Positions 1 to 64,000 of a stretch of 64,000 nt of DNA are shown here, one piece after another. The notes under the pieces are model-generated. The model was not told the origin of the DNA and made no database searches. It worked only from the letters and a program-made list of their open reading frames with translations. Origin of the DNA: Kutzneria kofuensis (GTDB taxonomy: Bacteria > Actinomycetota > Actinomycetes > Mycobacteriales > Pseudonocardiaceae); contig NZ_JACHIR010000005.1 in assembly GCF_014203355.1 (NCBI RefSeq), positions 62,001 through 126,000 of the forward strand, in the 5' to 3' direction. Every line of letters starts with the position of its first letter. Positions within the stretch are counted from its first letter, which is position 1. Position numbers and translations under genes: made by a program.

Positions 1-1097
1 TCGCCGGTTTCGGCGCGCTGATCACCGTGCGCCAGGAGGCCGCGGACGCGCGGATGGTGGTCGTGGCGGCGGCCAACAACGCAGATGACGTGATCGATCC
101 GCCGGCCGGGATGTGGCTGGCGATGCGGGACGCGGACGGCACAACGCACGTCACGAAGGGCATGCCCACCGGCCTTCCCGACCTGTCCGCATTGGACGAT
201 CACAGCTCACCGCCCGACACCACTGTCGAGCTGCCCACCGGGCACTTCCTCGTGCACACGGCACAACCGCCTGACGGCAAGACCGTACAAGCCGTGCTCA
301 ACCTGCAACCCTGGGAAGCGCAGCGGGACAGGCTCCTGCTCGGACTGCTCGCCGCGGCGGTCGTGGGTCTGGCGTTCGCGGCCGTCGCCGGCATCCTGCT
401 CGCCCGCCGTGCACTCACGCCGTTGCAGCGAACCCTTCGGCTGCAACGACAGTTCGTCGCCGACGCCTCCCACGAGCTGCGTACCCCGCTGACGCTGCTG
501 CACACCCGCGCCCAGCTGCTCAACCGCGCCCTGCGGGACGCCCCGGACCATCTTCGCGACGAAGCCGCCGGCGTGGTGCGCGACAGCAGCCGGCTCACGG
601 AACTCGTCGAGGACCTGCTGCTGGCGGCCGAGGGAGACGGCACCTCCGACAACGTAGAACTCGGGCCGCTCGCGGTGGACGTGATCGGCGCGATCAGACC
701 GTACGCGGAGGAACGCGGCATCACGATCGAGTCCAGCTTCGCCGCGGCGGCGACCCGCGCGTCCCCGTCGGCGTTGCGGCGGGCGCTGACCGCCTTGGTG
801 GACAATGCCATCGAACACACACCGACGGGCGGCAGGGTCACGATCAGCGTCGAGCCCGCCGGGCACGAGGTGCGCCTGCGGGTCAGCGACACGGGTTCCG
901 GTTTCTCGCCGGATCAGGCCGCCGCGCTGATGACCCGGTTCCACTCCGGCGGCCAACGCTCCGGCCGCCGCCGCTACGGCCTGGGCCTCGCGCTGGTCAA
1001 CGACATCGCCGATCGGTACGGCGGCCGCCTGGAAGCCGACAGCCGGCCCGGCCACGGGGCGACCTTCACGCTGGTGCTCCCCCGCGTCGTGAAGTGA
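1..1097 (+). CDS. Sensor histidine kinase, 5'-truncated by window edge
   Basis: C-terminal part of a membrane histidine kinase; the frame is open to base 3 with no stop, so the gene starts upstream of the window (an internal GTG lies at 27). Counting from that GTG, an extracytoplasmic region ends in a transmembrane helix at about residues 103-126, then a short HAMP-like linker. The HisKA box DASHELRTPL follows with the phospho-acceptor His at about 149. The HATPase domain shows the N box (VDNAIEHTP), G1 (DTGSGF) and G2 (YGLGLALV). The domain order is that of a classical EnvZ/PhoR-type orthodox kinase, and its response regulator is presumably upstream, outside the window. It has no GAF or haem-binding domain, so it is not a DosS/DosT-type oxygen sensor. 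Confidence 0.9.
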   Translation, partial: AGFGALITVRQEAADARMVVVAAANNADDVIDPPAGMWLAMRDADGTTHVTKGMPTGLPDLSALDDHSSPPDTTVELPTGHFLVHTAQPPDGKTVQAVLNLQPWEAQRDRLLLGLLAAAVVGLAFAAVAGILLARRALTPLQRTLRLQRQFVADASHELRTPLTLLHTRAQLLNRALRDAPDHLRDEAAGVVRDSSRLTELVEDLLLAAEGDGTSDNVELGPLAVDVIGAIRPYAEERGITIESSFAAAATRASPSALRRALTALVDNAIEHTPTGGRVTISVEPAGHEVRLRVSDTGSGFSPDQAAALMTRFHSGGQRSGRRRYGLGLALVNDIADRYGGRLEADSRPGHGATFTLVLPRVVK

Positions 1098-1120
1098 ATC
1101 CAGCGGCCGTCGGCCCTTCA

Positions 1121-1134
1121 GGGTCTTTCGGCCG
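1121..1134. promoter_or_regulatory. Candidate DevR/DosR box upstream of USP gene
   Basis: GGGTCTTTCGGCCG, an imperfect palindrome matching 10 of 14 positions of the mycobacterial DosR core GGGACTTTAGTCCC. It is 93 bases before the USP start at 1228 and nearly identical to the element in front of the phosphoketolase gene (37780-37793). Assignment rests on similarity and on placement before a DosR-regulon-type gene. Confidence 0.5.
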
Positions 1135-1227
1135 TGAGCGGCCGTGTCCTGCTTCCCTTCACCGGTCATCCCGGTTCTTCCTAGCGTCGATGTGCACGAG
1201 TCGTGCCCTGACGCCGAGGAGAGCGAA

Positions 1228-2121
1228 GTGACCAGCAACGTGGTGGGCCGCCAAATCGTGGCCGCCGTGGACGGATCCCAGTCCGCGCTCGACGCCGTCC
1301 GCTGGGCGGCGGACGAGGCGGCGCGCCGAGGAATGGCGCTGCAGTTGACGCACGCGATGAGCTTCGGAGCCATCGCCTACGGCGGCGCCTACGCGTGGCC
1401 GAAGGGGTACTTCGAGGCCGTGGAGCATGCCGGCCGTGTCTTCCTCGCGGACGCCGAGTCACTGGTCCACAAGTCGCACCCGGGCCTGTCCGTCACGACC
1501 CAGCTGGTCGAGGGCTCACCGGTCCCGGTGCTGGTGGACGCCTCCGAGCACGCCGCGTTGATCGTGCTCGGCTCCCGTGGGCTGGGTGGCTTCACCGGCA
1601 TCCTGATCGGTTCCACCGCCACCGCCACGATCGCGCGGGCGCACTGCCCGGTCGTGGTGGTCCGTGGTGACCAGCCCGCCCCGGACGGACCGGTCGTTGT
1701 CGGCGTCGACGGGTCGCCCACCAGTGAAGACGCCCTGGCTTGGGCGTACGAGGAGGCGTCGTCGCGGGGTGTCGAGCTGGTGGCCGTGCACGGCTGGACC
1801 GAGTTCGCCTCCGAGAGCTCCTACGCCTTCGCGCGGCAGTTCATCGTCGACTGGGACGCCGTGCAGACGCGGCAGGAGCAGCACCTGGCCGAGCGGCTCG
1901 CCGGCTACGCCGAGAAGTATCCGGACGTGACCGTTCGCCGGGTCGTCGAGGGCTGCCGGGCCCGCCAGCTCCTGCTGGACCAGGCCCGCGGCGCCCAGCT
2001 GGTGGTTGTCGGCAGCCGCGGCCGCGCCGAGCTCGGTGGCCTGCTGCTCGGTTCCACCAGCCAGGCTCTCATCCGCCATGCGCCCTGCCCGGTGCTGGTC
2101 GTCCGCGCCCACCAGGGCTGA
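1228..2121 (+). CDS. Universal stress protein, two USP domains
   Basis: 297-residue tandem universal stress protein. Each half has the USP Rossmann-like fold: N-terminal IVAAVDGS and VVVGVDGS strands and the ATP-binding motif G-2x-G-9x-G(S/T), seen as GSRGLGGFTGILIGST in the first half and GSRGRAELGGLLLGST in the second. Tandem USPs of this size are hallmark members of the mycobacterial DosR regulon and bind ATP; the precise output is unknown. I chose the GTG at 1228 because GAGGAGAGCGA precedes it; upstream in-frame starts would add 28 non-conserved residues. The gene is followed after 6 bases by the kinase-like gene, so the two are probably co-transcribed. A DosR-like box lies in the leader. 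Confidence 0.92.
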   Translation: MTSNVVGRQIVAAVDGSQSALDAVRWAADEAARRGMALQLTHAMSFGAIAYGGAYAWPKGYFEAVEHAGRVFLADAESLVHKSHPGLSVTTQLVEGSPVPVLVDASEHAALIVLGSRGLGGFTGILIGSTATATIARAHCPVVVVRGDQPAPDGPVVVGVDGSPTSEDALAWAYEEASSRGVELVAVHGWTEFASESSYAFARQFIVDWDAVQTRQEQHLAERLAGYAEKYPDVTVRRVVEGCRARQLLLDQARGAQLVVVGSRGRAELGGLLLGSTSQALIRHAPCPVLVVRAHQG

Positions 2122-2127
2122 CGTCAG

Positions 2128-3555
2128 ATGAGCAAGGGCCACGCCGTGACGCAGGCAGCGGTCCGGGAGACCCATTGCGCCACGGTCTTCTTCACCGGCG
2201 ACCGTGCCTACAAGGTGAAGAAGCCGGTGAATCTCGGATTCCTCGACTTCACCACGCCGCAGGCCCGGCGGGACGCGTGCCACCGCGAGGTGCGGCTCAA
2301 CCGCCGAATCGCGCCGGACGTCTACCTCGGCGTCGCGGAGGTTCGCGATCCGGCCGGCGTGCCGTGCGAATGGATCGTCGTGATGCGGCGGATGCCGGCG
2401 GAGCGGTCGCTGACCCGGTTGCTGGCCGACGGCGTGGACGTGCACGACGAACTGCGCCAGGTGGCACGCCAGATCGCCGCCTTCCACGCCGAGGCCGACC
2501 GCGGACCACTGATCGATCAGGTCGCGCTGATCGAGGGACTGCGCGAGCGCTGGACCGCCAACCTGAGCGAGCTGGTCCCGTTCCGCGACGGCCCGCTGGA
2601 CGCCGACGTGCTGGCCGAGATCACCGACCTGGTCGATCGCTACCTCGCCGGGCGGCGGCCGCTGTTGGAGGCCCGCGCACACGCCGGCGCCGCCTGCGAC
2701 GGGCACGGCGACCTCATCGCCGACGACATCTTCTGCCTGCCGGACGGCCCTCGGGTGCTGGACTGCCTGGAGTTCGACGACCGGTTGCGCTGGGTCGACG
2801 CCCTGGACGACACCGCGTTCCTCGCAATGGACCTGGAGCGGCTGGGGCGGCCCGACCTCGGCGCCTGGTTCCTCGACTGCTACGCGGAGTTCTCCGGCGC
2901 CGACCGCTGCGCGACGCTGGCGCACCATTACATCGCCTATCGCGCTGTGGTTCGGTCCAAGGTCGCCTGCCTGCGGCACGCCCAAGGTGTGGCGGGCCAG
3001 GACGACCAGGCGCGGCAACTGGCCGCCCTGGCGCTGCGGCACCTGCGAACGGCCGAGCCGAGGCTGGTGCTCGTCGGCGGGCGACCAGGCACCGGAAAGT
3101 CCACAGTAGCCGGTCGGCTGGCCGACGAACTCGGCGCCGTCCTCGTCCAATCCGATCGAGTGCGCAAGGAAATGGCCGGTATCACCCCGGAAGCCGGCGC
3201 CGCGGCGGCCTGGGAGGAGGGCATCTACGGCGTCGCGAGCACCGAGCGCACGTACCGGGAGATGGTGCGACGCGCCGAACTCCTGCTCGGCCGGGGCGAG
3301 ACCGTGGTGCTCGACGCCAGCTGGCGGACGGCCGCGCATCGGGAGATGGCCCGCGTGGTGGCCACCGGGACGTCGAGCCGGATCGTCGAGCTGGTGTGCC
3401 AAGCGCCGGACGACGTCGCCGACGCCCGGATCAGGACCCGGGCCACCACCGCGCACGCGTCCGACGCGACCCCTGAGATCGCCGCCCTGGTGGCCCGGAA
3501 GTTCGACCCGTGGCCGGAGGCGGACGCCGTGGACACCGGTTCGCCGGCCCACTGA
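2128..3555 (+). CDS. Bifunctional APH-like / P-loop kinase (COG2187-COG0645 type)
   Basis: 475 residues. The N-terminal half (about 10-290) resembles the aminoglycoside-phosphotransferase/choline-kinase fold, with CDGHGDLIADDIF in the place of the catalytic loop. The C-terminal half (about 312-475) is a small P-loop kinase with Walker A GGRPGTGKST and a gluconate-kinase-like layout. This two-domain architecture is widespread in bacteria, often beside USP and CBS genes, and its substrate is unknown. The ATG at 2128 lies 6 bases after the USP stop, so the pair is an operon. The stop codon sits inside an 11-bp hairpin that probably ends the transcript. Confidence 0.85.
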   Translation: MSKGHAVTQAAVRETHCATVFFTGDRAYKVKKPVNLGFLDFTTPQARRDACHREVRLNRRIAPDVYLGVAEVRDPAGVPCEWIVVMRRMPAERSLTRLLADGVDVHDELRQVARQIAAFHAEADRGPLIDQVALIEGLRERWTANLSELVPFRDGPLDADVLAEITDLVDRYLAGRRPLLEARAHAGAACDGHGDLIADDIFCLPDGPRVLDCLEFDDRLRWVDALDDTAFLAMDLERLGRPDLGAWFLDCYAEFSGADRCATLAHHYIAYRAVVRSKVACLRHAQGVAGQDDQARQLAALALRHLRTAEPRLVLVGGRPGTGKSTVAGRLADELGAVLVQSDRVRKEMAGITPEAGAAAAWEEGIYGVASTERTYREMVRRAELLLGRGETVVLDASWRTAAHREMARVVATGTSSRIVELVCQAPDDVADARIRTRATTAHASDATPEIAALVARKFDPWPEADAVDTGSPAH

Positions 3556-3568
3556 GCGGGCCGGCGAA
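3540..3568. terminator. Bidirectional hairpin at gene ends
   Basis: Perfect 11-bp inverted repeat TTCGCCGGCCC / GGGCCGGCGAA with a 7-base loop. It overlaps the stop of the plus-strand kinase gene and lies just past the stop of the minus-strand small gene at 3574. There is no T-tract, as is usual for high-GC actinobacterial terminators. Confidence 0.6.
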
Positions 3569-3573
3569 GTGGG

Positions 3574-3723
3574 TCACTTCTTGTCCTTCTTCCGGGTTTC
3601 GTTGTACGCCACCGCGCCGAGATAGCGGGCGAGCGGATCGCCGTGCCTCGCCGTCGCCTTCGCTTCGTTCTTCATGTGCTCGCGGGCCTCCGCGGCTGCC
3701 TTGCCGGATTCGACATTCGTCAC
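3574..3723 (-). CDS. Small charged 49-residue protein
   Basis: A short gene reading right to left. The GTG start at 3723 is preceded by an ideal ribosome binding site (AAGGAGGTGG, 5-bp spacing). The protein begins MTNVESGKAAAEAREHMKNE and ends in RKKDKK; it is hydrophilic, probably helical, and has no cysteines or membrane segment. I do not recognise a family. Reasons to believe it: the near-perfect Shine-Dalgarno, a plausible amino-acid composition, and a shared hairpin terminator with the convergent kinase gene. It sits between the USP-kinase operon and phoU in a stretch with no other gene. Confidence 0.65.
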   Translation of the reverse strand: MTNVESGKAAAEAREHMKNEAKATARHGDPLARYLGAVAYNETRKKDKK

Positions 3724-3807
3724 GTCGTCCACCTCCTTCGCACTCGATCATCCCGCTCGCGGAGGGGCTGGCACTGGTGCCGAAAGCCCTGCTCCCCCAC
3801 GTACTTG

Positions 3808-3821
3808 CGGCCCTTCGACCC
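3808..3821. promoter_or_regulatory. Candidate DevR/DosR box upstream of phoU
   Basis: CGGCCCTTCGACCC, aligned to GGGnCnTTCGnCCC. It shares the right half CGACCC with the box before the CBS gene at 6186. It lies 86 bases upstream of the PhoU start. Weaker than the other examples. Confidence 0.35.
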
Positions 3822-3907
3822 CCGTGTCCACCTCCCTAGCGTGTACACCATGAGAATCGTCCAGTTGGCCTCCATCCCCGAATGCCTTGAGCCGTAAGGA
3901 GTCCATC

Positions 3908-4540
3908 ATGCGTACGACGTTCCACCAGGAGCTGGAGAGCATCGACGGGAAGCTGATCGGCATGACGCAGCTGGTGCAGTCGGCCATGGGGCGGGCCACC
4001 ACAGCGCTGCTGGAGGCCGACCGGACCACCGCCGGCGAGGTCATCGACGACGACGCCACGATCGACGCGCTGCGCCGCGAGATCGACGAGCACGTGCTCC
4101 GGGTGCTGGCCACCCAGCAGCCCGTCGCCGGCGACCTGCGGGTGCTGGTCGCCGGGCTGCGGATCGACCGCGACCTCGAACGCATGGGCGACCTTGCCCG
4201 GCACATCGCCGAGGTCGCGGCCGAGGACTTCCCGCACGTCGCCGTACCGGTGAAGCTGCGCGGCATCGTCCACTCGATGAACCGCGTCGCGCTGCGGATG
4301 GCCGAGCAGGCCAAGGAGGCCATCGGCTACCGCGACAAGAACTCCGCCGCCGAGCTCGACCGTGAGGACGACGAGATGGACTCCCTGCAGGCGGCCCTCT
4401 ACCGCGAACTGCTCACCACCGACGTCCCCGTCCACACGGCCCTCGAACTCGCCCTGCTCGGCCGCTACTACGAGCGCTACGCCGACCACGCCGTCTCCGT
4501 CGCCGAGAGCGTCCGCTTCGAGACGGGGGCAACGGCATGA
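3908..4540 (+). CDS. phoU: PhoU-family phosphate/signalling regulator
   Basis: 210-residue all-helical PhoU protein made of two repeated three-helix PhoU domains (about 10-100 and 115-205). Characteristic segments are DLRVLVAGLRIDRDLERMGDL and the matching second-half YYERYADHAVSVAE, which hold the metal-cluster-binding E/DxxxD pattern. PhoU proteins couple Pst transport to PhoR or SenX3-type kinases and affect persistence. The ATG at 3908 follows AAGGAG; the longer frame from 3887 has no ribosome site. No pst genes are nearby, and its placement in a stress island suggests a dedicated paralogue. Confidence 0.9.
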   Translation: MRTTFHQELESIDGKLIGMTQLVQSAMGRATTALLEADRTTAGEVIDDDATIDALRREIDEHVLRVLATQQPVAGDLRVLVAGLRIDRDLERMGDLARHIAEVAAEDFPHVAVPVKLRGIVHSMNRVALRMAEQAKEAIGYRDKNSAAELDREDDEMDSLQAALYRELLTTDVPVHTALELALLGRYYERYADHAVSVAESVRFETGATA

Positions 4541-4568
4541 GCCGCCATCGGCCCTCTGCGCTGAGCCC

Positions 4569-5558
4569 TTACGGCACCAGGACGGCGGCACCGTCGACGC
4601 GGTCGCCGGCGAGGTCGGTCAAGGCGCGGTCAGCGTGGTCCAGGGGGTACGGCGTCGTCGTCACGTGCAACCGGTGCTGCGCGGCGAAGGCCATGAAGTC
4701 GGCGCCGTCCTGACGGGTGTTGGCCGTGACGCTGCGCAGTTGGCGTTCCTGGAACAGGTGGCGCTGGTAGTTCAACACGGGAATGTCGGACAGGTGGATG
4801 CCGGCGATCGACAGCGTGCCGCCTCGGTCCAGGGCCGCGAGAGCCGGCAGCACGAGGTCGCCGACGGGGGCGAAGAGGATGGCGGCGTCGAGCGGCTCGG
4901 GCGGCATGGCGTCGGCGGGGCCGGCGGAGGCGGCCCCGAGGCTCAGGGCCAGTTCGCGGGCGGCGGCGCTGCGGGTGAGCACGTGTACGGTGGCTCCCCG
5001 CGCCAGGGCGACCTGTGCGGCGAGGTGGGCGCTGGCGCCGAAGCCGTAGACGCCGAGACGACCGCCGTCGGGCAGGTCGGCACGTTCCAGCGCGCGGTAG
5101 CCGATGATGCCGGCGCACAGCAGCGGCGCCAGCTCCGCGTTCGAGTAACCGGTGGGTAGGCGGTACGCGTACGCCTCGGGCACCACGGTGTAGTCGGCGT
5201 AGCCGCCGTCGGCGTCCCAGCCGGTGTACCGGGAGTTCGGGCAGAGGTTCTCCGCGCCACGGCGGCAGTAGCGGCACTCGCCGCAGGTGTGCCGCAGCCA
5301 CGCGATGCCGACCCGCTCCCCCACGGCGAACCGCGAGCCGGGTGACACCACCTCCCCGACGACCTCGTGCCCGGGCACCACCGAAGCGCGGTGCACCTCC
5401 AAGTCCCCTTCGGACACGTGCAGGTCGGTACGACAAACGCCGCAGGCCAGCACGCGGACCAGGACCTCACCGGCGCCGGGCACGGGCCTTGGTTCGTCCG
5501 ACAGCCGAAGCGGTCCGGACGCCATCGGTCCAGGCCGGACCACACGCCAAGCCCTCAT
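4569..5558 (-). CDS. Zinc-dependent alcohol dehydrogenase (MDR family)
   Basis: 329-residue medium-chain dehydrogenase/reductase. The catalytic-zinc ligands are Cys42 (GVCRTDLH) and His64-Glu65 (PGHE). The structural-zinc cysteines are 92, 95, 98 and 106 (CGECRYC...C). The NAD(P)-binding Rossmann motif is [13 protein letters not shown]. It resembles the AdhA/AdhP-type enzymes that reduce aldehydes or oxidise primary alcohols; the exact substrate cannot be read. I chose the ATG at 5558 because GGTGAGGAGGCAGCG precedes it, while the longer frame adds an arginine-rich tail. Fermentative NADH re-oxidation would fit the hypoxia theme of the island, but that is inference. Confidence 0.88.
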
Positions 5559-5635
5559 CGCTGCCTCCTCACCGCGCACGGTCAGTCTCCCAGGGCGTCG
5601 GCGCAGGACTGCGAAGGGCCGACGTGTGCACGCCG

Positions 5636-5881
5636 TCATGTGCGTTTCGTCCACCGCGGCACGGACGCCGGGCGGTCCTCGCCGACGTCGGTCGGGGCGG
5701 ACGCCTCGATGTGGGCATCAGGGCCCGGGAAGACGAGGGCCTCGTGGTCGTTGTGGGTCCAGCGCACGACGTACGGCGGCGCACCGTCCGCGCCGTGCAC
5801 CTCGGTGATCAGACCGCGCCGGGACGGCTTGTCCAGCACGGCCGACTTGATCACCAGCCAGTCACCGGGTTTCGCGTGCAC
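5636..5881 (-). CDS. DUF1918 small protein
   Basis: 81 residues, starting at a GTG behind a strong AGGAGGAGCT. The protein has the actinobacterial DUF1918 pattern: [36 protein letters not shown] and VFPGPDA, an SH3-like beta-barrel of unknown function. Family members are frequently adjacent to USP and CBS genes. The gene is divergent from the CBS-BON operon and upstream of the alcohol dehydrogenase, 77 bases away on the same strand, so the two may be co-transcribed. Confidence 0.88.
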
Positions 5882-6029
5882 AGCTCCTCCTGAGGGTCAG
5901 CGGGCCGGCGCAGCGAGCTACGGCCCCAGCCGATTCGCCGGGTCGATCCCGGCAACGGATCCTGCCTGCCCATCGTCGGCGTCCCTTCTCGATCGCATCG
6001 AGCATCGCCGTCACGCGGAAGGCGATCCA

Positions 6030-6078
6030 GAGTCGTTGGCCGCTCTCCAGGTCCCGTGCCGACAGGGACTTCCGACCC
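6030..6078. promoter_or_regulatory. Tandem candidate DevR/DosR boxes upstream of CBS-PEP synthase operon
   Basis: The better element, GGGACTTCCGACCC at 6065-6078, keeps GGGAC-TT and the CCC tail of the DosR core. A weaker one, GAGTCGTTGGCCGC, is at 6030-6043. They lie 107-156 bases before the GTG at 6186. Tandem spacing of this kind is typical of strong DosR promoters in mycobacteria. Confidence 0.5.
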
Positions 6079-6185
6079 CCTGCGGCGCGCCGGATGGCGG
6101 CCAGCGCAGGGCCTTCTCCTCTGCGCCGGCCGCCGCTCCGAGGAGTCCGATGAAGAGGCAGATCGTGACCGGGGAGGAGAAGACG

Positions 6186-6893
6186 GTGAAACACCGGGAG
6201 ATCAACACTGTGATGGCCACCGATGTCGCCGTCGTGCACGGCGACACTCCGTTCAAGGACGTCGTGGCGCTGCTGGCCGAACGGCACATCAGCGGCGTGC
6301 CCGTGCTCGGCCCGGAGCAACGCGTGGTGGGCATCGTGTCCGAGAGCGACCTGCTGCACGGCACGACTGAACACCACAAGACGTTCTTCGGCCGGCACGA
6401 GCACCAGCCGCACAGTGTCGCCGCCGACGTGATGAGCTCGCCCGCGGTCTGCGTGCACCCGGACACGACCGTCGCGCACGCGGCGAAACTCCTTGCCGAG
6501 GAAGGTGTTCGTCGGCTGCCGGTGGTGGACGCCGACGGCCGCCTGGTCGGCATCGTCAGCCGCCGGGACGTGCTCAGCGTGTTCCTGCGCTCGGACAAGG
6601 ACCTGCGCGAGGAGATCCTCGACGAGGTCTTCGGACGCACGCTGTGGATGGACCCCGGTGAGGTGTCCGTCGAGGTGCACTCCGGCGTCGCGACGCTGCG
6701 CGGCCAGGTGGAGACGAAGGCGCTCGTGGACATCGCCGGCTCGCTGACCCGCGGCGTCGACGGCGTGGTGGACGTGCACAACCACCTGACCCACGCCCGT
6801 GACGACGCCCGGATCGACCGGGCGCACGGCAAGTTCGTGGAGTTCGACCACGAGCCGCTCAAGCCCATGCCGCACCGCGGAGGCTCGCTGTGA
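6186..6893 (+). CDS. CBS-pair and BON domain protein
   Basis: 235 residues. Two CBS motifs (about 5-60 and 80-135; FKDVVALLAERHISGVPVLG and AAKLLAEEGVRRLPVVDADG) form one Bateman module that typically binds adenine nucleotides. A BON-like domain follows (about 150-215; VEVHSGVATLRGQVETKALV). The domain pair is common in actinobacterial stress islands and in DosR-type regulons. I chose the GTG at 6186, which follows GGGGAGGAGAAGAC and gives the usual family N-terminus (MKHREINTVM). An ATG at 6150, also with an AGGAG, would add 12 residues. It overlaps the next gene by GTGATG and heads an operon with SHOCT, PEP synthase and nitroreductase genes. Confidence 0.9.
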   Translation: MKHREINTVMATDVAVVHGDTPFKDVVALLAERHISGVPVLGPEQRVVGIVSESDLLHGTTEHHKTFFGRHEHQPHSVAADVMSSPAVCVHPDTTVAHAAKLLAEEGVRRLPVVDADGRLVGIVSRRDVLSVFLRSDKDLREEILDEVFGRTLWMDPGEVSVEVHSGVATLRGQVETKALVDIAGSLTRGVDGVVDVHNHLTHARDDARIDRAHGKFVEFDHEPLKPMPHRGGSL

Positions 6894-7129
6894 TGCCTTG
6901 GTACTACTACGGATCCGACGCCGGCTGGCTGATGCCGCTGACGATGGTGATCGGCATGGCCCTGTTCTGGGGCGGAATGCTTTTCATGGTCGTCCTGGTG
7001 CTGCGGCACTACGGCTCCGCCGCACAACGCCACCGCAACGCCGAGCAGGTGCTGGCCGAGCGGCTGGCCCGCGGCGAGATCGACGAGAACGAGTACACCC
7101 GGCTGCGTGACGTCCTGCGCGCCCACTGA
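6893..7129 (+). CDS. SHOCT-domain small membrane protein
   Basis: 78 residues. One transmembrane helix (about 12-38, [20 protein letters not shown]) is followed by a C-terminal SHOCT motif, [19 protein letters not shown], a short helical oligomerisation domain. The ATG at 6893 overlaps the upstream stop, so translation is coupled. SHOCT membrane proteins are frequent in stress operons; the function is unknown. Confidence 0.85.
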
Positions 7130-7139
7130 AGGAGCTGGC

Positions 7140-9395
7140 ATGTCGCGCTACGTGAAGAACTTCGGCGAACTGGGCCGGGACGACACCGCGATCGCCGGCG
7201 GCAAGGGGGCCAACCTGGGCGAGCTGACCCGGGCCGGGCTGCCGGTGCCGGCGGGCTTCGTGGTGACGGCGCAGGCGTATCTGGACTCCCTGGACCGCTC
7301 GGGCCTGCGCGGCGAGATCGCCGAGGCCTTCCGCACGGCGCTGGACGTGTCACGGACACCCGACCTGCCGGCGGCGTGCGAGCGGATCCAGACGCTGGTG
7401 CGCAAGGCCGGCATCGCCGACGACATCCGGGCGGAGATCGAGGCCGCCTACCACCAGCTCGGTGACAATGCCGAGGTGGCCGTCCGGTCGTCCGCGACTT
7501 CCGAGGACACCGCCGGCACCTCGTTCGCCGGCATGAACGCCACGTACACCAACACCCTCGGCATCCACGACGTGCTGACCCGCCTGATCGACTGCTGGGC
7601 CTCGCTGTTCGGCCCACGTGTGGTCGCCTACCGCGCCAGCACGGGGCTGGACGAGGAGCCGGCGATCGCCGTCGTCGTGCAGCTGATGGTCGACTCGGCC
7701 CGGTCCGGCGTGGCGTTCACCGCCGACCCGTCCACCGGCGACCGCGGCCGCATCGTCATCGAGGGCGCGTACGGCCTGGGCGAGGTGGTGGTCAGCGGCG
7801 CGGTCGAGCCGGACACCTACGTCGTCGCCAAGCGGGGTCCCCGTCTGCTGCACGCCCGCACGGGACACCAGACGCACAAGATCGTGCGCGGCCCGGACGG
7901 CCATGACCTGCGCATCGACCTCGACGAGCAGACCGGCGCGAGCCGGGTGCTGACCGACGACGAGGCGATCGAGCTGGCCCGGCTGGCGCTGCAGGTGGAG
8001 GAGCACTACGGCAGCCCGCAGGACATGGAGTGGGCGATCGCCGACGGCCAGACCTGGCTCGTGCAGTCCCGCCCCATCACCACGCTCCACGAGGACCAGG
8101 CCGCCGGTTCCGAGCTGGTCACCGGCCTGGCCGCGTCGCCGGGCCGCGCCGTGGGCCGGGTACACCGGCTGGCCGGTCCCGCCGAGGGCGACCGGTTCCG
8201 GGACGGCGAGATCCTCGTCGCGGTCATGACCACCCCGGACTGGGTACCGACGATGCGCCGCGCCGCCGCGCTGGTCACCGACGGCGGCGGCATGACCTGC
8301 CACGCCGCGATCGTGGCCCGCGAGCTGGGCGTGCCGTGTGTGGTGGGCACGCGCAACGCCATGGAGGTGCTGCGCGACGGCGAGACTGTGACCGTCGACG
8401 GCGCGGCGGGCAAGGTCTTCGCCGGCCGGCTCGAGCCCGCCGCGCACACCGTTCCGCGGATCGCGCCGATGGCCGCACCGGCCGTGGAGACGTTGGGCAC
8501 CAAGGTGTACGTCAACCTCGCCATGCCGGAACACGCCGAGGAGGTCGCCGCGATGCCGGTCGACGGCGTCGGCCTGCTGCGGGCGGAGTTCATGGTCACC
8601 GAGGCCCTGGATGGTGAGCACCCACGCAAGTTGACGTCCCGGCCGGGCGGCAGCGAGAAGTTCACCGCTCGGATGACCGAGTCGCTGCTGCGGGTCACCC
8701 GCGCCTTTGCGCCGCGGCCGGTGATCTACCGGGCGATCGACTTCCGTACCAACGAGTTCCGCAACCTGGCTGGCGGCGACGCCTTCGAGCCGGTCGAGGA
8801 CAACCCGATGATCGGCTACCGCGGCTGCTACCGTTACGTCCGCGAGCCCAAGTTGTTCGCGTTGGAACTGGCTGTGCTGGCCAAGGTCCGCGAGCAGACA
8901 CCGAACCTGCACCTGATGATCCCGTTCGTGCGCACGCTGTGGGAGCTGCGCGCCTGCCTGGCCGCGATCGACGCCAGCCCGCTGGGGCACGACCGCCGGC
9001 TGCACCGCTGGGTGATGGCCGAGGTGCCGTCGGTGGCGTACTGGATCCCGCAGTACGGGCGGCTCGGCATCGACGGGATCTCCATCGGCAGCAACGACCT
9101 CACCCAACTCGTGCTGGGCGTGGACCGCGACTCGGAGATCTGCGCCAACCTGTTCGACGAGGCCGACCCGGCGGTGCTGGACACCATCGAGCGCATCATC
9201 ACCGCCGCCCGCGAGAACGGCATGACCACCTCGCTGTGCGGTCAGGCGCCGTCCACCAAGCCGGGGTTCGCCGAGGAGCTGGTGCGGATGGGCATCACGT
9301 CGGTGTCGGTCAACCGGGACGCGATCGCCGCCACGCGGTCCGAAATCGGCTCGGCCGAGCGCCGCCTGCTGCTGCGAACGGCCCGAGAAAGGTGA
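7140..9395 (+). CDS. ppsA: Phosphoenolpyruvate synthase
   Basis: 751 residues, close to the usual 750-800. It converts pyruvate + ATP + water to PEP + AMP + phosphate. The N-terminal ATP-grasp domain (about 5-330) has [21 protein letters not shown]. The swivelling phosphohistidine domain has [16 protein letters not shown] with catalytic His at about 388. The C-terminal PEP/pyruvate TIM barrel has [15 protein letters not shown] and the terminal SLCGQAPS with the proton-donor Cys at about 700. The start at 7140 follows GAAGGAGCTGGC. Under hypoxia it could serve anaplerotic or gluconeogenic flow. It sits between a SHOCT protein and an Acg-type nitroreductase in one operon. Confidence 0.93.
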
Positions 9396-9400
9396 TCACC

Positions 9401-10390
9401 ATGCTCACGAGCCCTGACGTGCGGACGTTGCGGAGCGCCGTGTCGCTGGCCGCACGTGCGCCGTCCATCCACAACTCCCAGCCGTGGCGTTGGCTGCTCG
9501 GCGCCACCTCGCTGCACCTCTACGCCGACGCCTCGCGCCTGTTGCCGGCGACCGACCCCGACGGGCGGGACCTGATGCTGTCCTGTGGGGCCGCGCTGCA
9601 CCACCTCCAGGTGGCGCTGGCGGCCTCCGGCTGGGGCACGCACGTGCACCGGTTCCCCAACCCGAACGAGCCCGACCACCTGGCCGCCGTGGAGTTCCTG
9701 CCTCGGGACGCCAGCCGGAACGACGTCGCGCTGGCGGCCGCGATCCAGCTTCGCCGCACCGACCGCCGCCGCTACACCTCGTGGCCGGTGCCGTCGGAGC
9801 TGATCGACGACCTGGCCCGGACTGCCGGTGCGTTCGGCACCGTGCTCATGCCCGCGACCGACCCCGACGACCGTTACCAATTGGTCGTCGCCCTGAGCGA
9901 GGCCTCGACGCAGCAGGAGGCCGATGAAGCCTACGCCGCCGAGTTGGCGACGTGGACCGGGCGCAGCCCGTTCGTCACGGAAGGCGTGCCGGCGACCAAC
10001 ATCCCAGCCGGTGAGCGCCGGCACGGCGACACCACGATGCGGGCCTTCCCGAACGGCCAGCTCACCGAATCGGGCGACCGGTGGGAGGACGACGCCGGCG
10101 AGTTGCTGGTGCTGGCCACGTCGACGGACGACGTCGGGGCGCGGCTGCGGGCCGGCGAGGCGATGAGCGCGGTTCTGTTGTGGGCCACGGACTTCCGCAT
10201 GGCCACCTGCCCGCTCAGCCAGGTCCTGGAGATCGAGGCGACCCGGAACGTGGTCCGCGACCGGGTGCTGGACGGCTTCGGCGTGCCGCAGATCGTGCTG
10301 CGGGTCGGCTGGGCCCCTGTCAACGCCGCGCCACTGCCCGCGACACCGCGGCGGCCGTTGGACGACATCCTCGGGAGGCAGGGACGATGA
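9401..10390 (+). CDS. Acg-type nitroreductase-fold protein
   Basis: 329 residues of the Acg/FMN nitroreductase subfamily found in mycobacterial DosR regulons (homologues of Acg/Rv2032 and Rv3131). The N-terminal signature is AARAPSIHNSQPWRW, followed by LLPATDPDGRDLMLSCGAAL. The C-terminal half supplies the lid and dimer segments (SAVLLWATDFRMATCPLSQ). Acg proteins have lost ordinary nitroreductase activity and may sequester FMN, so enzymatic function should not be assumed. The ATG at 9401 sits just after the ppsA stop. This is the full-length member of three in the window. Confidence 0.9.
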   Translation: MLTSPDVRTLRSAVSLAARAPSIHNSQPWRWLLGATSLHLYADASRLLPATDPDGRDLMLSCGAALHHLQVALAASGWGTHVHRFPNPNEPDHLAAVEFLPRDASRNDVALAAAIQLRRTDRRRYTSWPVPSELIDDLARTAGAFGTVLMPATDPDDRYQLVVALSEASTQQEADEAYAAELATWTGRSPFVTEGVPATNIPAGERRHGDTTMRAFPNGQLTESGDRWEDDAGELLVLATSTDDVGARLRAGEAMSAVLLWATDFRMATCPLSQVLEIEATRNVVRDRVLDGFGVPQIVLRVGWAPVNAAPLPATPRRPLDDILGRQGR

Positions 10391-10697
10391 ACGCGAAGGT
10401 CGGCACCAACGGGTTCGGCCGCTCGGGCGGGGCCTCCTGCGTAACGCCTCCACCTACGGCCCGCTCAGCCAGGAGAGGTACCGGGTGATCGGCCCGCGCC
10501 TGCGCGACAACGCGATCGTGCTGGACGAGGTGACCGGCGCGGCCGACCTGCCGTCCGGCTGGGGCGTCGACGTGAGTCTGGGCACCGGTTTGAGCGACGC
10601 AGTCGCACAAGCGCTCCCCGGACTCGTCGATCGGGTGCTCGGCGAGCTCGACCTCGATCAGGCCCGGCGAGACCGGCTGCGCTGGGCGGCGTCGTAG
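10387..10697 (+). pseudogene. Composite gene scar: GAPDH start / NiFe-hydrogenase remnants
   Basis: The ATG at 10387 overlaps the upstream stop and reads AKVGTNGFGR, the N-terminus of glyceraldehyde-3-phosphate dehydrogenase. Adding one base between 10422 and 10423 would restore GFGRIGRGLLRN, so a frameshift is likely. In the shifted frame the text continues YRVIGPRLRDNAIVLDEV and ADLPSGW, which resembles the N-terminus of the beta subunit of group 3b-type NiFe hydrogenases. It then runs directly into DVSLGTGLSDAVAQALPGLV and DRVLGEL, which resembles the C-terminus of a hydrogenase maturation protease, ending at TAG 10697. The most likely reading is a deletion scar joining three genes. Family assignments are from memory of conserved motifs, not from a search. 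Confidence 0.5.
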
Positions 10698-11077
10698 CTG
10701 TTGCGGGCCTGTTCGACCTTGTCCATGTTGGGCGTCCACTCGGACAGCGCGGCGAACAGCGGCGCAAGGCTGCGGCCGAGGTCGGTGATCTCGTACTCGA
10801 CCCGGGGCGGCACCTCGGCGTAGTAGGCCCGGGTGACCAGACCGTCGCGCTCCAGTTGCCGCAACCGCTGGGTGAGCACCTTGGGGGTGATCGTGGTGAT
10901 GCGGCGCTCCAACTCGACGAACCGCATGCGCCCGGACTGGTGCAGCGTCCACAAGATCGGCGTGGTCCAGCGACTGAACACGAGGTCGACCACCGGGGAG
11001 ACCGGGCAGGCGTTCTCGGGGTCGGCCGCGGGTTCCGGCGTCCGGGCTGTGTCCTCGGCCACAACCGCCCCTCTCAC
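10658..11077 (-). CDS. HxlR-family transcriptional regulator
   Basis: 139 residues with the HxlR winged helix: CPVSPVVDLVFSRWTTPILW, then RFVELERRITTITPKVLTQRLRQLERDGLV. The conserved N-terminal cysteine used for redox or aldehyde sensing in several HxlR proteins is present in NACPVS. The GTG at 11077 follows AGAGGAAAG; a GTG at 11062 is an alternative. It is divergent from the NmrA-like gene at 11162 with an 84-base shared promoter, the usual layout for an HxlR regulator and its target. Its 3' end overlaps the end of the hydrogenase scar. Confidence 0.9.
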   Translation of the reverse strand: MRGAVVAEDTARTPEPAADPENACPVSPVVDLVFSRWTTPILWTLHQSGRMRFVELERRITTITPKVLTQRLRQLERDGLVTRAYYAEVPPRVEYEITDLGRSLAPLFAALSEWTPNMDKVEQARNSYDAAQRSRSRRA

Positions 11078-11161
11078 CCAATACTTTCCTCTAGGTACCT
11101 ACTAGTCCCACGACAGTACCGTCACCGGGTCCACACAGGAACTCGGAACGGGAGACAGGAC

Positions 11162-11989
11162 ATGATCGTGGTGACCGGAGCGACCGGAAACGTGGGACGG
11201 CCGCTCGTAGCGGCGCTGGCGGCGGCCGGCGAGCAGGTGACGGCGGTCTCGCGGGGAATCTCCGCGGCGGACCTGCCCGCGGGCGTGCGCCGTCATCGGG
11301 CGGACCTCACCGACCCGCGGGGCCTCAAACCCGCCCTGGACGGGGCGCGGGCGCTGTTCTTGCTGACGGCCGGGGACTTCGCCGCATCCGGCGGTGATCT
11401 CGACGAGGTCCTGGACGTCGCCCGGGCCGCTGGGGTGGACCGGGTGGTTCTGTTGTCCTCCCAGGGCGTGGGCACCGGACGCCATCCGGCCGGCCACGAA
11501 GACGCCGTCGCCCGGTCCGGTCTGGAGTGGACCGTGCTGCGGCCGGCCGGCTTCCACTCCAACACGCTGCACTGGGCCGGCACGGTCCACGCGGAGCGGA
11601 TGGTCGCGGCGCCGTTCGGCGACGTGGCGCTGCCGACCATCGACCCGTTGGACATCGCCGAGGTCGCCGCCGCCACGCTGCGCGAACAGGGCCATGCCGG
11701 CCGCACCTACACGCTGACCGGGCCGGCGGCGATCTCGCCCCGCCAACAAGCCGCGGCAATCGGGGACGCGCTGGGCGAGCCGGTGCGGTTCGTCGAGCAG
11801 AGCCGGGCCGAAGCCAAGGCCCAGCTGACGGTGTTCATGCCCGAGCCGGTCGCCGAGCACACCCTCGACATCCTCGGCGATCCGACTCCGGCGGAGCAGC
11901 AGGTCAGCCCGGACGTGCTTGACGTCCTCGGCCGCTCACCCCGTCCGTTCGCCGAGTGGGCCGCACACAACGTCGCCGCCTTCAGGTAA
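11162..11989 (+). CDS. NmrA-like NAD(P)-binding protein
   Basis: 275-residue atypical short-chain dehydrogenase of the NmrA/quinone-oxidoreductase-2 type. The N-terminal dinucleotide motif is VTGATGNVGRPLV. The fold continues with ALFLLTAG, VVLLSSQGVG and ERSG-type LEWTVLRPAGFHSN. It lacks an obvious Ser-Tyr-Lys catalytic triad, so a redox-sensing or NAD(P)H-quinone role is as likely as catalysis. The ATG at 11162 follows GGGAGACAGG. It is divergent from and probably controlled by the HxlR gene. Confidence 0.85.
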   Translation: MIVVTGATGNVGRPLVAALAAAGEQVTAVSRGISAADLPAGVRRHRADLTDPRGLKPALDGARALFLLTAGDFAASGGDLDEVLDVARAAGVDRVVLLSSQGVGTGRHPAGHEDAVARSGLEWTVLRPAGFHSNTLHWAGTVHAERMVAAPFGDVALPTIDPLDIAEVAAATLREQGHAGRTYTLTGPAAISPRQQAAAIGDALGEPVRFVEQSRAEAKAQLTVFMPEPVAEHTLDILGDPTPAEQQVSPDVLDVLGRSPRPFAEWAAHNVAAFR

Positions 11990-12014
11990 CGCGGAGGGTG
12001 GCACCGCTGGTCGG

Positions 12015-14270
12015 TCAGGTGCTCGGTGTCAGGCTGAAATAGCCCTGTTCCTCCTGGGCGAAGTGCAGCGTGAGCACGGCATCGAGGCCGTAGAGCGTCG
12101 CACGCAGGTCGTCGACCTGGCCCGGCCGCACCGGGCCCTCCGACAGGTGACGGGCCAGTCGGCGCACCAGGCGTTCGATCTCGGCGTGCCCACGGCTCAT
12201 CGTCGTTGTGGACTCGCTGCTGCCGAGGATCTCCCCCACCGCCGGATACAGCTCGTGTTCCTCCGCCCGCTCGTGCGGCAAGAGGTGGTCGACGAGCAGC
12301 CGGTAGGCACGGCGCGTCTCGGCGTCGGCGTGCTCGGTGGCGCCGTCGGAGAGTGAGTCGGCGGCCGCACGAACGGCGGCGCGCACCGGCACCAGCAGCT
12401 CGTGCTCGTCGGCGAAGCGCCGCAACAGCTCCTGATCGTGTTCGCCGACGCGTTGCCGACGCTTGGGCAGCAGGGCCCGCAGGCTGTTCAGGATGACGGC
12501 GACGTCGATGAGCTCCTGCACGAGCGCACCGGCAACGGGTATCAGCAGCCCGAACGCGGCGACTCCCATGGCCGCCACGGACAGCCCGAGGCCGGTCGCC
12601 GCGCTCTGCACGGCGATCCGCCGAGCGCGGGACGCCGTCTCGACGGCGGCGGCCAGCGGGTCGATCCGGTCGCTCAACACCACCGCGTCCGCGGCCTGTG
12701 CGGCGGCGGTGGCTCCGCGGGCGCTCAGCGCGACGCCGACATCGGCCGTGGCCAGCGCCGGCGCGTCATTGAGACCGTCGCCGACCATGACCGTGACGGC
12801 ACGGCGATGTTCCGCCGCCACCCGCTCGACCTTCGTCGCCGGGGTGGACTCGGCCTGCACATCATCGAAACCCAGCAGTCCGCCGACATCCACCGCGGTC
12901 TCAGTGCGGTCACCGGTCAGCAGCACGATGCGGCGGAGGCCGACCGACCGCAGTCGACGCAGCGTCCGTGCCGCATCGGGCCGGATCTCGTCCTTGGCCA
13001 GCACCGCGCCGACCGCCTCGCCGCCGACGGTCACCCAGATCGGGATCGCACCGTCGAGACCGGCACGGCGCAGTGCGGACGCCGCCCACCCGGTCTCGGG
13101 CGGAACGTCCCACAGCGGTTTCCCCACCGCGACAACCTCGCCGTCGACGATGCCGACGGCTCCACGGCCCGGCTCCTCGCGCACCTCGGTGGCCTTCAGG
13201 ATGCCCAGCGGCCGTGCCGCATCGACAACCGCGGCCGCCAGCACATGGGATGACAGCGCCTCCACGGCGGCCGCTGTGCGGAGCACCACCTCGCGTTGGT
13301 GACCGGGAGCGGTCAGCACGTCCGTCACCCTCGGCGCGCCCCGGGTGACCGTACCCGTCTTGTCCAGGACGGCGGTTTCCGCTCGTCCCAACGCTTCCAA
13401 TGCTCGCCCGTCACGGACCACGACACCCTGCCGGCTTGCGCGGGACATGCCGGCAGTGACCGCGATCGGCACGGCCAGCAGCAGTGGACACGGCGTCGCG
13501 GTCACCAACACCGCCACCGCTCGCACCGGATCGCCGGTCAGCGCCCACGCGATCGCGGCAATGCCAACCGCAAACGGCAGGAACACCGCCGCGAACCGGT
13601 CGGCCAGGCGGGCCACCGGGGCGGACTTCGCGGTCGCCGCGCCGGCCATCCGGACGATGCCCGCGTACGTGCTCTCGGTTGCCCGCCGTGCAGCGACGAT
13701 GTCGACCGCACCGCCGGCGTTGACGACGCCGCTGCTCACGTGCTCGCCGGGCTGCCGCTCCACCGGCAGCGGCTCGCCGGTGAGCGCCGACTCGTCGAAC
13801 GTGCCGGCCATGGCCAAGCGGCCGTCGACCGGCACGATCTCGCCGGGCAGCACCACGATCGTGTTACCCGGCACCACCTCGTCAACATCCACGGGTGTCA
13901 ATTCGTCGTCGACACGCACCCGTGTCCGGGTGGGCGACCGGTCCAGCAGTGCGCTCAAGTCGCGGCCTGCACGACGTTCCGCGTACAGCTCCAGGACGCG
14001 ACCGGTCGCGAGCATCACGCCGATCACCGCGCCGGCGAGGTATTCGCCAACCGCCAGCGTGCCACCCAGCGCGAGTACGGCGAGGACGTCCGCGCCGAGG
14101 CGACCGGCACGCAGATCCACGGCGGCCCACCACACGGCCGGCAGCAGCGCGGCCGCCGCACCGGCACCCCACGCGAGGTCGGCCCAGCCAGCGCCAAGCG
14201 CCCACAGGGCCAGGCCTGCGGCCACTGCGGCGGCCGTGAGCGCCAGCAACGCTACGGCGAAACGTTCCAT
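12015..14270 (-). CDS. P1B-5 metal ATPase (Nia-like) with C-terminal hemerythrin domain
   Basis: 751 residues. Membrane helices (about 5-100), actuator TGE in SALTGEPLP, the transmembrane metal motif [10 protein letters not shown] (about 258-267), phosphorylated Asp303 in DKTGTVT, and the hinge GDGLNDAPA (about 495). The last about 140 residues are a hemerythrin-like bundle with ligand-rich [25 protein letters not shown] and [15 protein letters not shown] plus a hemerythrin tail defines P1B-5 ATPases such as Nia of Sinorhizobium meliloti, which exports Ni and Fe. No N-terminal metal-binding domain is present. It starts one base after the stop of the upstream USP (TGACATG), so the two are coupled. 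Confidence 0.88.
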
Positions 14271-14271
14271 G

Positions 14272-14778
14272 TCAGTACAGCGGTCCGGGCGTCGCAGGTG
14301 CCTCGACCAGATGAGGAGCCTGCTCCTTCGCCGTCCGACGGGCCGGCGTGATGACGACCGGGCAGGCGGCGTGCCGCACGCAGTACGCGGTCACCGAGCC
14401 GAGCAGCTTCTCCGTCAGCCAGGAGTGACCGTGCCGGCCGAGCACCAGCAGGTCCGCGTCGGCGCACATCTGCACGAGTGCCCGCGGCGGCCACTGCTCG
14501 ACCATGTGCCGGTGCACGGTGACGCCATCGCCCTGCGCCTCGGCCATCACCCGATCCTGCTGCGCCTGTTGCTCGGCGAGCGCGGACTCCCTGGCACGGT
14601 AGGGAATGCCGACCATCGGCGGCGGCCCCTCCATCGGCGGCGGATCCGTGTGCCACGCGGTCACCACGTGCACCTCCGCACCACGCTTGCGTGCTTCCTC
14701 CAGTGCCCAGCGCACGGCGTCCACACTCGAGGCCGAGCCGTCCACACCCACCACGATCGTTCCGTTGCCAGCCATCAT
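14272..14778 (-). CDS. Universal stress protein, single domain
   Basis: 168-residue single USP domain. The first strand [22 protein letters not shown] and ATP loop [16 protein letters not shown] fit the ATP-binding G-2x-G-9x-G(S/T) motif. A methionine-proline-rich insert ([12 protein letters not shown], about 47-58) replaces the usual loop after strand 2. It is the first gene of an operon with the P1B-5 ATPase. The upstream divergent region holds a good DosR-like box. Confidence 0.9.
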
Positions 14779-14851
14779 CGCTCACTCCCTTCCAGGTTCA
14801 CGCTCGTCCATCCGCCGAGCAGCCACCACCGGCTGTCGGCCTGTGGCGGCC

Positions 14852-14893
14852 GGGACCTTCGTCCTGTCTGACCGGGGCCCTGCCGTTCGACCG
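14852..14893. promoter_or_regulatory. Tandem candidate DevR/DosR boxes in divergent promoter
   Basis: GGGACCTTCGTCCT at 14852-14865 keeps the GGGAC and GTCC half-sites of the DosR palindrome. CTGCCGTTCGACCG at 14880-14893 is a weaker second copy 28 bases on. The region 14779-14987 lies between the minus-strand USP/P1B-5 operon and the plus-strand membrane protein/USP/ATPase operon, so one control region could serve both. Confidence 0.55.
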
Positions 14894-14987
14894 GGTCCAC
14901 GGGGGGCTTTGTGCTCTGCTGGAGCGCTTTGGGCGAGGAGTGCCATGGAGGTGGAAGACCTCCCGGCACACGGTGAGAGGTGATCAC

Positions 14988-15401
14988 ATGGCCATCACGG
15001 GTGTGAGGGTCTGGTTGTCGCGGCACGGCGAACCGATCCTGGCGGCGCTCGTGGCACACGAGCTCGCGGCCGGCGCGGCGTTCACGGTCGCCGGTCTGCC
15101 CGGCGTGGGCTCGTTCCTGTGGGCGGTGGGCACCGGACTGGCTTTGGCCTACCTGCTCGTCAACCTCCCGATGCGGATACGAGTCGGTCGACGGCCCCAA
15201 CTGTTCGTGGTGACGACCGTGCTGCTGGCGTCCGCGACGGCCGCCGCCGTCGGCGGCGTCTACGGGCTGGGCAACGCGCTGGGACTGCTGGGGATGCTGG
15301 CGGTGATGATCCCGCCACGTCGTCCGGGCCCTCGCGTGGCTTCTGTGGGCCACACCGCGAATGCGAGGACCTGTGATGAGCAATCACGCGACCGCGCCTG
15401 A
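14988..15401 (+). CDS. Small membrane protein, hypothetical
   Basis: 137 residues with three or four hydrophobic stretches (about 20-36, 42-60, 72-96 and 98-110), followed by a basic tail. I do not recognise a family. The ATG at 14988 is preceded by GAGAGGTG at good spacing. The 3' end overlaps the next USP gene by 26 bases in another frame, so the last residues have little freedom. It opens an operon with a USP and a P-type ATPase and shares its upstream region with a DosR-like box. Confidence 0.7.
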   Translation: MAITGVRVWLSRHGEPILAALVAHELAAGAAFTVAGLPGVGSFLWAVGTGLALAYLLVNLPMRIRVGRRPQLFVVTTVLLASATAAAVGGVYGLGNALGLLGMLAVMIPPRRPGPRVASVGHTANARTCDEQSRDRA

Positions 15402-16106
15402 TCCCGTGGTCGTCGGCTTCGACGGCTCCGACTCGGCGATGCATGCCGTGCGCTGGGCGGCGAGGGAAGCCGAACTCAGCGGCGTTCCACTGTCCATTGT
15501 GTACGCCTGCGCGCTCGACGTGGTGCGTGTGCCCGCGGGCGTTCCGTTGCCACGGCCCTATCACGAGGCTGTGCTGGAGATAGGTCAGCAGTACCTCGCC
15601 GAGGCCACGGCGGCAGCCGAAGCGGTGGCACCCGAGGTGGAGATCACCGCACGGCTCAGCCATGGATGCGCGGCGCCCACACTGGTCGAGTTGTCGTCGG
15701 CGGCACAGGCGGTTGTCGTGGGGTCCCGCGGGCTCGGCGGGTTCACGGGCTTGCTCGTCGGCTCCACGGCGGTGACTGTCGCCGCGCATGGGCACTGTCC
15801 ACTCGTTGTTGTACGGGGCCCACGCCAGGACGCCACGCAGGGTCCCGTGGTGGTGGGAGTCAACGGCTCGCCGGAGAACGATACCGTGACCGCCTTCGCG
15901 TCCCGGGCGGCCGCGCTGCGCGAAGCGCCGGTGGTGGTTGTCCATCACGCTACTACTCGGGCTTTGCTCCACGAGGCCGTCGGTGCCCAGCTGGTGGTGG
16001 TCGGGTCACACGGTCGTGGCGGACTCCGGGGTTTGCTCCTCGGCTCCACCAGCCAGGCCCTGATCCAGCACTCCCCCTGCCCCGTCGCCGTCGTCCCCAC
16101 CCGCCG

Positions 16107-16110
<4 letters not shown>
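15376..16110 (+). CDS. Universal stress protein, second domain shortened
   Basis: 244 residues. The first USP domain (about 1-145) is complete with VVVGFDGSDSAMHAVRWAA and GSRGLGGFTGLLVGST. The second domain is only about 85 residues: it keeps the first strand (VVVGVNGSPEND) and the ATP loop GSHGRGGLRGLLLGST but lacks the middle strands and helices, suggesting an internal deletion of about 50 residues. The start ATG at 15376 follows GCGAGGA; an ATG at 15361 adds five residues. Its stop overlaps the ATPase start (ATGA). Confidence 0.88.
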
Positions 16111-18710
<2,600 letters not shown>

Positions 18711-18790
18711 GCACGAGTCCGACGCCCATCGCCGCCACCCACGAGCACTGGAAGATCACGGTGCCCCGGATCGCGAGATGTCCAGTACGT

Positions 18791-19174
18791 TCACCGGTTC
18801 TCCCTGTCGTCGCGGAGCGCGTCGACACAGCCGTTCAGCAGGGCGCTGCGGCGGACGGACGAGACGCGCGGCCGCAGTCCGTCCGGCACCGGCGGCTTGT
18901 CCTTCCAGTCCAGGCCGGTCAGCACGACCGGCAGCCCGGCGCGCAGGCCGCACACCGCGCCGTACTCATGGGCGGTCAGCTCGCGTTCCCCACGAACGCC
19001 AACCACGAGATCGGCGGGCCGGCGGCCCTCCAGCGGACAACCGCCGGCCACAACGCCCCTGCAGATATCGGCGCTGCCGTCGTGGCACGTGCTCACCGTG
19101 CAACCGAGGTAGCGCAGCCGCTGGGCCAGATCCTCGCCCTGGCCGGGATTCTGTTCCGTCACCAGTATGTGCAT
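18791..19174 (-). CDS. Receiver-like flavodoxin-fold protein
   Basis: 127 residues starting MHILVTEQNPGQGEDLAQRL, with the alternating beta/alpha pattern of a response-regulator receiver (strands ILVTEQ, TVSTCHD, ADLVVGVRG, LPVVLTG). The aspartate normally found at the end of strand 3 is not evident: the segment ADLVVGVRG has its only Asp two residues in. There is no output domain. It could be a pseudo-receiver or an unrelated small Rossmann protein. It is the last or next-to-last gene of a minus-strand operon, 5 bases after the USP stop. Confidence 0.7.
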   Translation of the reverse strand: MHILVTEQNPGQGEDLAQRLRYLGCTVSTCHDGSADICRGVVAGGCPLEGRRPADLVVGVRGERELTAHEYGAVCGLRAGLPVVLTGLDWKDKPPVPDGLRPRVSSVRRSALLNGCVDALRDDRENR

Positions 19175-19179
19175 CGCAC

Positions 19180-20028
19180 TCACTCCGGCTTCACGACGGC
19201 GACCGGACACGGGGCGTGGTGCAGCAGGGTGTGGCTCACGGAGCCCAGCAGCGCGTTCGCCAGCGCGCCGCGCCCCAGCGAACCGACCACGAGCAGTTGC
19301 GCGCCCTCGGCCTGGTGGATCAGCCGCTGCACCGGCCGGTTCTCGTGCACGTACTGGCGCACGGTGGTGTCCGGGTAGCGCTCCCGCCAGCCGGCCAGCC
19401 GTTCGGACAGCACGATCCGCTCGTCGGTCGCGACCGCGTCCCAGTCGAGGTCCGGGATCGGCACGGAGCCGCCCCACACCGAGATCACGTCGCTCCACAC
19501 GTGCACGGCCTCCAGATCGGCGTTCCGCCGTGAGGCCATGTCGTACGCGAACGCCAGGGCCGCCTCGCTCGCGGGTGATCCGTCGACTCCGACGACCACC
19601 GGCCCACCGGCCGTCTCCTTCCCACGCATCACGATGACCGGGCAGTGCGCACGGGCGGTCAGCGCCACGGCCGTGGACCCCACGACCAGCTCGGCGAAGC
19701 CGCCACGGCCACGTACGCCGACCACGACCATGTCGGCCTTCTCGGACTCGTCGGTCAGCAGGTCGACGCCGGGCTTGAGCTCCAGCACCGGCTCGACCTC
19801 GAGCTCCGGATGCGCGTCGAGGGCCAGCTTCACGCCGTCGCGAAGACAGTGCTGGGCGGCGGCCCTGGCCTCGACCAGGAACCCGTACGGCAGTCTCGGC
19901 GTCGTGATCGAGTGCCCGTGCACGACCCGCAGCACGGTGTGCCGGCGATGAGCCTCCTCGGCCGCCCAGCGGACGGCGTTCATCGACGGCTCGGAACCGT
20001 CGACGCCTACGGCGATGGTGTTCGTCAT
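19180..20028 (-). CDS. Universal stress protein, two USP domains
   Basis: 282 residues. Both halves are complete: IAVGVDGSEPSMNAVRWAAEEA with GVRGRGGFAELVVGST, and VVVGVDGSPASEAALAFAY with GSLGRGALANALLGSV. This is the tandem architecture of the DosR-regulon USPs. Its ATG overlaps the stop of the upstream nitroreductase-fold gene (ATGA), so it is translationally coupled within the five-gene operon that begins with the Rv1733c-like gene. Confidence 0.92.
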   Translation of the reverse strand: MTNTIAVGVDGSEPSMNAVRWAAEEAHRRHTVLRVVHGHSITTPRLPYGFLVEARAAAQHCLRDGVKLALDAHPELEVEPVLELKPGVDLLTDESEKADMVVVGVRGRGGFAELVVGSTAVALTARAHCPVIVMRGKETAGGPVVVGVDGSPASEAALAFAYDMASRRNADLEAVHVWSDVISVWGGSVPIPDLDWDAVATDERIVLSERLAGWRERYPDTTVRQYVHENRPVQRLIHQAEGAQLLVVGSLGRGALANALLGSVSHTLLHHAPCPVAVVKPE

Positions 20029-20870
20029 GTCTGGCTCCAGGGGGTCAGCTCGGCCGGGGTGAGGCCGAGCAGGGCTTGCGGGATGCCGCTCAGCGCGAAG
20101 TCGTTCATCAGCCGCCGGCGGGTGTCGGGCAGGTGCATCGGGCGCACCACCGGGTGCGGGATGAAGCCGAGGCCGGGCGCGGCGAGCATGGCGATCTGCA
20201 ACACCGCGCCGGCCAGCACGTGATCCGCCCGGGTGTCACTGTCGGTGACGACCGCGAGCATCGGTCGGGTGGCCAGGCGGTCCGCCAGCCCGCGAATCGA
20301 CTGCCGCCGGGTCATCGGGCCGGGTGTGCGTTGCGTGGGCACGAGCTGCCGCCGCCACGGGACGAGCTCGGCCGCGCACCGCCGGTCGCCGTCCAGCTGG
20401 CGGCTCGCGTCGTGCAGGATGGCCGCGAACGCGACGCCGCCGACCGGTTCCAGCCGGGCGGTGCGGAAGTGCGAGATCGCCATCAAACGGTGCAGTTCCT
20501 CCGCGCCGCCGTGACCTCGGTTCACGACGTCCGGTGCGCTGATCGCGCGGTAGAGCTCCAGTTCCCGCTTGGAGGGCGGTTCGGACCGCACGGCCGTGAT
20601 GCGGGCGATCAGGTCCGGTCGGCCGTCCAGGTCGACGGCGATGTCCCAGCCCAGGGCGCGGACCGCCAGCACGACATTGGCCAGCGCGGTGCCGCAGGAC
20701 AGCAGCCGGTCGATACCGGCGGTGTCGTACCGCTCGCCGCCGAGCACCTCGCGAAGCTCGACGTCGTGCCCCTTCAGCTCCAGCACCCACGGCTGCTCGT
20801 GGCACAGCACCGGCGCGCCGCGGGCGGCCCGCACGATCGCCGCGGTCTCCTCGACCGTCCACTCGGTCAC
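20025..20870 (-). CDS. Acg-like nitroreductase-fold protein, divergent
   Basis: 281 residues. The N-terminal motif AARGAPVLCHEQPWVLEL corresponds to the AARAPSVHNSQPWRF signature of Acg-type proteins but with Ser-Val-His-Asn-Ser replaced by Val-Leu-Cys-His-Glu, so FMN binding may be altered. Downstream come LLSCGTALANVVLAVRALGW and the C-terminal lid LAGAVLQIAMLAAPGLGF. The GTG at 20870 overlaps the upstream CBS stop (GTGA). The longer reading frame upstream is arginine-rich and is antisense-like noise. Confidence 0.85.
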   Translation of the reverse strand: MTEWTVEETAAIVRAARGAPVLCHEQPWVLELKGHDVELREVLGGERYDTAGIDRLLSCGTALANVVLAVRALGWDIAVDLDGRPDLIARITAVRSEPPSKRELELYRAISAPDVVNRGHGGAEELHRLMAISHFRTARLEPVGGVAFAAILHDASRQLDGDRRCAAELVPWRRQLVPTQRTPGPMTRRQSIRGLADRLATRPMLAVVTDSDTRADHVLAGAVLQIAMLAAPGLGFIPHPVVRPMHLPDTRRRLMNDFALSGIPQALLGLTPAELTPWSQT

Positions 20871-21205
20871 AGCACGTCTCCCTCGATCAGGCCAACGAGG
20901 TGCACGCCGTCGATCACGCTGAGTGCATCGGTGTGGTCGCGACGCAACTGCTCGTCGATGCGGCGGCGGTCCGCGTCCGGCGGGACGCACGGGGCGGGTC
21001 GTCGGCACAGCAGGCCGATGATGTCGTCGGGGCCGGTGGCGCCGGCCAGTTCCTCTTCCCCCACCAGGCCGACGCACTGGCGCTGCTCGACCACCGGCAG
21101 GTGACGCACCCGCAGCCGGCGCATCAGGCGGGTCGCGGTCGCCACATCCGTCTCGGGCCCGACCGCCGGCACGTGTCGCATCAAGGTTCTTGCCGTGTCA
21201 GCCAT
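20867..21205 (-). CDS. CBS-pair protein
   Basis: 112 residues, essentially one Bateman module: first CBS (about 5-55, TDVATATRLMRRLRVRHLPVV) and second CBS (about 60-110, RRRIDEQLRRDHTDALSVID). There is no BON or other output domain. Such stand-alone CBS pairs bind AMP/ATP and regulate partner proteins. It lies between the Rv1733c-like membrane protein and the divergent nitroreductase gene, overlapping the latter. Confidence 0.87.
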   Translation of the reverse strand: MADTARTLMRHVPAVGPETDVATATRLMRRLRVRHLPVVEQRQCVGLVGEEELAGATGPDDIIGLLCRRPAPCVPPDADRRRIDEQLRRDHTDALSVIDGVHLVGLIEGDVL

Positions 21206-21256
21206 GTCGCGCCCCCCCGGCGAACTCCACGGCGCCCCAGAGGGCGAGCAGCGCGA

Positions 21257-21811
21257 TCATCGCCACTGCCTCCACTGGGGCGCGGTCCGAGCCCAGTCCG
21301 CCTCCCAGGTCCGGGCGCCCCACCGCTGGATCGGCAACCGCACCAGGTGCACGAGGGCCCGCAGCACGATGAACGCCACGGTCAGACCGGCGACGAGCGT
21401 CACGAAAACCATCAGCACGACATCGAGCACGGTGATCGGGCGGCTCACGACAGCGCCGGCGGGGTCGGTCCAGATCTGGATCGACGCCCCTGCACTCTGC
21501 TGGGAGAAGGCATCGACGGGTCCGGTGTGGACGGTTCCGTCCCGCGTCGTCCAGCGGGCCGGCGCGGTCAGCGAGGGGCCGGAATCCTTCAGCAGCACCG
21601 CGGTCGTCGCAGTCCTGGTGGCCTGTTGCCGGGCCGCGACGCCGGCCTCGTAGGCGCCCAGCCGCAGTCCTGCCAGGACACCGGCGACGACGAGCGCCAC
21701 CCCGACCAGAACGGCGAAGCCGACGATCAGCCCGTCGACCCGGTCCACGGGGCGGCGCAGGTCGTTGCGTCCGAACCCTATCTGCCGGGCCAGCCGCAGC
21801 ACGGGGTTCAT
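21257..21811 (-). CDS. Rv1733c-family membrane protein
   Basis: 184 residues with the topology of Rv1733c, a membrane protein and latency antigen of the M. tuberculosis DosR regulon. It has a cytoplasmic N-terminus, TM1 (about 26-50, LIVGFAVLVGVALVVAGVL), an extracytoplasmic loop with the family-like TAPARWTTRDGTVHTGPV and QIWTDPAGAVVSRP segments, TM2 (about 127-152), and a basic tail. The ATG at 21811 has GGGAGAG at correct distance. It is the first gene of the operon with CBS, nitroreductase-fold, USP and receiver-like genes. Function unknown even in the family. Confidence 0.8.
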   Translation of the reverse strand: MNPVLRLARQIGFGRNDLRRPVDRVDGLIVGFAVLVGVALVVAGVLAGLRLGAYEAGVAARQQATRTATTAVLLKDSGPSLTAPARWTTRDGTVHTGPVDAFSQQSAGASIQIWTDPAGAVVSRPITVLDVVLMVFVTLVAGLTVAFIVLRALVHLVRLPIQRWGARTWEADWARTAPQWRQWR

Positions 21812-21881
21812 CGTCACCACTCTCCCGCTGTGTAGCCGAATCCGTCCTGTTCAGCGTCGCGGGAGCGGCCGGCCGGCCCCA

Positions 21882-21895
21882 GGGCCGTTGGCCAC
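21882..21895. promoter_or_regulatory. Weak candidate DevR/DosR box upstream of Rv1733c-like gene
   Basis: GGGCCGTTGGCCAC matches the left half and centre of the DosR core, 71 bases before the start at 21811. Nearby, GGTCCCG...CGGGACC (21902-21922) forms a 7-bp inverted repeat that ends at the IS target site. Low information content in GC-rich DNA. Confidence 0.3.
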
Positions 21896-21925
21896 GGTCG
21901 AGGTCCCGATCTGGCCGGGACCTAG

Positions 21926-23332
21926 TAGGACTTTGTTACTTCGGGATGGAGTGTGAGATGATCTTGGAGTGATGCCCGCCGAGTTGGACGCTGTGCGTGA
22001 CCGCCTGGAGGAGTTCGCCGGTGAGGTGTTCGCGCCGTTCTCGCGGCGGGAGCAGCGACTCAACGGCGGGCTGTACCTGCGAGGGCTGATGCTGGACGGG
22101 CGACGCAAGTCCATGCAGCCCATGGCCGAACGCCTCGGCGTGGACCATCAACGGCTGCAGCAGTTCATCACCTCCTCCACCTGGGACCACATCGCCGTGC
22201 GCCGTCGCCTGGCCGACCGGGCCATCACCACGGTGGCCCCGGACGCCTGGGTGCTGGATGACACCGGCCACGTCAAGGACGGCGACGCCTCACCGTGCGT
22301 GTCCCGCCAATACACCGGCACCGCCGGCAAGATCACCAACTGCCAGATCGCGGTCAGCGTGCACGCCGTCACCGACACCTGCTCGGCCCCGCTGGACTGG
22401 CGCCTGTTCCTGCCCGAGAGCTGGGACGACCAGAAGACCGACGATCCGGGCCAGGCCGCCCAGATCGCCGCCCGCCGCCGTCGGTGCGGCATCGGCGAGG
22501 ACCAGCGGCACATCCCGAAGTGGCAACAGGCCTTGGAGATGCTCGACGAACTCGCCGAGTGGGGCCACACCCCGCCACTGCTGTGCGCTGACGCCGGCTA
22601 CGGCGACAACACCACCTTCCGACTCGAACTGGACTACCGGGGCATCGGCTACGTGGTGGCGGTCAAGGGCAGCACCTCGGCCTACCCCGGCGACGCGATG
22701 CCGGTCACCGCGCCCTACTCCGGACGGGGACGCCCACCGCGGCCCGGTTACCCCGACCAGGCCAGCACCGTGGCGGAGCTGGTCCAGGCGGCCGGGCGCG
22801 GCCGGCTGCGCCAGGTCACCTGGCGCCACGGCAGCAAGAAGACGCCGGGCAACCCGACCGCGCGTATGCGGTCGAGGTTTATCGCGCTGCGGGTCCGGCC
22901 GGCCAACCGGGACATCCCTCGGGCCGAGGATGGCAGCCTGCCGCAGTGTTGGTTGCTGGCCGAATGGCCGGTCGGCGAGTCCGAGCCGACCGACTATTGG
23001 CTGTCCACCCTGCCCGAGCGCACGCCGGTCAAGACCTTGGCGCGGTTGGCCAAGATCCGGTGGCGCATCGAGCATGACTACCGCGAACTCAAAACCGGGC
23101 TCGGCCTGACCCACTTCGAGGGCCGGTCCTGGATCGGGTGGCACCGTCACGTCACCCTGGTCTCGACCGCACACCTGTTCCTGACCGAGTTGCGTCTGAG
23201 CGACCCAAAAGCTGTTGGGGCGGCTTGACTTTCTACAAGATCCTGCACGTCCTCCAGGTGTTGCTCGCGACCTGGACAGGTCGATGCCCCACATGTCATC
23301 AGCGGCCACCATGACGACCTAACAAAGTCCTA
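21926..23332 (+). mobile_element. IS701-family insertion sequence, intact
   Basis: 1407-bp element. It is bounded by perfect 13-bp terminal inverted repeats (TAGGACTTTGTTA at 21926-21938; its reverse complement TAACAAAGTCCTA at 23320-23332) and flanked by direct repeats CTAG at 21922-21925 and 23333-23336. A four-base CTAG-type target duplication is characteristic of the IS701 family. It carries one transposase gene. The perfect ends and intact DDE residues suggest a recent, possibly still active insertion. The right CTAG contributes the TAG stop of the neighbouring USP gene. Confidence 0.93.
21972..23228 (+). CDS. IS701-family transposase
   Basis: 418 residues, the normal size for the family. 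The DDE-type acidic residues are visible as LDDTGHVKDG (first Asp), LCADAGYGD (second Asp) and the YREXK-type IEHDYRELKTGLGL (Glu). The N-terminus EFAGEVFAPFSRREQR and RGLMLDGRRKSMQPMAERLG is typical of IS701 transposases. The ATG at 21972 follows TTGGAGTG; a GTG one codon earlier is possible. It spans almost the whole element and is uninterrupted. Confidence 0.95.
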   Translation: MPAELDAVRDRLEEFAGEVFAPFSRREQRLNGGLYLRGLMLDGRRKSMQPMAERLGVDHQRLQQFITSSTWDHIAVRRRLADRAITTVAPDAWVLDDTGHVKDGDASPCVSRQYTGTAGKITNCQIAVSVHAVTDTCSAPLDWRLFLPESWDDQKTDDPGQAAQIAARRRRCGIGEDQRHIPKWQQALEMLDELAEWGHTPPLLCADAGYGDNTTFRLELDYRGIGYVVAVKGSTSAYPGDAMPVTAPYSGRGRPPRPGYPDQASTVAELVQAAGRGRLRQVTWRHGSKKTPGNPTARMRSRFIALRVRPANRDIPRAEDGSLPQCWLLAEWPVGESEPTDYWLSTLPERTPVKTLARLAKIRWRIEHDYRELKTGLGLTHFEGRSWIGWHRHVTLVSTAHLFLTELRLSDPKAVGAA

Positions 23333-23728
23333 CTAGGACCCTGCGGGCACGACCACCACCGGGACGGTCGCGTACCGCAGGCATTCCCGGCTCACCGAGC
23401 CGAACAGCAGCTCGCCGACGGAGTTCCGTCGGTGGCTACCCAGCACGAGCATGTCCTCGCCCTCGCTGACCTCGTGCAGCACGCGGGCGGCGTCACCCTG
23501 CACGCTGGAGTAGCTCACGTGCTCCGAGTCGGCCAGGCCGGCGATCTCGCGCGCCAACAGCCCGGCGGAGTCCTCCTTGATCTGCTCCCTCGGCAGCAGA
23601 TCGGTCATCGGGTCGAAGCGCCACGCGTGCACCACGTGCACCGGCGTGTGCCGGACCCTGCCCTCGTTGACGGCCCACTCCAGGGCCTTCTGCGACACCT
23701 CGGTGCCGTCGACACCCACAACGATCAT
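23333..23728 (-). CDS. Universal stress protein, single domain
   Basis: 131-residue single USP domain. It opens [20 protein letters not shown] and carries the ATP loop [19 protein letters not shown], a G-2x-G variant with Arg-Arg in place of the usual glycine, so ATP binding may be weakened. The ATG overlaps the stop of the upstream P-type ATPase (ATGA). The final TAG is formed by the CTAG target site of the adjacent IS701 element, so the insertion leaves the protein intact. Confidence 0.9.
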
Positions 23729-26265
23729 GTTGTCCTCACTTGTCCGGACCGGCGGCGCCGACGCCACCGGTCGAGTTCGTCCACGCCCCACACCGCGATG
23801 GGGAAGGGCAGCAGCATCAGCACGACCCAGGGCGGCAGCGCGGCCGTGCCGAAGACGTCCTGCAGCAGCGGCACGTACACCAACGCCCCGGTGAACGCGA
23901 GTTCGAACGCGATGCCGGCCAGCAACAGCCGGTTCGTCGTCAGCCCGATCGCGCGCAGTGACGCCCGTTCGGTCCGTGCCGCGAACGCCGTGCCGACCTG
24001 GCACGCGACGACCCCGACGAAGGTCGCCGTCGTCGCCTGCAGGTACACGTGATGCAGCGGTGCGCCGAGGCCGACCGGGTCGCCGAGATGCCAGCCGCCG
24101 ACCAGCAGGACCGTGAAGAAGGCCAGCAGCGCCAGCACGGCCGACACCGACCCCATCACGCCCCAGGCCCGCCACAGCAGCCGTTTGGTGATCACGCCCT
24201 CGCCGCGTTTGCGCGGATCTCGTTGCATGAGGCCGGGTTCGGCCGGCTCGCGGCCCAGCGCCAGCGCCGGCAGGGTCTCCGTGCCCAGGTCGATCGCCAG
24301 GATCTGCAACACCGTCAGCGGCAGCGGGATCGCGCCACCGGCCAGGGCGAACAGCAGGAACGGGACAACCTCCGGGATGGCGTGCGCGAAGATGTAGAGG
24401 ATGAACTTGCGCACGTTGTCGAACACGCGCCGGCCTTCCTCGATGCCGGCGGCGATGGTGGCGAAGTTGTCGTCGGTCAGCACCAGCGTGGCGGCCTCGC
24501 GGGCGACGTCGGTGCCGGCCGCGCCCATCGCGACGCCGATGTCCGCGCGGCGCAGCGCCGGCGCGTCGTTCACGCCGTCGCCGGTCATCGCCACGACCTC
24601 GCCCTTGTGCCGCAACGCGTCCGCGATGCGCAGCTTCGTCTCCGGGGTGGAGCGGGCGAACACGATCTCACCCTCGCCGGCGAGCAGCCGATCCAGCTCG
24701 TCCTCCGGCATGCGGTCCACGACCGCGCCCTCGATCACGCGGTCGGCGTCGAGACCGACCTGCCGTGCGATCTCGGCGGCGGTGTGGCCGTTGTCGCCGG
24801 TGACGACGTGAACCTTGATCCCGGCGGTGTGCACGGCCCGTACCGCGGCCGCCACCTCCGGCCGTGGCGGATCGAGCAGCCCGACCACACCGATCGCCGT
24901 CAACCCGGACTCGGCGTCTTGCTGCGTAGGCACGTCCTGGCCGGATAGGGGTTTCGTGGCCACCGCGAGCACACGCAGGCCACGGCTTTCCAGTTCCTCG
25001 GCATCCCGGCGCAGCTTCGAAACGTCACCGACGCACCGGGCCAGCACGGTCTCCGGCGCGCCCTTCACGTGAATGCCGTTGGCGTCCACCGTGGACATCA
25101 TCTTGCGTCTGGGGTCGAACCTGTTGAGCGCCAGCCGCTCCCGCTCGCGATCACCCACATCGGCCGTCACGCCGGCCTCTCGGGCGTAGCGGAGCAGCGC
25201 GACTTCCGTCGGGTCGCCGGTGGTGTCGTCCGCGGTGCCGCAGCGGAACAACGCATCGGCCAGCTCGGGCGAGGCCGGCCACGCCTCCACGACGCGCATC
25301 TTGTTCGCTGTCAGCGTTCCGGTCTTGTCAGTGCAGATCACCGTTGTCGAGCCGAGCGTCTCGACCGCCGACAGCCGCTTGACGACCGCACCCCGGCGCG
25401 CCATCGACCGCACGCCGACGGCCAGCGCCAGCGTGATCGTCGGCAACAGGCCCTCCGGCACGTTCGCCACCAGCAAGCCGATGGCGAACAGCAACGCCGC
25501 CGCGAGCGACAGTCCGGCGACCAGGCCCAGCGGCAGGAACACCACGCCCGCACCGACCGCGACGAGCGCGATCAGCCACGCGACACGGCGCACCTGGCGT
25601 TCCAGCGGGCTCTGGTCGACGTGCACCCGCTGCGACAGCGCCGCGATGCGTCCCAGCTCCGTGTGCGCGCCGGTGCCGACCACCACTGCCTTCGCCGAGC
25701 CTTCGGTGCACACCGTGCCGCTGAAGACTCTGGTCGGGGAGTCCAGCGGGTTCTCCCGGTCGTCGTCCAGCGACGCATCCCGCACGACGGGCGCCGACTC
25801 GCCCGTCAGGGCCGAGTTGTCCACTTCCACCACGCCCTCGACCAGGCGTGCGTCGGCGGAGACCCGGTCGCCCTCTTCGACCAGCAGCACGTCGTCCGGC
25901 ACGAGGTCGGTCGCCGGCACCTGCTGGCGGTGGCCGTCGCGGAGCACCCAGGCGTGCTGCGGCAGGTAGCGTCCGAGCGCCTCGACGGCGTGTTCGGCCT
26001 GTTGCTCCTGCACGAAGGCCAGCAGCGCGTTCAGGACGATCACGACCAGGATCGCGATCCCCAGCTCCGTCGAGCCGGACACCGCCGACAGCGCTGCCGC
26101 CATCCACAGCAGTAGCGCCAGCGGGTGCGTGAACTGCTTGACCAGCTCCCGCCACCACCGGCGGGTCGACCGCTGCGGCAGCGCGTTCGGGCCGTACTGC
26201 TGGAGCCGGCGCTGTGCCTCCCGGGTGGACAGTCCAGCCGGAGTCGAGCTCACCGTCACGGTCAT
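23725..26265 (-). CDS. P2-type cation ATPase, Na/K-ATPase-like (IIC-like motifs)
   Basis: 846 residues. Actuator [11 protein letters not shown]4 motif [18 protein letters not shown], phosphorylated Asp313 in CTDKTGTLT, hinge [11 protein letters not shown] and C-terminal [22 protein letters not shown] and DLGTE are closer to animal Na,K/H,K-ATPase-type (P2C) sequences than to Ca pumps; bacterial homologues exist, with ions mostly undetermined. The start ATG at 26265 has only a weak ribosome site; earlier in-frame starts would run into the divergent promoter. It is followed by a coupled USP and is divergent from a CBS-BON gene. Confidence 0.9.
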
Positions 26266-26302
26266 GTTCTCGAGGCTCGCGCCAGCTGCTTCGCGGCAAC
26301 CA

Positions 26303-26362
26303 GGGCCACACGTCCCCAGGGTCCCGGGCGCGATGGCACTGTCAGGGTGGGCCGTGCGTCCG
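26303..26362. promoter_or_regulatory. Two candidate DevR/DosR boxes in divergent promoter
   Basis: GGGCCACACGTCCC (26303-26316) and GGGCCGTGCGTCCG (26349-26362) each match the outer GGGnC and GnCC half-sites of the DosR palindrome. They lie in the 110-base gap between the minus-strand ATPase/USP operon and the plus-strand CBS-BON gene. Confidence 0.45.
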
Positions 26363-26375
26363 GTCTGCTTGTGCC

Positions 26376-27014
26376 ATGACGTACCCGACCGTTCGATCGG
26401 TGATGACGACTCCGGTGATCGCCGTGACAACCGACGCCCCGTTCAAGGAGATCGCCCGCACGCTGGCCGAGTACCGGATCAGCGCGGTCCCGGTGATCGA
26501 CGACAGCGGGCGTGTCACCGGCGTGGTGTCCGAGGCCGACCTCATTCGCAAGGAAGAGATGCGGGGCGGACTCGACCACCTGCTGTCCACCACGCACCGG
26601 GCGCGGAGCCGCAAGGCGCACGCCGCCACCGCCGCCCGGCTCATGACCTCGCCCGTGATCACCATCGGCCCGGACGCGACCGCGGAGGACGCCGCGAGCA
26701 AGCTCGGCCGTGCCGACGTGCGCCGGCTGTTCGTGGTCGAGGGTGACGGTCGGCTCGCCGGAGTGCTGTCCCGCGCGGATGTGCTGCGCCTGTTCCTCGT
26801 CCCCGACGAGGTCGTGCGGGAGCGGGTGCTCCGGGCCGTGCCCGCGGGTGTGACGGCCACCGTCAGCGAGGGCGTCGTGACGCTCGGCGGCCGTGTCGAG
26901 CGCCGCAGCCAGGCCCTCTCCGCCATCCGCGTCGCATGGGCGCTGCCCGGCGTTGTCGGCGTCGCCGGCGCCGTCGAGCACGAGGTCGACGACGTGGATC
27001 CGGGTGTGGCGTGA
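26376..27014 (+). CDS. CBS-pair and BON domain protein
   Basis: 212 residues. CBS1 (about 5-60, [20 protein letters not shown]), CBS2 (about 85-140, [20 protein letters not shown]) and a BON-like tail (about 150-205, [20 protein letters not shown]). It is the same architecture as the protein at 6186, so probably a paralogue. No recognisable Shine-Dalgarno precedes the ATG at 26376, suggesting a leaderless or near-leaderless message. It precedes devR by 44 bases on the same strand, so read-through into devR is possible. Confidence 0.9.
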
Positions 27015-27058
27015 CCGGCAGCCAGGAACGTGGAACGCTCTGTCCGGAGGTGGCTGCG

Positions 27059-27706
27059 ATGACCATTGGCGTGTTCCTCGTCGACGACCACGAGATCGTC
27101 CGGCGGGGGATCTCCGACCTGCTGGAGGGCGAGCAGGACCTGCAGGTCGTGGGTGAGGCGGGCACGGTCGCCGAGGCCCTGGTCCGGGTCCCCGCCGCGC
27201 AACCCCAGGTCGCCGTGCTCGACGTGCGGCTGCCCGACGGCAACGGCGTCGAACTCTGCCGCGAGCTGCGCTCCGCCATGCCACAACTGCAGTGCCTCAT
27301 GCTCACGTCGTTCTCCGACGACGACGCCCTGTTCGACGCCATCATGGCCGGCGCCGCCGGCTTCCTGCTCAAACAGGTGTTGGGCAGCGACCTGGTCAAC
27401 GCCATCCGCACCATCGCCGGCGGCCAGTCCCTGCTCGACACCCACACCACCTCCGCCCTGCTCGCCCGCCTGCGCCGCGACCAGGAACAACGCACCGACC
27501 CCCTGGCCGTGCTGTCCGACCAGGAACGCGTCGTGCTGGAGCTCATCGGCGAAGGCCTGACCAACCGCCAGATCGCCGAACGCATGTACCTGGCCGAGAA
27601 GACCGTCAAGAACTACGTCTCCCACCTGCTGGCCAAACTCGGCATGCAACGCCGCACCCAGGCGGCGGTGTTGGCCACCGAGCTGAAGGACAAGCGCGGT
27701 TCCTGA
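27059..27706 (+). CDS. devR: DevR/DosR-type response regulator
   Basis: 215 residues, co-linear with M. tuberculosis DevR (DosR). Receiver: acidic pocket in VFLVDDHE, phospho-acceptor Asp55 in [17 protein letters not shown], Thr/Ser switch in MLTSFSD and Lys105 in GFLLKQ. LuxR-type HTH (about 148-208): [38 protein letters not shown], here split in two runs, [17 protein letters not shown] and [20 protein letters not shown], nearly identical to DevR in the DNA-recognition part. This supports recognition of a DosR-like box. The start at 27059 follows CCGGAGGTGG. No devS or dosT kinase gene is adjacent, and no obvious box precedes the gene. Confidence 0.92.
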
Positions 27707-27727
27707 CCGCCTATCCTCAAGCTCGTC

Positions 27728-28720
27728 ATGGGAGGGCACGTGCGCAAGCCTTCGGCGGTCGTCTTCTACACGCTGAGCATCCTGGCGTCTCCACTGATCC
27801 TGATCGGTTACATCGTGTGGGTCGGCAAGACCATCGCCACGGGCCGCTCGGGTGTGTCCGGGACGGCTCAGGGGCCGCTGTCGGCCCGGTTCTCCGAACA
27901 CAACTTCGGGACGAGACGGGACGAGGCAGCGGACCGGCTGATCCGGGTGCTGCCCGGCATCCCGCGCCTGGGCCTGCGGCTGGCGACCGGTCCGGTGCTG
28001 TTGGCGCACCGGCTGTCCGGGTACGTGCCGCGGGCGTTCAGATATCCCTTCGAGGGCGAGGTCTCCCCGCAGTACGAGGCCTCCGCGCGCATCTGGTTCT
28101 TCGACGCGGCCGTCGACCGGCATCTGCCCGACATGGCGCAGTTCGTCATACTCGGCGCGGGTTTCGACACGCGCGCCTATCGGCTTCCGGCCGATGCGCG
28201 GGTGCGGGTGTTCGAGGTGGATTCTCCACGAACCCAGCTGGTCAAGCGCGAGACGCTGGCGAAGGCCGGCATCGATGCCAGCGCGGTGACGTTCGTGCCG
28301 GCGGACTTCGAGAAGCAGGACTGGCTCGGCTGCCTCACCTCGGCGGGATTCGATCCGGGTGAGCCGGCACTGTTCCTGTGGGAGGGCGTGACCATGTACC
28401 TCGAACGGGCGGCCGTCGAGGACACCCTGCGCAAGATCGCTTCGACGGCGCTCGGAAGCGTCGTCGCGTTCGACTACTTCACCAGCGAAGCGCTCGACTC
28501 GCGCGCGCTGTACTGGCGTTTTGCCAGGGCCACGACGAAGGCAACGGGAGAGGTGCTGAAGTTCGGTGTCGACAGCACCCCGCCCTCCCGTGAACGCCTG
28601 GCCGAACTGCTCGCATCCTGCGGGCTTTCGCTGTCCGATCACCGCACCCTCGGCGCCGACACGCCCAGTCGCCGGGCCTGGGGCGGGTTCGCGACCGCGA
28701 CGGTGGACAAGCCGTCCTAA
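27728..28720 (+). CDS. Membrane-anchored SAM methyltransferase (TIGR00027/PPM-like)
   Basis: 330 residues. A leucine-carboxyl-methyltransferase-like fold of the actinobacterial 'O-methyltransferase involved in polyketide biosynthesis' type. SAM-binding motif I is FVILGAGFDTRAYRLPA, motif II VFEVDSPRTQLVKR, and the family element FLWEGVTMYLE. Unusually, about 45 residues precede the family domain, with a hydrophobic helix (about 12-33, VVFYTLSILASPLILIGYIV), so the enzyme may be membrane-anchored. A GTG at 27740 with GGGAGG is an alternative start. It lies 21 bases after devR; no polyketide genes are near. Confidence 0.82.
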   Translation: MGGHVRKPSAVVFYTLSILASPLILIGYIVWVGKTIATGRSGVSGTAQGPLSARFSEHNFGTRRDEAADRLIRVLPGIPRLGLRLATGPVLLAHRLSGYVPRAFRYPFEGEVSPQYEASARIWFFDAAVDRHLPDMAQFVILGAGFDTRAYRLPADARVRVFEVDSPRTQLVKRETLAKAGIDASAVTFVPADFEKQDWLGCLTSAGFDPGEPALFLWEGVTMYLERAAVEDTLRKIASTALGSVVAFDYFTSEALDSRALYWRFARATTKATGEVLKFGVDSTPPSRERLAELLASCGLSLSDHRTLGADTPSRRAWGGFATATVDKPS

Positions 28721-28817
28721 CCCACGACGACCAGGTCGGCCGCGGCCTGCACGATCCGGGTCAGCGTGGAGTCGCAACGGCCGGTCACGTCCAAGGGTCC
28801 TGTGAATCTCCTGGACG

Positions 28818-28847
28818 ACGGCCCTGGTCCCACATGACTTTGGGCCG
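28818..28847. promoter_or_regulatory. Tandem candidate DevR/DosR boxes before nitroreductase operon
   Basis: ATGACTTTGGGCCG (28834-28847) and ACGGCCCTGGTCCC (28818-28831) sit 36 and 52 bases before the ATG at 28884. The first keeps GAC-TTT and GnCC; the second the right-hand GTCCC. Two boxes close to the start match DosR promoter layout. Confidence 0.45.
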
Positions 28848-28883
28848 TGTCAGCGGCGCACCCCCGACGCGCACCGTGAAGCC

Positions 28884-29507
28884 ATGACCAGTCCAGTCCC
28901 CGCCAGCCTCGGGCTCAGCCCGGCCGAGGTGACCACCGTGCTCGAAGCGGCGGCCATGGCCCCGTCGGTGCACAACAGCCAACCCTGGCGATTCCGGGTC
29001 CTGCCCGACCGCATCGAGCTGCACGCCGACCTCACGCGCCGGCTACCGGCCACCGACCCGGGCGACAAGGAACTGCGGCTGGCATGCGGCGCCGCCCTGA
29101 CCAACCTCCGCATCGCGCTGGAAGCCCTGGGCATCCGCCCAATGGTGACGCTGCTGCCACACGGCCAGGCACGAGACCGGCTGCCAGGCAAGGACTTCGA
29201 GCGCGAACCACTGATCGCCGTCGTCTGCTCCTACTACGAGGGCCTGCTGGCCGAGCTGCACGCCGGCCAAGCCATGCAGCGCGTACTGCTCACCGCCACC
29301 ACCCTCGGCCTGTCCGCCTCGTTCATCGCCCAACCGATCGAAGTGCCCGAATGCCGCAAGCAGCTGCGCCACCTGCTGGGCGCCGGCATCACCCCCCAAA
29401 CCATCCTGCGAATCGGTCACGGCAGCCCGGTCGCGCCCACACCCCGACGTCCCATCGCCGACCTGCTCATGGACGGCGAACCCGCGCTGCCGGGAGGCAC
29501 CTCATGA
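28884..29507 (+). CDS. Acg-type nitroreductase-fold protein with internal deletion
   Basis: 207 residues instead of about 330. The N-terminal 110 residues are canonical (AAAMAPSVHNSQPWRF, LPATDPGDKELRLACGAALT). The text then jumps from LLPHGQARDRLPG straight to the C-terminal core EREPLIAVVCSYYEGLL, QRVLLTATTLGLSASFIAQP and ITPQTILRIGHG. The middle segment of about 110 residues seen in the protein at 9401 is missing, without a frameshift. It may still fold as the minimal core, or be inert. It heads a four-gene coupled operon (ATGA overlap with the next gene), arguing that translation is maintained. Confidence 0.85.
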   Translation: MTSPVPASLGLSPAEVTTVLEAAAMAPSVHNSQPWRFRVLPDRIELHADLTRRLPATDPGDKELRLACGAALTNLRIALEALGIRPMVTLLPHGQARDRLPGKDFEREPLIAVVCSYYEGLLAELHAGQAMQRVLLTATTLGLSASFIAQPIEVPECRKQLRHLLGAGITPQTILRIGHGSPVAPTPRRPIADLLMDGEPALPGGTS

Positions 29508-30280
29508 CCATCAAGGCCGTCCTGGCCGGGTTCTCGCCCATCATCGACTCACTGGCCACCATCACCTGGGCCGCCGACTACGCCGGTCGCCTACACGCCC
29601 CGCTGCGGGTCGTGCTCGCCGACGGCGGCAGCCTGCCCGCGCTCTACAACGCGACCGCGACCGTCCGCACCCGTTACCCACAGCTGTCGCTGTCGGCGAT
29701 GACGGCCAATGACAGTCTTGTCGACGCGCTGTTGGATCGCGCCACCGACGCGCACCTGATCGTCGTCGACCGTGCCGCCGCCAAGGCCGGCATGGCCGCG
29801 ACCGTGGCGGCGCAGGCGAGCTGCCCGGTCGCCACCGTCGCCCCCGGAACGGCCTGGGACGGCGAGAACCGGCCGATCCTGGTCGGAGCGGACGGGACCG
29901 AGCACTCCGAGCAGGCGCTGCGCTGGGCGTTCACCGAGGCCGACCGGCTCGGCCGCGGCGTCCGCGTCGTGCACTGCCAGCCACACCGGACGAGCACCGA
30001 GCAGCGCAACTCGGTGTTCGACCTGGTCTCGTTGTTCGCCGGCCGCTACCCCGCGATGGCCATGCAGCTACACACGCTGGTATGCGCACCCGCGGATGCC
30101 CTGGCGTGGCACTCCCAGTTCGCAGCGATGGTCCTCATCGGCCACCACGAACACGGCATAGGCGGCCGGATCTACCGCAGGGTGCTGCGCGAGGCGGCCT
30201 GCCCCGTCGTCATCGCCGGCCCCGACACCATCCTCGACGCCGCAATCGCGGCGCCGGCCCTCGACACCGTGAGGAGCTGA
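29504..30280 (+). CDS. USP-like protein, degenerate tandem
   Basis: 258 residues. The second half is a recognisable USP domain starting ILVGADGTEHSEQALRWAF and ending GHHEHGIGGRIYRRVLREAACPVVIAG, where the ATP motif reads GHHEHGIGGRIYRRV and lacks the terminal G(S/T). The first half (TIKAVLAGFSPIIDSLATIT...) is more divergent still, ending VVDRAAAKAGMAATVAAQASCPVATV. Probably a USP that no longer binds ATP. The ATG overlaps the upstream nitroreductase stop; I reject the longer upstream frame as arginine/proline-rich noise. Confidence 0.85.
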   Translation: MTIKAVLAGFSPIIDSLATITWAADYAGRLHAPLRVVLADGGSLPALYNATATVRTRYPQLSLSAMTANDSLVDALLDRATDAHLIVVDRAAAKAGMAATVAAQASCPVATVAPGTAWDGENRPILVGADGTEHSEQALRWAFTEADRLGRGVRVVHCQPHRTSTEQRNSVFDLVSLFAGRYPAMAMQLHTLVCAPADALAWHSQFAAMVLIGHHEHGIGGRIYRRVLREAACPVVIAGPDTILDAAIAAPALDTVRS

Positions 30281-30282
30281 CA

Positions 30283-30894
30283 ATGAGGGCACAGGACGTC
30301 ATGAGCAGCCCGGTGATCACCGCCCGGCCCGAGCAGCCCGTCAAGGAAATCGCCGCACTGCTGGCCAGGCGCGGTTTCACCTCCGCCCCCGTGGTCGACG
30401 ACGGCCGGCTGGTCGGCATGGTCACCGAGGCCGACGTGCTACGCGACCGCATCCCGGTCGATGCCCGCACCCGTATCTGGCAGGACGACGATGTCGAAAC
30501 GCACCCTGCACAGACCGTCGCTGAGGTGATGAGCACACCAGCCGTAGCCATCACGCCTGGTACCGACGCCAGCGTGATCGCACGGATGATGCTCGACGAC
30601 AACGTGCGCGCGGTGCCCGTGGTCGACGGCGGCAGCGGCGTGGTCGGCATCGTCACCCGCCGCGACCTGCTACGCGTCATCGCCACCGACGACACGACCG
30701 TGTTGATCGCCGTGCGGTCGCGGCTGGCCGCGTACGGCGGCGCCGACCGCTGGTCGGTCACCGTGCACGACGGCGTGGTCGACATCGTCGACGACTTCGA
30801 CGACGCCACCGACCGGCACGTCGCACAGGTCATCGCCGAATCCGTCCCCGGGACCACCGAGGTCCGGGTGCGCAGCCGGGCAGCCGTGCGATGA
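30283..30894 (+). CDS. CBS-pair and BON domain protein
   Basis: 203 residues. CBS1 (about 3-55, VKEIAALLARRGFTSAPVVD), CBS2 (about 75-130, ASVIARMMLDDNVRAVPVVD) and a short BON-like tail (WSVTVHDGVVDIVDDFDDAT). The start follows GAGGAGCTGACA. Its stop overlaps the next gene (ATGA). A third CBS-BON protein in the window, each in a different operon. Confidence 0.9.
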   Translation: MRAQDVMSSPVITARPEQPVKEIAALLARRGFTSAPVVDDGRLVGMVTEADVLRDRIPVDARTRIWQDDDVETHPAQTVAEVMSTPAVAITPGTDASVIARMMLDDNVRAVPVVDGGSGVVGIVTRRDLLRVIATDDTTVLIAVRSRLAAYGGADRWSVTVHDGVVDIVDDFDDATDRHVAQVIAESVPGTTEVRVRSRAAVR

Positions 30895-33527
30895 CCGCCG
30901 TGCGAGCGCTCCTGGCCGACGGGAGGGTGGCGCTCGTACGTCGCCTCACGCCGGCGGACACCGAGGCCGTCCGGCTGCTCCACCAGGAACTGCCGGAGCG
31001 GGACACCTACCTGCGCTTCTTCACCATCCGGCCGCCCCGCCTGGGCGCCTTCGCCGAGCACCTGACGGCGGAGGACGCTCGGCACGCAACGCTTGGCGCC
31101 TACGTCGACGGCGTCCTCACCGGCGTCGCCACGTACGAGGTCGTCGCCGATCCGGAAGAGGCGGAGGTGGCGCTCGCCGTCGACCATCGCCAGCAGGCGC
31201 ACGGCGTCGGCACGCTGCTGCTGGAGCACCTGGGATCGCTCGCCCGGGCACGCGGCGTCCGGAGGTTCGTCGCAGACGTGCTGGCGGAGAACGCCGGCAT
31301 GCTCCGCGTGTTCCACGACTTCGGACTGCCGTGCCGCGTCGAGAGCAGCGGCCCCGAGATCCACCTCGTGCTGCCGCTCGACCCCGACGACTGCTACCTG
31401 GACACCGTCACGGACCGAGAGGTCCGTGCCGACGTCGCAAGCTTGACCAGACTGCTCCGGCCACGCAGCGTCGCGGTGGTCGGCGCCGGCCGCGCGGCCG
31501 GCACTGTCGGCCACGCGATCCTTCAGCGCCTGATCGAGGCCGGGTTCACCGGCCAACTCGCGGCCGTCAATCCACACGCCGCCGAGATCGCCGGAATTCG
31601 CTGCTACGGATCCTTGCTGGAGCTGCCCGCAGTCCCCGACCTGGTCATGGTCGCAGTACCGGCCGCCGCCGTGCCGTCAGTGCTCGGCGACTGCGCCGCG
31701 CGCAGGGTCCCGGCGGTGGTCGTGATCACGTCCGGCATCACCGGCGACGAGAAGCTGCATGGCGAGGTGCTCAAGGCCGTGCGCGGCGGCGGTTTCCGCA
31801 TGGTCGGGCCGAACTGCCTCGGCGTGGTGAACACCGATCCGCGGATCCGGCTGGACGCGTCGTTCTCCGACCGGCCGTCCCGCGCCGGTGACATCGGGGT
31901 GGTCACCCAGTCCGGCGGCGCCGGCATCGCCCTCGCCGACCAGCTTTCCGCGGCCGGCCTCGGAGTGTCCACAATGGTCTCCACCGGCGACAAGTACGAC
32001 GTCAGCGGCAACGACATGCTCCGGTGGTGGGAGTGTGACGAGGCGACCCGGGTGGCCGTGCTCTACCTGGAGTCGTTCGGCAATCCCCGCAAGTTCTCCC
32101 GGTTGGCGCGCCGGCTCGCCCGGCACAAACCGGTCGTCGCGCTGCGCACCGGCACCAGCGAGGTCGCCCGCCGGGCCGCCGCCTCGCACACCGCCGCGAG
32201 CGCCACCCCCGCCGTCACGCGCGACGCGCTGTACCGACAGGCCGGCGTCATCGCCGTCGACACGCTCACGGAGCTGACCGCCACGGTTGCCGTGCTCAGC
32301 AAGCAATCGGTGCCCCGTGGCCTCCGCACCATGGTCCTCACGAACGCCGGTGGCGGCGGCGTGCTCGCCGCCGACGCGTGTGCCGTCGCGGGTCTGCACC
32401 TGCAGCCGCCGTCGTCGACGCTTCGCGCCATACTCGGCCATTCGTTGCCGGCGACCGCCAGCCTCGGCAACCCGATCGACACCACTGCCGCCGTGCCCGC
32501 GGCGACGTTCGCCCGCTGTCTCCGCGCCGCCATGGACGACGTCGAGGTCGACGCCGTGGTAGTGATCACCGTGCCGACCGCGCTCGGCGACCCGTCGGCC
32601 GACATCGCCCAAGCCGTCGCCAAGGCCCGCGCTGGCGGCCGGGAGACGCCGGTCGTCGCAGTGGACCTGACGCAACGGGAGAACCTACGCCTGCTCGGCG
32701 ACACCGTGCCTAGCTTCGCCGAACCCGCCGTCGCCGTGTCGGCCCTCGCCCACGCCGCCCACTACGGCCAGTGGCTGCGCCGCTCCCCCGGCCGGGTGCC
32801 CGCACTCCCGGACATCGACGTCACTGCCGCCCGTGCACTCGTCGACAGCTTCCTCACCGAGCACTCCGACGGCTGGCTGCCCGCGCCCGAAGTGACAAAG
32901 TTGCTGCGCTGCTTCGGGATCCCCGTTCTCGACATCATCCCCGCCATCGACGAGGACGACGCCGTCGCCGCCTTCCGGACGCTTGGAGGCCCCGTCGCCC
33001 TCAAGGCCGTCGCGCAGGGCCTGCTACACAAGAGCGCCGGCGGTGGCGTCGCCCTCGACATCGCCGACGAGCCCTCGCTGCGCGTCCAGGCCCGGTTGAT
33101 GCGTGACCGCTTCGGCGCCGACCTGCTCGGCTACCTCGTGCAGCCGATGGCTTCCCCCGGCCGTGAACTGCTCGTCGGCGTCGTCGGCGACGCCTCCTTC
33201 GGCCCGCTGGTCGTCTTCGGCCTCGGCGGCACCGACACCGACGTCATCGACAAGCGTGTCACCTGTCTGGTGCCCGTCACCGACACCGACAGCCACGACC
33301 TGCTCCAGAGCTTCCCGGCTCCGAAGGCACTCGCCGGCATCGACGTCGGTGCCGTGCGGGACACCGTGCTCCGGGTCGGCCGCCTGGCCGAGCTACTGCC
33401 CGAGGTCGTCGAGATGGACCTCAATCCGCTCATCGCGTACGAGACCGGCTGCGTCGTCGCCGACGCCCGGATCCTGCTCCGCCCCGTCGCACGGACCGAC
33501 GCTGCCTTGCGCGCGCTGCGGGCGTAA
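30891..33527 (+). CDS. GNAT acetyltransferase fused to ADP-forming acyl-CoA synthetase
   Basis: 878 residues. N-terminal GNAT domain (about 10-160; acetyl-CoA loop QQAHGVGTLLLEHLGSLA), then the CoA-binding Rossmann domain (about 185-310, PRSVAVVGAGRAAGTVGHAIL), the succinyl-CoA-ligase-like middle with VVTQSGGAGIALAD, and a C-terminal ATP-grasp domain (about 650-878, GGPVALKAVAQGLLHKSAGG). The architecture is that of Pat-type protein lysine acetyltransferases and NDP-forming acetyl-CoA synthetases. If the synthetase is active, it interconverts acetate + CoA + ATP with acetyl-CoA + ADP + Pi. Many Pat proteins have an inactive ligase domain; I could not confirm the phospho-His. Coupled to the CBS-BON gene. 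Confidence 0.88.
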   Translation: MTAVRALLADGRVALVRRLTPADTEAVRLLHQELPERDTYLRFFTIRPPRLGAFAEHLTAEDARHATLGAYVDGVLTGVATYEVVADPEEAEVALAVDHRQQAHGVGTLLLEHLGSLARARGVRRFVADVLAENAGMLRVFHDFGLPCRVESSGPEIHLVLPLDPDDCYLDTVTDREVRADVASLTRLLRPRSVAVVGAGRAAGTVGHAILQRLIEAGFTGQLAAVNPHAAEIAGIRCYGSLLELPAVPDLVMVAVPAAAVPSVLGDCAARRVPAVVVITSGITGDEKLHGEVLKAVRGGGFRMVGPNCLGVVNTDPRIRLDASFSDRPSRAGDIGVVTQSGGAGIALADQLSAAGLGVSTMVSTGDKYDVSGNDMLRWWECDEATRVAVLYLESFGNPRKFSRLARRLARHKPVVALRTGTSEVARRAAASHTAASATPAVTRDALYRQAGVIAVDTLTELTATVAVLSKQSVPRGLRTMVLTNAGGGGVLAADACAVAGLHLQPPSSTLRAILGHSLPATASLGNPIDTTAAVPAATFARCLRAAMDDVEVDAVVVITVPTALGDPSADIAQAVAKARAGGRETPVVAVDLTQRENLRLLGDTVPSFAEPAVAVSALAHAAHYGQWLRRSPGRVPALPDIDVTAARALVDSFLTEHSDGWLPAPEVTKLLRCFGIPVLDIIPAIDEDDAVAAFRTLGGPVALKAVAQGLLHKSAGGGVALDIADEPSLRVQARLMRDRFGADLLGYLVQPMASPGRELLVGVVGDASFGPLVVFGLGGTDTDVIDKRVTCLVPVTDTDSHDLLQSFPAPKALAGIDVGAVRDTVLRVGRLAELLPEVVEMDLNPLIAYETGCVVADARILLRPVARTDAALRALRA

Positions 33528-33530
33528 CCG

Positions 33531-33694
33531 TCACCGGTCCTCGGTGACCTCGACGCGGAGCGAATCCGTGTCGCGCAGCCGCGGCGACCAGCGCCGGCGG
33601 GAAGTCGATGAGCCGATCCCGCCAGGCACTCGGCCCGGTCGAGGACATCGAGGCCCGCAGCGTCGAACACGGCTTCCCGCTCTCGTCCGGACAT
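33531..33694 (-). pseudogene. Possible remnant of a PNPOx-like (split-barrel) gene
   Basis: From ATG 33694 the minus strand reads MSGREREAVFDAAGLDVLDR and then AECLA, which resembles the N-terminus of actinobacterial pyridoxamine-phosphate-oxidase-like proteins (LEVLDRxECLxLL). The continuation is only coherent in another frame, ending LRVEVTEDR and a stop at 33531. The whole is about 55 codons, far below the usual 130-220. Weak evidence. Confidence 0.25.
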
Positions 33695-33698
33695 GGCT

Positions 33699-33728
33699 GT
33701 GTGACCAGGGCATCGGCCCTGGTCACAC
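33699..33728. terminator. Hairpin between convergent genes
   Basis: Perfect 13-bp inverted repeat GTGTGACCAGGGC / GCCCTGGTCACAC with a 4-base loop. It stands between the end of the GNAT-synthetase gene (33527, plus) and the end of the DoxX-like gene (33738, minus), so it probably terminates both. Confidence 0.7.
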
Positions 33729-33737
33729 ACATGGTTG

Positions 33738-34304
33738 TCAGCGCAGCCAGGGGTTGTTCCGCACGACGGCGAGTCGTTCCCACCGCCCGCCCAGCCCCCA
33801 GGTCACGCCGGCACCGAACAGCGCGGCGACGATGAGCACGAGGGCGTACACGATGTGGTAGTCGATCAGGGGGTTGGTCGAGCCGCTCGGCGCGCCGGCG
33901 GCGGTCGTGGTGCTCAGCGGCCACTCGGCCGCCCACATCAGGACCAGCAGGATGGTGCCGGCCACCGCGGAGATCCGCAGCGCGACGCCGAGCGTGACGG
34001 CGAGGCCGATGCCCAGCAGGGCCAGCATGAACAGCCAGTCCGCCCAGCCGGCGCCGGCCCAGGCGTGGAACATCGACCGGAACGGGCCGACGCCGACGTT
34101 GCCCAGGAAGCCCTTGGTGGGTGAACCGCCGCTCAGCCACGACTTGGCGGCCGGGGTGGCGTAGCCGAGCCCGACCAGCTTGTCCACGAAGGCCCACAGG
34201 AAGATCAGGCCGACGGCGATGCGCAGCACGGCCAGCCACTGCCAGGCCGCCGGTCTGGCACTCACCGGGTTCGGACCAGTGGCGGGACGCTCCTTGACGG
34301 ACAT
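33738..34304 (-). CDS. DoxX-family membrane protein
   Basis: 188 residues with four predicted membrane helices (about 22-44, 85-105, 109-130, 150-172). The N-terminal LRIAVGLIFLWAFVDKLVGLG is the DoxX/thiosulfate:quinone oxidoreductase small-subunit pattern. DoxX-type proteins associate with the quinone pool; no partner subunit is seen here. It is the last gene of the xfp-ackA operon (10-base gap), so a redox role tied to fermentative acetate production is possible but unproven. Confidence 0.85.
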   Translation of the reverse strand: MSVKERPATGPNPVSARPAAWQWLAVLRIAVGLIFLWAFVDKLVGLGYATPAAKSWLSGGSPTKGFLGNVGVGPFRSMFHAWAGAGWADWLFMLALLGIGLAVTLGVALRISAVAGTILLVLMWAAEWPLSTTTAAGAPSGSTNPLIDYHIVYALVLIVAALFGAGVTWGLGGRWERLAVVRNNPWLR

Positions 34305-34314
34305 GGTTTCCTCC

Positions 34315-35319
34315 TCAGTTCAGGGTTTCTTCGGTCTGTCGTGCCATCTCCAGGTCCTCACGGGCCGGCGTCACGATCGGGTCGACGCCGAGGAACTCCA
34401 GTCCGGTGGCCAACTCGTCGAGCAGGCCGGGCTGGTGCTCCGCGACGCCGCCGGTCAGGACCAGCGCGTCCAGTCGAGGCAGGGACGTTCGGGCGGCCGC
34501 GATCTCCCGACGCAACCGGTGCAGGTAGACACGGACGGCCACGTCCGCGTCGGCGCTGCCCTGTGCGCGGGCGGCGAGCACCTCGCGCAGATCGCCGTTC
34601 GTGCCCGACAATCCGGCGAGTCCACTGTGGTGGTTCAGCCCGTCTTCCAGCGCCTCCAACGGGATTTCCCGCGCCAGGTACAGCAGCAGGCCCGGGTCGA
34701 GCGCACCGGGACGGGTCGCCATCGGGACTCCGTCCAGCGGCGTGAACCCCATCGAGGTGTCGACGCTGCGCCCGCCGTCGATCGCCGTGACGGAGACGCC
34801 GGAGCCGAGGTGGCAGCAGATCATCGCCACCTCCCCCGCCCTCCGCCCCAGCGTCTCCGCTGTCGTGCGCAGCGCGTTGGCGCACGACAGACCGTGGAAG
34901 CCGTACCGCCGGACGCCGAACTTCCGCGTCCACTCCACCGGGATCGGATATGTCGACGCCGCCGGCGGCAGGCCGGTGTGGAAGCTGGTGTCGAAGCACG
35001 CGACGATCGGCACGTCCGGCCACCAGTTTCGCAGCGCCCGCACCATCGACAGGGATCGTGGCTGGTGGATCGGAGCCATCGGCACCAATCTCCGCAGGTC
35101 CTGCGCCACTGCCTCGTCCAGCACGACCGGACCGGTGCGATCGCCGCCGTGTACGAACCGCACCGCTATCGCGTCGACCGGGCCGACGGCCTCGACCTCG
35201 GCGGGATCAGGCATGCCGTCCCAGTCCGACTCGGCCCACTCGCCGAGTGTCGTCCCAGCGTCCACAACGGACACCTTGAGACTGGACGACCCCGGGTTGA
35301 CGGTCAGCACGCGGCTCAT
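34315..35319 (-). CDS. ackA: Acetate kinase
   Basis: 334 residues. ASKHA-fold kinase converting acetyl phosphate + ADP to acetate + ATP. Signatures: [17 protein letters not shown] at the N-terminus, [45 protein letters not shown] and [19 protein letters not shown]. It is about 60 residues shorter than typical AckA (near 400), missing parts of the C-terminal region, though catalytic motifs remain. The ATG overlaps the xfp stop (ATGA). Coupling to phosphoketolase identifies its substrate source as acetyl phosphate from sugar phosphates. Confidence 0.92.
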
Positions 35320-37688
35320 TGCGTCCACGTCCACTCACGGATCTCCGGCAGGTCCTCGCCGGTGCGCCGAATGTGGTCGTGGTGCACCGCCAGCCGGTCC
35401 AGCAGCTGCTGCCGCACGTGCCCGAGCCGGCCGGTGACCCGCGGCACGCGTTCCAGTGCGGCCAGCGCGAGGTGGTAGCGGTCCAGCTCGTTCAGCACGC
35501 ACATGTCGAACGGCGTCGTGGTCGTGCCGTTCTCGTGGAAACCATGCACATGCAGGTCGTCGTGGCCCGGCCGCCGGTAGGTCAACCGGTGGATCAGCCA
35601 CGGATAGCCGTGATAGGCGAAGATCACCGGCGCGTCGGTGAAGATCTCCCGGTACGCCTTGTCGTCGATGCCGTGCGGATGCTGCTCCGGCGAAGCCAGC
35701 CGGGCCAGGTCGACCACGTTGACCACGCGGATCCGCAGGTCCGGCACGAACTCCCGGAGCACCTGCACCGCCGCCAGCGTCTCCTGGGTCGGCACGTCCC
35801 CGGCGCACGCCATCACGACGTCGGTGTCACCCTCGGCGTCGGTGCTGGCCCAGCGCCACACGCCCAGGCCCTGCTCGCAGTGCGCCGCCGCCTCGTCGGC
35901 CGTCAGGTACTGCAAGGCCGGCTGCTTGCCCGAGACGATCACGTTGACCAGGCCGTGGCTGCGCAGGCAGTGATCGGCGACGGACAGCAGGCAGTTGGCG
36001 TCCGGCGGCAGGTACACCCGGACGAGCTCGGGCCGCTTGTTCAGCACGTGGTCGACGAAACCGGGGTCCTGGTGCGAGGCGCCGTTGTGGTCCTGCCGCC
36101 ACACGTGCGAGGTCAGCAGGTAGTTCAGGCTCGGAATCGGCCGCCGCCACGGGATCCGCGCCGCGGTGTGCAGCCACTTCGCGTGCTGCGCCACCATCGA
36201 GTCCACCACGTGCGCGAACGCCTCGTAGCTGGACAGCAGCCCGTGCCGGCCGGTCAGCAGGTAGCCCTCCAGCCAACCCTGGCACAAATGCTCGGACAGC
36301 ACCTCCAACACCCGGCCGTCCGGGGCGAGGTGGTCGTCGCCGGGCTCCGTGGCCAGCTGCCAGCGTCGGCCGGTCACCTCGAACACGGCGTCCAGGCGGT
36401 TGGAGGCGTGCTCGTCGGGGGCGAACAGCAGCAGGTTGTGCTGCTCCTCGTTGAGCCGCATGGCATCCCGCAGGTAGGTGCCCAGCCGTTTGGTCGACTC
36501 CGCGACGACCGTTCCCGGCATCGGCACCTCGACGGCGTGCTCCGCGGGATCGGGCAGCCGCAGATCACGCTGGACCTGCCCGTGGGTGACGGGTTTCGCG
36601 CTGATCCTGTCCGTCCCCAGTGGACGGTGATCACACACCATCGGCACCGGTGCGCCATCCCGCTCGAACAACTCCTCCGGACGGTAGGACAGCATCCACT
36701 GCTCCAGACACGCCAAGTGGTGCGCGTCCTCACGAATGGCGGCGAACGGCACCTGGTGCGAGCGCCAACTGCCCTCGACCTGTTTGCCGTCGATCTCGTG
36801 CGGGCCGGTCCAGCCCTTCGGCGTGCGCAACACGATCATCGGCCACTTGCGGTCGCGGCTGCCGTAACCACGACGAGCCGCGCCCTGGATCTCCCGGATC
36901 CCCAGCACGCACTTCTCCACCGCGTCCGCGTAACTCTCATGCACCTCGGTCGGATCGCTCCCGGCGACCTCGATCGGCCGCCAACCATGCCCGATCAGCA
37001 ACGAGTTCAGCTCGTGCCGTGGAATCCGGGCCAACACCGTCGGGTTGGCGATCTTGTAGCCGTTCAGGTGCAGGATCGGCAGCACCGCACCGTCCCGCTC
37101 CGGCGACAGGAAAGCCGTTGCCTGCCAACTGGTCGCCAGCGGACCGGTCTCCGCCTCGCCGTCACCGATCACGCACGCCGCGATCAGACCCGGATTGTCC
37201 AGCACCGCACCGGTCGCGTGCGCCAACGAGTAACCCAGCTCGCCACCCTCGTGGATGGAACCGGGCAGGTGCGCCGAGGCGTGACTCGGGACGCCGCCGG
37301 GGAAGGAGAACTGCCGGAACAGCCGCCGCATGCCGTCCTCGTCCTGCGAGATCTCCGGATAGCACTCCGAATACGTGCCCTCCAGCCACGCCGCCGCGTT
37401 CAGGCCGGCCGCGCCGTGACCGGGGCCGGTCACCAACATCAGGTCCAGCTTGTGCAACATGATCATGCGGGACAGGTGGGCGTAGGTCAGGGTCAGGCCG
37501 GGCACGGTCCCCCAATGCCCGAGCAGCCGCGGCTTCACATGCCGTGGCTGCAGCGGCTCGCGCAGCAAGGGGTTGTCCAGCAGGTAGATCTGCCCGACCG
37601 ACAGGTAGTTGGCCGCGCGCCACCACGCGTCCAGTCGCTGCACCCAACGCGTCGTCGGTTGCTGCCCGATCGAGCCTGCGGTGATCAT
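35316..37688 (-). CDS. xfp: Xylulose-5-P/fructose-6-P phosphoketolase
   Basis: 790 residues, normal family length. ThDP enzyme cleaving xylulose-5-phosphate (and often fructose-6-phosphate) to acetyl phosphate. The N-terminus [20 protein letters not shown] is diagnostic, followed by [18 protein letters not shown], the ThDP motif [34 protein letters not shown] and C-terminal [19 protein letters not shown]. The ATG at 37688 follows CGGGAGCGTTGG; the longer frame adds 78 unlike residues. It heads an operon with ackA and doxX. A DosR-like box lies 92 bases upstream. Confidence 0.95.
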
Positions 37689-37779
37689 CCAACGCTCCCG
37701 TGGTCGCTGCTCCCGATTCAGCTCCCACAGTCGCTGGTGGTCGAGGTCCCCGGCCGCAGGCGGCCGACCCGAACCGCCG

Positions 37780-37793
37780 GAGTCTTTCGGCCC
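37780..37793. promoter_or_regulatory. Candidate DevR/DosR box upstream of xfp
   Basis: GAGTCTTTCGGCCC, sharing the 9-base run GTCTTTCGG with the box before the USP gene at 1228 (12 of 14 positions identical). It lies in the 294-base gap between xfp and the sialidase-like gene. No gene is seen in that gap besides this element and the terminator at 37941. Confidence 0.5.
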
Positions 37794-37940
37794 CGTGCCG
37801 TCGTTCCGACAGGCCCTGCCGCAGGCCAGCGCCGTCGTGCAGCACGCCGACGACACCGACCTCCTCGACGGGTAGGCTCCGCGCCGGCATCGAGCCCGTC
37901 TGCCCAACGGCCGGCTGACCAACGGACGGCAGCGTGAGCC

Positions 37941-37973
37941 ATCGGTAGGGCCGCGCGGCGCGGCCCTACCGAT
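37941..37973 (-). terminator. Strong hairpin terminator of the Asp-box gene
   Basis: Perfect 15-bp inverted repeat ATCGGTAGGGCCGCG / CGCGGCCCTACCGAT with a 3-base loop, starting 10 bases past the stop of the minus-strand secreted protein gene. No T-tract. Confidence 0.75.
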
Positions 37974-37982
37974 GACCAGGCG

Positions 37983-39887
37983 CTAACGGAGTGAGGTTCC
38001 TGTGGTGTAGGTGTCCTGGTCGTTGGCGACCGAGGCGTTGGCGGCCCCACCCTCGCACACCGCCGGCGGGGTGGTCGGGGTGCCCGTACCGGGACAGAGG
38101 AACTGGTCCACGGGCCGGGTGTCCGACCAGATCGGGTAGACGGTCCTCGGCGTGACCGCGACTCCCGTGTAGTCGCCCATGAAGGTGCCACTGAACTGGG
38201 TCGGCGGCGGCATGCTGGTGGACGTCGCCCGCGTGTGCCGGAAGGCGGCCAGGTCAGTGCTGGTCGAGGCGGTGATGTCGGAATAGCCGATGTTCTCGTC
38301 GGCCCCGTACTGCCGGTCGTAGTAGCTGACGGCGAGAATCCCGTTGGGGGAGAATGCGGCTGCCTGCCAGAACTGGTCACTGCGCGCCTGCCCCGCGGCC
38401 GTGGTGACGACAGCGAGCGCACGGGGGTCGGCGCTGCCGCCGGTGAAGCCGGCGCCGAAGTTCGTGGAAGTGGACAGCAGGATGTCGTTGTTGCAGCTGC
38501 CGTCCTTCACACCGGTGTACAGGTTGCCGCCGGTCGCCGCCGAGAGGCCGGCGGGGGTGCATCCGTTGCTCTCGTTGGAGTTCCGGTTGATGTACGACCC
38601 ATAGGTGACCACCACCCGGTTGGCGTGGGTGGGGTCGACCGCGCCGATCGGGTAGTTGCTGGCGCGGAAGATCGAGTTCGCCGACGGGCCCTTCTCCGGC
38701 ACGCAGGCGCGCCCGGCGTCCTGGCCGTTCTGGTAGGCGGCGCAGTCGGGCAGCTCGTAGAAGTAGCCGACCCGCACCGGCGCGGAGAAGCTCTGGCCGC
38801 CGTCGGTGGATCGGGCCAACAGCACCTGGCTGCGGTTCTCGCTGCCGGTGACCGCGTTGTTGAAGTTGTTGAACACCACGTACAACGCGCCGTCGGGGCC
38901 GGTGAACGGCTGGGAGTCCTGGTTCTGGTTGCAGGTGCCGCCCGGCGTCGGCAGGCCTAAGGTGTTGTCGCACAAGGAGCTCGTCGTGCTCACCAACACA
39001 GGGGCCGAGAACGTTTCGCCGTAGTCGGCCGAGTGCGACTCGTAGATGTAGCCGGTGCCGTCGGCGGCAAACGTGGTCCACGTGACGTAGACGCGGTCGG
39101 CGAACGGGCTGTCGGGATGGTTGTCGACGGTGATCAGTTGCTTGTCCAGCAGGAAATCCCCGGCGCCGACGGTGTCGTCGTGCTCGGCGACGGGCCTGCC
39201 GGTGAAGTTGAACGAGGCGCCGTTGGTGCCGGTCGAGCGGAACACGTAGAACGCGCTGGACTGGTCGGGGCTGGCCGACGTGCCCGCGCCGCGGTTGAAA
39301 ACCTGGCAGGACAGGTAGGCGTTGCCCTTGGTGTCCCATGCTGTGGAGGTGTCGCCGCCGGCCTGCCAGTACTGGCGCGCGGCGCCGCCGAACGCGGTGC
39401 CGCGGGTGAAACCGTCGGGCACGGTCGAATCGGCCCAGGTGCTGCCGCCGTCCAGCGAGTACGACACGCCACAGTTGCCGTCGCCGCGACGGTAGTCGTT
39501 GTAGCTGGCCACCAAGTGGGAGGCGTTGTTCGGATCCGCGGACAGCCAGCTCTCGTTCTGCGCCTGGCCTCGACCTTGCAGGTCGGTGTCGCCGATGTTG
39601 AGGCAGTTCTGGTTGACCTTCACGTTGTCGCCGAAACGGTTCGCGCAGGACGCGGGCGGCGTCGCCCGGCGCACGTCGCGGGGCGCCAGGGTCCGGGCAT
39701 GGCCGGCGGGGTCCGCGGCGTTGAGGACGCTGGCGAGCAGGCCGGACACATGGTGGCGCTGGATCGGGTTCAGGCTCGCGTAGCCGAACGGTGTCGCGGC
39801 GGCGTCGGGCATCGCCACAACGCCCAGTCCCGCGGCGGCGAGCGCGACGGTCGCAATCAGTGACAGGGTGCGTCTAACTCTGTGCAT
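37983..39887 (-). CDS. Secreted sialidase-fold (Asp-box propeller) protein
   Basis: 634 residues. Signal peptide: basic MHRVRRTLS then hydrophobic LIATVALAAAGLGVVAM with an AAATPF cleavage region. The mature part is a beta-propeller carrying Asp-box repeats: YSLDGGSTW (about 143-151), SADYGETF and STDGGQSF. Catalytic sialidase residues (arginine triad, Tyr/Glu) could not be identified, so it may be a glycan-binding or exo-glycosidase-like protein. Several cysteines (e.g. SLCDN, TCNQNQ, CAAY, ACVPEK) suggest disulfides outside the cell. Single gene with its own terminator. Confidence 0.75.
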   Translation of the reverse strand: MHRVRRTLSLIATVALAAAGLGVVAMPDAAATPFGYASLNPIQRHHVSGLLASVLNAADPAGHARTLAPRDVRRATPPASCANRFGDNVKVNQNCLNIGDTDLQGRGQAQNESWLSADPNNASHLVASYNDYRRGDGNCGVSYSLDGGSTWADSTVPDGFTRGTAFGGAARQYWQAGGDTSTAWDTKGNAYLSCQVFNRGAGTSASPDQSSAFYVFRSTGTNGASFNFTGRPVAEHDDTVGAGDFLLDKQLITVDNHPDSPFADRVYVTWTTFAADGTGYIYESHSADYGETFSAPVLVSTTSSLCDNTLGLPTPGGTCNQNQDSQPFTGPDGALYVVFNNFNNAVTGSENRSQVLLARSTDGGQSFSAPVRVGYFYELPDCAAYQNGQDAGRACVPEKGPSANSIFRASNYPIGAVDPTHANRVVVTYGSYINRNSNESNGCTPAGLSAATGGNLYTGVKDGSCNNDILLSTSTNFGAGFTGGSADPRALAVVTTAAGQARSDQFWQAAAFSPNGILAVSYYDRQYGADENIGYSDITASTSTDLAAFRHTRATSTSMPPPTQFSGTFMGDYTGVAVTPRTVYPIWSDTRPVDQFLCPGTGTPTTPPAVCEGGAANASVANDQDTYTTGTSLR

Positions 39888-40170
39888 GCGGACTCCTTCA
39901 TCCGTAGGTGCCCACGATTTCTGCCCCTGGTCGCGCAGAAATCACCCGAAACTAGTTCCGCACCCGACAGCCCGGCAATAATCCATCCGGCCCAGACCCT
40001 GATGTCGTCAATTGTGGATTCGCGGCGAACGGCCAAGACGGAAAGCGATCACGATGACCAGCCCGGCAAGAGCAACGACTGCAGCCGCGTCGCTTCTTGC
40101 CAACCACCGCACCGTGCCTACCCCGGTCACGGATACCCACGGGGCCCTGCGCACGACAGAATCAACCGCC

Positions 40171-41049
40171 ATGAGCACCAGACAGCAGGTGGTCTTGCGA
40201 CCGCTCCGGCGGTGGGTGATCGTCTTGTGCGCGATCCTGGTGGTCGTGCTCACCGCCGCGGTGCTCGTCTGGCTGCTGCACGAGGCGGGCGACGACCCCG
40301 GCCGGCGCATGGAGGCGATCAAAACCGGCTTCACCGTCGGACTCGCCGGCGGCGGCAGCATCGTGCTGTTCCTCGCGGTCCGCAGGCAGTGGCACCAGGA
40401 GGTGGTCGCCGTCGTCACGACCCGTGACGCCGACGAACGCCGCCTCACCGACCTCTACGTCAAGGCCACCGAACACCTTGGCTCTCCGCTGGCGCAGGTG
40501 CGCGTCGCGGGCCTCTACGCGTTGGAACGCCTCGCGCAGGAGAACCCTCACCAGCGCCAGGTGGTCGCCGACGTCATCAGCGCCTACCTGCGCATGCCGT
40601 GGGACCGCAGCGGCCCCGACCTGGAGACGCAGCAGGAGCTGCACGTCCGCCGGGCCGCGGGCAAGATCCTCACCACCCACCTGCGCGCCGAGCCGGAGTT
40701 CTGGCAGATCACCCTCGACCTCACCGGAGCCACGCTGGTCGACTTCAACGCCCGCCAGTGCGTCTTCTCCGGCGGACTGAACTGTCCGTCCGCCACCTTC
40801 ATCGGCATCGCCCGGTTCACCGACGCGCGCTTCCAGGGCGAAGCCCGCTTCGCCGAGGCGGACTTCCAGGGCACAGTTCGCTTCACCGGCGCAACCTTCG
40901 ACGGCGACGTGTTGTTCGCGGGCGCCCGCTCATCCGGCCCATGGTGGTTCACCGGCGCGAAACTGACCAACCACAAGGCTGTGCTGGAGATCCCCGGCTT
41001 CCACGTCGCGCCCGACGGAACGATCAGGCCGGACGCGCCAGCCCGATGA
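40171..41049 (+). CDS. Membrane pentapeptide-repeat protein
   Basis: 292 residues. Two transmembrane helices (about 16-37 and 56-72), a charged linker with a cytoplasmic helical stretch (LYVKATEHLGSPLAQVRVAG, ALERLAQENP), then C-terminal pentapeptide repeats (about 190-265: DFNARQCVFSGG, ATFIGIARFTDARFQGEARF, AEADFQGTVRFTGATFDG). This arrangement is common in actinobacteria and of unknown function. The start at 40171 gives the membrane helix near the N-terminus but has only a weak ribosome site; ATG 40054 is an alternative. Its 3' end overlaps the convergent HAD gene by 26 bases. The preceding 283 bases hold no other gene. Confidence 0.78.
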   Translation: MSTRQQVVLRPLRRWVIVLCAILVVVLTAAVLVWLLHEAGDDPGRRMEAIKTGFTVGLAGGGSIVLFLAVRRQWHQEVVAVVTTRDADERRLTDLYVKATEHLGSPLAQVRVAGLYALERLAQENPHQRQVVADVISAYLRMPWDRSGPDLETQQELHVRRAAGKILTTHLRAEPEFWQITLDLTGATLVDFNARQCVFSGGLNCPSATFIGIARFTDARFQGEARFAEADFQGTVRFTGATFDGDVLFAGARSSGPWWFTGAKLTNHKAVLEIPGFHVAPDGTIRPDAPAR

Positions 41050-41683
41050 GGTGGTCGACCGCCGCGCCCAGATCGGCGGGCCCGTCCACAGCGATACCCG
41101 ACCCGCCGAGCCTGCGCAGCGGGTCGATGTCGATGTCCACCCGGTCCCCGACACTCCACACGTCGCCCGCCGCGACCCCGAACCGGTCGAGCACCACACG
41201 GAAGGCGCCCGGATCGGGCTTCGGCGTGTGCCCGGTGTCCTCGGCGCTGAACACCTCGGTGAAGCCACCGACCCCGACCTTGTCCAGAATGGCCTTCATC
41301 GACGCCCTGGTGTTGTTGGTGAGCAACGCGATCGGCACCACCTCACGCAACCGCGCCAGCTCCCGCTCCACGTTCTCGTCCGGCTCCAGTCCGTCCGCAA
41401 TGGACAGATGCGTCTCCCGGTAGCCGAGCCACTGCCCGACGTCGAAACCGTTGGCCCGCACGAACGACGTCGTCGACGTTCCGGACCAGTTCGTCCGCAT
41501 CGCCTCGCGCAGCTCGGCCACCTTCGCCCCGGCCTGGTCCGGCGTGGCACCGCGCAGCTCCACGAACATCCGACCGATCACTGCGAGCACCTGCTCGGCG
41601 TACGCCTCCCTCGGGTACAGCGTGCCGTCGAGGTCGAACACGACGAGCCGCGGCGCGGACCCGTTTCCCAGAACGTCGATCAC
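41024..41683 (-). CDS. HAD-superfamily hydrolase
   Basis: 219 residues. Motif I VVFDLDGTLYP with nucleophile Asp near residue 17, an alpha-helical cap (about 30-90), motif II LLTNNTR, motif III Lys in HTPKPDPGAF, and motif IV GDRVDIDIDP. It resembles phosphoglycolate-phosphatase/pyrophosphatase-like HADs; the substrate is not inferable. I chose the GTG at 41683, which follows TGACGGGG; upstream residues are not family-like. Confidence 0.85.
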   Translation of the reverse strand: MIDVLGNGSAPRLVVFDLDGTLYPREAYAEQVLAVIGRMFVELRGATPDQAGAKVAELREAMRTNWSGTSTTSFVRANGFDVGQWLGYRETHLSIADGLEPDENVERELARLREVVPIALLTNNTRASMKAILDKVGVGGFTEVFSAEDTGHTPKPDPGAFRVVLDRFGVAAGDVWSVGDRVDIDIDPLRRLGGSGIAVDGPADLGAAVDHLIGLARPA

Positions 41684-41771
41684 CCCGTCAGCATGCCAGC
41701 CTCGCGGCCGCGTTTGTGGCTTTGGAACGGTAGAGGGGCCAGCCAGGCCGCTGCGGGAAGCCACCCTCGGT

Positions 41772-42335
41772 CTACTCAGACGCCTGACACTTGCCCTTGT
41801 CGGAGCTGGCCGTCCAGGGGCTGACCCCGAGCTTGCCGGTGTTGCCGAGGTCGATCGGGCCGTCGGGCTTGCGGGTCTGCCAGGGTTGGCCGCTCGCCGG
41901 AGCGACGTCGAAGTACGTGCCGCTCGTGGCGACCACGGTCGAGTCGGTCACGGTGTTCTTCCACAGCACGGCGGCTTCGGCCTGCTGCCCCGGCTCCAGG
42001 GTGAACGTGGTCGGCGGGTGCTGCAGGCTCGGCACCAGCGCCACCGAGTCGGCGCCGTTGTCCACCTTGACGTCGATGGGCTGGTGGTCGTCGTCGAGCA
42101 CCCGCAGGGCCGGGTAGCCGTTCACGGTCAAGGGGGCGCTGCCGCAGTTGGCGAGTCGGATCGGGACCACCCGCAGTCCCGTTGCCGCGTCGGTCGCGCC
42201 CAGGGAGATCAGCGGCCCGTGCGGCGGCTCCGCCGTGGTGGTAGTGGTCGTTGTGGGCTGGGGCGTCGGCGCGGGTGCTGAGCAGCCCACGAGGAGTACG
42301 CCCGTGCCGAGCAGGAAAAGGTGGCGGAGCTTCAC
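41772..42335 (-). CDS. DUF4232 lipoprotein
   Basis: 187 residues. Lipoprotein signal peptide [20 protein letters not shown] with lipobox LVGC, a Pro/Thr-rich spacer ([16 protein letters not shown]), then a DUF4232-like beta domain (about 40-170: [35 protein letters not shown]). Extracytoplasmic; function unknown. Divergent from the hydrolase gene at 42615. Confidence 0.82.
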
Positions 42336-42614
42336 CTGGTCGACTCTGCCATGATCACCGGGCCGATGACCGCGTTATGCCTCGAACTCGAACCGGCGGC
42401 ACGGGCCACGCACGGCGACCGGACGCCGCCAGCGCAACGCGTACCGGTGACGAACAACGCCAATGGCGAGTACTCGCCACCGCGAATATTCGACCGCCAT
42501 ATTGCCACCGGCTGGATCTGTCGATACATCCAACCCTGGGTGGGTCCGGAAGTACGAGGCGGTGTCGAACCGCGCACACCGCGATGCCGCTGCTGCGGAG
42601 AGGAGACCAATCCC

Positions 42615-43439
42615 GTGAGCGCGATCACCACCAAGGACGGCGTCGAGATCTACTACAAGGACTGGGGCGAAGGCCCGACCGTGGTGTTCTCGCACGGCTG
42701 GCCGCTGAACGCCGATGCCTGGGACGGCCAGCTGCTGTTCCTGGCGCAACGGGGCTACCGCGTCATCGCCCACGACCGGCGCGGTCACGGCCGGTCCAGC
42801 CAGGTCTCGTTCGGGAACGACATGGACGGCTATGCCGACGACCTCGCGGCCGTGGTCGACACGCTCGACCTGCACGACGTCGCGCTGGTCGGGCACTCCA
42901 CCGGCGGCGGGGAGGTCACGCGGTACATCGGGCGGCACGGGACCGGGCGGGTCGCCAAGGCGGCGCTGATCGCCGCGGTCCCGCCGATCATGCTGAAGTC
43001 CGACGTGAACCCCGAAGGCCTGCCGATGGAGGTCTTCGACAGCCTGCGCGCTGGCGTGGCCGGCGACCGCTCCCAGTTCTACCGGGAGCTCGCGATCAAG
43101 TTCTACGGCGCGAACCGACCAGGCGCGGAGGTCTCCCAGGGGATCCTGGACCAGTTCTGGCTGTGGAGCATGCAGGCCGGCGCCATCAACGCCTACGAGA
43201 GCGTCAAGGCCTTCTCCGAGACGGACTTCACCGACGATCTGCGCAGGATCGACGTGCCGACGCTCGTCATGCACGGCGAGGACGACCAGATCGTCCCCGT
43301 CCAGGACTCGGCCCGCAGGTCGGCTCGGCTCATCGCCGGCGCCCAGGAGATCTACTACCCCGGCGCGCCGCACGGCCTCACCGCCACGCTTCAGGATCAG
43401 GTCAACGCCGACCTGCTGGCCTTCCTCCGCAACCATTGA
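42615..43439 (+). CDS. Alpha/beta hydrolase, non-haem chloroperoxidase-like
   Basis: 274 residues. Ser nucleophile elbow [16 protein letters not shown] (Ser at about 96), acid in [10 protein letters not shown] and His in GAPHGLTA make the triad. The N-terminus [32 protein letters not shown] and the GHSTGGGE elbow are typical of cofactor-free bacterial chloroperoxidases/perhydrolases. The GTG at 42615 follows GGAGAGGAGACC; the longer frame reaching 42321 lies in the divergent promoter. The 279-base gap to the lipoprotein gene carries no other gene. Confidence 0.9.
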
Positions 43440-43740
43440 GCGCCCCCCTTTGCCGGGACCGACACCCGGGCGCTCCGTCGCGGGACTTCTCAGCCCGAGC
43501 CCGAGACGGGGACACTCGATCGTCATAAGATCGATTCGTCACATGGGCGGTGACGCTGTGGCGGGAAGGGGGCCGTCACAGCGCGGCACAGGCGTCACCA
43601 GATTCACCCGGATGGATCATATCTGGTTGCCGATCAACCGCTCCTGCTGATCGCCGGTTTCGTTGCGGACGGTTGTCTTCGGCACCTGTTCGGATCGCCG
43701 GCGCAGGGGGAGGCTCAGGTATGCGCAACGAGGGGGAGCG
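43440..43740. other. Intergenic region before SARP gene
   Basis: 301 bases with no supported gene. It includes locally AT-richer stretches (about 43515-43545 and 43605-43640, the latter with CCAGAT ... ATCTGG arms at a 17-base spacing) that could be promoter or operator DNA for the SARP regulator. GAGCGCCC/GGGCGCTC just past 43439 could form a loose hairpin ending the hydrolase gene. Confidence 0.4.
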
Positions 43741-46548
43741 TTGGGCGTCGCCGATCGTCTGGAGTTTCGGCTGTTGGGGCCGGTGGAGGTCTGGCGCGGA
43801 CCGGAGCGGCTGGCGATTTCCAGCCGGCACCAGCGTTCCGTGCTGGCCGCGCTGGCGCTGTGTCCGGGGCGCGTGGTGTCCGTCAGCGCGCTCGTCGACG
43901 CGGTGTGGGAAGAGGATTCGCCGCCGTCGGCGCGCCGTCAGGTGATCAAGCTGGTGTCCCGCCTGCGTGGCACGCTCGGTGACGCGATCACCACCAGATC
44001 GGGCGACTACATGCTGAATGCCGAGCCTGACCAGGTTGACGTCGGTGTTTTCGACTCGTCGGTGGCCGGTGCCCGGCAACTCTCGGTCACGGACCCGGAG
44101 GCTGCGGCCAGAGCGGCGCGGGAGGCGCTTCGGCTGTGGCGGGGCCCGGCGCTGAGCGGAGTCACGCCGGGGCTCGCGGCGCAGGCGACGCGGCTGGAGG
44201 AGCGCCGCCTCAGTGCGCTGGAGGACGGCTTCGACTGGGAACTGGCCACCGGCGGACACGCGGCCCTGGTGGCCGAGTTGACGATACTGGTCGCCGAACA
44301 TCCGCTGCGGGAACGGCTGGTCGGCCAGCTCATGCTGGCCCTGCACCGGTCGGGGCGCACCACCGAGGCACTGGAGGTCTACCGGCGCACCCACGAACGG
44401 CTGGCCGACGATCTCGCGCTGGCACCCGGTGCGGAGCTGCAACAACTGCACGTGGCGATCCTGCGCAACGATGCGACCCCGACCGCACCGATCTCGCCTC
44501 CGGCACCGGCTCCGCGATCCGCCACCCGGACGAGCGTCGCGGTCCCCCGGCAGCTGCCCTGTGCGGTGGCCGGCTTCACCGGACGGGCGTCCCAGCTCAA
44601 GGAACTCACCGGCTTGCTGGATCGGAACGACACCGTGGTGATCTCGGCGATCAACGGCACCGCGGGCGTCGGCAAGACGGCTCTCGCCGTGCACTGGTCG
44701 CACCAGGTCGCGGACCGGTTTTCCGATGGGCAGCTCTACGTGAACCTCCGGGGTTTCGACCCCAGCGGTCAGCCGGTCCAACCCGCCGACGCGATCCGGG
44801 GTTTCCTCGACGCGCTCGGAGTGCCGGCCCAACGGATACCGGCCGGCCTGGCCGAGCAGGCGGCGCTCTACCGATCCCAGCTGGCCGACCGGCGGATACT
44901 CGTGGTGTTGGACAATGCCCGCGACACCGACCAGGTCCGGCCGCTGCTGCCCGGCTCGGCCCAGTGCCTGACCGTCATCACCAGTCGTGACCCCCTCGGC
45001 GGTCTGATCGTCAGCGCGGGGGCGCGCGCTGTCCCCCTGGACCTGATGACCACCGCCGAAGCCTATGACCTGCTGGCGAGCAGGCTGGGCCCGGAACGGC
45101 TGGCCGTCGAACCGCACGCCGTCAGCGACCTGATCGAGTTGTGCGCACACCTGCCACTGGCGCTGACCATCGTCGCCGCGCGAGTCACACTCGCTCCCAC
45201 CCTGTCGCTGGCCGAGCTGGCCAAGCAGCTACGCGATGTCCGCGATCGCCTGCGCGCCCTGGACATCGGTGATGCCAGCGTCGATCTCAGTGCGGTGTTC
45301 TCCTGGTCCTACCGGACGCTGAGCGCCGCGGCAGCACGAATGTTCCGGCTGCTGAGCCTGCACCCCGGCCCGGTCATATCGGTGTCCGCCGCCGCCAGCC
45401 TCGTCGGAACCGAACGCGATCAGGCCCACGCGGCGCTGTCCGAGCTGACGAGAGCGCAGTTGCTCACCGAGCACAGCGCCGGCCGATTCGCCTACCACGA
45501 CCTGCTGCGGGCGTACTCGGCAGGGAAGGCACGCGAGGACGAGGACGAGCAGACGCGCCACGCCGCCATGCACCGCATGCTCGATCACTACCTTCACACC
45601 GCGCACGCCGCGACGCTGCTGCTCAACCCACCCAACGACCGGCTGTCCCTGGTCGAATCCCAGCCAGGGGCCTGCGTCGACGAACTCGCCGACGACGAGC
45701 AGGCATGGCAGTGGTTCACGGCCGAGCGCCAGGTGTTTCCGGCCGCCATCGAACGCGCCGCCGATGCCGGCTTCGACACCCACGCCTGGCAACTCGCCTG
45801 GAGCGTGGCCAGTTTCTGCATCCGCGCCGGGCACTGGACACAGATGGTCACCAGCCAACTCGTCGCGATCGCCGCAGCTGAACGCGCAGGTGAACCGCAC
45901 GGGCAGGCATGGTCCCTACGTGAACTGGGCCGGGTGTACATCCGGCTCGGTCGTTATGCGGACGCGCGGGCCAGCTTGTGCCGCGCGCTCGACCTGGACG
46001 AGCGGCTCGGCGACCTGGTCGGGCAGGCACGCAGCTACAACACCCTCGGCATCGTGTCCTACGCGCAGGGCGCCAACCCGGAGGCACTGGAACAGGGCAA
46101 GGCGGCCTACGCGTTGTTCCACGCGGCTGGCCACCGGGCGGGCCAGGCGGACGCACTCAACGCGATCGGCTGGATGCAGACCCAACTGGGCCAGCACGCC
46201 GAAGCGCTGCGTTACTGCGCCCAGGCGCTTGAGCTGCACCGAGCGGTCGGCAGCAGGCACGGCGAAGCCGACACCTGGGACAGCCTCGGCTGCGCCCACC
46301 ACAATCTCGGCGAGCACCAGCGGGCCGTCGTCTGCTACCACAACGCACTGGAGCTGTACCAGAAGTTGGGCGCGCGCCATCCACAGGCCGACACACTCAT
46401 CCGTCTCGGCGAGACCTACCAGGACGCGGGCGACTTCCACGCCGCGCACCGTTCCTGGCAGCAGGCGCTGCCCATCCTCGACGACCTGCACCACCCCGAC
46501 GCCGACGTCCTCCGCGCACGGCTGGCCGAGCGCACGCCGGCCCCATAA
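43741..46548 (+). CDS. SARP-NB-ARC-TPR regulator (AfsR-like)
   Basis: 935 residues. OmpR-like winged helix (about 5-90, LEFRLLGPVEVWRGPERLAI, LVDAVWEEDSPPSARRQVIK), bacterial transcriptional activation domain (about 95-240), NB-ARC ATPase with Walker A INGTAGVGKTAL (about 303-314) and ILVVLDNARD Walker B, then C-terminal TPRs (about 700-930). This is the AfsR architecture that activates secondary-metabolite or morphological genes by binding direct repeats. I chose TTG 43741, preceded by AGGGGGAGCG; an upstream GTG at 43663 would add 26 unlike residues. No biosynthetic cluster is adjacent. Confidence 0.85.
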   Translation: MGVADRLEFRLLGPVEVWRGPERLAISSRHQRSVLAALALCPGRVVSVSALVDAVWEEDSPPSARRQVIKLVSRLRGTLGDAITTRSGDYMLNAEPDQVDVGVFDSSVAGARQLSVTDPEAAARAAREALRLWRGPALSGVTPGLAAQATRLEERRLSALEDGFDWELATGGHAALVAELTILVAEHPLRERLVGQLMLALHRSGRTTEALEVYRRTHERLADDLALAPGAELQQLHVAILRNDATPTAPISPPAPAPRSATRTSVAVPRQLPCAVAGFTGRASQLKELTGLLDRNDTVVISAINGTAGVGKTALAVHWSHQVADRFSDGQLYVNLRGFDPSGQPVQPADAIRGFLDALGVPAQRIPAGLAEQAALYRSQLADRRILVVLDNARDTDQVRPLLPGSAQCLTVITSRDPLGGLIVSAGARAVPLDLMTTAEAYDLLASRLGPERLAVEPHAVSDLIELCAHLPLALTIVAARVTLAPTLSLAELAKQLRDVRDRLRALDIGDASVDLSAVFSWSYRTLSAAAARMFRLLSLHPGPVISVSAAASLVGTERDQAHAALSELTRAQLLTEHSAGRFAYHDLLRAYSAGKAREDEDEQTRHAAMHRMLDHYLHTAHAATLLLNPPNDRLSLVESQPGACVDELADDEQAWQWFTAERQVFPAAIERAADAGFDTHAWQLAWSVASFCIRAGHWTQMVTSQLVAIAAAERAGEPHGQAWSLRELGRVYIRLGRYADARASLCRALDLDERLGDLVGQARSYNTLGIVSYAQGANPEALEQGKAAYALFHAAGHRAGQADALNAIGWMQTQLGQHAEALRYCAQALELHRAVGSRHGEADTWDSLGCAHHNLGEHQRAVVCYHNALELYQKLGARHPQADTLIRLGETYQDAGDFHAAHRSWQQALPILDDLHHPDADVLRARLAERTPAP

Positions 46549-46735
46549 GCGCACGCGGCCGGGCCGGGCAACCCGTCGGATCCCGACCCGGTACGGAGCG
46601 CGGACAAGCTGCCGGTTGATCGAACCTCGCGGCTGCCCGTGACCACCCGCGCAATCGTCGGCCGATGCAGGCTCAGTTCCAGAGCCCAGGTGTCAAAGCG
46701 ATTCTTTTCTCCGTCTTCTGGCGTTGGGATGACAG

Positions 46736-49210
46736 GTGGCGAAAACTCGCCGACCCGCACCCTTACGGCGGAACACAGCGGTTGCCATAATCGCCTCCTC
46801 GCTGTTCAGGTATCTGCTAGGTGAAACGGGCGACGTGAGCGGTCTTGGTATGACGCCTGCGGTGAGGGACAACTTGCCGACTGACGTCTCGAGTTTCGTA
46901 GGGCGTCGGCAGGAGTTACGCACTGCGCGGAACCTCCTGACCCGGACCCGGTTACTGACGTTGACCGGTGTCGGTGGGGTGGGCAAGACGCGGTTGGCGC
47001 TGCGGCTCGCCGCCGAGGTGCGGCGGGCGTTCCGGAACGGCGTGTGGCTGGTGGAGCTGGCGACGCTGCAGGACCCGGCCCTGGTGGCGCACGCGGTGGC
47101 CGCGACAGTAGGGATGCAGGACAATACGATCGCCTTCGGGATGCGGGAGTGGCCGCCCCGATCCCCGACCGAGGTGGTGCTGGACTACCTGCGGGACAAG
47201 CAGATCCTGCTGGTGCTGGACAACTGTGAACACCTGGCCGAGGCATGCGCCGACCTCGTCGCCACGCTGTTGGCCAACGCCCCCGAACTGCGGATACTGA
47301 CCACCAGCCGCCAACGACTGGGTATCAGCGGCGAGCATCTTTTCACTGTGCCGCCGTTGTCCCTGCCGAAACCCGACCTGACACCCCGACCAGACGAACT
47401 CCACCGTTACGAGGCGGTCAGCCTGCTGACCGAGCGCGCTACGGCGGTCCACCCCGACTTCGCCATCACACCGGAGAACGCGGCATCAGTGGTCCGGCTC
47501 TGCCGACGACTGGACGGCATCCCGCTCGCCATCGAACTCGCGGCGGTCCAGCTCCGTGCGCTGTCGGTGCGGCAGGTGCTGGAGCGGCTGGACAACCGGT
47601 TCCACCTGCTCACGGCGCCCAGACGGGGTGTGGTCGCCCGCCACCAGACGCTGCGGGCGGCGGTGGACTGGAGCTACGAGCTGTGCTCGCCGCAGGAACG
47701 GCTGCTGTGGGCCCGCGTGGCGGTGTTCGCCGGCGGGTGTGACCTCGAGGCGGTGGAGGAGGTCTGCTGCGGCGACGGGATCGCGCGCGCCGACATCGTC
47801 GACCTGGTGGCGGGGCTGGTGGACAAGTCGATCCTGGCGCGATGCGATGACCCGCGCGGGCAGCGAACCCGCTATCGCATGCTCGACATCCTGCGGCGGC
47901 ACGGCGTGGAGAAGCTGTGTGCGGCCGGTGAGGACAGCCGGGTGCACGGCCGTCACCGCGACTGGTTCCTGCGGTTGGCCGAGCAGGCCGCGGCCAGCTG
48001 GTTCGGCCCCGACGAGCGGACGTGGATGGTCCGGCTGCGCAGCGAGCACGACAACGTCCGGGCGGCGTTGGAGTTCTGCCTGTCCGACCCGGACAGCGCC
48101 CAGGCGGGGCTGCGGACAGCCGGGGCGCTGTGGTGTTTCTGGGTGCCCGGCGGATTGCTGGGCGAGGGTCGACAGTGGCTCGACCGGTTGGCGGCGCTGG
48201 CGCCTGAGCCGACCCCGGCCCTCGGGGTGGCGTTGTGGGTCTCCGGGTGGGCCGCCTCGCATCAGGGGGATCTGACCGCCGCGGAGGCCAACGCCGAGCG
48301 GTGCCAGCGGTTGGCCGAGCGCTTGGGTGACGCGCGGTTGGAGGCCTACGGCCTGCAGGTGGCTGGGCTGTGTGCGCTGCTCAAGGGGAAGTTGACGCAG
48401 GCGCGCATGCTGTGTGAGCAGTCATGGGAGCGGCACCGTGCCCTCGGCGAGCTCACCAGCCCGGCGGTGAAGGTCCTGACGAAGCTGAGCTTGGTGGCGT
48501 CGCTGCAGGGCGAGGTCGACCAAGCGGTCGGTTACGCCGAGGAGTGCGTGGCGCTCGCCCGGCAACACAGCGCTCACTGGACCTACTCGTGGGGGTTGGT
48601 GTTGCTCGGCCTGGCGCTGTGGCGCCGCGGCGACCCCGAGCGGGCGATTCCACCGCTGCGCGAGAGCATCGCGATCAAGCGGGAACTGGACGACCTGTTC
48701 GGGCTCGGCATGGCCGGGGATTTCCTGGCGTGGGCGCTGACCGCTACCGGCGACCACCACCAGGCCGCCCGGCTGTTCGGCGTGCTGGAGCGGCTGTGGC
48801 CGCTGGTGGGCCTCCCGCTGATGGGACTCAAACCCCTGATCGAATACCACGAGAAGAGCGCGGCCGCCGCCCGCGCGGCCCTCGGCGAAGCCGCCTACGC
48901 CACCGCACACGAGGGCACTGCGCTCGATCCGCGCCAGGAGCTCGACTGCGTGCTGGGCGACAACGCCGCACCACACCCCCGCAAAGGGACGCCCGGGCGG
49001 GACGACCAGCCGTGGGTGTCGTTGACCCGACGCGAACGGGAGGTCGCCGCGCTCATCGCCCAGGGACTGTCCAACCGGGACATCGCCAACAGGCTGGTCA
49101 TCGCCCAACGCACCGCCGAAGGCCACGTCGAACGCGTCCTGGTCAAGCTCGGTCTCACCTCCCGCACCCAGGTCGCCGCCTGGGTCTCCGAGCGCCGGCG
49201 GACCAGCTGA
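46736..49210 (+). CDS. LuxR-type ATPase regulator with TPR region
   Basis: 824 residues from the GTG at 46736. NB-ARC/STAND-like ATPase: DVSSFVGRRQEL, Walker [14 protein letters not shown] (about 77-89), Walker [13 protein letters not shown] helical/TPR region follows (about 430-700), then a C-terminal LuxR HTH (about 758-820: LTRREREVAALIAQGLSNRD, IANRLVIAQRTAEGHVERVL). The family usually begins near 'NLPTDVSSFVGR'; starts at GTG 46835 or ATG 46850 are therefore possible. A signal-integrating activator of unknown regulon. The 187 bases before it hold no other gene. Confidence 0.85.
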   Translation: MAKTRRPAPLRRNTAVAIIASSLFRYLLGETGDVSGLGMTPAVRDNLPTDVSSFVGRRQELRTARNLLTRTRLLTLTGVGGVGKTRLALRLAAEVRRAFRNGVWLVELATLQDPALVAHAVAATVGMQDNTIAFGMREWPPRSPTEVVLDYLRDKQILLVLDNCEHLAEACADLVATLLANAPELRILTTSRQRLGISGEHLFTVPPLSLPKPDLTPRPDELHRYEAVSLLTERATAVHPDFAITPENAASVVRLCRRLDGIPLAIELAAVQLRALSVRQVLERLDNRFHLLTAPRRGVVARHQTLRAAVDWSYELCSPQERLLWARVAVFAGGCDLEAVEEVCCGDGIARADIVDLVAGLVDKSILARCDDPRGQRTRYRMLDILRRHGVEKLCAAGEDSRVHGRHRDWFLRLAEQAAASWFGPDERTWMVRLRSEHDNVRAALEFCLSDPDSAQAGLRTAGALWCFWVPGGLLGEGRQWLDRLAALAPEPTPALGVALWVSGWAASHQGDLTAAEANAERCQRLAERLGDARLEAYGLQVAGLCALLKGKLTQARMLCEQSWERHRALGELTSPAVKVLTKLSLVASLQGEVDQAVGYAEECVALARQHSAHWTYSWGLVLLGLALWRRGDPERAIPPLRESIAIKRELDDLFGLGMAGDFLAWALTATGDHHQAARLFGVLERLWPLVGLPLMGLKPLIEYHEKSAAAARAALGEAAYATAHEGTALDPRQELDCVLGDNAAPHPRKGTPGRDDQPWVSLTRREREVAALIAQGLSNRDIANRLVIAQRTAEGHVERVLVKLGLTSRTQVAAWVSERRRTS

Positions 49211-49245
49211 CGCGATGCTGGTGTTGGCGCGAGATCCCTGAGGGG

Positions 49246-51942
<2,697 letters not shown>

Positions 51943-51949
51943 TCAGCTC

Positions 51950-51963
51950 TGGGAGCGCTTCCA
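51950..51963. promoter_or_regulatory. CebR-type operator upstream of GH9 gene
   Basis: TGGGAGCGCTTCCA matches 13 of 14 bases of the streptomycete CebR (LacI-family, cellobiose-responsive) operator TGGGAGCGCTCCCA. It lies 17 bases before the GTG at 51933. Confidence 0.85.
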
Positions 51964-52134
51964 GAACGAGAAGGTAGGGAGTGGGATCGGGACGTGTAAA
52001 GCATCAGCGCCGCCGATAGGCGGTTCGGCGGTGTCGCGCAGGGCCATCCGTTGTAATAGCGCGGCGGGGAGCACGACACGAGCCGCGGAACACGCTATTC
52101 ACACAACGGATGGAGCGCGTTACAGTGGCCAGAC

Positions 52135-52148
52135 TGGAAGCGCTCCCA
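52135..52148. promoter_or_regulatory. CebR-type operator upstream of GH3 gene
   Basis: TGGAAGCGCTCCCA, 13 of 14 to the CebR operator and the mirror variant of the copy at 51950. It is 168 bases before the GH3 start, in the divergent promoter. Confidence 0.85.
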
Positions 52149-52315
52149 GAGATCCTGTAGCCGTCCGGGCGGCCCACCCTGCTCCCCCGAGGTCACCCAG
52201 CCGAGTTGGTTCTCGCGTCGCGGCGTGCCCGTCACACCGTTTCGCGCGGCCGACGCTCGCGGCGTGATGACGAAGCCCGGCAGCCGAATGTTCCGCGCCA
52301 CCCGGAGGTGTGCCC

Positions 52316-54529
52316 GTGACCCGACGTCCGCCCCGCGCCCTGCTCGCGCTGGCCGCCGCCGCGCTCGCCACCGTGTCGATCACCGTCACCGTCACCGTGG
52401 CCGCCGGCCACCCCGCTCCGGTGACGGTGACGCTGCCGACCGGCGGCCTGCCCTACCAGGATCCGTCACTGCCGGTCGCCGACCGGGTGAACGACCTGAT
52501 GTCCCGGATGACGCTCGACGACGAGATCGGCCAGATGACCCAGGCTGAGCGCAGCGCGCTGAACCCGCAGAGCGACCTCGCCACCTACCGGCTCGGCTCG
52601 GTGCTGTCCGGCGGCGGTTCCGCGCCCAGCCCGAACACCGCCCAGTCCTGGGCCGACATGTACGACAGCTTCCAGCGGACCGCGCTGTCCACCCCGCTGG
52701 GCATCCCGATGATCTACGGGGTGGACGCCGTGCACGGGCACAACAACGTGTACGGCGCGACGATCTTCCCGCACAACATCGGCCTGGGCGCGACCCGCGA
52801 CGCCGACCTCGTGCAGCGGATCGGCCGGGCCACCGCCGAGGAGGTGTCCGGCACCGGCATCGACTGGGACTTCGCGCCCTGCCTGTGTGTGGCACGCGAC
52901 GACCGGTGGGGGCGGACCTACGAGTCGTTCGGCGAGGTGCCGAGCATCCCGAGCGCCATGACGTCCATCATCACCGGCCTCCAGGGCACCACGCTGGGCG
53001 GCCCCGCGTCGGTGTTGGCGACCGCCAAGCACTACGTGGGCGACGGCGGCACGACCGGCGGTGTCAACGAGGGGAACACCCAACTGTCCGAAGCGGACCT
53101 GCGCGCCATCCACCTGCCGCCGTTCAAGGCAGCCGTGGACCGGGGCGTCGGCGCGGTGATGATCTCCTACAGCAGTTGGAACGGCGTCAAGATGCACGGC
53201 AACCACTACCTCATCACCGACGTGCTCAAGGGAGAGCTGGGCTTCAGCGGATTCGTCGTGTCCGACTGGGCCGGCATCGACCAGATCGACGGCCAGTCCG
53301 GGTTCTCCGCCGCCGACGTCGACGCCGCCGTCAACGCCGGCATCGACATGGTCATGGTGCCCACCGACTACAAGGGTTTCATCAACATCCTGCGCGCCGA
53401 GGTGAACAACGGGCACATCGCGCGGTCCCGGATCGACGACGCGAACCGACGCATCCTGACCAAGAAGTTCCAACTCGGCCTGTTCGAGCACCCGTACACC
53501 GACCGCTCGTACACCGCCACGGTCGGGTCCGCCGACCACCGCGCGCTGGCCCGGCAGGCGGTACGGGAGTCGCAGGTGCTGCTGAAGAACGCGGGTGGGG
53601 TCCTGCCGCTGGCCAAGTCGGCGAAGGTGTTCGTGGCCGGCAAGTCCGCCAACGACATCGGCAACCAGAGCGGCGGCTGGACCATCACCTGGCAGGGCGG
53701 CAGCGGAAACACCACGCCCGGCACCACGGTACTCCAGGGCATCCGCAACGCGGTGGCCGGCTCCGGCTCGGTCACCTACGACCGCAACGGCAGCGGCATC
53801 GACGGCAGCTACACCGCCGCGGTCGCGGTCATCGGCGAGACCCCGTACGCGGAGGGGCAGGGCGACCGGCCCGGCGGGCTTGGCTTGGACCAGGAGGACC
53901 TGGCGACGCTCACGCGACTTCGCGCGTCCGGGGTGCCGGTGGTCGTGGTGCTGGTGTCCGGCCGCCCGCTCGACATCGCCGCGCAACTGCCGAACTGGAA
54001 CGCGCTGATCGCCGCCTGGCTGCCCGGAACCGAGGGCAACGGAGTGGCGGACGTGCTGTTCGGTGACTACGCGCCGACCGGGAAGCTGCCGATGACCTGG
54101 CCGCGGAGCACCTCGCAGGAGCCGATCAACGACGGTGACGGCCAGACGCCGTTGTTCCCGCTGGGCTACGGCCTGACCTACCCCGGCGGCGGCACGACCA
54201 CACCGCCCACAACCACGACGACCACGCCCCCGCCCAGCAGTGGGTGCACGGCGGACTACACGATCACCGGCACGTGGCAGGGCGGGTTCCAGGCGGAGGT
54301 GAAGGTCACCAACCGGGGCAGCACGCCGATGGGCGCGTGGGCCGTGTCGTGGACGTGGCCGAGCGGCCAGGCCGTCACCAACGTGTGGAACGGCATGTAC
54401 AGCCAGTCCGGGACGGCCGTCACCGTCCGCAATGCGAGTTGGAACGGCACGGTGGCGCCCGGCGCGTCGGTCACCTTCGGGCTCACCGGCACCGGCAGCG
54501 CCGAGATCCCGATCGTGACCTGCTCCTGA
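52316..54529 (+). CDS. Secreted GH3 beta-glucosidase with CBM2
   Basis: 737 residues. Signal peptide (RRPPRALLALAAAALATVS). GH3 N-terminal barrel with MIYGVDAVHGHNNVYGATIF, the KHYVGDGGT substrate-binding segment and nucleophile Asp at about 317 in VVSDWAGID. The C-terminal alpha/beta domain (about 405-600) and an Fn3-less Thr/Pro linker (about 628-642) lead to a CBM2 cellulose-binding module (about 643-737, GTWQGGFQAEVKVTNRGSTP, two framing cysteines). The GTG at 52316 follows CGGAGG. Secretion plus a CBM suggests exo-acting cello-oligosaccharide release at cellulose. Divergent from the GH9 gene under shared CebR-like boxes. Confidence 0.92.
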   Translation: MTRRPPRALLALAAAALATVSITVTVTVAAGHPAPVTVTLPTGGLPYQDPSLPVADRVNDLMSRMTLDDEIGQMTQAERSALNPQSDLATYRLGSVLSGGGSAPSPNTAQSWADMYDSFQRTALSTPLGIPMIYGVDAVHGHNNVYGATIFPHNIGLGATRDADLVQRIGRATAEEVSGTGIDWDFAPCLCVARDDRWGRTYESFGEVPSIPSAMTSIITGLQGTTLGGPASVLATAKHYVGDGGTTGGVNEGNTQLSEADLRAIHLPPFKAAVDRGVGAVMISYSSWNGVKMHGNHYLITDVLKGELGFSGFVVSDWAGIDQIDGQSGFSAADVDAAVNAGIDMVMVPTDYKGFINILRAEVNNGHIARSRIDDANRRILTKKFQLGLFEHPYTDRSYTATVGSADHRALARQAVRESQVLLKNAGGVLPLAKSAKVFVAGKSANDIGNQSGGWTITWQGGSGNTTPGTTVLQGIRNAVAGSGSVTYDRNGSGIDGSYTAAVAVIGETPYAEGQGDRPGGLGLDQEDLATLTRLRASGVPVVVVLVSGRPLDIAAQLPNWNALIAAWLPGTEGNGVADVLFGDYAPTGKLPMTWPRSTSQEPINDGDGQTPLFPLGYGLTYPGGGTTTPPTTTTTTPPPSSGCTADYTITGTWQGGFQAEVKVTNRGSTPMGAWAVSWTWPSGQAVTNVWNGMYSQSGTAVTVRNASWNGTVAPGASVTFGLTGTGSAEIPIVTCS

Positions 54530-54534
54530 CCCGA

Positions 54535-54568
54535 GGCCGTGGCGCGCCGGTCCCCGCGCGCCACGGCC
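54535..54568 (+). terminator. Hairpin terminator after GH3 gene
   Basis: Perfect 13-bp inverted repeat GGCCGTGGCGCGC / GCGCGCCACGGCC with an 8-base loop, 5 bases after the GH3 stop. Confidence 0.75.
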
Positions 54569-54612
54569 CGGCCGCAGCGGGCGTCTCACGGCTCGACCTC
54601 CTGGGTTCGAGG

Positions 54613-55137
54613 TTAGGCGCGCAGCGAGTAGACGATCTCCACCGAGCCACCGGGCAGGCCCCGGGAGCTCTCGTAGGTCAACGTCGTGGCGGGATCCAGC
54701 GACTCCGTCAGCCGCATCCCCGCGCCGACCATGAACGGCAGCACCACCAGTTCCAGCCTGTCCACCGCGCCGAGCGCGCGGAAGGTCTCGATGGTGCTCG
54801 GGCCGCCGACGAGGTGGACGTCGCGGCCGGAGTTGTCGGCGCGCAGCCGCTCCAGCAGCCGGACGGGGTCGCTGTCGAAGACCACGTCGTCCGGCGCTCC
54901 GGGCGTTCGGTGGGAGCCGAGCACGAACACCTTCAGGTCCGGCCAGGGCCAGCGGTCGGCGGTCAGCGCGGGTTCGAAGGTGGTGCGGCCCATCACCACG
55001 GCTTCGCAGCCGGCGATGAACTCCCGGATTCCGTGGCTGCCGGGACCGTGCGCGGGGTCGATCACCTGGGGCGGCCAACCGTCCGGCGTGGTCACGTAGC
55101 CGTCGGCGGTCACGCACTGGCGGGCGAGGATTCGCAT
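54613..55137 (-). CDS. DHFR/RibD C-terminal family reductase
   Basis: 174 residues. Dihydrofolate-reductase-like fold of the RibD C-terminal family: N-terminal RILARQCVTADGYVTTPDGW, AVVMGRTTFE, VFVLGSHRT and DVHLVGGPSTIETFRALGAV, with ELVVLPFMVGAG. Such stand-alone proteins are common in actinobacteria; the substrate is unknown. Divergent from a TetR gene with operator-like repeats between, so very likely its target. Confidence 0.88.
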   Translation of the reverse strand: MRILARQCVTADGYVTTPDGWPPQVIDPAHGPGSHGIREFIAGCEAVVMGRTTFEPALTADRWPWPDLKVFVLGSHRTPGAPDDVVFDSDPVRLLERLRADNSGRDVHLVGGPSTIETFRALGAVDRLELVVLPFMVGAGMRLTESLDPATTLTYESSRGLPGGSVEIVYSLRA

Positions 55138-55144
55138 CAGACAC

Positions 55145-55178
55145 TCCTAGCGAGACGGTTCGTATCGTCTCGCTAGGA
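55145..55178. promoter_or_regulatory. TetR operator, 13-bp inverted repeat
   Basis: TCCTAGCGAGACG / CGTCTCGCTAGGA, perfect arms with an 8-base spacer, starting 7 bases before the DHFR-like start. A repressor bound here would block transcription of that gene. Confidence 0.8.
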
Positions 55179-55207
55179 GACTGCTCCCCCCGCATGCCCA
55201 GTGTCAA

Positions 55208-55228
55208 GACGAGACGTCTCTTCTCGTC
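55208..55228. promoter_or_regulatory. Second TetR operator-like repeat
   Basis: GACGAGA / TCTCGTC arms around the palindrome GAGACGTCTC. It shares the CGAGACG half-site with the operator at 55145 and lies 18 bases before the TetR start, fitting autoregulation. Confidence 0.6.
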
Positions 55229-55246
55229 AGAGGGTAGGATCGCGGC

Positions 55247-55831
55247 ATGAAGCCGCCGAACGCCGCGCGTCGCAGCCAGCGGTCGCACCGGGCGATCCTC
55301 GAGGCCGCCTACGAACTGGCCCTGGATCGCGGCCCGGCGAAGGTGACCATCGACGCCATCGCGGCCCGGGCCGGCGTCGGCAAACAGACCATCTACCGGT
55401 GGTGGCCGTCCAAGGGTGCGCTGCTGCTCGACGTGCTCATCGACGCGGTGGGCGCGGTCAGCGAGATGCCGGACACCGGGGACGTGGTGGCCGACCTCAC
55501 GACGCAGATGACCGCGGTCACCGACCTGTTCCGATCGGATTTCGCCCGCTTCTACACCGGCCTGATCGCCGAGGCGCAAGCGGACGACGCGGTGGCCCGC
55601 GGTCTGGCCGAACAGCTCGCCGACCGCGCGGAGGGGCCGCGGCGGCAACGCTTGGAGAAGGCCCAGCGGGACGGGCAGATTCGCGCCGACGTCGACATCG
55701 CCGCCGCCGTGGAGGCCCTCTACGCGCCGCTGTACTACCGGATGCTGCTCCGCACCGCCCCGCTGAGCGTCGACCACGTGCACGCAGTCATCGACGCGAC
55801 CATCAAGGGGTTGCGGCCCAACCCGGTGTAG
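55247..55831 (+). CDS. TetR-family repressor
   Basis: 194 residues. N-terminal TetR HTH (about 12-58: RSHRAILEAAYELALDRGPA, VTIDAIAARAGVGKQTIYRW WPSK) and an all-helical ligand domain of the TetR_C class (FARFYTGLIAEAQADDAVAR, APLYYRMLLRTAPL). Divergent from the DHFR-like reductase with two inverted-repeat operators sharing CGAGACG. Likely a drug- or metabolite-sensing repressor of that gene and itself; ligand unknown. Confidence 0.92.
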   Translation: MKPPNAARRSQRSHRAILEAAYELALDRGPAKVTIDAIAARAGVGKQTIYRWWPSKGALLLDVLIDAVGAVSEMPDTGDVVADLTTQMTAVTDLFRSDFARFYTGLIAEAQADDAVARGLAEQLADRAEGPRRQRLEKAQRDGQIRADVDIAAAVEALYAPLYYRMLLRTAPLSVDHVHAVIDATIKGLRPNPV

Positions 55832-55879
55832 CGCCTCCCGCTCCGCGCGCCAGCACCGTGGCAGATCCGGGGCGAGGCG

Positions 55880-56527
55880 TCAGCCGCGTCCCAGGCCCGC
55901 GTCCCGGGCCAACACGATGGCCTGCGCGCGATCGGTGACGCCCAGCTTGCCCAGCACCGCGGACACCCGGTTGCTGATCGTCTTCGGCGCCAGCGCGAGG
56001 TCACGCGCGATCGCCAGATTCGACTTGCCGGCCGCGATCCGTTCCAGCACCTGCTGTTCCCGCGCGGTCAACTGCGGGAACGGATACGGCACGTGCCCGC
56101 CCAGCGGGCCGAACAGCGCCGGCAGCCGACCCGCGACGGACCGCCCGACGATCACCTCGCCGTTGGCCACCACCTGCACGCCGCGCAGCACCTGGTCGGC
56201 ATCGGCGTCCGCGGCGACCAGGTAACCCCGCGCGCCGGCGTGCAGCGCCGACCGCACCGACGCGTCGTCGTCCACCGACGTGACCACCAGAACCCTTGTG
56301 CCCGGGGCGATCCGGGACACGTGACCGATCATGTCGGCCACGTCGAGATGGCCGAACTGGTGCGGGTCCACCACCAGCACGTCGGGCCGGTGCCACGCCG
56401 TCTCGGCGAACGTCTCGGCGGCGGTGGTGGCCTCGCCGACGATGACGAAGCCACCGGCCCGCTCCAACGTGGACCGGACACGGCGGCGGGCCACGGGATG
56501 GGCATCGGCCAGCAGGACGGTCACCAT
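55880..56527 (-). CDS. NarL-type response regulator, atypical receiver
   Basis: 215 residues. Receiver (about 1-125) with VTVLLADAHPVARRRVRSTL, phosphorylatable Asp in VLVVDPHQF (about 53), but only one acidic residue (DAH) where DD is usual, and no lysine in GYLVAADADADQ at the end of the domain. The LuxR HTH (about 148-208: LTAREQQVLERIAAGKSNLA, LALAPKTISNRVSAVLGKLG) is canonical. Probably phosphorylation-independent or regulated by other means. No kinase gene is adjacent. The ATG at 56527 has a weak ribosome site. Confidence 0.85.
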   Translation of the reverse strand: MVTVLLADAHPVARRRVRSTLERAGGFVIVGEATTAAETFAETAWHRPDVLVVDPHQFGHLDVADMIGHVSRIAPGTRVLVVTSVDDDASVRSALHAGARGYLVAADADADQVLRGVQVVANGEVIVGRSVAGRLPALFGPLGGHVPYPFPQLTAREQQVLERIAAGKSNLAIARDLALAPKTISNRVSAVLGKLGVTDRAQAIVLARDAGLGRG

Positions 56528-56980
56528 GGACGATCCGAATGTTTCGCCGACGTCATTCAGTTCCTCGCCGACCGCAGAGCCGGAACTGCTCACCAGCACC
56601 ACTCCCTACTGCCAGGTTGCGCACCTACGCCCAACACCTGACGGCTCTCCTCGGCGGCGCGTCGACGTCAGCGTCAGCTTGTCGCCACCGATGCGGCGAA
56701 ACTGGGGGTACACCGGAAGAAGAGCCTTGCTCGATCAGATCCTCACCAGCGAACCGAGTACTGCGATGTTTCATGCGACCCCTCCGACCCGGAGCAATCA
56801 GTGGGTGCCGCACCACCGTCGTGACGTCGGCGCAACGGCCCGACCGATCCCCTCCGCCAGTCGGGCCGTGCAGGGACCACGATGCGCCGACACCCCTGAC
56901 CACACCTTGGCGAGAACCTTGATTCGGCACGTCAGGACCGCTGCGCCCACGACCGGGAGCCCTGGGACACACGGGAGTTC
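56528..56980. other. Divergent intergenic region, 453 bases
   Basis: Between the atypical response regulator (minus) and the second SARP gene (plus). The short frames here lack ribosome sites and have noise-like composition. I see no RNA gene or clear operator; presumably promoters for both regulators. Confidence 0.5.
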
Positions 56981-59788
56981 ATGACACCTGAAGAGCCGCA
57001 TATGGCGGTGGAGTTCCGATTGCTCGGCCCGGTGACGGCCGTCAGCGGCGGTCGCTCCGTCGACCTCGGGCCCGCCCAGCAGCGGTGCGTGCTGGCCACG
57101 CTGCTGGTGCAGGCCAATCACCTTCTGCCGGTCGAGCAGTTGGTGAACCGGGTGTGGGGACACGACCCGCCCCAACGCCACCGTGCGGTGCTCTACACCT
57201 ACCTGTCCCGTCTACGGAAAACCCTCGCCACCACCGGAGTGACGATCGCCCGCCGCTCGGGTGGCTACGTCCTGAGCGTCGACGAGACAGCGGTGGACCT
57301 GCACCGCTTCCGCCACTTGGTCGCCAAAGCCCGCGCGAGCCAGGACGACCGGCAGGCCCTGGCCTTGTTCGAGCAGGCCCTCGGCCTGTGGCGGGCCGAG
57401 GCGTTCACCGACCTGGACACCCCCTGGCTGGTCAACCTCCGGACAACCCTGGACGCCGAGCGGAGGGCCGTCGAACTCGACCGCATCGACACGGCACTGC
57501 GCTGTGGCCGGCACGCGGAACTGCTGCCGATCTTGTCCACCCTCGCCGCGCAACACCCACTGGATGAACGCGTTGCCGGTCAACTGATGCTCGCCCTGTA
57601 CCGCAGTGGCCGTCAGGCCGACGCCCTGCAGCACTACCACCACAGCCGCCAGCGATTGGCCGAGGAACTGGGCACGGATCCCGGCGCGCCGCTGCAGAGC
57701 CTGCACCAGCAAATCCTGACCGCAGATCCCGACCTGGCCAGCCCCACACACGGCACGGCCCGCTCACACCGGCCGCCGGTGCCGCACCAGCTGCCGGCAC
57801 CACCACGATGGTTCACCGGCCGGACCGACGAACTCACCGCGCTCAGCCAGGCCCTGGACGCAGAGTCGGCGGCGACGGTGGTGATCTCAGCGATCGGTGG
57901 GGTCGGTGGGATCGGCAAGACCTGGCTGGCGCTGCACTGGGCCTATCAGCATCTCGACCGGTTCCCCGACGGGCAGCTGTACGTTAACCTGCGCGGCTTC
58001 GACCCCACCGGGCAGCCGATGCCGGCGGAGGCCGCGGTGCGTGGTTTCCTGGACGCTCTCGGCATTGCCCCCGACGCGCACCCGGTCGACCCGGATGCTC
58101 AGGCCGCGTTGTACCGCAGCCTGGTCGCCGGCAAACAGATGCTGATCCTCCTGGACAACGCCCGCGACGCCGCCCAGGTCGCGCCGCTGCTGCCCGGCAG
58201 CCCCACCTGCACGGTGGTGGTCACCAGCCGCGACCGGCTGACCGGACTGATCTCCACCCACGGCGCTCATCCGCTGGCCCTGGACGTTCTCGACGAGCCG
58301 GCGGCCCGCGACTTGCTCGCTCGCCGTCTGGGCGGTGACCGGTTGGCCGCCGAGCCGGAGGCGGTCGCGGAGTTGTTGGCTTTCTGCGCCGGGTTGCCGT
58401 TGGCGCTGACCATCGTCGCCGGCCGTGCCCAAACCCACCCGGACTTTCCGCTGGCGACACTGGCCGCCGAGTTGCGTGATGCCGCCACCCGCCTGATCGT
58501 GTTGGACGAGGACGCTCCGGCCGCCAGTCTGCCCGCGGTGCTCTCCTGGTCCTACCACGCCCTCGCCACGGAGCAGGCGCGGGTGTTCGGGCTGCTGGGC
58601 ATCGCACCCGGCTGGGACATCAGCCTGCCCGCCGTCGCCGGCCTCACCGCTCTCCCCGCCGGCCGGGCCAGGGCGGTGCTGCGGGACTTGGAGCGGGTTT
58701 CCCTGATCCAGCAACAGGTTCCGGGCCGCTACCGAATGCACGACCTGATCGGCCTGTACGCCGCCGACCAAGCCCACCGCGACCACCCCGAGAACGTGCG
58801 GGAGGCGGCGCTGCGACGGCTGCTCGACTTCTACACCCACACCGCGTATGCCGCCGCCCGCCGCCTGGACCCCCACCGACCGGACATCCGGCTCGACCCG
58901 CCCGCCCCCGGCACCCATCCTCACCCACTGCCCGACGATCCGGCGGCGATGGCCTGGCTGGCCAGCGAGCACACCAACCTGCTGGCCGCCCAGCGCACCG
59001 CCACCACCCGCGCCCGGCACCACGCCGTGTGGCAGCTGGCCTGGTCCCTGACCACCTTCCACGTTCGGCGGGGGCACCTCCACGACCAGCTCGCCGTGTG
59101 GCGGTTCGCGCTGGACGCCGCCGAACACCTGCCCGACCCCACCACCCGCACTCTCGCCCGCCGGCGCCTCGGCGTTGCCTACGCCAAGCTGGGCCGCCAC
59201 GAGGAGGCGATCGAGCACCTGCACCGGGCCCTAGCCCTGGCCGAACACCACCACAGCCCCGCCGAACAGGCTCACACCCACCGAATGCTCGCAATCGCGT
59301 GGGAGCGGCGCGGGGACGACCGACGGGCCCTGGACCACGCCACCCGGGCGCTGGACCTCCACCGCACCTTCGACCAGCCGGTAGGGGAAGCGCATGCGCT
59401 CAACCTGGTGGGCTGGTACGCCGGCCGCTTGGGCGAGTACGCCACCGCCCGCGCCCACTGTCTGGCCGCCCTCACCCTGCACCACCACAACGACCCTGAC
59501 GGCGAGGCGCGCACCCTCGACACCCTGGGCTACATCGACCACCACACCGGCCACCACCACCAGGCCGTCCACCACTACCAGCACGCCCTCGACCTGTTCC
59601 GCAGCCTGGGCCACGCCTACGACGCCGCCGGCACACTCGACGGCCTCGGGCACCCCCATGCAGCCCTCGGCCAGCACGAGCAGGCCCGCACCGTGTGGCG
59701 GGAAGCCCTGGAGCTGTACCGGCAGCAGGGACGCGACGAGGACGCCGACCGCGTGCGGCGGCAACTCGACGCACTCGACCACGAGTAG
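56981..59788 (+). CDS. SARP-NB-ARC-TPR regulator (AfsR-like), second copy
   Basis: 935 residues, the same size and architecture as the protein at 43741: winged helix (about 9-100, VEFRLLGPVTAVSGGRSVDL), BTAD (about 105-255), NB-ARC ATPase with GGVGGIGKTWLALHWAY (about 305-320), then TPRs (about 690-930). The TPR region is unusually rich in histidine (YIDHHTGHHHQAVHHYQH at about 845-862), which could bind metal or be compositional drift. The ATG at 56981 follows GGGAG; ATG 57002 is a possible alternative. No biosynthetic genes flank it. Confidence 0.87.
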   Translation: MTPEEPHMAVEFRLLGPVTAVSGGRSVDLGPAQQRCVLATLLVQANHLLPVEQLVNRVWGHDPPQRHRAVLYTYLSRLRKTLATTGVTIARRSGGYVLSVDETAVDLHRFRHLVAKARASQDDRQALALFEQALGLWRAEAFTDLDTPWLVNLRTTLDAERRAVELDRIDTALRCGRHAELLPILSTLAAQHPLDERVAGQLMLALYRSGRQADALQHYHHSRQRLAEELGTDPGAPLQSLHQQILTADPDLASPTHGTARSHRPPVPHQLPAPPRWFTGRTDELTALSQALDAESAATVVISAIGGVGGIGKTWLALHWAYQHLDRFPDGQLYVNLRGFDPTGQPMPAEAAVRGFLDALGIAPDAHPVDPDAQAALYRSLVAGKQMLILLDNARDAAQVAPLLPGSPTCTVVVTSRDRLTGLISTHGAHPLALDVLDEPAARDLLARRLGGDRLAAEPEAVAELLAFCAGLPLALTIVAGRAQTHPDFPLATLAAELRDAATRLIVLDEDAPAASLPAVLSWSYHALATEQARVFGLLGIAPGWDISLPAVAGLTALPAGRARAVLRDLERVSLIQQQVPGRYRMHDLIGLYAADQAHRDHPENVREAALRRLLDFYTHTAYAAARRLDPHRPDIRLDPPAPGTHPHPLPDDPAAMAWLASEHTNLLAAQRTATTRARHHAVWQLAWSLTTFHVRRGHLHDQLAVWRFALDAAEHLPDPTTRTLARRRLGVAYAKLGRHEEAIEHLHRALALAEHHHSPAEQAHTHRMLAIAWERRGDDRRALDHATRALDLHRTFDQPVGEAHALNLVGWYAGRLGEYATARAHCLAALTLHHHNDPDGEARTLDTLGYIDHHTGHHHQAVHHYQHALDLFRSLGHAYDAAGTLDGLGHPHAALGQHEQARTVWREALELYRQQGRDEDADRVRRQLDALDHE

Positions 59789-59913
59789 CAACCCGGACCG
59801 GCGCCGCAGAACCAACGAATGGCTTGGGGGTGGCGCATTGGGGACGGCGACACGCGTCGGAGGCGCGGTCACGCCACGACACCACAGCGCCGTCCGTCCG
59901 TACCATCGACAGG

Positions 59914-62037
59914 ATGTCGTCGCGCATCGCGTGCAGCCGTCGGCTGGGCAATGTCGATGTCGACTCCGCGCCGTTCGTGGGTCGGTCCCGCGAGCAGGCG
60001 CAGGCCAAGCGGCTGCTGGGCAAGGCTCGGTTGCTGACGTTCACCGGGACGCCCGGCGTCGGCAAGTCGCGGTTGGCCCGCCACGTGGCCAGGCAGGTGA
60101 ATCGCCGGTTCGCCGACGGGACGTGGCTGGTCGACCTGGCCGCGCTGCAGACCGGAGAGCTGTTGCCGGAGACAGTTCTGAACGCGCTCGAAGTCCACGG
60201 AGTCTCGGGTGGGCAGCCGCTGGCGTCGCTCATCGACCACTTGGCGGACAAGCGCCTGCTGCTGGTGCTCGACAACTGCGAGCACCTGCTCGATGCCTGC
60301 GCCGAGTTGGTGGACACCTTGTTGGCGGCGGCTCCCCGACTGCGGATCCTGGTCACCAGTCGTCAGGCGCTCAACATGTACGGGGAGCGCATTATGACGG
60401 TGCCGTCCCTGTCGCTGCCCGAGGAGCCCGACCATCCGTGGCGGCAGGGGGACGGGCACTGCGAAGCGGTGGAGCTGTTCACGCTGCGGGCGGCGGAGGT
60501 CCGGCCCGGCTTCGTCGTGGCCGAGGACAACTGGTCGCTGGTGGCGCGGATCTGCCGGCGGTTGGAAGGCATTCCCCTGGCGATCGAACTCGCGGCCGCA
60601 TGGCTGACCACGAAGTCGGTGGCGGAGATCTCGGTGGGACTCGACCACCGGTTCGGGCTGCTGAAGGTGGCGTGGCCGTCCGAGACGCTCGATGAGCGTC
60701 GCCCCTTTCCTCGACACCAGACACTGCGCGCCACGGTCGAATGGAGCTACAGCCAGTGCTCCTGGCAGGAGCAGACGTTGTGGGTCCGGCTGTCGGTGTT
60801 CGCCGACGGGTTCGATCTCGACGCCGCCGAGATCTGCGGTGACGCCCTGCTGCCCGCCGACGATCTCCTCGATGTCGTGGACGGGCTGATCGTGAAGTCC
60901 GTGGTGTCCCGGTGTGTGCGGGCGGGAACGGTGCGGTTCAGGCTGCCGGAGATGGTCCGCCAGTACGGCCACGCGATGTTGGACGCGAGCGGCCAGGACG
61001 TCCGACTGCACCGTACGCACCGCGACCACTACCTGAACCTGGCCGAGCGGGCCGACGCCGAGTGGTTCGGTCCGCGGCAGGGCAGGTGGCTGGAGCTGGT
61101 TCGGCTCGAACACGCGAACCTGCGAGCGGCGCTCGAATTCAGCCTCGTCACGCCGGGCGAGGCGGGGTTCGGGCTGCGCATCGCCGGCGCACTGTGGTTC
61201 TACTGGCTCGGCTGCGGCCTGCTCCGGGAGGGCCGGCACTGGCTCAACCGGGCGCTGCCACTGGCGCCGACCGGCGACCGGGAGCGGGCGAAGGCGCTGT
61301 GGGCAGACGGCTTTCTGTCCGCGTTGCAGGGCGAGGCCGACCCGGCCCTGCAGAGGCTGGCGCGCTCGTCGGAGCTCGCGTGTCAGGTCGGCGACGAGTC
61401 CCTGCTGGCGGGCGTGTCCTACGTTCGCGGGATCGTCAGCTACCTGAGCAACGACCAGTCGGGCGCGGTTGCCCACCTCGAAGAGACGCTGCGTCATGAG
61501 CGGGCCTGTGGCGAGGCCAGTGCGTGCACAGTGCTGAGCCGGGCGGTGCTGGCTCTTGCCTGCGCCCTGGTGGGCGACACCGACCGGGCCGCCTCGCTGT
61601 GCGAGGACGCCATCGCGGTGTGCCGGGCCCACCGGGACAAGTGGGTGCTGTCCTGGGTGCTGGCTGCGGCCGCGATGGTCTCGTGGAGCTGTGGAGACGT
61701 CCACGCGACGGACCAGCGGGCGCGCAACGGTCTACGGCGGAAGATGGTCTTCAGAGATCGCATCGGCAGCGCGCAGTGCGTGGAGTTGCTCGCGTGGACC
61801 GCGCTGGTCGACGGCGACGCTCGACGCGCGGCCACGCTGCTCGGCGCGGCGCGGAGCATGTGGGATGTGGAAGGCAAGCGCCTGTTCGGGTTCAGCACCT
61901 ACCTGGCGTGGCACGACGAGTGCGTGGCGGGGGTCCGCGAGCTGCTCGGAGACCAGCTGTTCGAGGTCGCCTTCCGGCAGGGCACCCAGCTCGCCTTCGA
62001 CCAGGCCGTGCGCGAGGCGCTGGCGAAACCGAGGTGA
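59914..62037 (+). CDS. STAND-like ATPase of LuxR-regulator type lacking the HTH
   Basis: 707 residues. Same NB-ARC core as the neighbouring LuxR-type regulators: [20 protein letters not shown], Walker [15 protein letters not shown] (about 43-56), [18 protein letters not shown] and [13 protein letters not shown] helical region follows, ending [25 protein letters not shown], exactly where homologues have a linker to the LuxR HTH. No DNA-binding domain is present at either end. It could act by protein-protein contact or be a truncated regulator. The ATG at 59914 has a weak ACAGG site. Confidence 0.8.
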
Positions 62038-62047
62038 GGCCGGGCCG

Positions 62048-63394
62048 TCATCCGCCCCGGCGCTTCGCCGCGACCTTCGCCGCGAGGGCCTGCCCGGTGT
62101 CCAGTGCGGCATCCACCGTGACCCGACCGGCGATCGCCGAACTGACTTGTTGGGAGACCTGGGTTCCCAGGTCGGTGAACTCCGGAATGTCGACGAACCC
62201 GATGCCGCTCGTCGGCCGTGGCTGCACGCTCGTGTCACGCGGCGTAGCGCCCCTGATGGCCGCTTCCGCCTGCGCGCCAAACGGCGCGGTGGACACGCGG
62301 CACTCGGGGCGCTGGTAGGTCGACGCGCGCTTGCCGGACGGCACGCGGGACCAGCCGAGGCTGGCGCCCACCAGCCCTTCGTAGTCCTTGCCGCACGCCC
62401 AGGAGATGAACTTCCACGCCGAGTCCTGTTTCCCGCTGGCCTTCTCGATGGCGAACGCCCAGGTGTAGAGCCAACCGGAGCTGGCGGTGCGGACGACGGG
62501 CGCCTGCGCGTAGCCGAGTTTGCCGGCCACCGGCGAGTCCTTCGCCTCCAGCAGGCCGGCGGCCGCGGTGGAGTCGTACCAGATGGCGACCCTGCCCTGG
62601 GTCATGTCGTTGAGGCATTCGGTGAAGCCGGCCTGGGGGGCGCCGATCTCGCCGTGGTCCCGGACCAGGTCCACGTAGAACCTGGTCGCCCGCTTGAACT
62701 CCGGGGCGTTGACCTGCGCCCGCCAGTCCTGGGTGAACCAGGTCCCGCCGAAGGTGTTGACCACGGTGGTGAGCACACCGGCGAGCTCACCCCAGCCGGG
62801 CTGTCCACGCAGGCAGATGCCCCGCATGCCGGGCAGTGCGCCGTCGGCCTTGGCCGCCAGCTCCGCGACCTGCTGCCACGTCGGCCTGTCGGGCATGGTC
62901 AGTCCCCTGGCCGCGAACACGTCCTTGCGGTACATCACGAACGAGGACTCGCCGTAGAACGGTTCGGCGTACATCGTGCCGTCCGCGCCGGTCAGCGACT
63001 GGCGCATCGACTCGATGACATCGCCCTGGTCGAAGCCGGTGTCCCTGGGGAGGAACCGATCCAGTGGGGTCAGCCACCCGTTCTTGGCCCAGATCGGTGT
63101 CTCGTAGTTGCTGATGGTCGCGACGTCGTACTGGCCGGCCTGGCTGGAGAACTCCTCGCTGATCTTGTCTCGCACGTCGTTCTCGGGCAGCAGCGTGTAG
63201 TTGACCCTGATGCCGGTCTTCCTGGTGAAAGCGTCCGCGGTCAGCTTCACCAGATCCTTCATCTGAGGGTTGTTCACCATCAGGACATTGATCGACGAGT
63301 CGTCCGTCGGGTCCCCGCCGCACGCCGCCAGTCCGCTCACGGCGAGCGCCGCGACGGCCGCGCGCACGGCCAGACGCGCATGCAATGCCACCAT
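62048..63394 (-). CDS. ABC sugar-type solute-binding lipoprotein
   Basis: 448 residues of the family-1 extracellular solute-binding type (sorbitol/mannitol-binding-like). Lipobox LAACGG after a short hydrophobic signal. Lobes with [60 protein letters not shown] and [20 protein letters not shown]. The ATG at 63394 follows AGAAGGTGGG. No permease or ATPase genes are adjacent on either side, so it is an orphan binding protein or its transporter is elsewhere. Confidence 0.9.
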
Positions 63395-63469
63395 CGATCC
63401 CACCTTCTCGATCAAGTGTCGACTGGTCGAAAGGCCTTCCCGGCACCGCCTCCCCCGCCGCGAACTCTC

Positions 63470-63475
63470 TACTAT
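63470..63475 (+). promoter_or_regulatory. Candidate -10 element, leaderless transcript
   Basis: TACTAT placed 9 bases before the ATG at 63485, so transcription would begin at or next to the start codon. No Shine-Dalgarno is visible before that ATG, consistent with a leaderless message. No clear -35 element. Confidence 0.4.
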
Positions 63476-63484
63476 GGCCTAGTT

Positions 63485-64000
63485 ATGGGCCGATCCCCAG
63501 TGCCTGTGGCGGCGACGAACCTCACCGCGGACGTGACCAGCTTTGTCGGTCGCCGACGCGAACTGGCCCAGGTCAAGCAGTACTTGTCCGCCTCACGGCT
63601 GGTCACGTTGACCGGGGTCGGCGGGGTCGGCAAGTCCCGATTGGCGGTGCGGACGGCCGCCGGTGTGCGGCGGGCCTTTCCGGACGGGACATGGTTGGTC
63701 GAGTTGGCCCAGCTGCAGGACCCCGGACTGTTGGTGCAGACGGTGGCGAGCACGTTGGGCCTGCGGGACCAGTCAGCCCGACCGCCGTTGGTCGTGTTGG
63801 CCGAGTACCTGGCCAATCGGCGTCTACTGCTGGTATTGGACAACTGCGAGCACCTGCTGGCTTCGTGCGGGCAACTGGTGCACGCGTTGCTCGCCGCCTG
63901 CCCGAAACTGTGCGTGCTGGCCACCAGCCGGGAACCGCTGGGCATCTCCGGCGAGATCGCCTGGCCGGTGCCGGCGCTGTCGGTGCCTGATCTGGCCGAA
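63485..64000 (+). CDS. LuxR-type ATPase regulator, 3'-truncated by window edge
   Basis: First 172 codons only. NB-ARC/STAND ATPase start: [20 protein letters not shown], Walker [14 protein letters not shown] (about 43-55), Walker [33 protein letters not shown]. Close paralogue of the proteins at 46736 and 59914. Whether it ends in a LuxR HTH cannot be seen. Divergent from the solute-binding lipoprotein gene. Confidence 0.88.

Follow-up and report, generated by a model that had tools for sequence, protein, structure and literature searches.

The window analysed here is a stretch of 64,000 nucleotides of Kutzneria kofuensis DNA (contig NZ_JACHIR010000005.1, hereafter C5), in which an island around devR, the gene of a DosR/OsdR-type response regulator, spans positions 1121 to 37793, exactly the outer edges of the first and last Dev-box-like sites. 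The family scan beyond 37.9 kb covered seven of the genes starting there. The features are as follows (USP, universal stress protein; Dev-box sites are given without strand):

27..1097, +, HisKA-class kinase, its gene next after one for an OmpR-type regulator; just outside the island, judged not to be the DevR partner
1121..1134, Dev-box-like site (two mismatches) before the first USP gene
1192..2121, +, USP
3908..4540, +, PhoU-domain protein
4569..5483, −, Zn-type alcohol dehydrogenase
6065..6078, Dev box GGGACTTCCGACCC, ahead of the genes for the CBS-BON protein, PEP synthase and Acg protein
6150..6893, +, CBS-CBS-BON protein
7140..9395, +, phosphoenolpyruvate (PEP) synthase
9392..10390, +, Acg family FMN oxidoreductase
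10464..10649, +, [NiFe]-hydrogenase operon remnant, pieces of the first and last genes joined by a deletion
12015..14270, −, heavy-metal-type P-type ATPase with C-terminal hemerythrin domain
14272..14778, −, USP
14852..14865, weaker Dev-box-like site (three mismatches to the M. tuberculosis-type consensus) before the USP/P-type ATPase-hemerythrin genes
15965..16091, +, usp-like remnant, 76% identical to the final part of a usp gene that contig C2 retains
16107..18710, +, class II cation P-type ATPase (CtpF-like)
19180..20028, −, USP, also in the C2 copy
20025..20870, −, Acg-like protein
20867..21172, −, CBS-domain protein
21257..21820, −, Rv1733c-family membrane protein
21918..23336, +, insertion sequence (DDE_5 transposase, 21972–23228)
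23333..23728, −, USP
23725..26265, −, class II cation P-type ATPase (CtpF-like)
26303..26316, Dev box in the spacer from which the CtpF-like ATPase gene and the CBS-devR operon diverge
26415..27014, +, CBS-CBS-BON protein upstream of devR
27059..27706, +, devR, NarL-family response regulator (215 aa), 64% identical to M. tuberculosis DevR
27728..28720, +, SAM-dependent methyltransferase gene (TIGR00027/PF04072 family match) in the dosS slot
28728..28778, −, dosS remnant of 51 bp (codons 51–68 of the C2 copy), 98% identical to L032:14566–14615
28884..29507, +, Acg-type protein, about 132 internal codons fewer than the C2 copy
29504..30280, +, USP, duplicated on C2
30301..30894, +, CBS protein, duplicated on C2
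30891..33527, +, GNAT and acyl-CoA synthetase-like fusion protein
33622..33706, −, what is left of a pyridoxamine-phosphate-oxidase-like gene that C2 still has
34315..35334, −, acetate kinase
35316..37643, −, phosphoketolase (Xfp)
37780..37793, Dev-box-like site (two mismatches) before the phosphoketolase-acetate kinase genes

Much of the content given in a preliminary description of this DNA was recovered: four CBS proteins, the PEP synthase and the Rv1733c-family protein (both above the NCBIfam cut-off), and Xfp, which is accompanied by acetate kinase. Its six USPs became five by Pfam (genes starting at 1192, 14272, 19180, 23333 and 29504) plus the usp-like remnant at 15965–16091. Of its three Acg-type proteins, that at 9392–10390 stands, that at 28884–29507 has the internal shortening listed above, and that at 20025–20870 has no Pfam match and an NCBIfam score of 81.8 against a cut-off of 199. 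The CtpF-like pump is present, but as two class II ATPases, alongside the heavy-metal-type ATPase with a hemerythrin domain.

The window DevR consists of a receiver and a LuxR/GerE-type output domain whose nearest match is DevR, and the best of the nine PDB sequences that it matched at E ≤ 1e-20 was M. tuberculosis DevR (3c3w; E = 2e-84, 134 of 210 aligned residues identical). D8, D9, D54, T82, K104, K179, K182 and N183 are all unchanged; they include Asp54 with the other acidic-pocket residues and the DNA-contact residues K179, K182 and N183. The sequence match, the key residues and the surrounding genes together uphold a DevR homologue at 27059 within a DosR-regulon-like island. Roles of Asp54 and K182 in DevR are described in PMC3029386 and PMC5999986.

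That no DosS-type kinase accompanies this devR was confirmed, as the 40 HisKA_3 matches of the genome are all on contigs other than C5, and tblastn of the three genomic DosS/DosT-type kinases (below) against C5:42–136 kb gave four matches at E ≤ 1: a 17-residue dosS fragment (E = 0.009) and three others (E 0.048 to 0.77). All that is found of a cognate kinase beside the window devR is the 51-bp fragment. The slot in which relatives keep the kinase is occupied by the methyltransferase gene and this fragment, so dosS was lost from the window island, and the loss apparently followed a duplication of the island in this lineage. The methyltransferase has no close relative in six other genomes of the genus, which gave partial matches only, at most 45% identical.

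Four congeneric genomes (G001–G004) have an orthologous island and, unlike the window, keep the kinase gene either next to devR or separated from it by one small gene, with devR incomplete in one of them. From the PhoU/alcohol dehydrogenase genes to the phosphoketolase gene, G001 and G004 follow the gene order of the window, bar insertions and losses; the G002 island is a reduced version, and that of G003 was compared from its middle onward. The [NiFe]-hydrogenase operon that the window has only as a remnant is kept in G001 and G004, and cytochrome bd genes occur in the G001 and G003 islands (extra genes identified by Pfam in G001, by size and first residues in the other relatives).

C2 holds a second, reduced copy of the window island with both devR (C2:12416–13060, product 98% identical to that of the window) and, convergent with it, a DosS-type kinase gene. 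DNA identity between the copies is 95.8% for devR, 91.2% for the CBS gene, 88.5% for the USP gene at 29504 and 85.9% for that at 19180. Judged by hand from a tblastn table against the G001 and G004 islands, with one 52-aa ORF left out, five genes are in both copies, 21 in the window only, seven in C2 only and 10–11 in neither; complementary gene loss between the copies did not go beyond independent loss (Fisher p 0.17–0.18).

The genome encodes three full-length DosS/DosT-type kinases: DosA (the C2 DosS just mentioned), DosB (also on C2) and DosC (on contig C1). These C2 and C1 kinases show the order GAF-GAF-HisKA_3-HATPase with an H-box, and all three keep the proximal haem His, the distal Tyr and a DosT-type Gly at the Glu87 position, residues whose roles in DosS/DosT are described in PMC4082495. 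Their GAF domains matched DosT 2vzw (E = 4.4e-58, 7.3e-59 and 4.6e-59) as well as DosS 2w3d. In DosA, Pfam sees only the first GAF and the second matches the GAF-family chain 2vjw; in DosB, HisKA_3 scores 22.4 in the protein as called, just short of the Pfam cut-off of 24. Two single-GAF HisKA_3 kinases on C1 adjoin DevR-like regulators, one at 3.985 Mb (regulator 63% identical) and one at 7.262 Mb (41%); the latter kinase, 45% identical to the first GAF of DosA, was rejected as a haem sensor since it is without the haem-histidine motif.

Matches to the Dev-box consensus (at most two mismatches, intergenic DNA) lie upstream of member operons, with 10 in 8.7 kb of island intergenic DNA, two of these in one C1 promoter, against two in 19.1 kb of control (p = 3e-4). 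The G001–G004 islands have boxes at the same promoters as the window, among them the CBS-devR and phosphoketolase promoters in all four; a window match at 3800 has no counterpart in the relatives. The phosphoketolase box also occurs in homologous DNA of the C2 copy, where a 14-mer identical to GGGACTTCCGACCC precedes hsp20. The box upstream of the Rv1733c-family gene is apparently split by the insertion sequence, and on C2 a homologue of the Rv1733c promoter region, containing a perfect Dev box, precedes devR. At up to three mismatches, the window island has 12 matches, the level of shuffles (mean 11.6), and all four consensus forms stayed at or below the shuffle maximum there, while the C2 island has 16 against a shuffle maximum of 13. 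Genome-wide, the consensus at up to two mismatches is rarer than its reversed control (1121 versus 1977), and the pattern GGGACNNNNGTCCC at the same threshold is depleted in the window (37 versus 97 in shuffles). The exact pattern GGGWCTTNNGRCCC has eight matches in 10.4 Mb, four of which fall within the two island copies, but as some of the sites were known when the pattern was written, it does not serve as a test. The S. coelicolor consensus AGGGCCGATCGGCCCT (PMC5069765) was not enriched in this window, and an OsdR matrix of the 26 sites in Table 1 of PMC5069765 gave 16 matches in the 37.8-kb island (four intergenic) and six in the remaining 26.2 kb, mostly in coding DNA, so the mycobacterial-type consensus was used.

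Gene content, synteny with congeneric genomes and Dev boxes at orthologous promoters support the proposed hypoxia/dormancy-type island under DevR control. The statement that DevR has an unknown input can no longer stand in that form: of the options it left, a distant DosS is favoured by the three haem kinases, one beside a 98% identical DevR, and by the dosS fragment in the window. Probably, then, the island was duplicated before dosS was lost from the window copy, and the window DevR is phosphorylated in trans by an unlinked haem kinase. In the four congeneric genomes the island has devR with a convergent DosS-type haem kinase gene. After the probable duplication in this lineage, the copies lost different genes: the window copy lost dosS, with a 51-bp scar left and the methyltransferase gene filling the slot, and the C2 copy kept both genes. 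The window DevR is therefore a conserved regulator without a cis kinase. The sequence itself shows the island and its second copy, the loss of dosS, the kinases with their sensor residues and the boxes in common; from this we infer that, as oxygen falls, the C2 DosS would phosphorylate the window DevR in trans, with DosB and DosC as alternate kinases, and that phosphorylated DevR would turn on window genes through the boxes at the USP, CBS-PEP synthase, CtpF/CBS-devR and phosphoketolase operons.

Separate acquisition of the two half-islands from different Kutzneria lineages, with no duplication in this one, might explain the uneven divergence among shared genes (85.9% to 95.8% identity) and the USP at 19180, whose protein is nearer to that of G001 (89%) than to the C2 copy (82%). 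It is unlikely, however, as the window and C2 copies cluster in all four gene trees made, for four of the five shared genes (support 0.992–1.000), although gene conversion could mimic a recent duplication. Less probable again is that the window devR is decaying and has no role left, so that both half-islands depend on the C2 copy: other window genes are indeed truncated or remnants (acg, hydrogenase, pyridoxamine oxidase, dosS), but this devR is intact, all residues checked are kept, its operon retains the box found in four relatives, and it stayed conserved, with a dN/dS of about 0.17 against the C2 copy (dN 0.018, dS 0.104). A point against the preferred reading is that the two DevR copies differ at receiver positions 26, 29, 35 and 40, which could alter kinase specificity.

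Phosphorylation by acetyl phosphate from the island phosphoketolase was another option of the preliminary description; acetate kinase would then act as a buffer and DevR would report metabolic state without a kinase, which we regard as very unlikely. The genes for both enzymes do lie behind a Dev-box-like site, and acetyl phosphate phosphorylated OsdR in vitro (PMC5069765). The idea has no support of its own, though, because these genes are equally present in the islands of the four relatives that keep dosS, and with three haem kinases available acetyl phosphate is not needed as the DevR input. Acetate kinase, moreover, would also use it up (textbook biochemistry). Scarcely credible, finally, is control by the HisKA-class kinase at 27–1097 or another non-DosS-like kinase. 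The former adjoins the island, but it directly follows the OmpR-type regulator gene, and G002, which has dosA as well, carries a matching pair in this order; its class, HisKA, also differs from the HisKA_3 class of the kinases next to DevR-type genes in this genome. As to the latter, the single-GAF HisKA_3 kinases on C1 do adjoin DevR-like regulators, but that at 7.262 Mb is without the haem-histidine motif.

With trans-phosphorylation by a haem kinase as the preferred reading, duplication may also have split the regulon into half-islands on separate contigs, each with a devR but only one with a DosS beside it, a shared sensor for two regulators. Deletions on C2 would have put perfect-box Rv1733c-promoter-like DNA before devR, so that autoinduction may be stronger for one DevR copy than for the other; a graded or staged hypoxia response is a tentative extension of this.

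The kind of system is already known (DosRS, OsdRK), the split, trans-wired layout being a variant. As in M. tuberculosis DevR/DosR-DosS/DosT, the regulator has the same phospho-acceptor and DNA-contact residues, the haem-GAF kinases have the same ligand residues, the Dev-box consensus is alike, and USP, Acg, Rv1733c-type and CtpF-type genes are in the window and an Hsp20 gene in the C2 copy; unlike there, the window devR is without a cis kinase, there are two copies of the island, both reduced, and the DosT-type Gly is found in each of the three full-length kinases. S. coelicolor OsdR-OsdK (SCO0204/SCO0203) likewise lies in a stress region around a DevR orthologue, which has in common USP, alcohol dehydrogenase, pyruvate phosphate dikinase, nitroreductase and hemerythrin genes, and its kinase offers a precedent for a sensor with two regulators, since SCO0203 has the orphan response regulator SCO3818 as a second partner (PMC5069765). 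There, however, osdK and osdR form one operon (PMC5069765), and the window island proteins scanned, unlike S. coelicolor, include no nitrate reductase. Among open-licence PubMed Central papers, we found none on Kutzneria, dormancy and DosR, and no title among the matches listed for DevR paralogues describes such an island.

An apparently kinase-less dormancy regulator can thus be traced to an evolutionary event through a scar and a sister copy, and the split island predicts that regulators and kinases on different contigs of the genome are cross-wired. Here is a soil actinomycete in which one can ask how several DevR copies are served by DosS-type kinases, and what lets a regulator persist once its kinase is gone. 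A further lesson is that no kinase nearby at a DevR locus does not equal an unknown input: in 21 of 80 fetched DevR loci (five of them stretches with under 5 kb on one side) no haem-motif kinase was recognised in the flank covered. A DosS-type kinase beside devR is common, not universal. A motif-bearing kinase was in the flank covered in 58 of the 80, or 59 counting locus L077, whose kinase carries the haem histidine in a motif one residue off the search pattern, and a convergent kinase lay within 3 kb in 45 loci by exact ends (overlaps of up to 60 bp allowed) or 42 by approximate match ends.

The regulator encoded in the window has 215 residues and aligns to M. tuberculosis DevR (3c3w) with E=2e-84 and 134 of 210 residues identical, retaining D8, D9, D54, T82, K104, K179, K182 and N183. 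That it has no DosS-type kinase beside it, as the preliminary description had stated, was borne out: none of the genome's 40 HisKA_3 matches lies on C5, the contig holding the window, and tblastn of the genome's DosS/DosT-type kinases against C5:42-136 kb yielded just four matches, one a 17-residue dosS fragment (E=0.009) and the others with E of 0.048 or worse. The same description had proposed searching elsewhere in the genome for GAF kinases with haem ligands, and a search with the kinase encoded on contig C2 gave five matches at E<=1e-20, three of them full-length:

C2:13088-14767, DosA kinase gene (the dosS beside the C2 devR)
C2:6028-7707, DosB kinase gene
C1 7.562-7.564 Mb, DosC kinase gene

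In DosA, DosB and DosC the first GAF domain matches DosT (2vzw), with E=4.4e-58, 7.3e-59 and 4.6e-59, respectively. All three kinases align His and Tyr with the DosS His149 and Tyr171 ligand positions, and Gly, as in DosT, with DosS Glu87 (for the roles of these positions, see PMC4082495). The remaining two matches are single-GAF kinases on C1, and the haem-histidine motif is absent from the one at 7.262 Mb. Also on C1, at L035:9577-17153, a DevR-like regulator (63%) and a single-GAF HisKA_3 kinase adjoin genes for a cytochrome bd oxidase and an ABC transporter, the latter CydDC-like as judged by position.

The missing window kinase is a lineage-specific loss that has left a scar. A second, reduced island copy on C2 has a devR that is convergent with dosA and encodes a protein 98% identical to window DevR; acg, usp and cbs genes follow, their products 86-94% identical to those following window devR, and four more USP genes, an Hsp20 gene, an Rv1733c-family gene and DosB lie nearby. 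The two devR genes differ in 15 synonymous and five amino-acid-changing codons (dN 0.018, dS 0.104). Identity between window and C2 DNA breaks off at 27697, 9 bp before devR ends; 51 bp at 28728-28778 match the inside of dosS at 98%, and identity restarts at 28783, running into acg, of which an internal stretch of ~132 codons present in C2 is missing from the window. A methyltransferase gene (TIGR00027) fills 27728-28720; in the six other genomes of the genus even the best matches to it are incomplete, with identities no higher than 45%.

Among the seven genomes of the genus searched, devR relatives of at least 90% occur in the window's own genome and in G004 (two copies each) and in G001, G002 and G003; we examined the orthologous island in G001-G004. 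All four have a DosA-type kinase gene convergent with devR, immediately adjacent in G002 and separated by one small gene in G001, G003 and G004. In G006 devR is more distant (78%), and a DosA-like kinase gene (63%) follows beyond one small gene. The second G004 devR (91%, L039) has no kinase match within 10 kb and no matched island genes. Since window and C2 copies cluster in all four trees, made for four of the five shared genes (support 0.992-1.000), the duplication is later than the divergence from these relatives, barring gene conversion. The island devR match of G003 (G003:C1:609662-610090) is confined to residues 75-215, and the adjoining kinase gene is long and open. In G001 and G004 devR and the kinase gene flank a cadmium-resistance-transporter-family gene, and an S30AE ribosome-hibernation-type gene lies elsewhere in the island (G001 genes at L144:8689-9282 and L145:1534-2196; assigned by Pfam on the G001 genes only); tblastn found neither in either island copy of the window's genome.

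We surveyed kinase neighbours, within the flanking DNA covered, for the best 80 DevR loci among the genome contigs. A kinase match was present in 63. In 58 a called kinase carried the haem-histidine pattern (59 with L077, whose histidine lies in a slightly different pattern), and in 45 of the 58 it was convergent with devR and within 3 kb of it. Sixty-five loci are flanked by more than 5 kb on each side, and 17 of these lack the pattern, L077 and L113 among them, which do show full-length kinase matches. Loci with a lone DevR are therefore outnumbered among these best 80, though not rare.

Window DevR most probably receives its input from a haem kinase encoded in trans. At low oxygen a DosT-like haem kinase would become ligand-free and, we infer, phosphorylate both DevR copies, each of which would bind Dev boxes on both half-islands and so act on expression. 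The system is of a known kind (DosRS/OsdRK) with an unusual, split layout. A precedent for a kinase serving a regulator encoded apart comes from S. coelicolor, whose kinase SCO0203 also pairs with an orphan regulator, SCO3818, its second cognate partner (PMC5069765).

We scanned the intergenic DNA of the islands (in the window, on C2 and in the devR region of C1), including 50-bp margins, for a Dev box pattern, allowing up to two mismatches. For M. smegmatis, PMC6448022 gives the stringent DosR motif GGGACTTNNGNCCCT. Ten matches to the scanned pattern fell in 8,691 bases of island intergenic DNA (two sharing one C1 promoter) versus two in 19,061 bases of control intergenic DNA (p=3e-4; window island alone against controls, p=0.0046). 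The form scanned was GGGACTTNNGGCCC; genome-wide it was not enriched (1121 matches versus 1977 for the reversed control). With up to three mismatches the window island was at shuffle level and the C2 island above it (16 versus a shuffle maximum of 13). All four relatives have both the box before CBS-devR and the one before phosphoketolase, the latter found also in homologous C2 DNA; the site at 3800 has no counterpart in the relatives. Ahead of the Rv1733c-family gene, G001, G003 and G004 keep a box that in the window appears to have been split by an insertion:

21918-23336, insertion sequence with DDE_5 transposase, 99.9% identical to L031:2558-3977, ~38 kb upstream on C5

A perfect Dev box precedes C2 devR (L032:12208-12221), beside DNA homologous to that upstream of the window Rv1733c-family gene, which was apparently brought there by deletions of intervening genes.

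The genome comprises 10.4 Mb in five contigs, C5 being 177 kb and the window covering its positions 62001-126000. With genes called by codon usage and named by Pfam and NCBIfam, the island opens with a USP gene at 1192 and ends with a phosphoketolase gene that has its called start at 37643; the limits described earlier, 1121 and 37793, are the positions of the two outermost Dev-box-like sites. Its previously described content held for four CBS proteins, three Acg-type proteins, one Rv1733c-family protein, a CtpF-like pump and PEP synthase, and not for six USPs, of which five were found. The P-type ATPases are two of class II (CtpF-like) and one heavy-metal-type fused to hemerythrin, and the metabolic genes also include alcohol dehydrogenase, acetate kinase and phosphoketolase. 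At 10464-10649 an excision scar retains fragments of the genes at the two ends of a [NiFe]-hydrogenase operon. The G001 and G004 islands carry this operon, which encodes an Fe-S protein, a cNMP-binding protein, an NAD-binding subunit, the small and large subunits and a maturation protease. Beyond the island, 43783-64000 carries several large regulator-like genes (g42, g43, g49 and g50), perhaps of BTAD/LuxR type, with relatives upstream and downstream on C5 (L031, L037).
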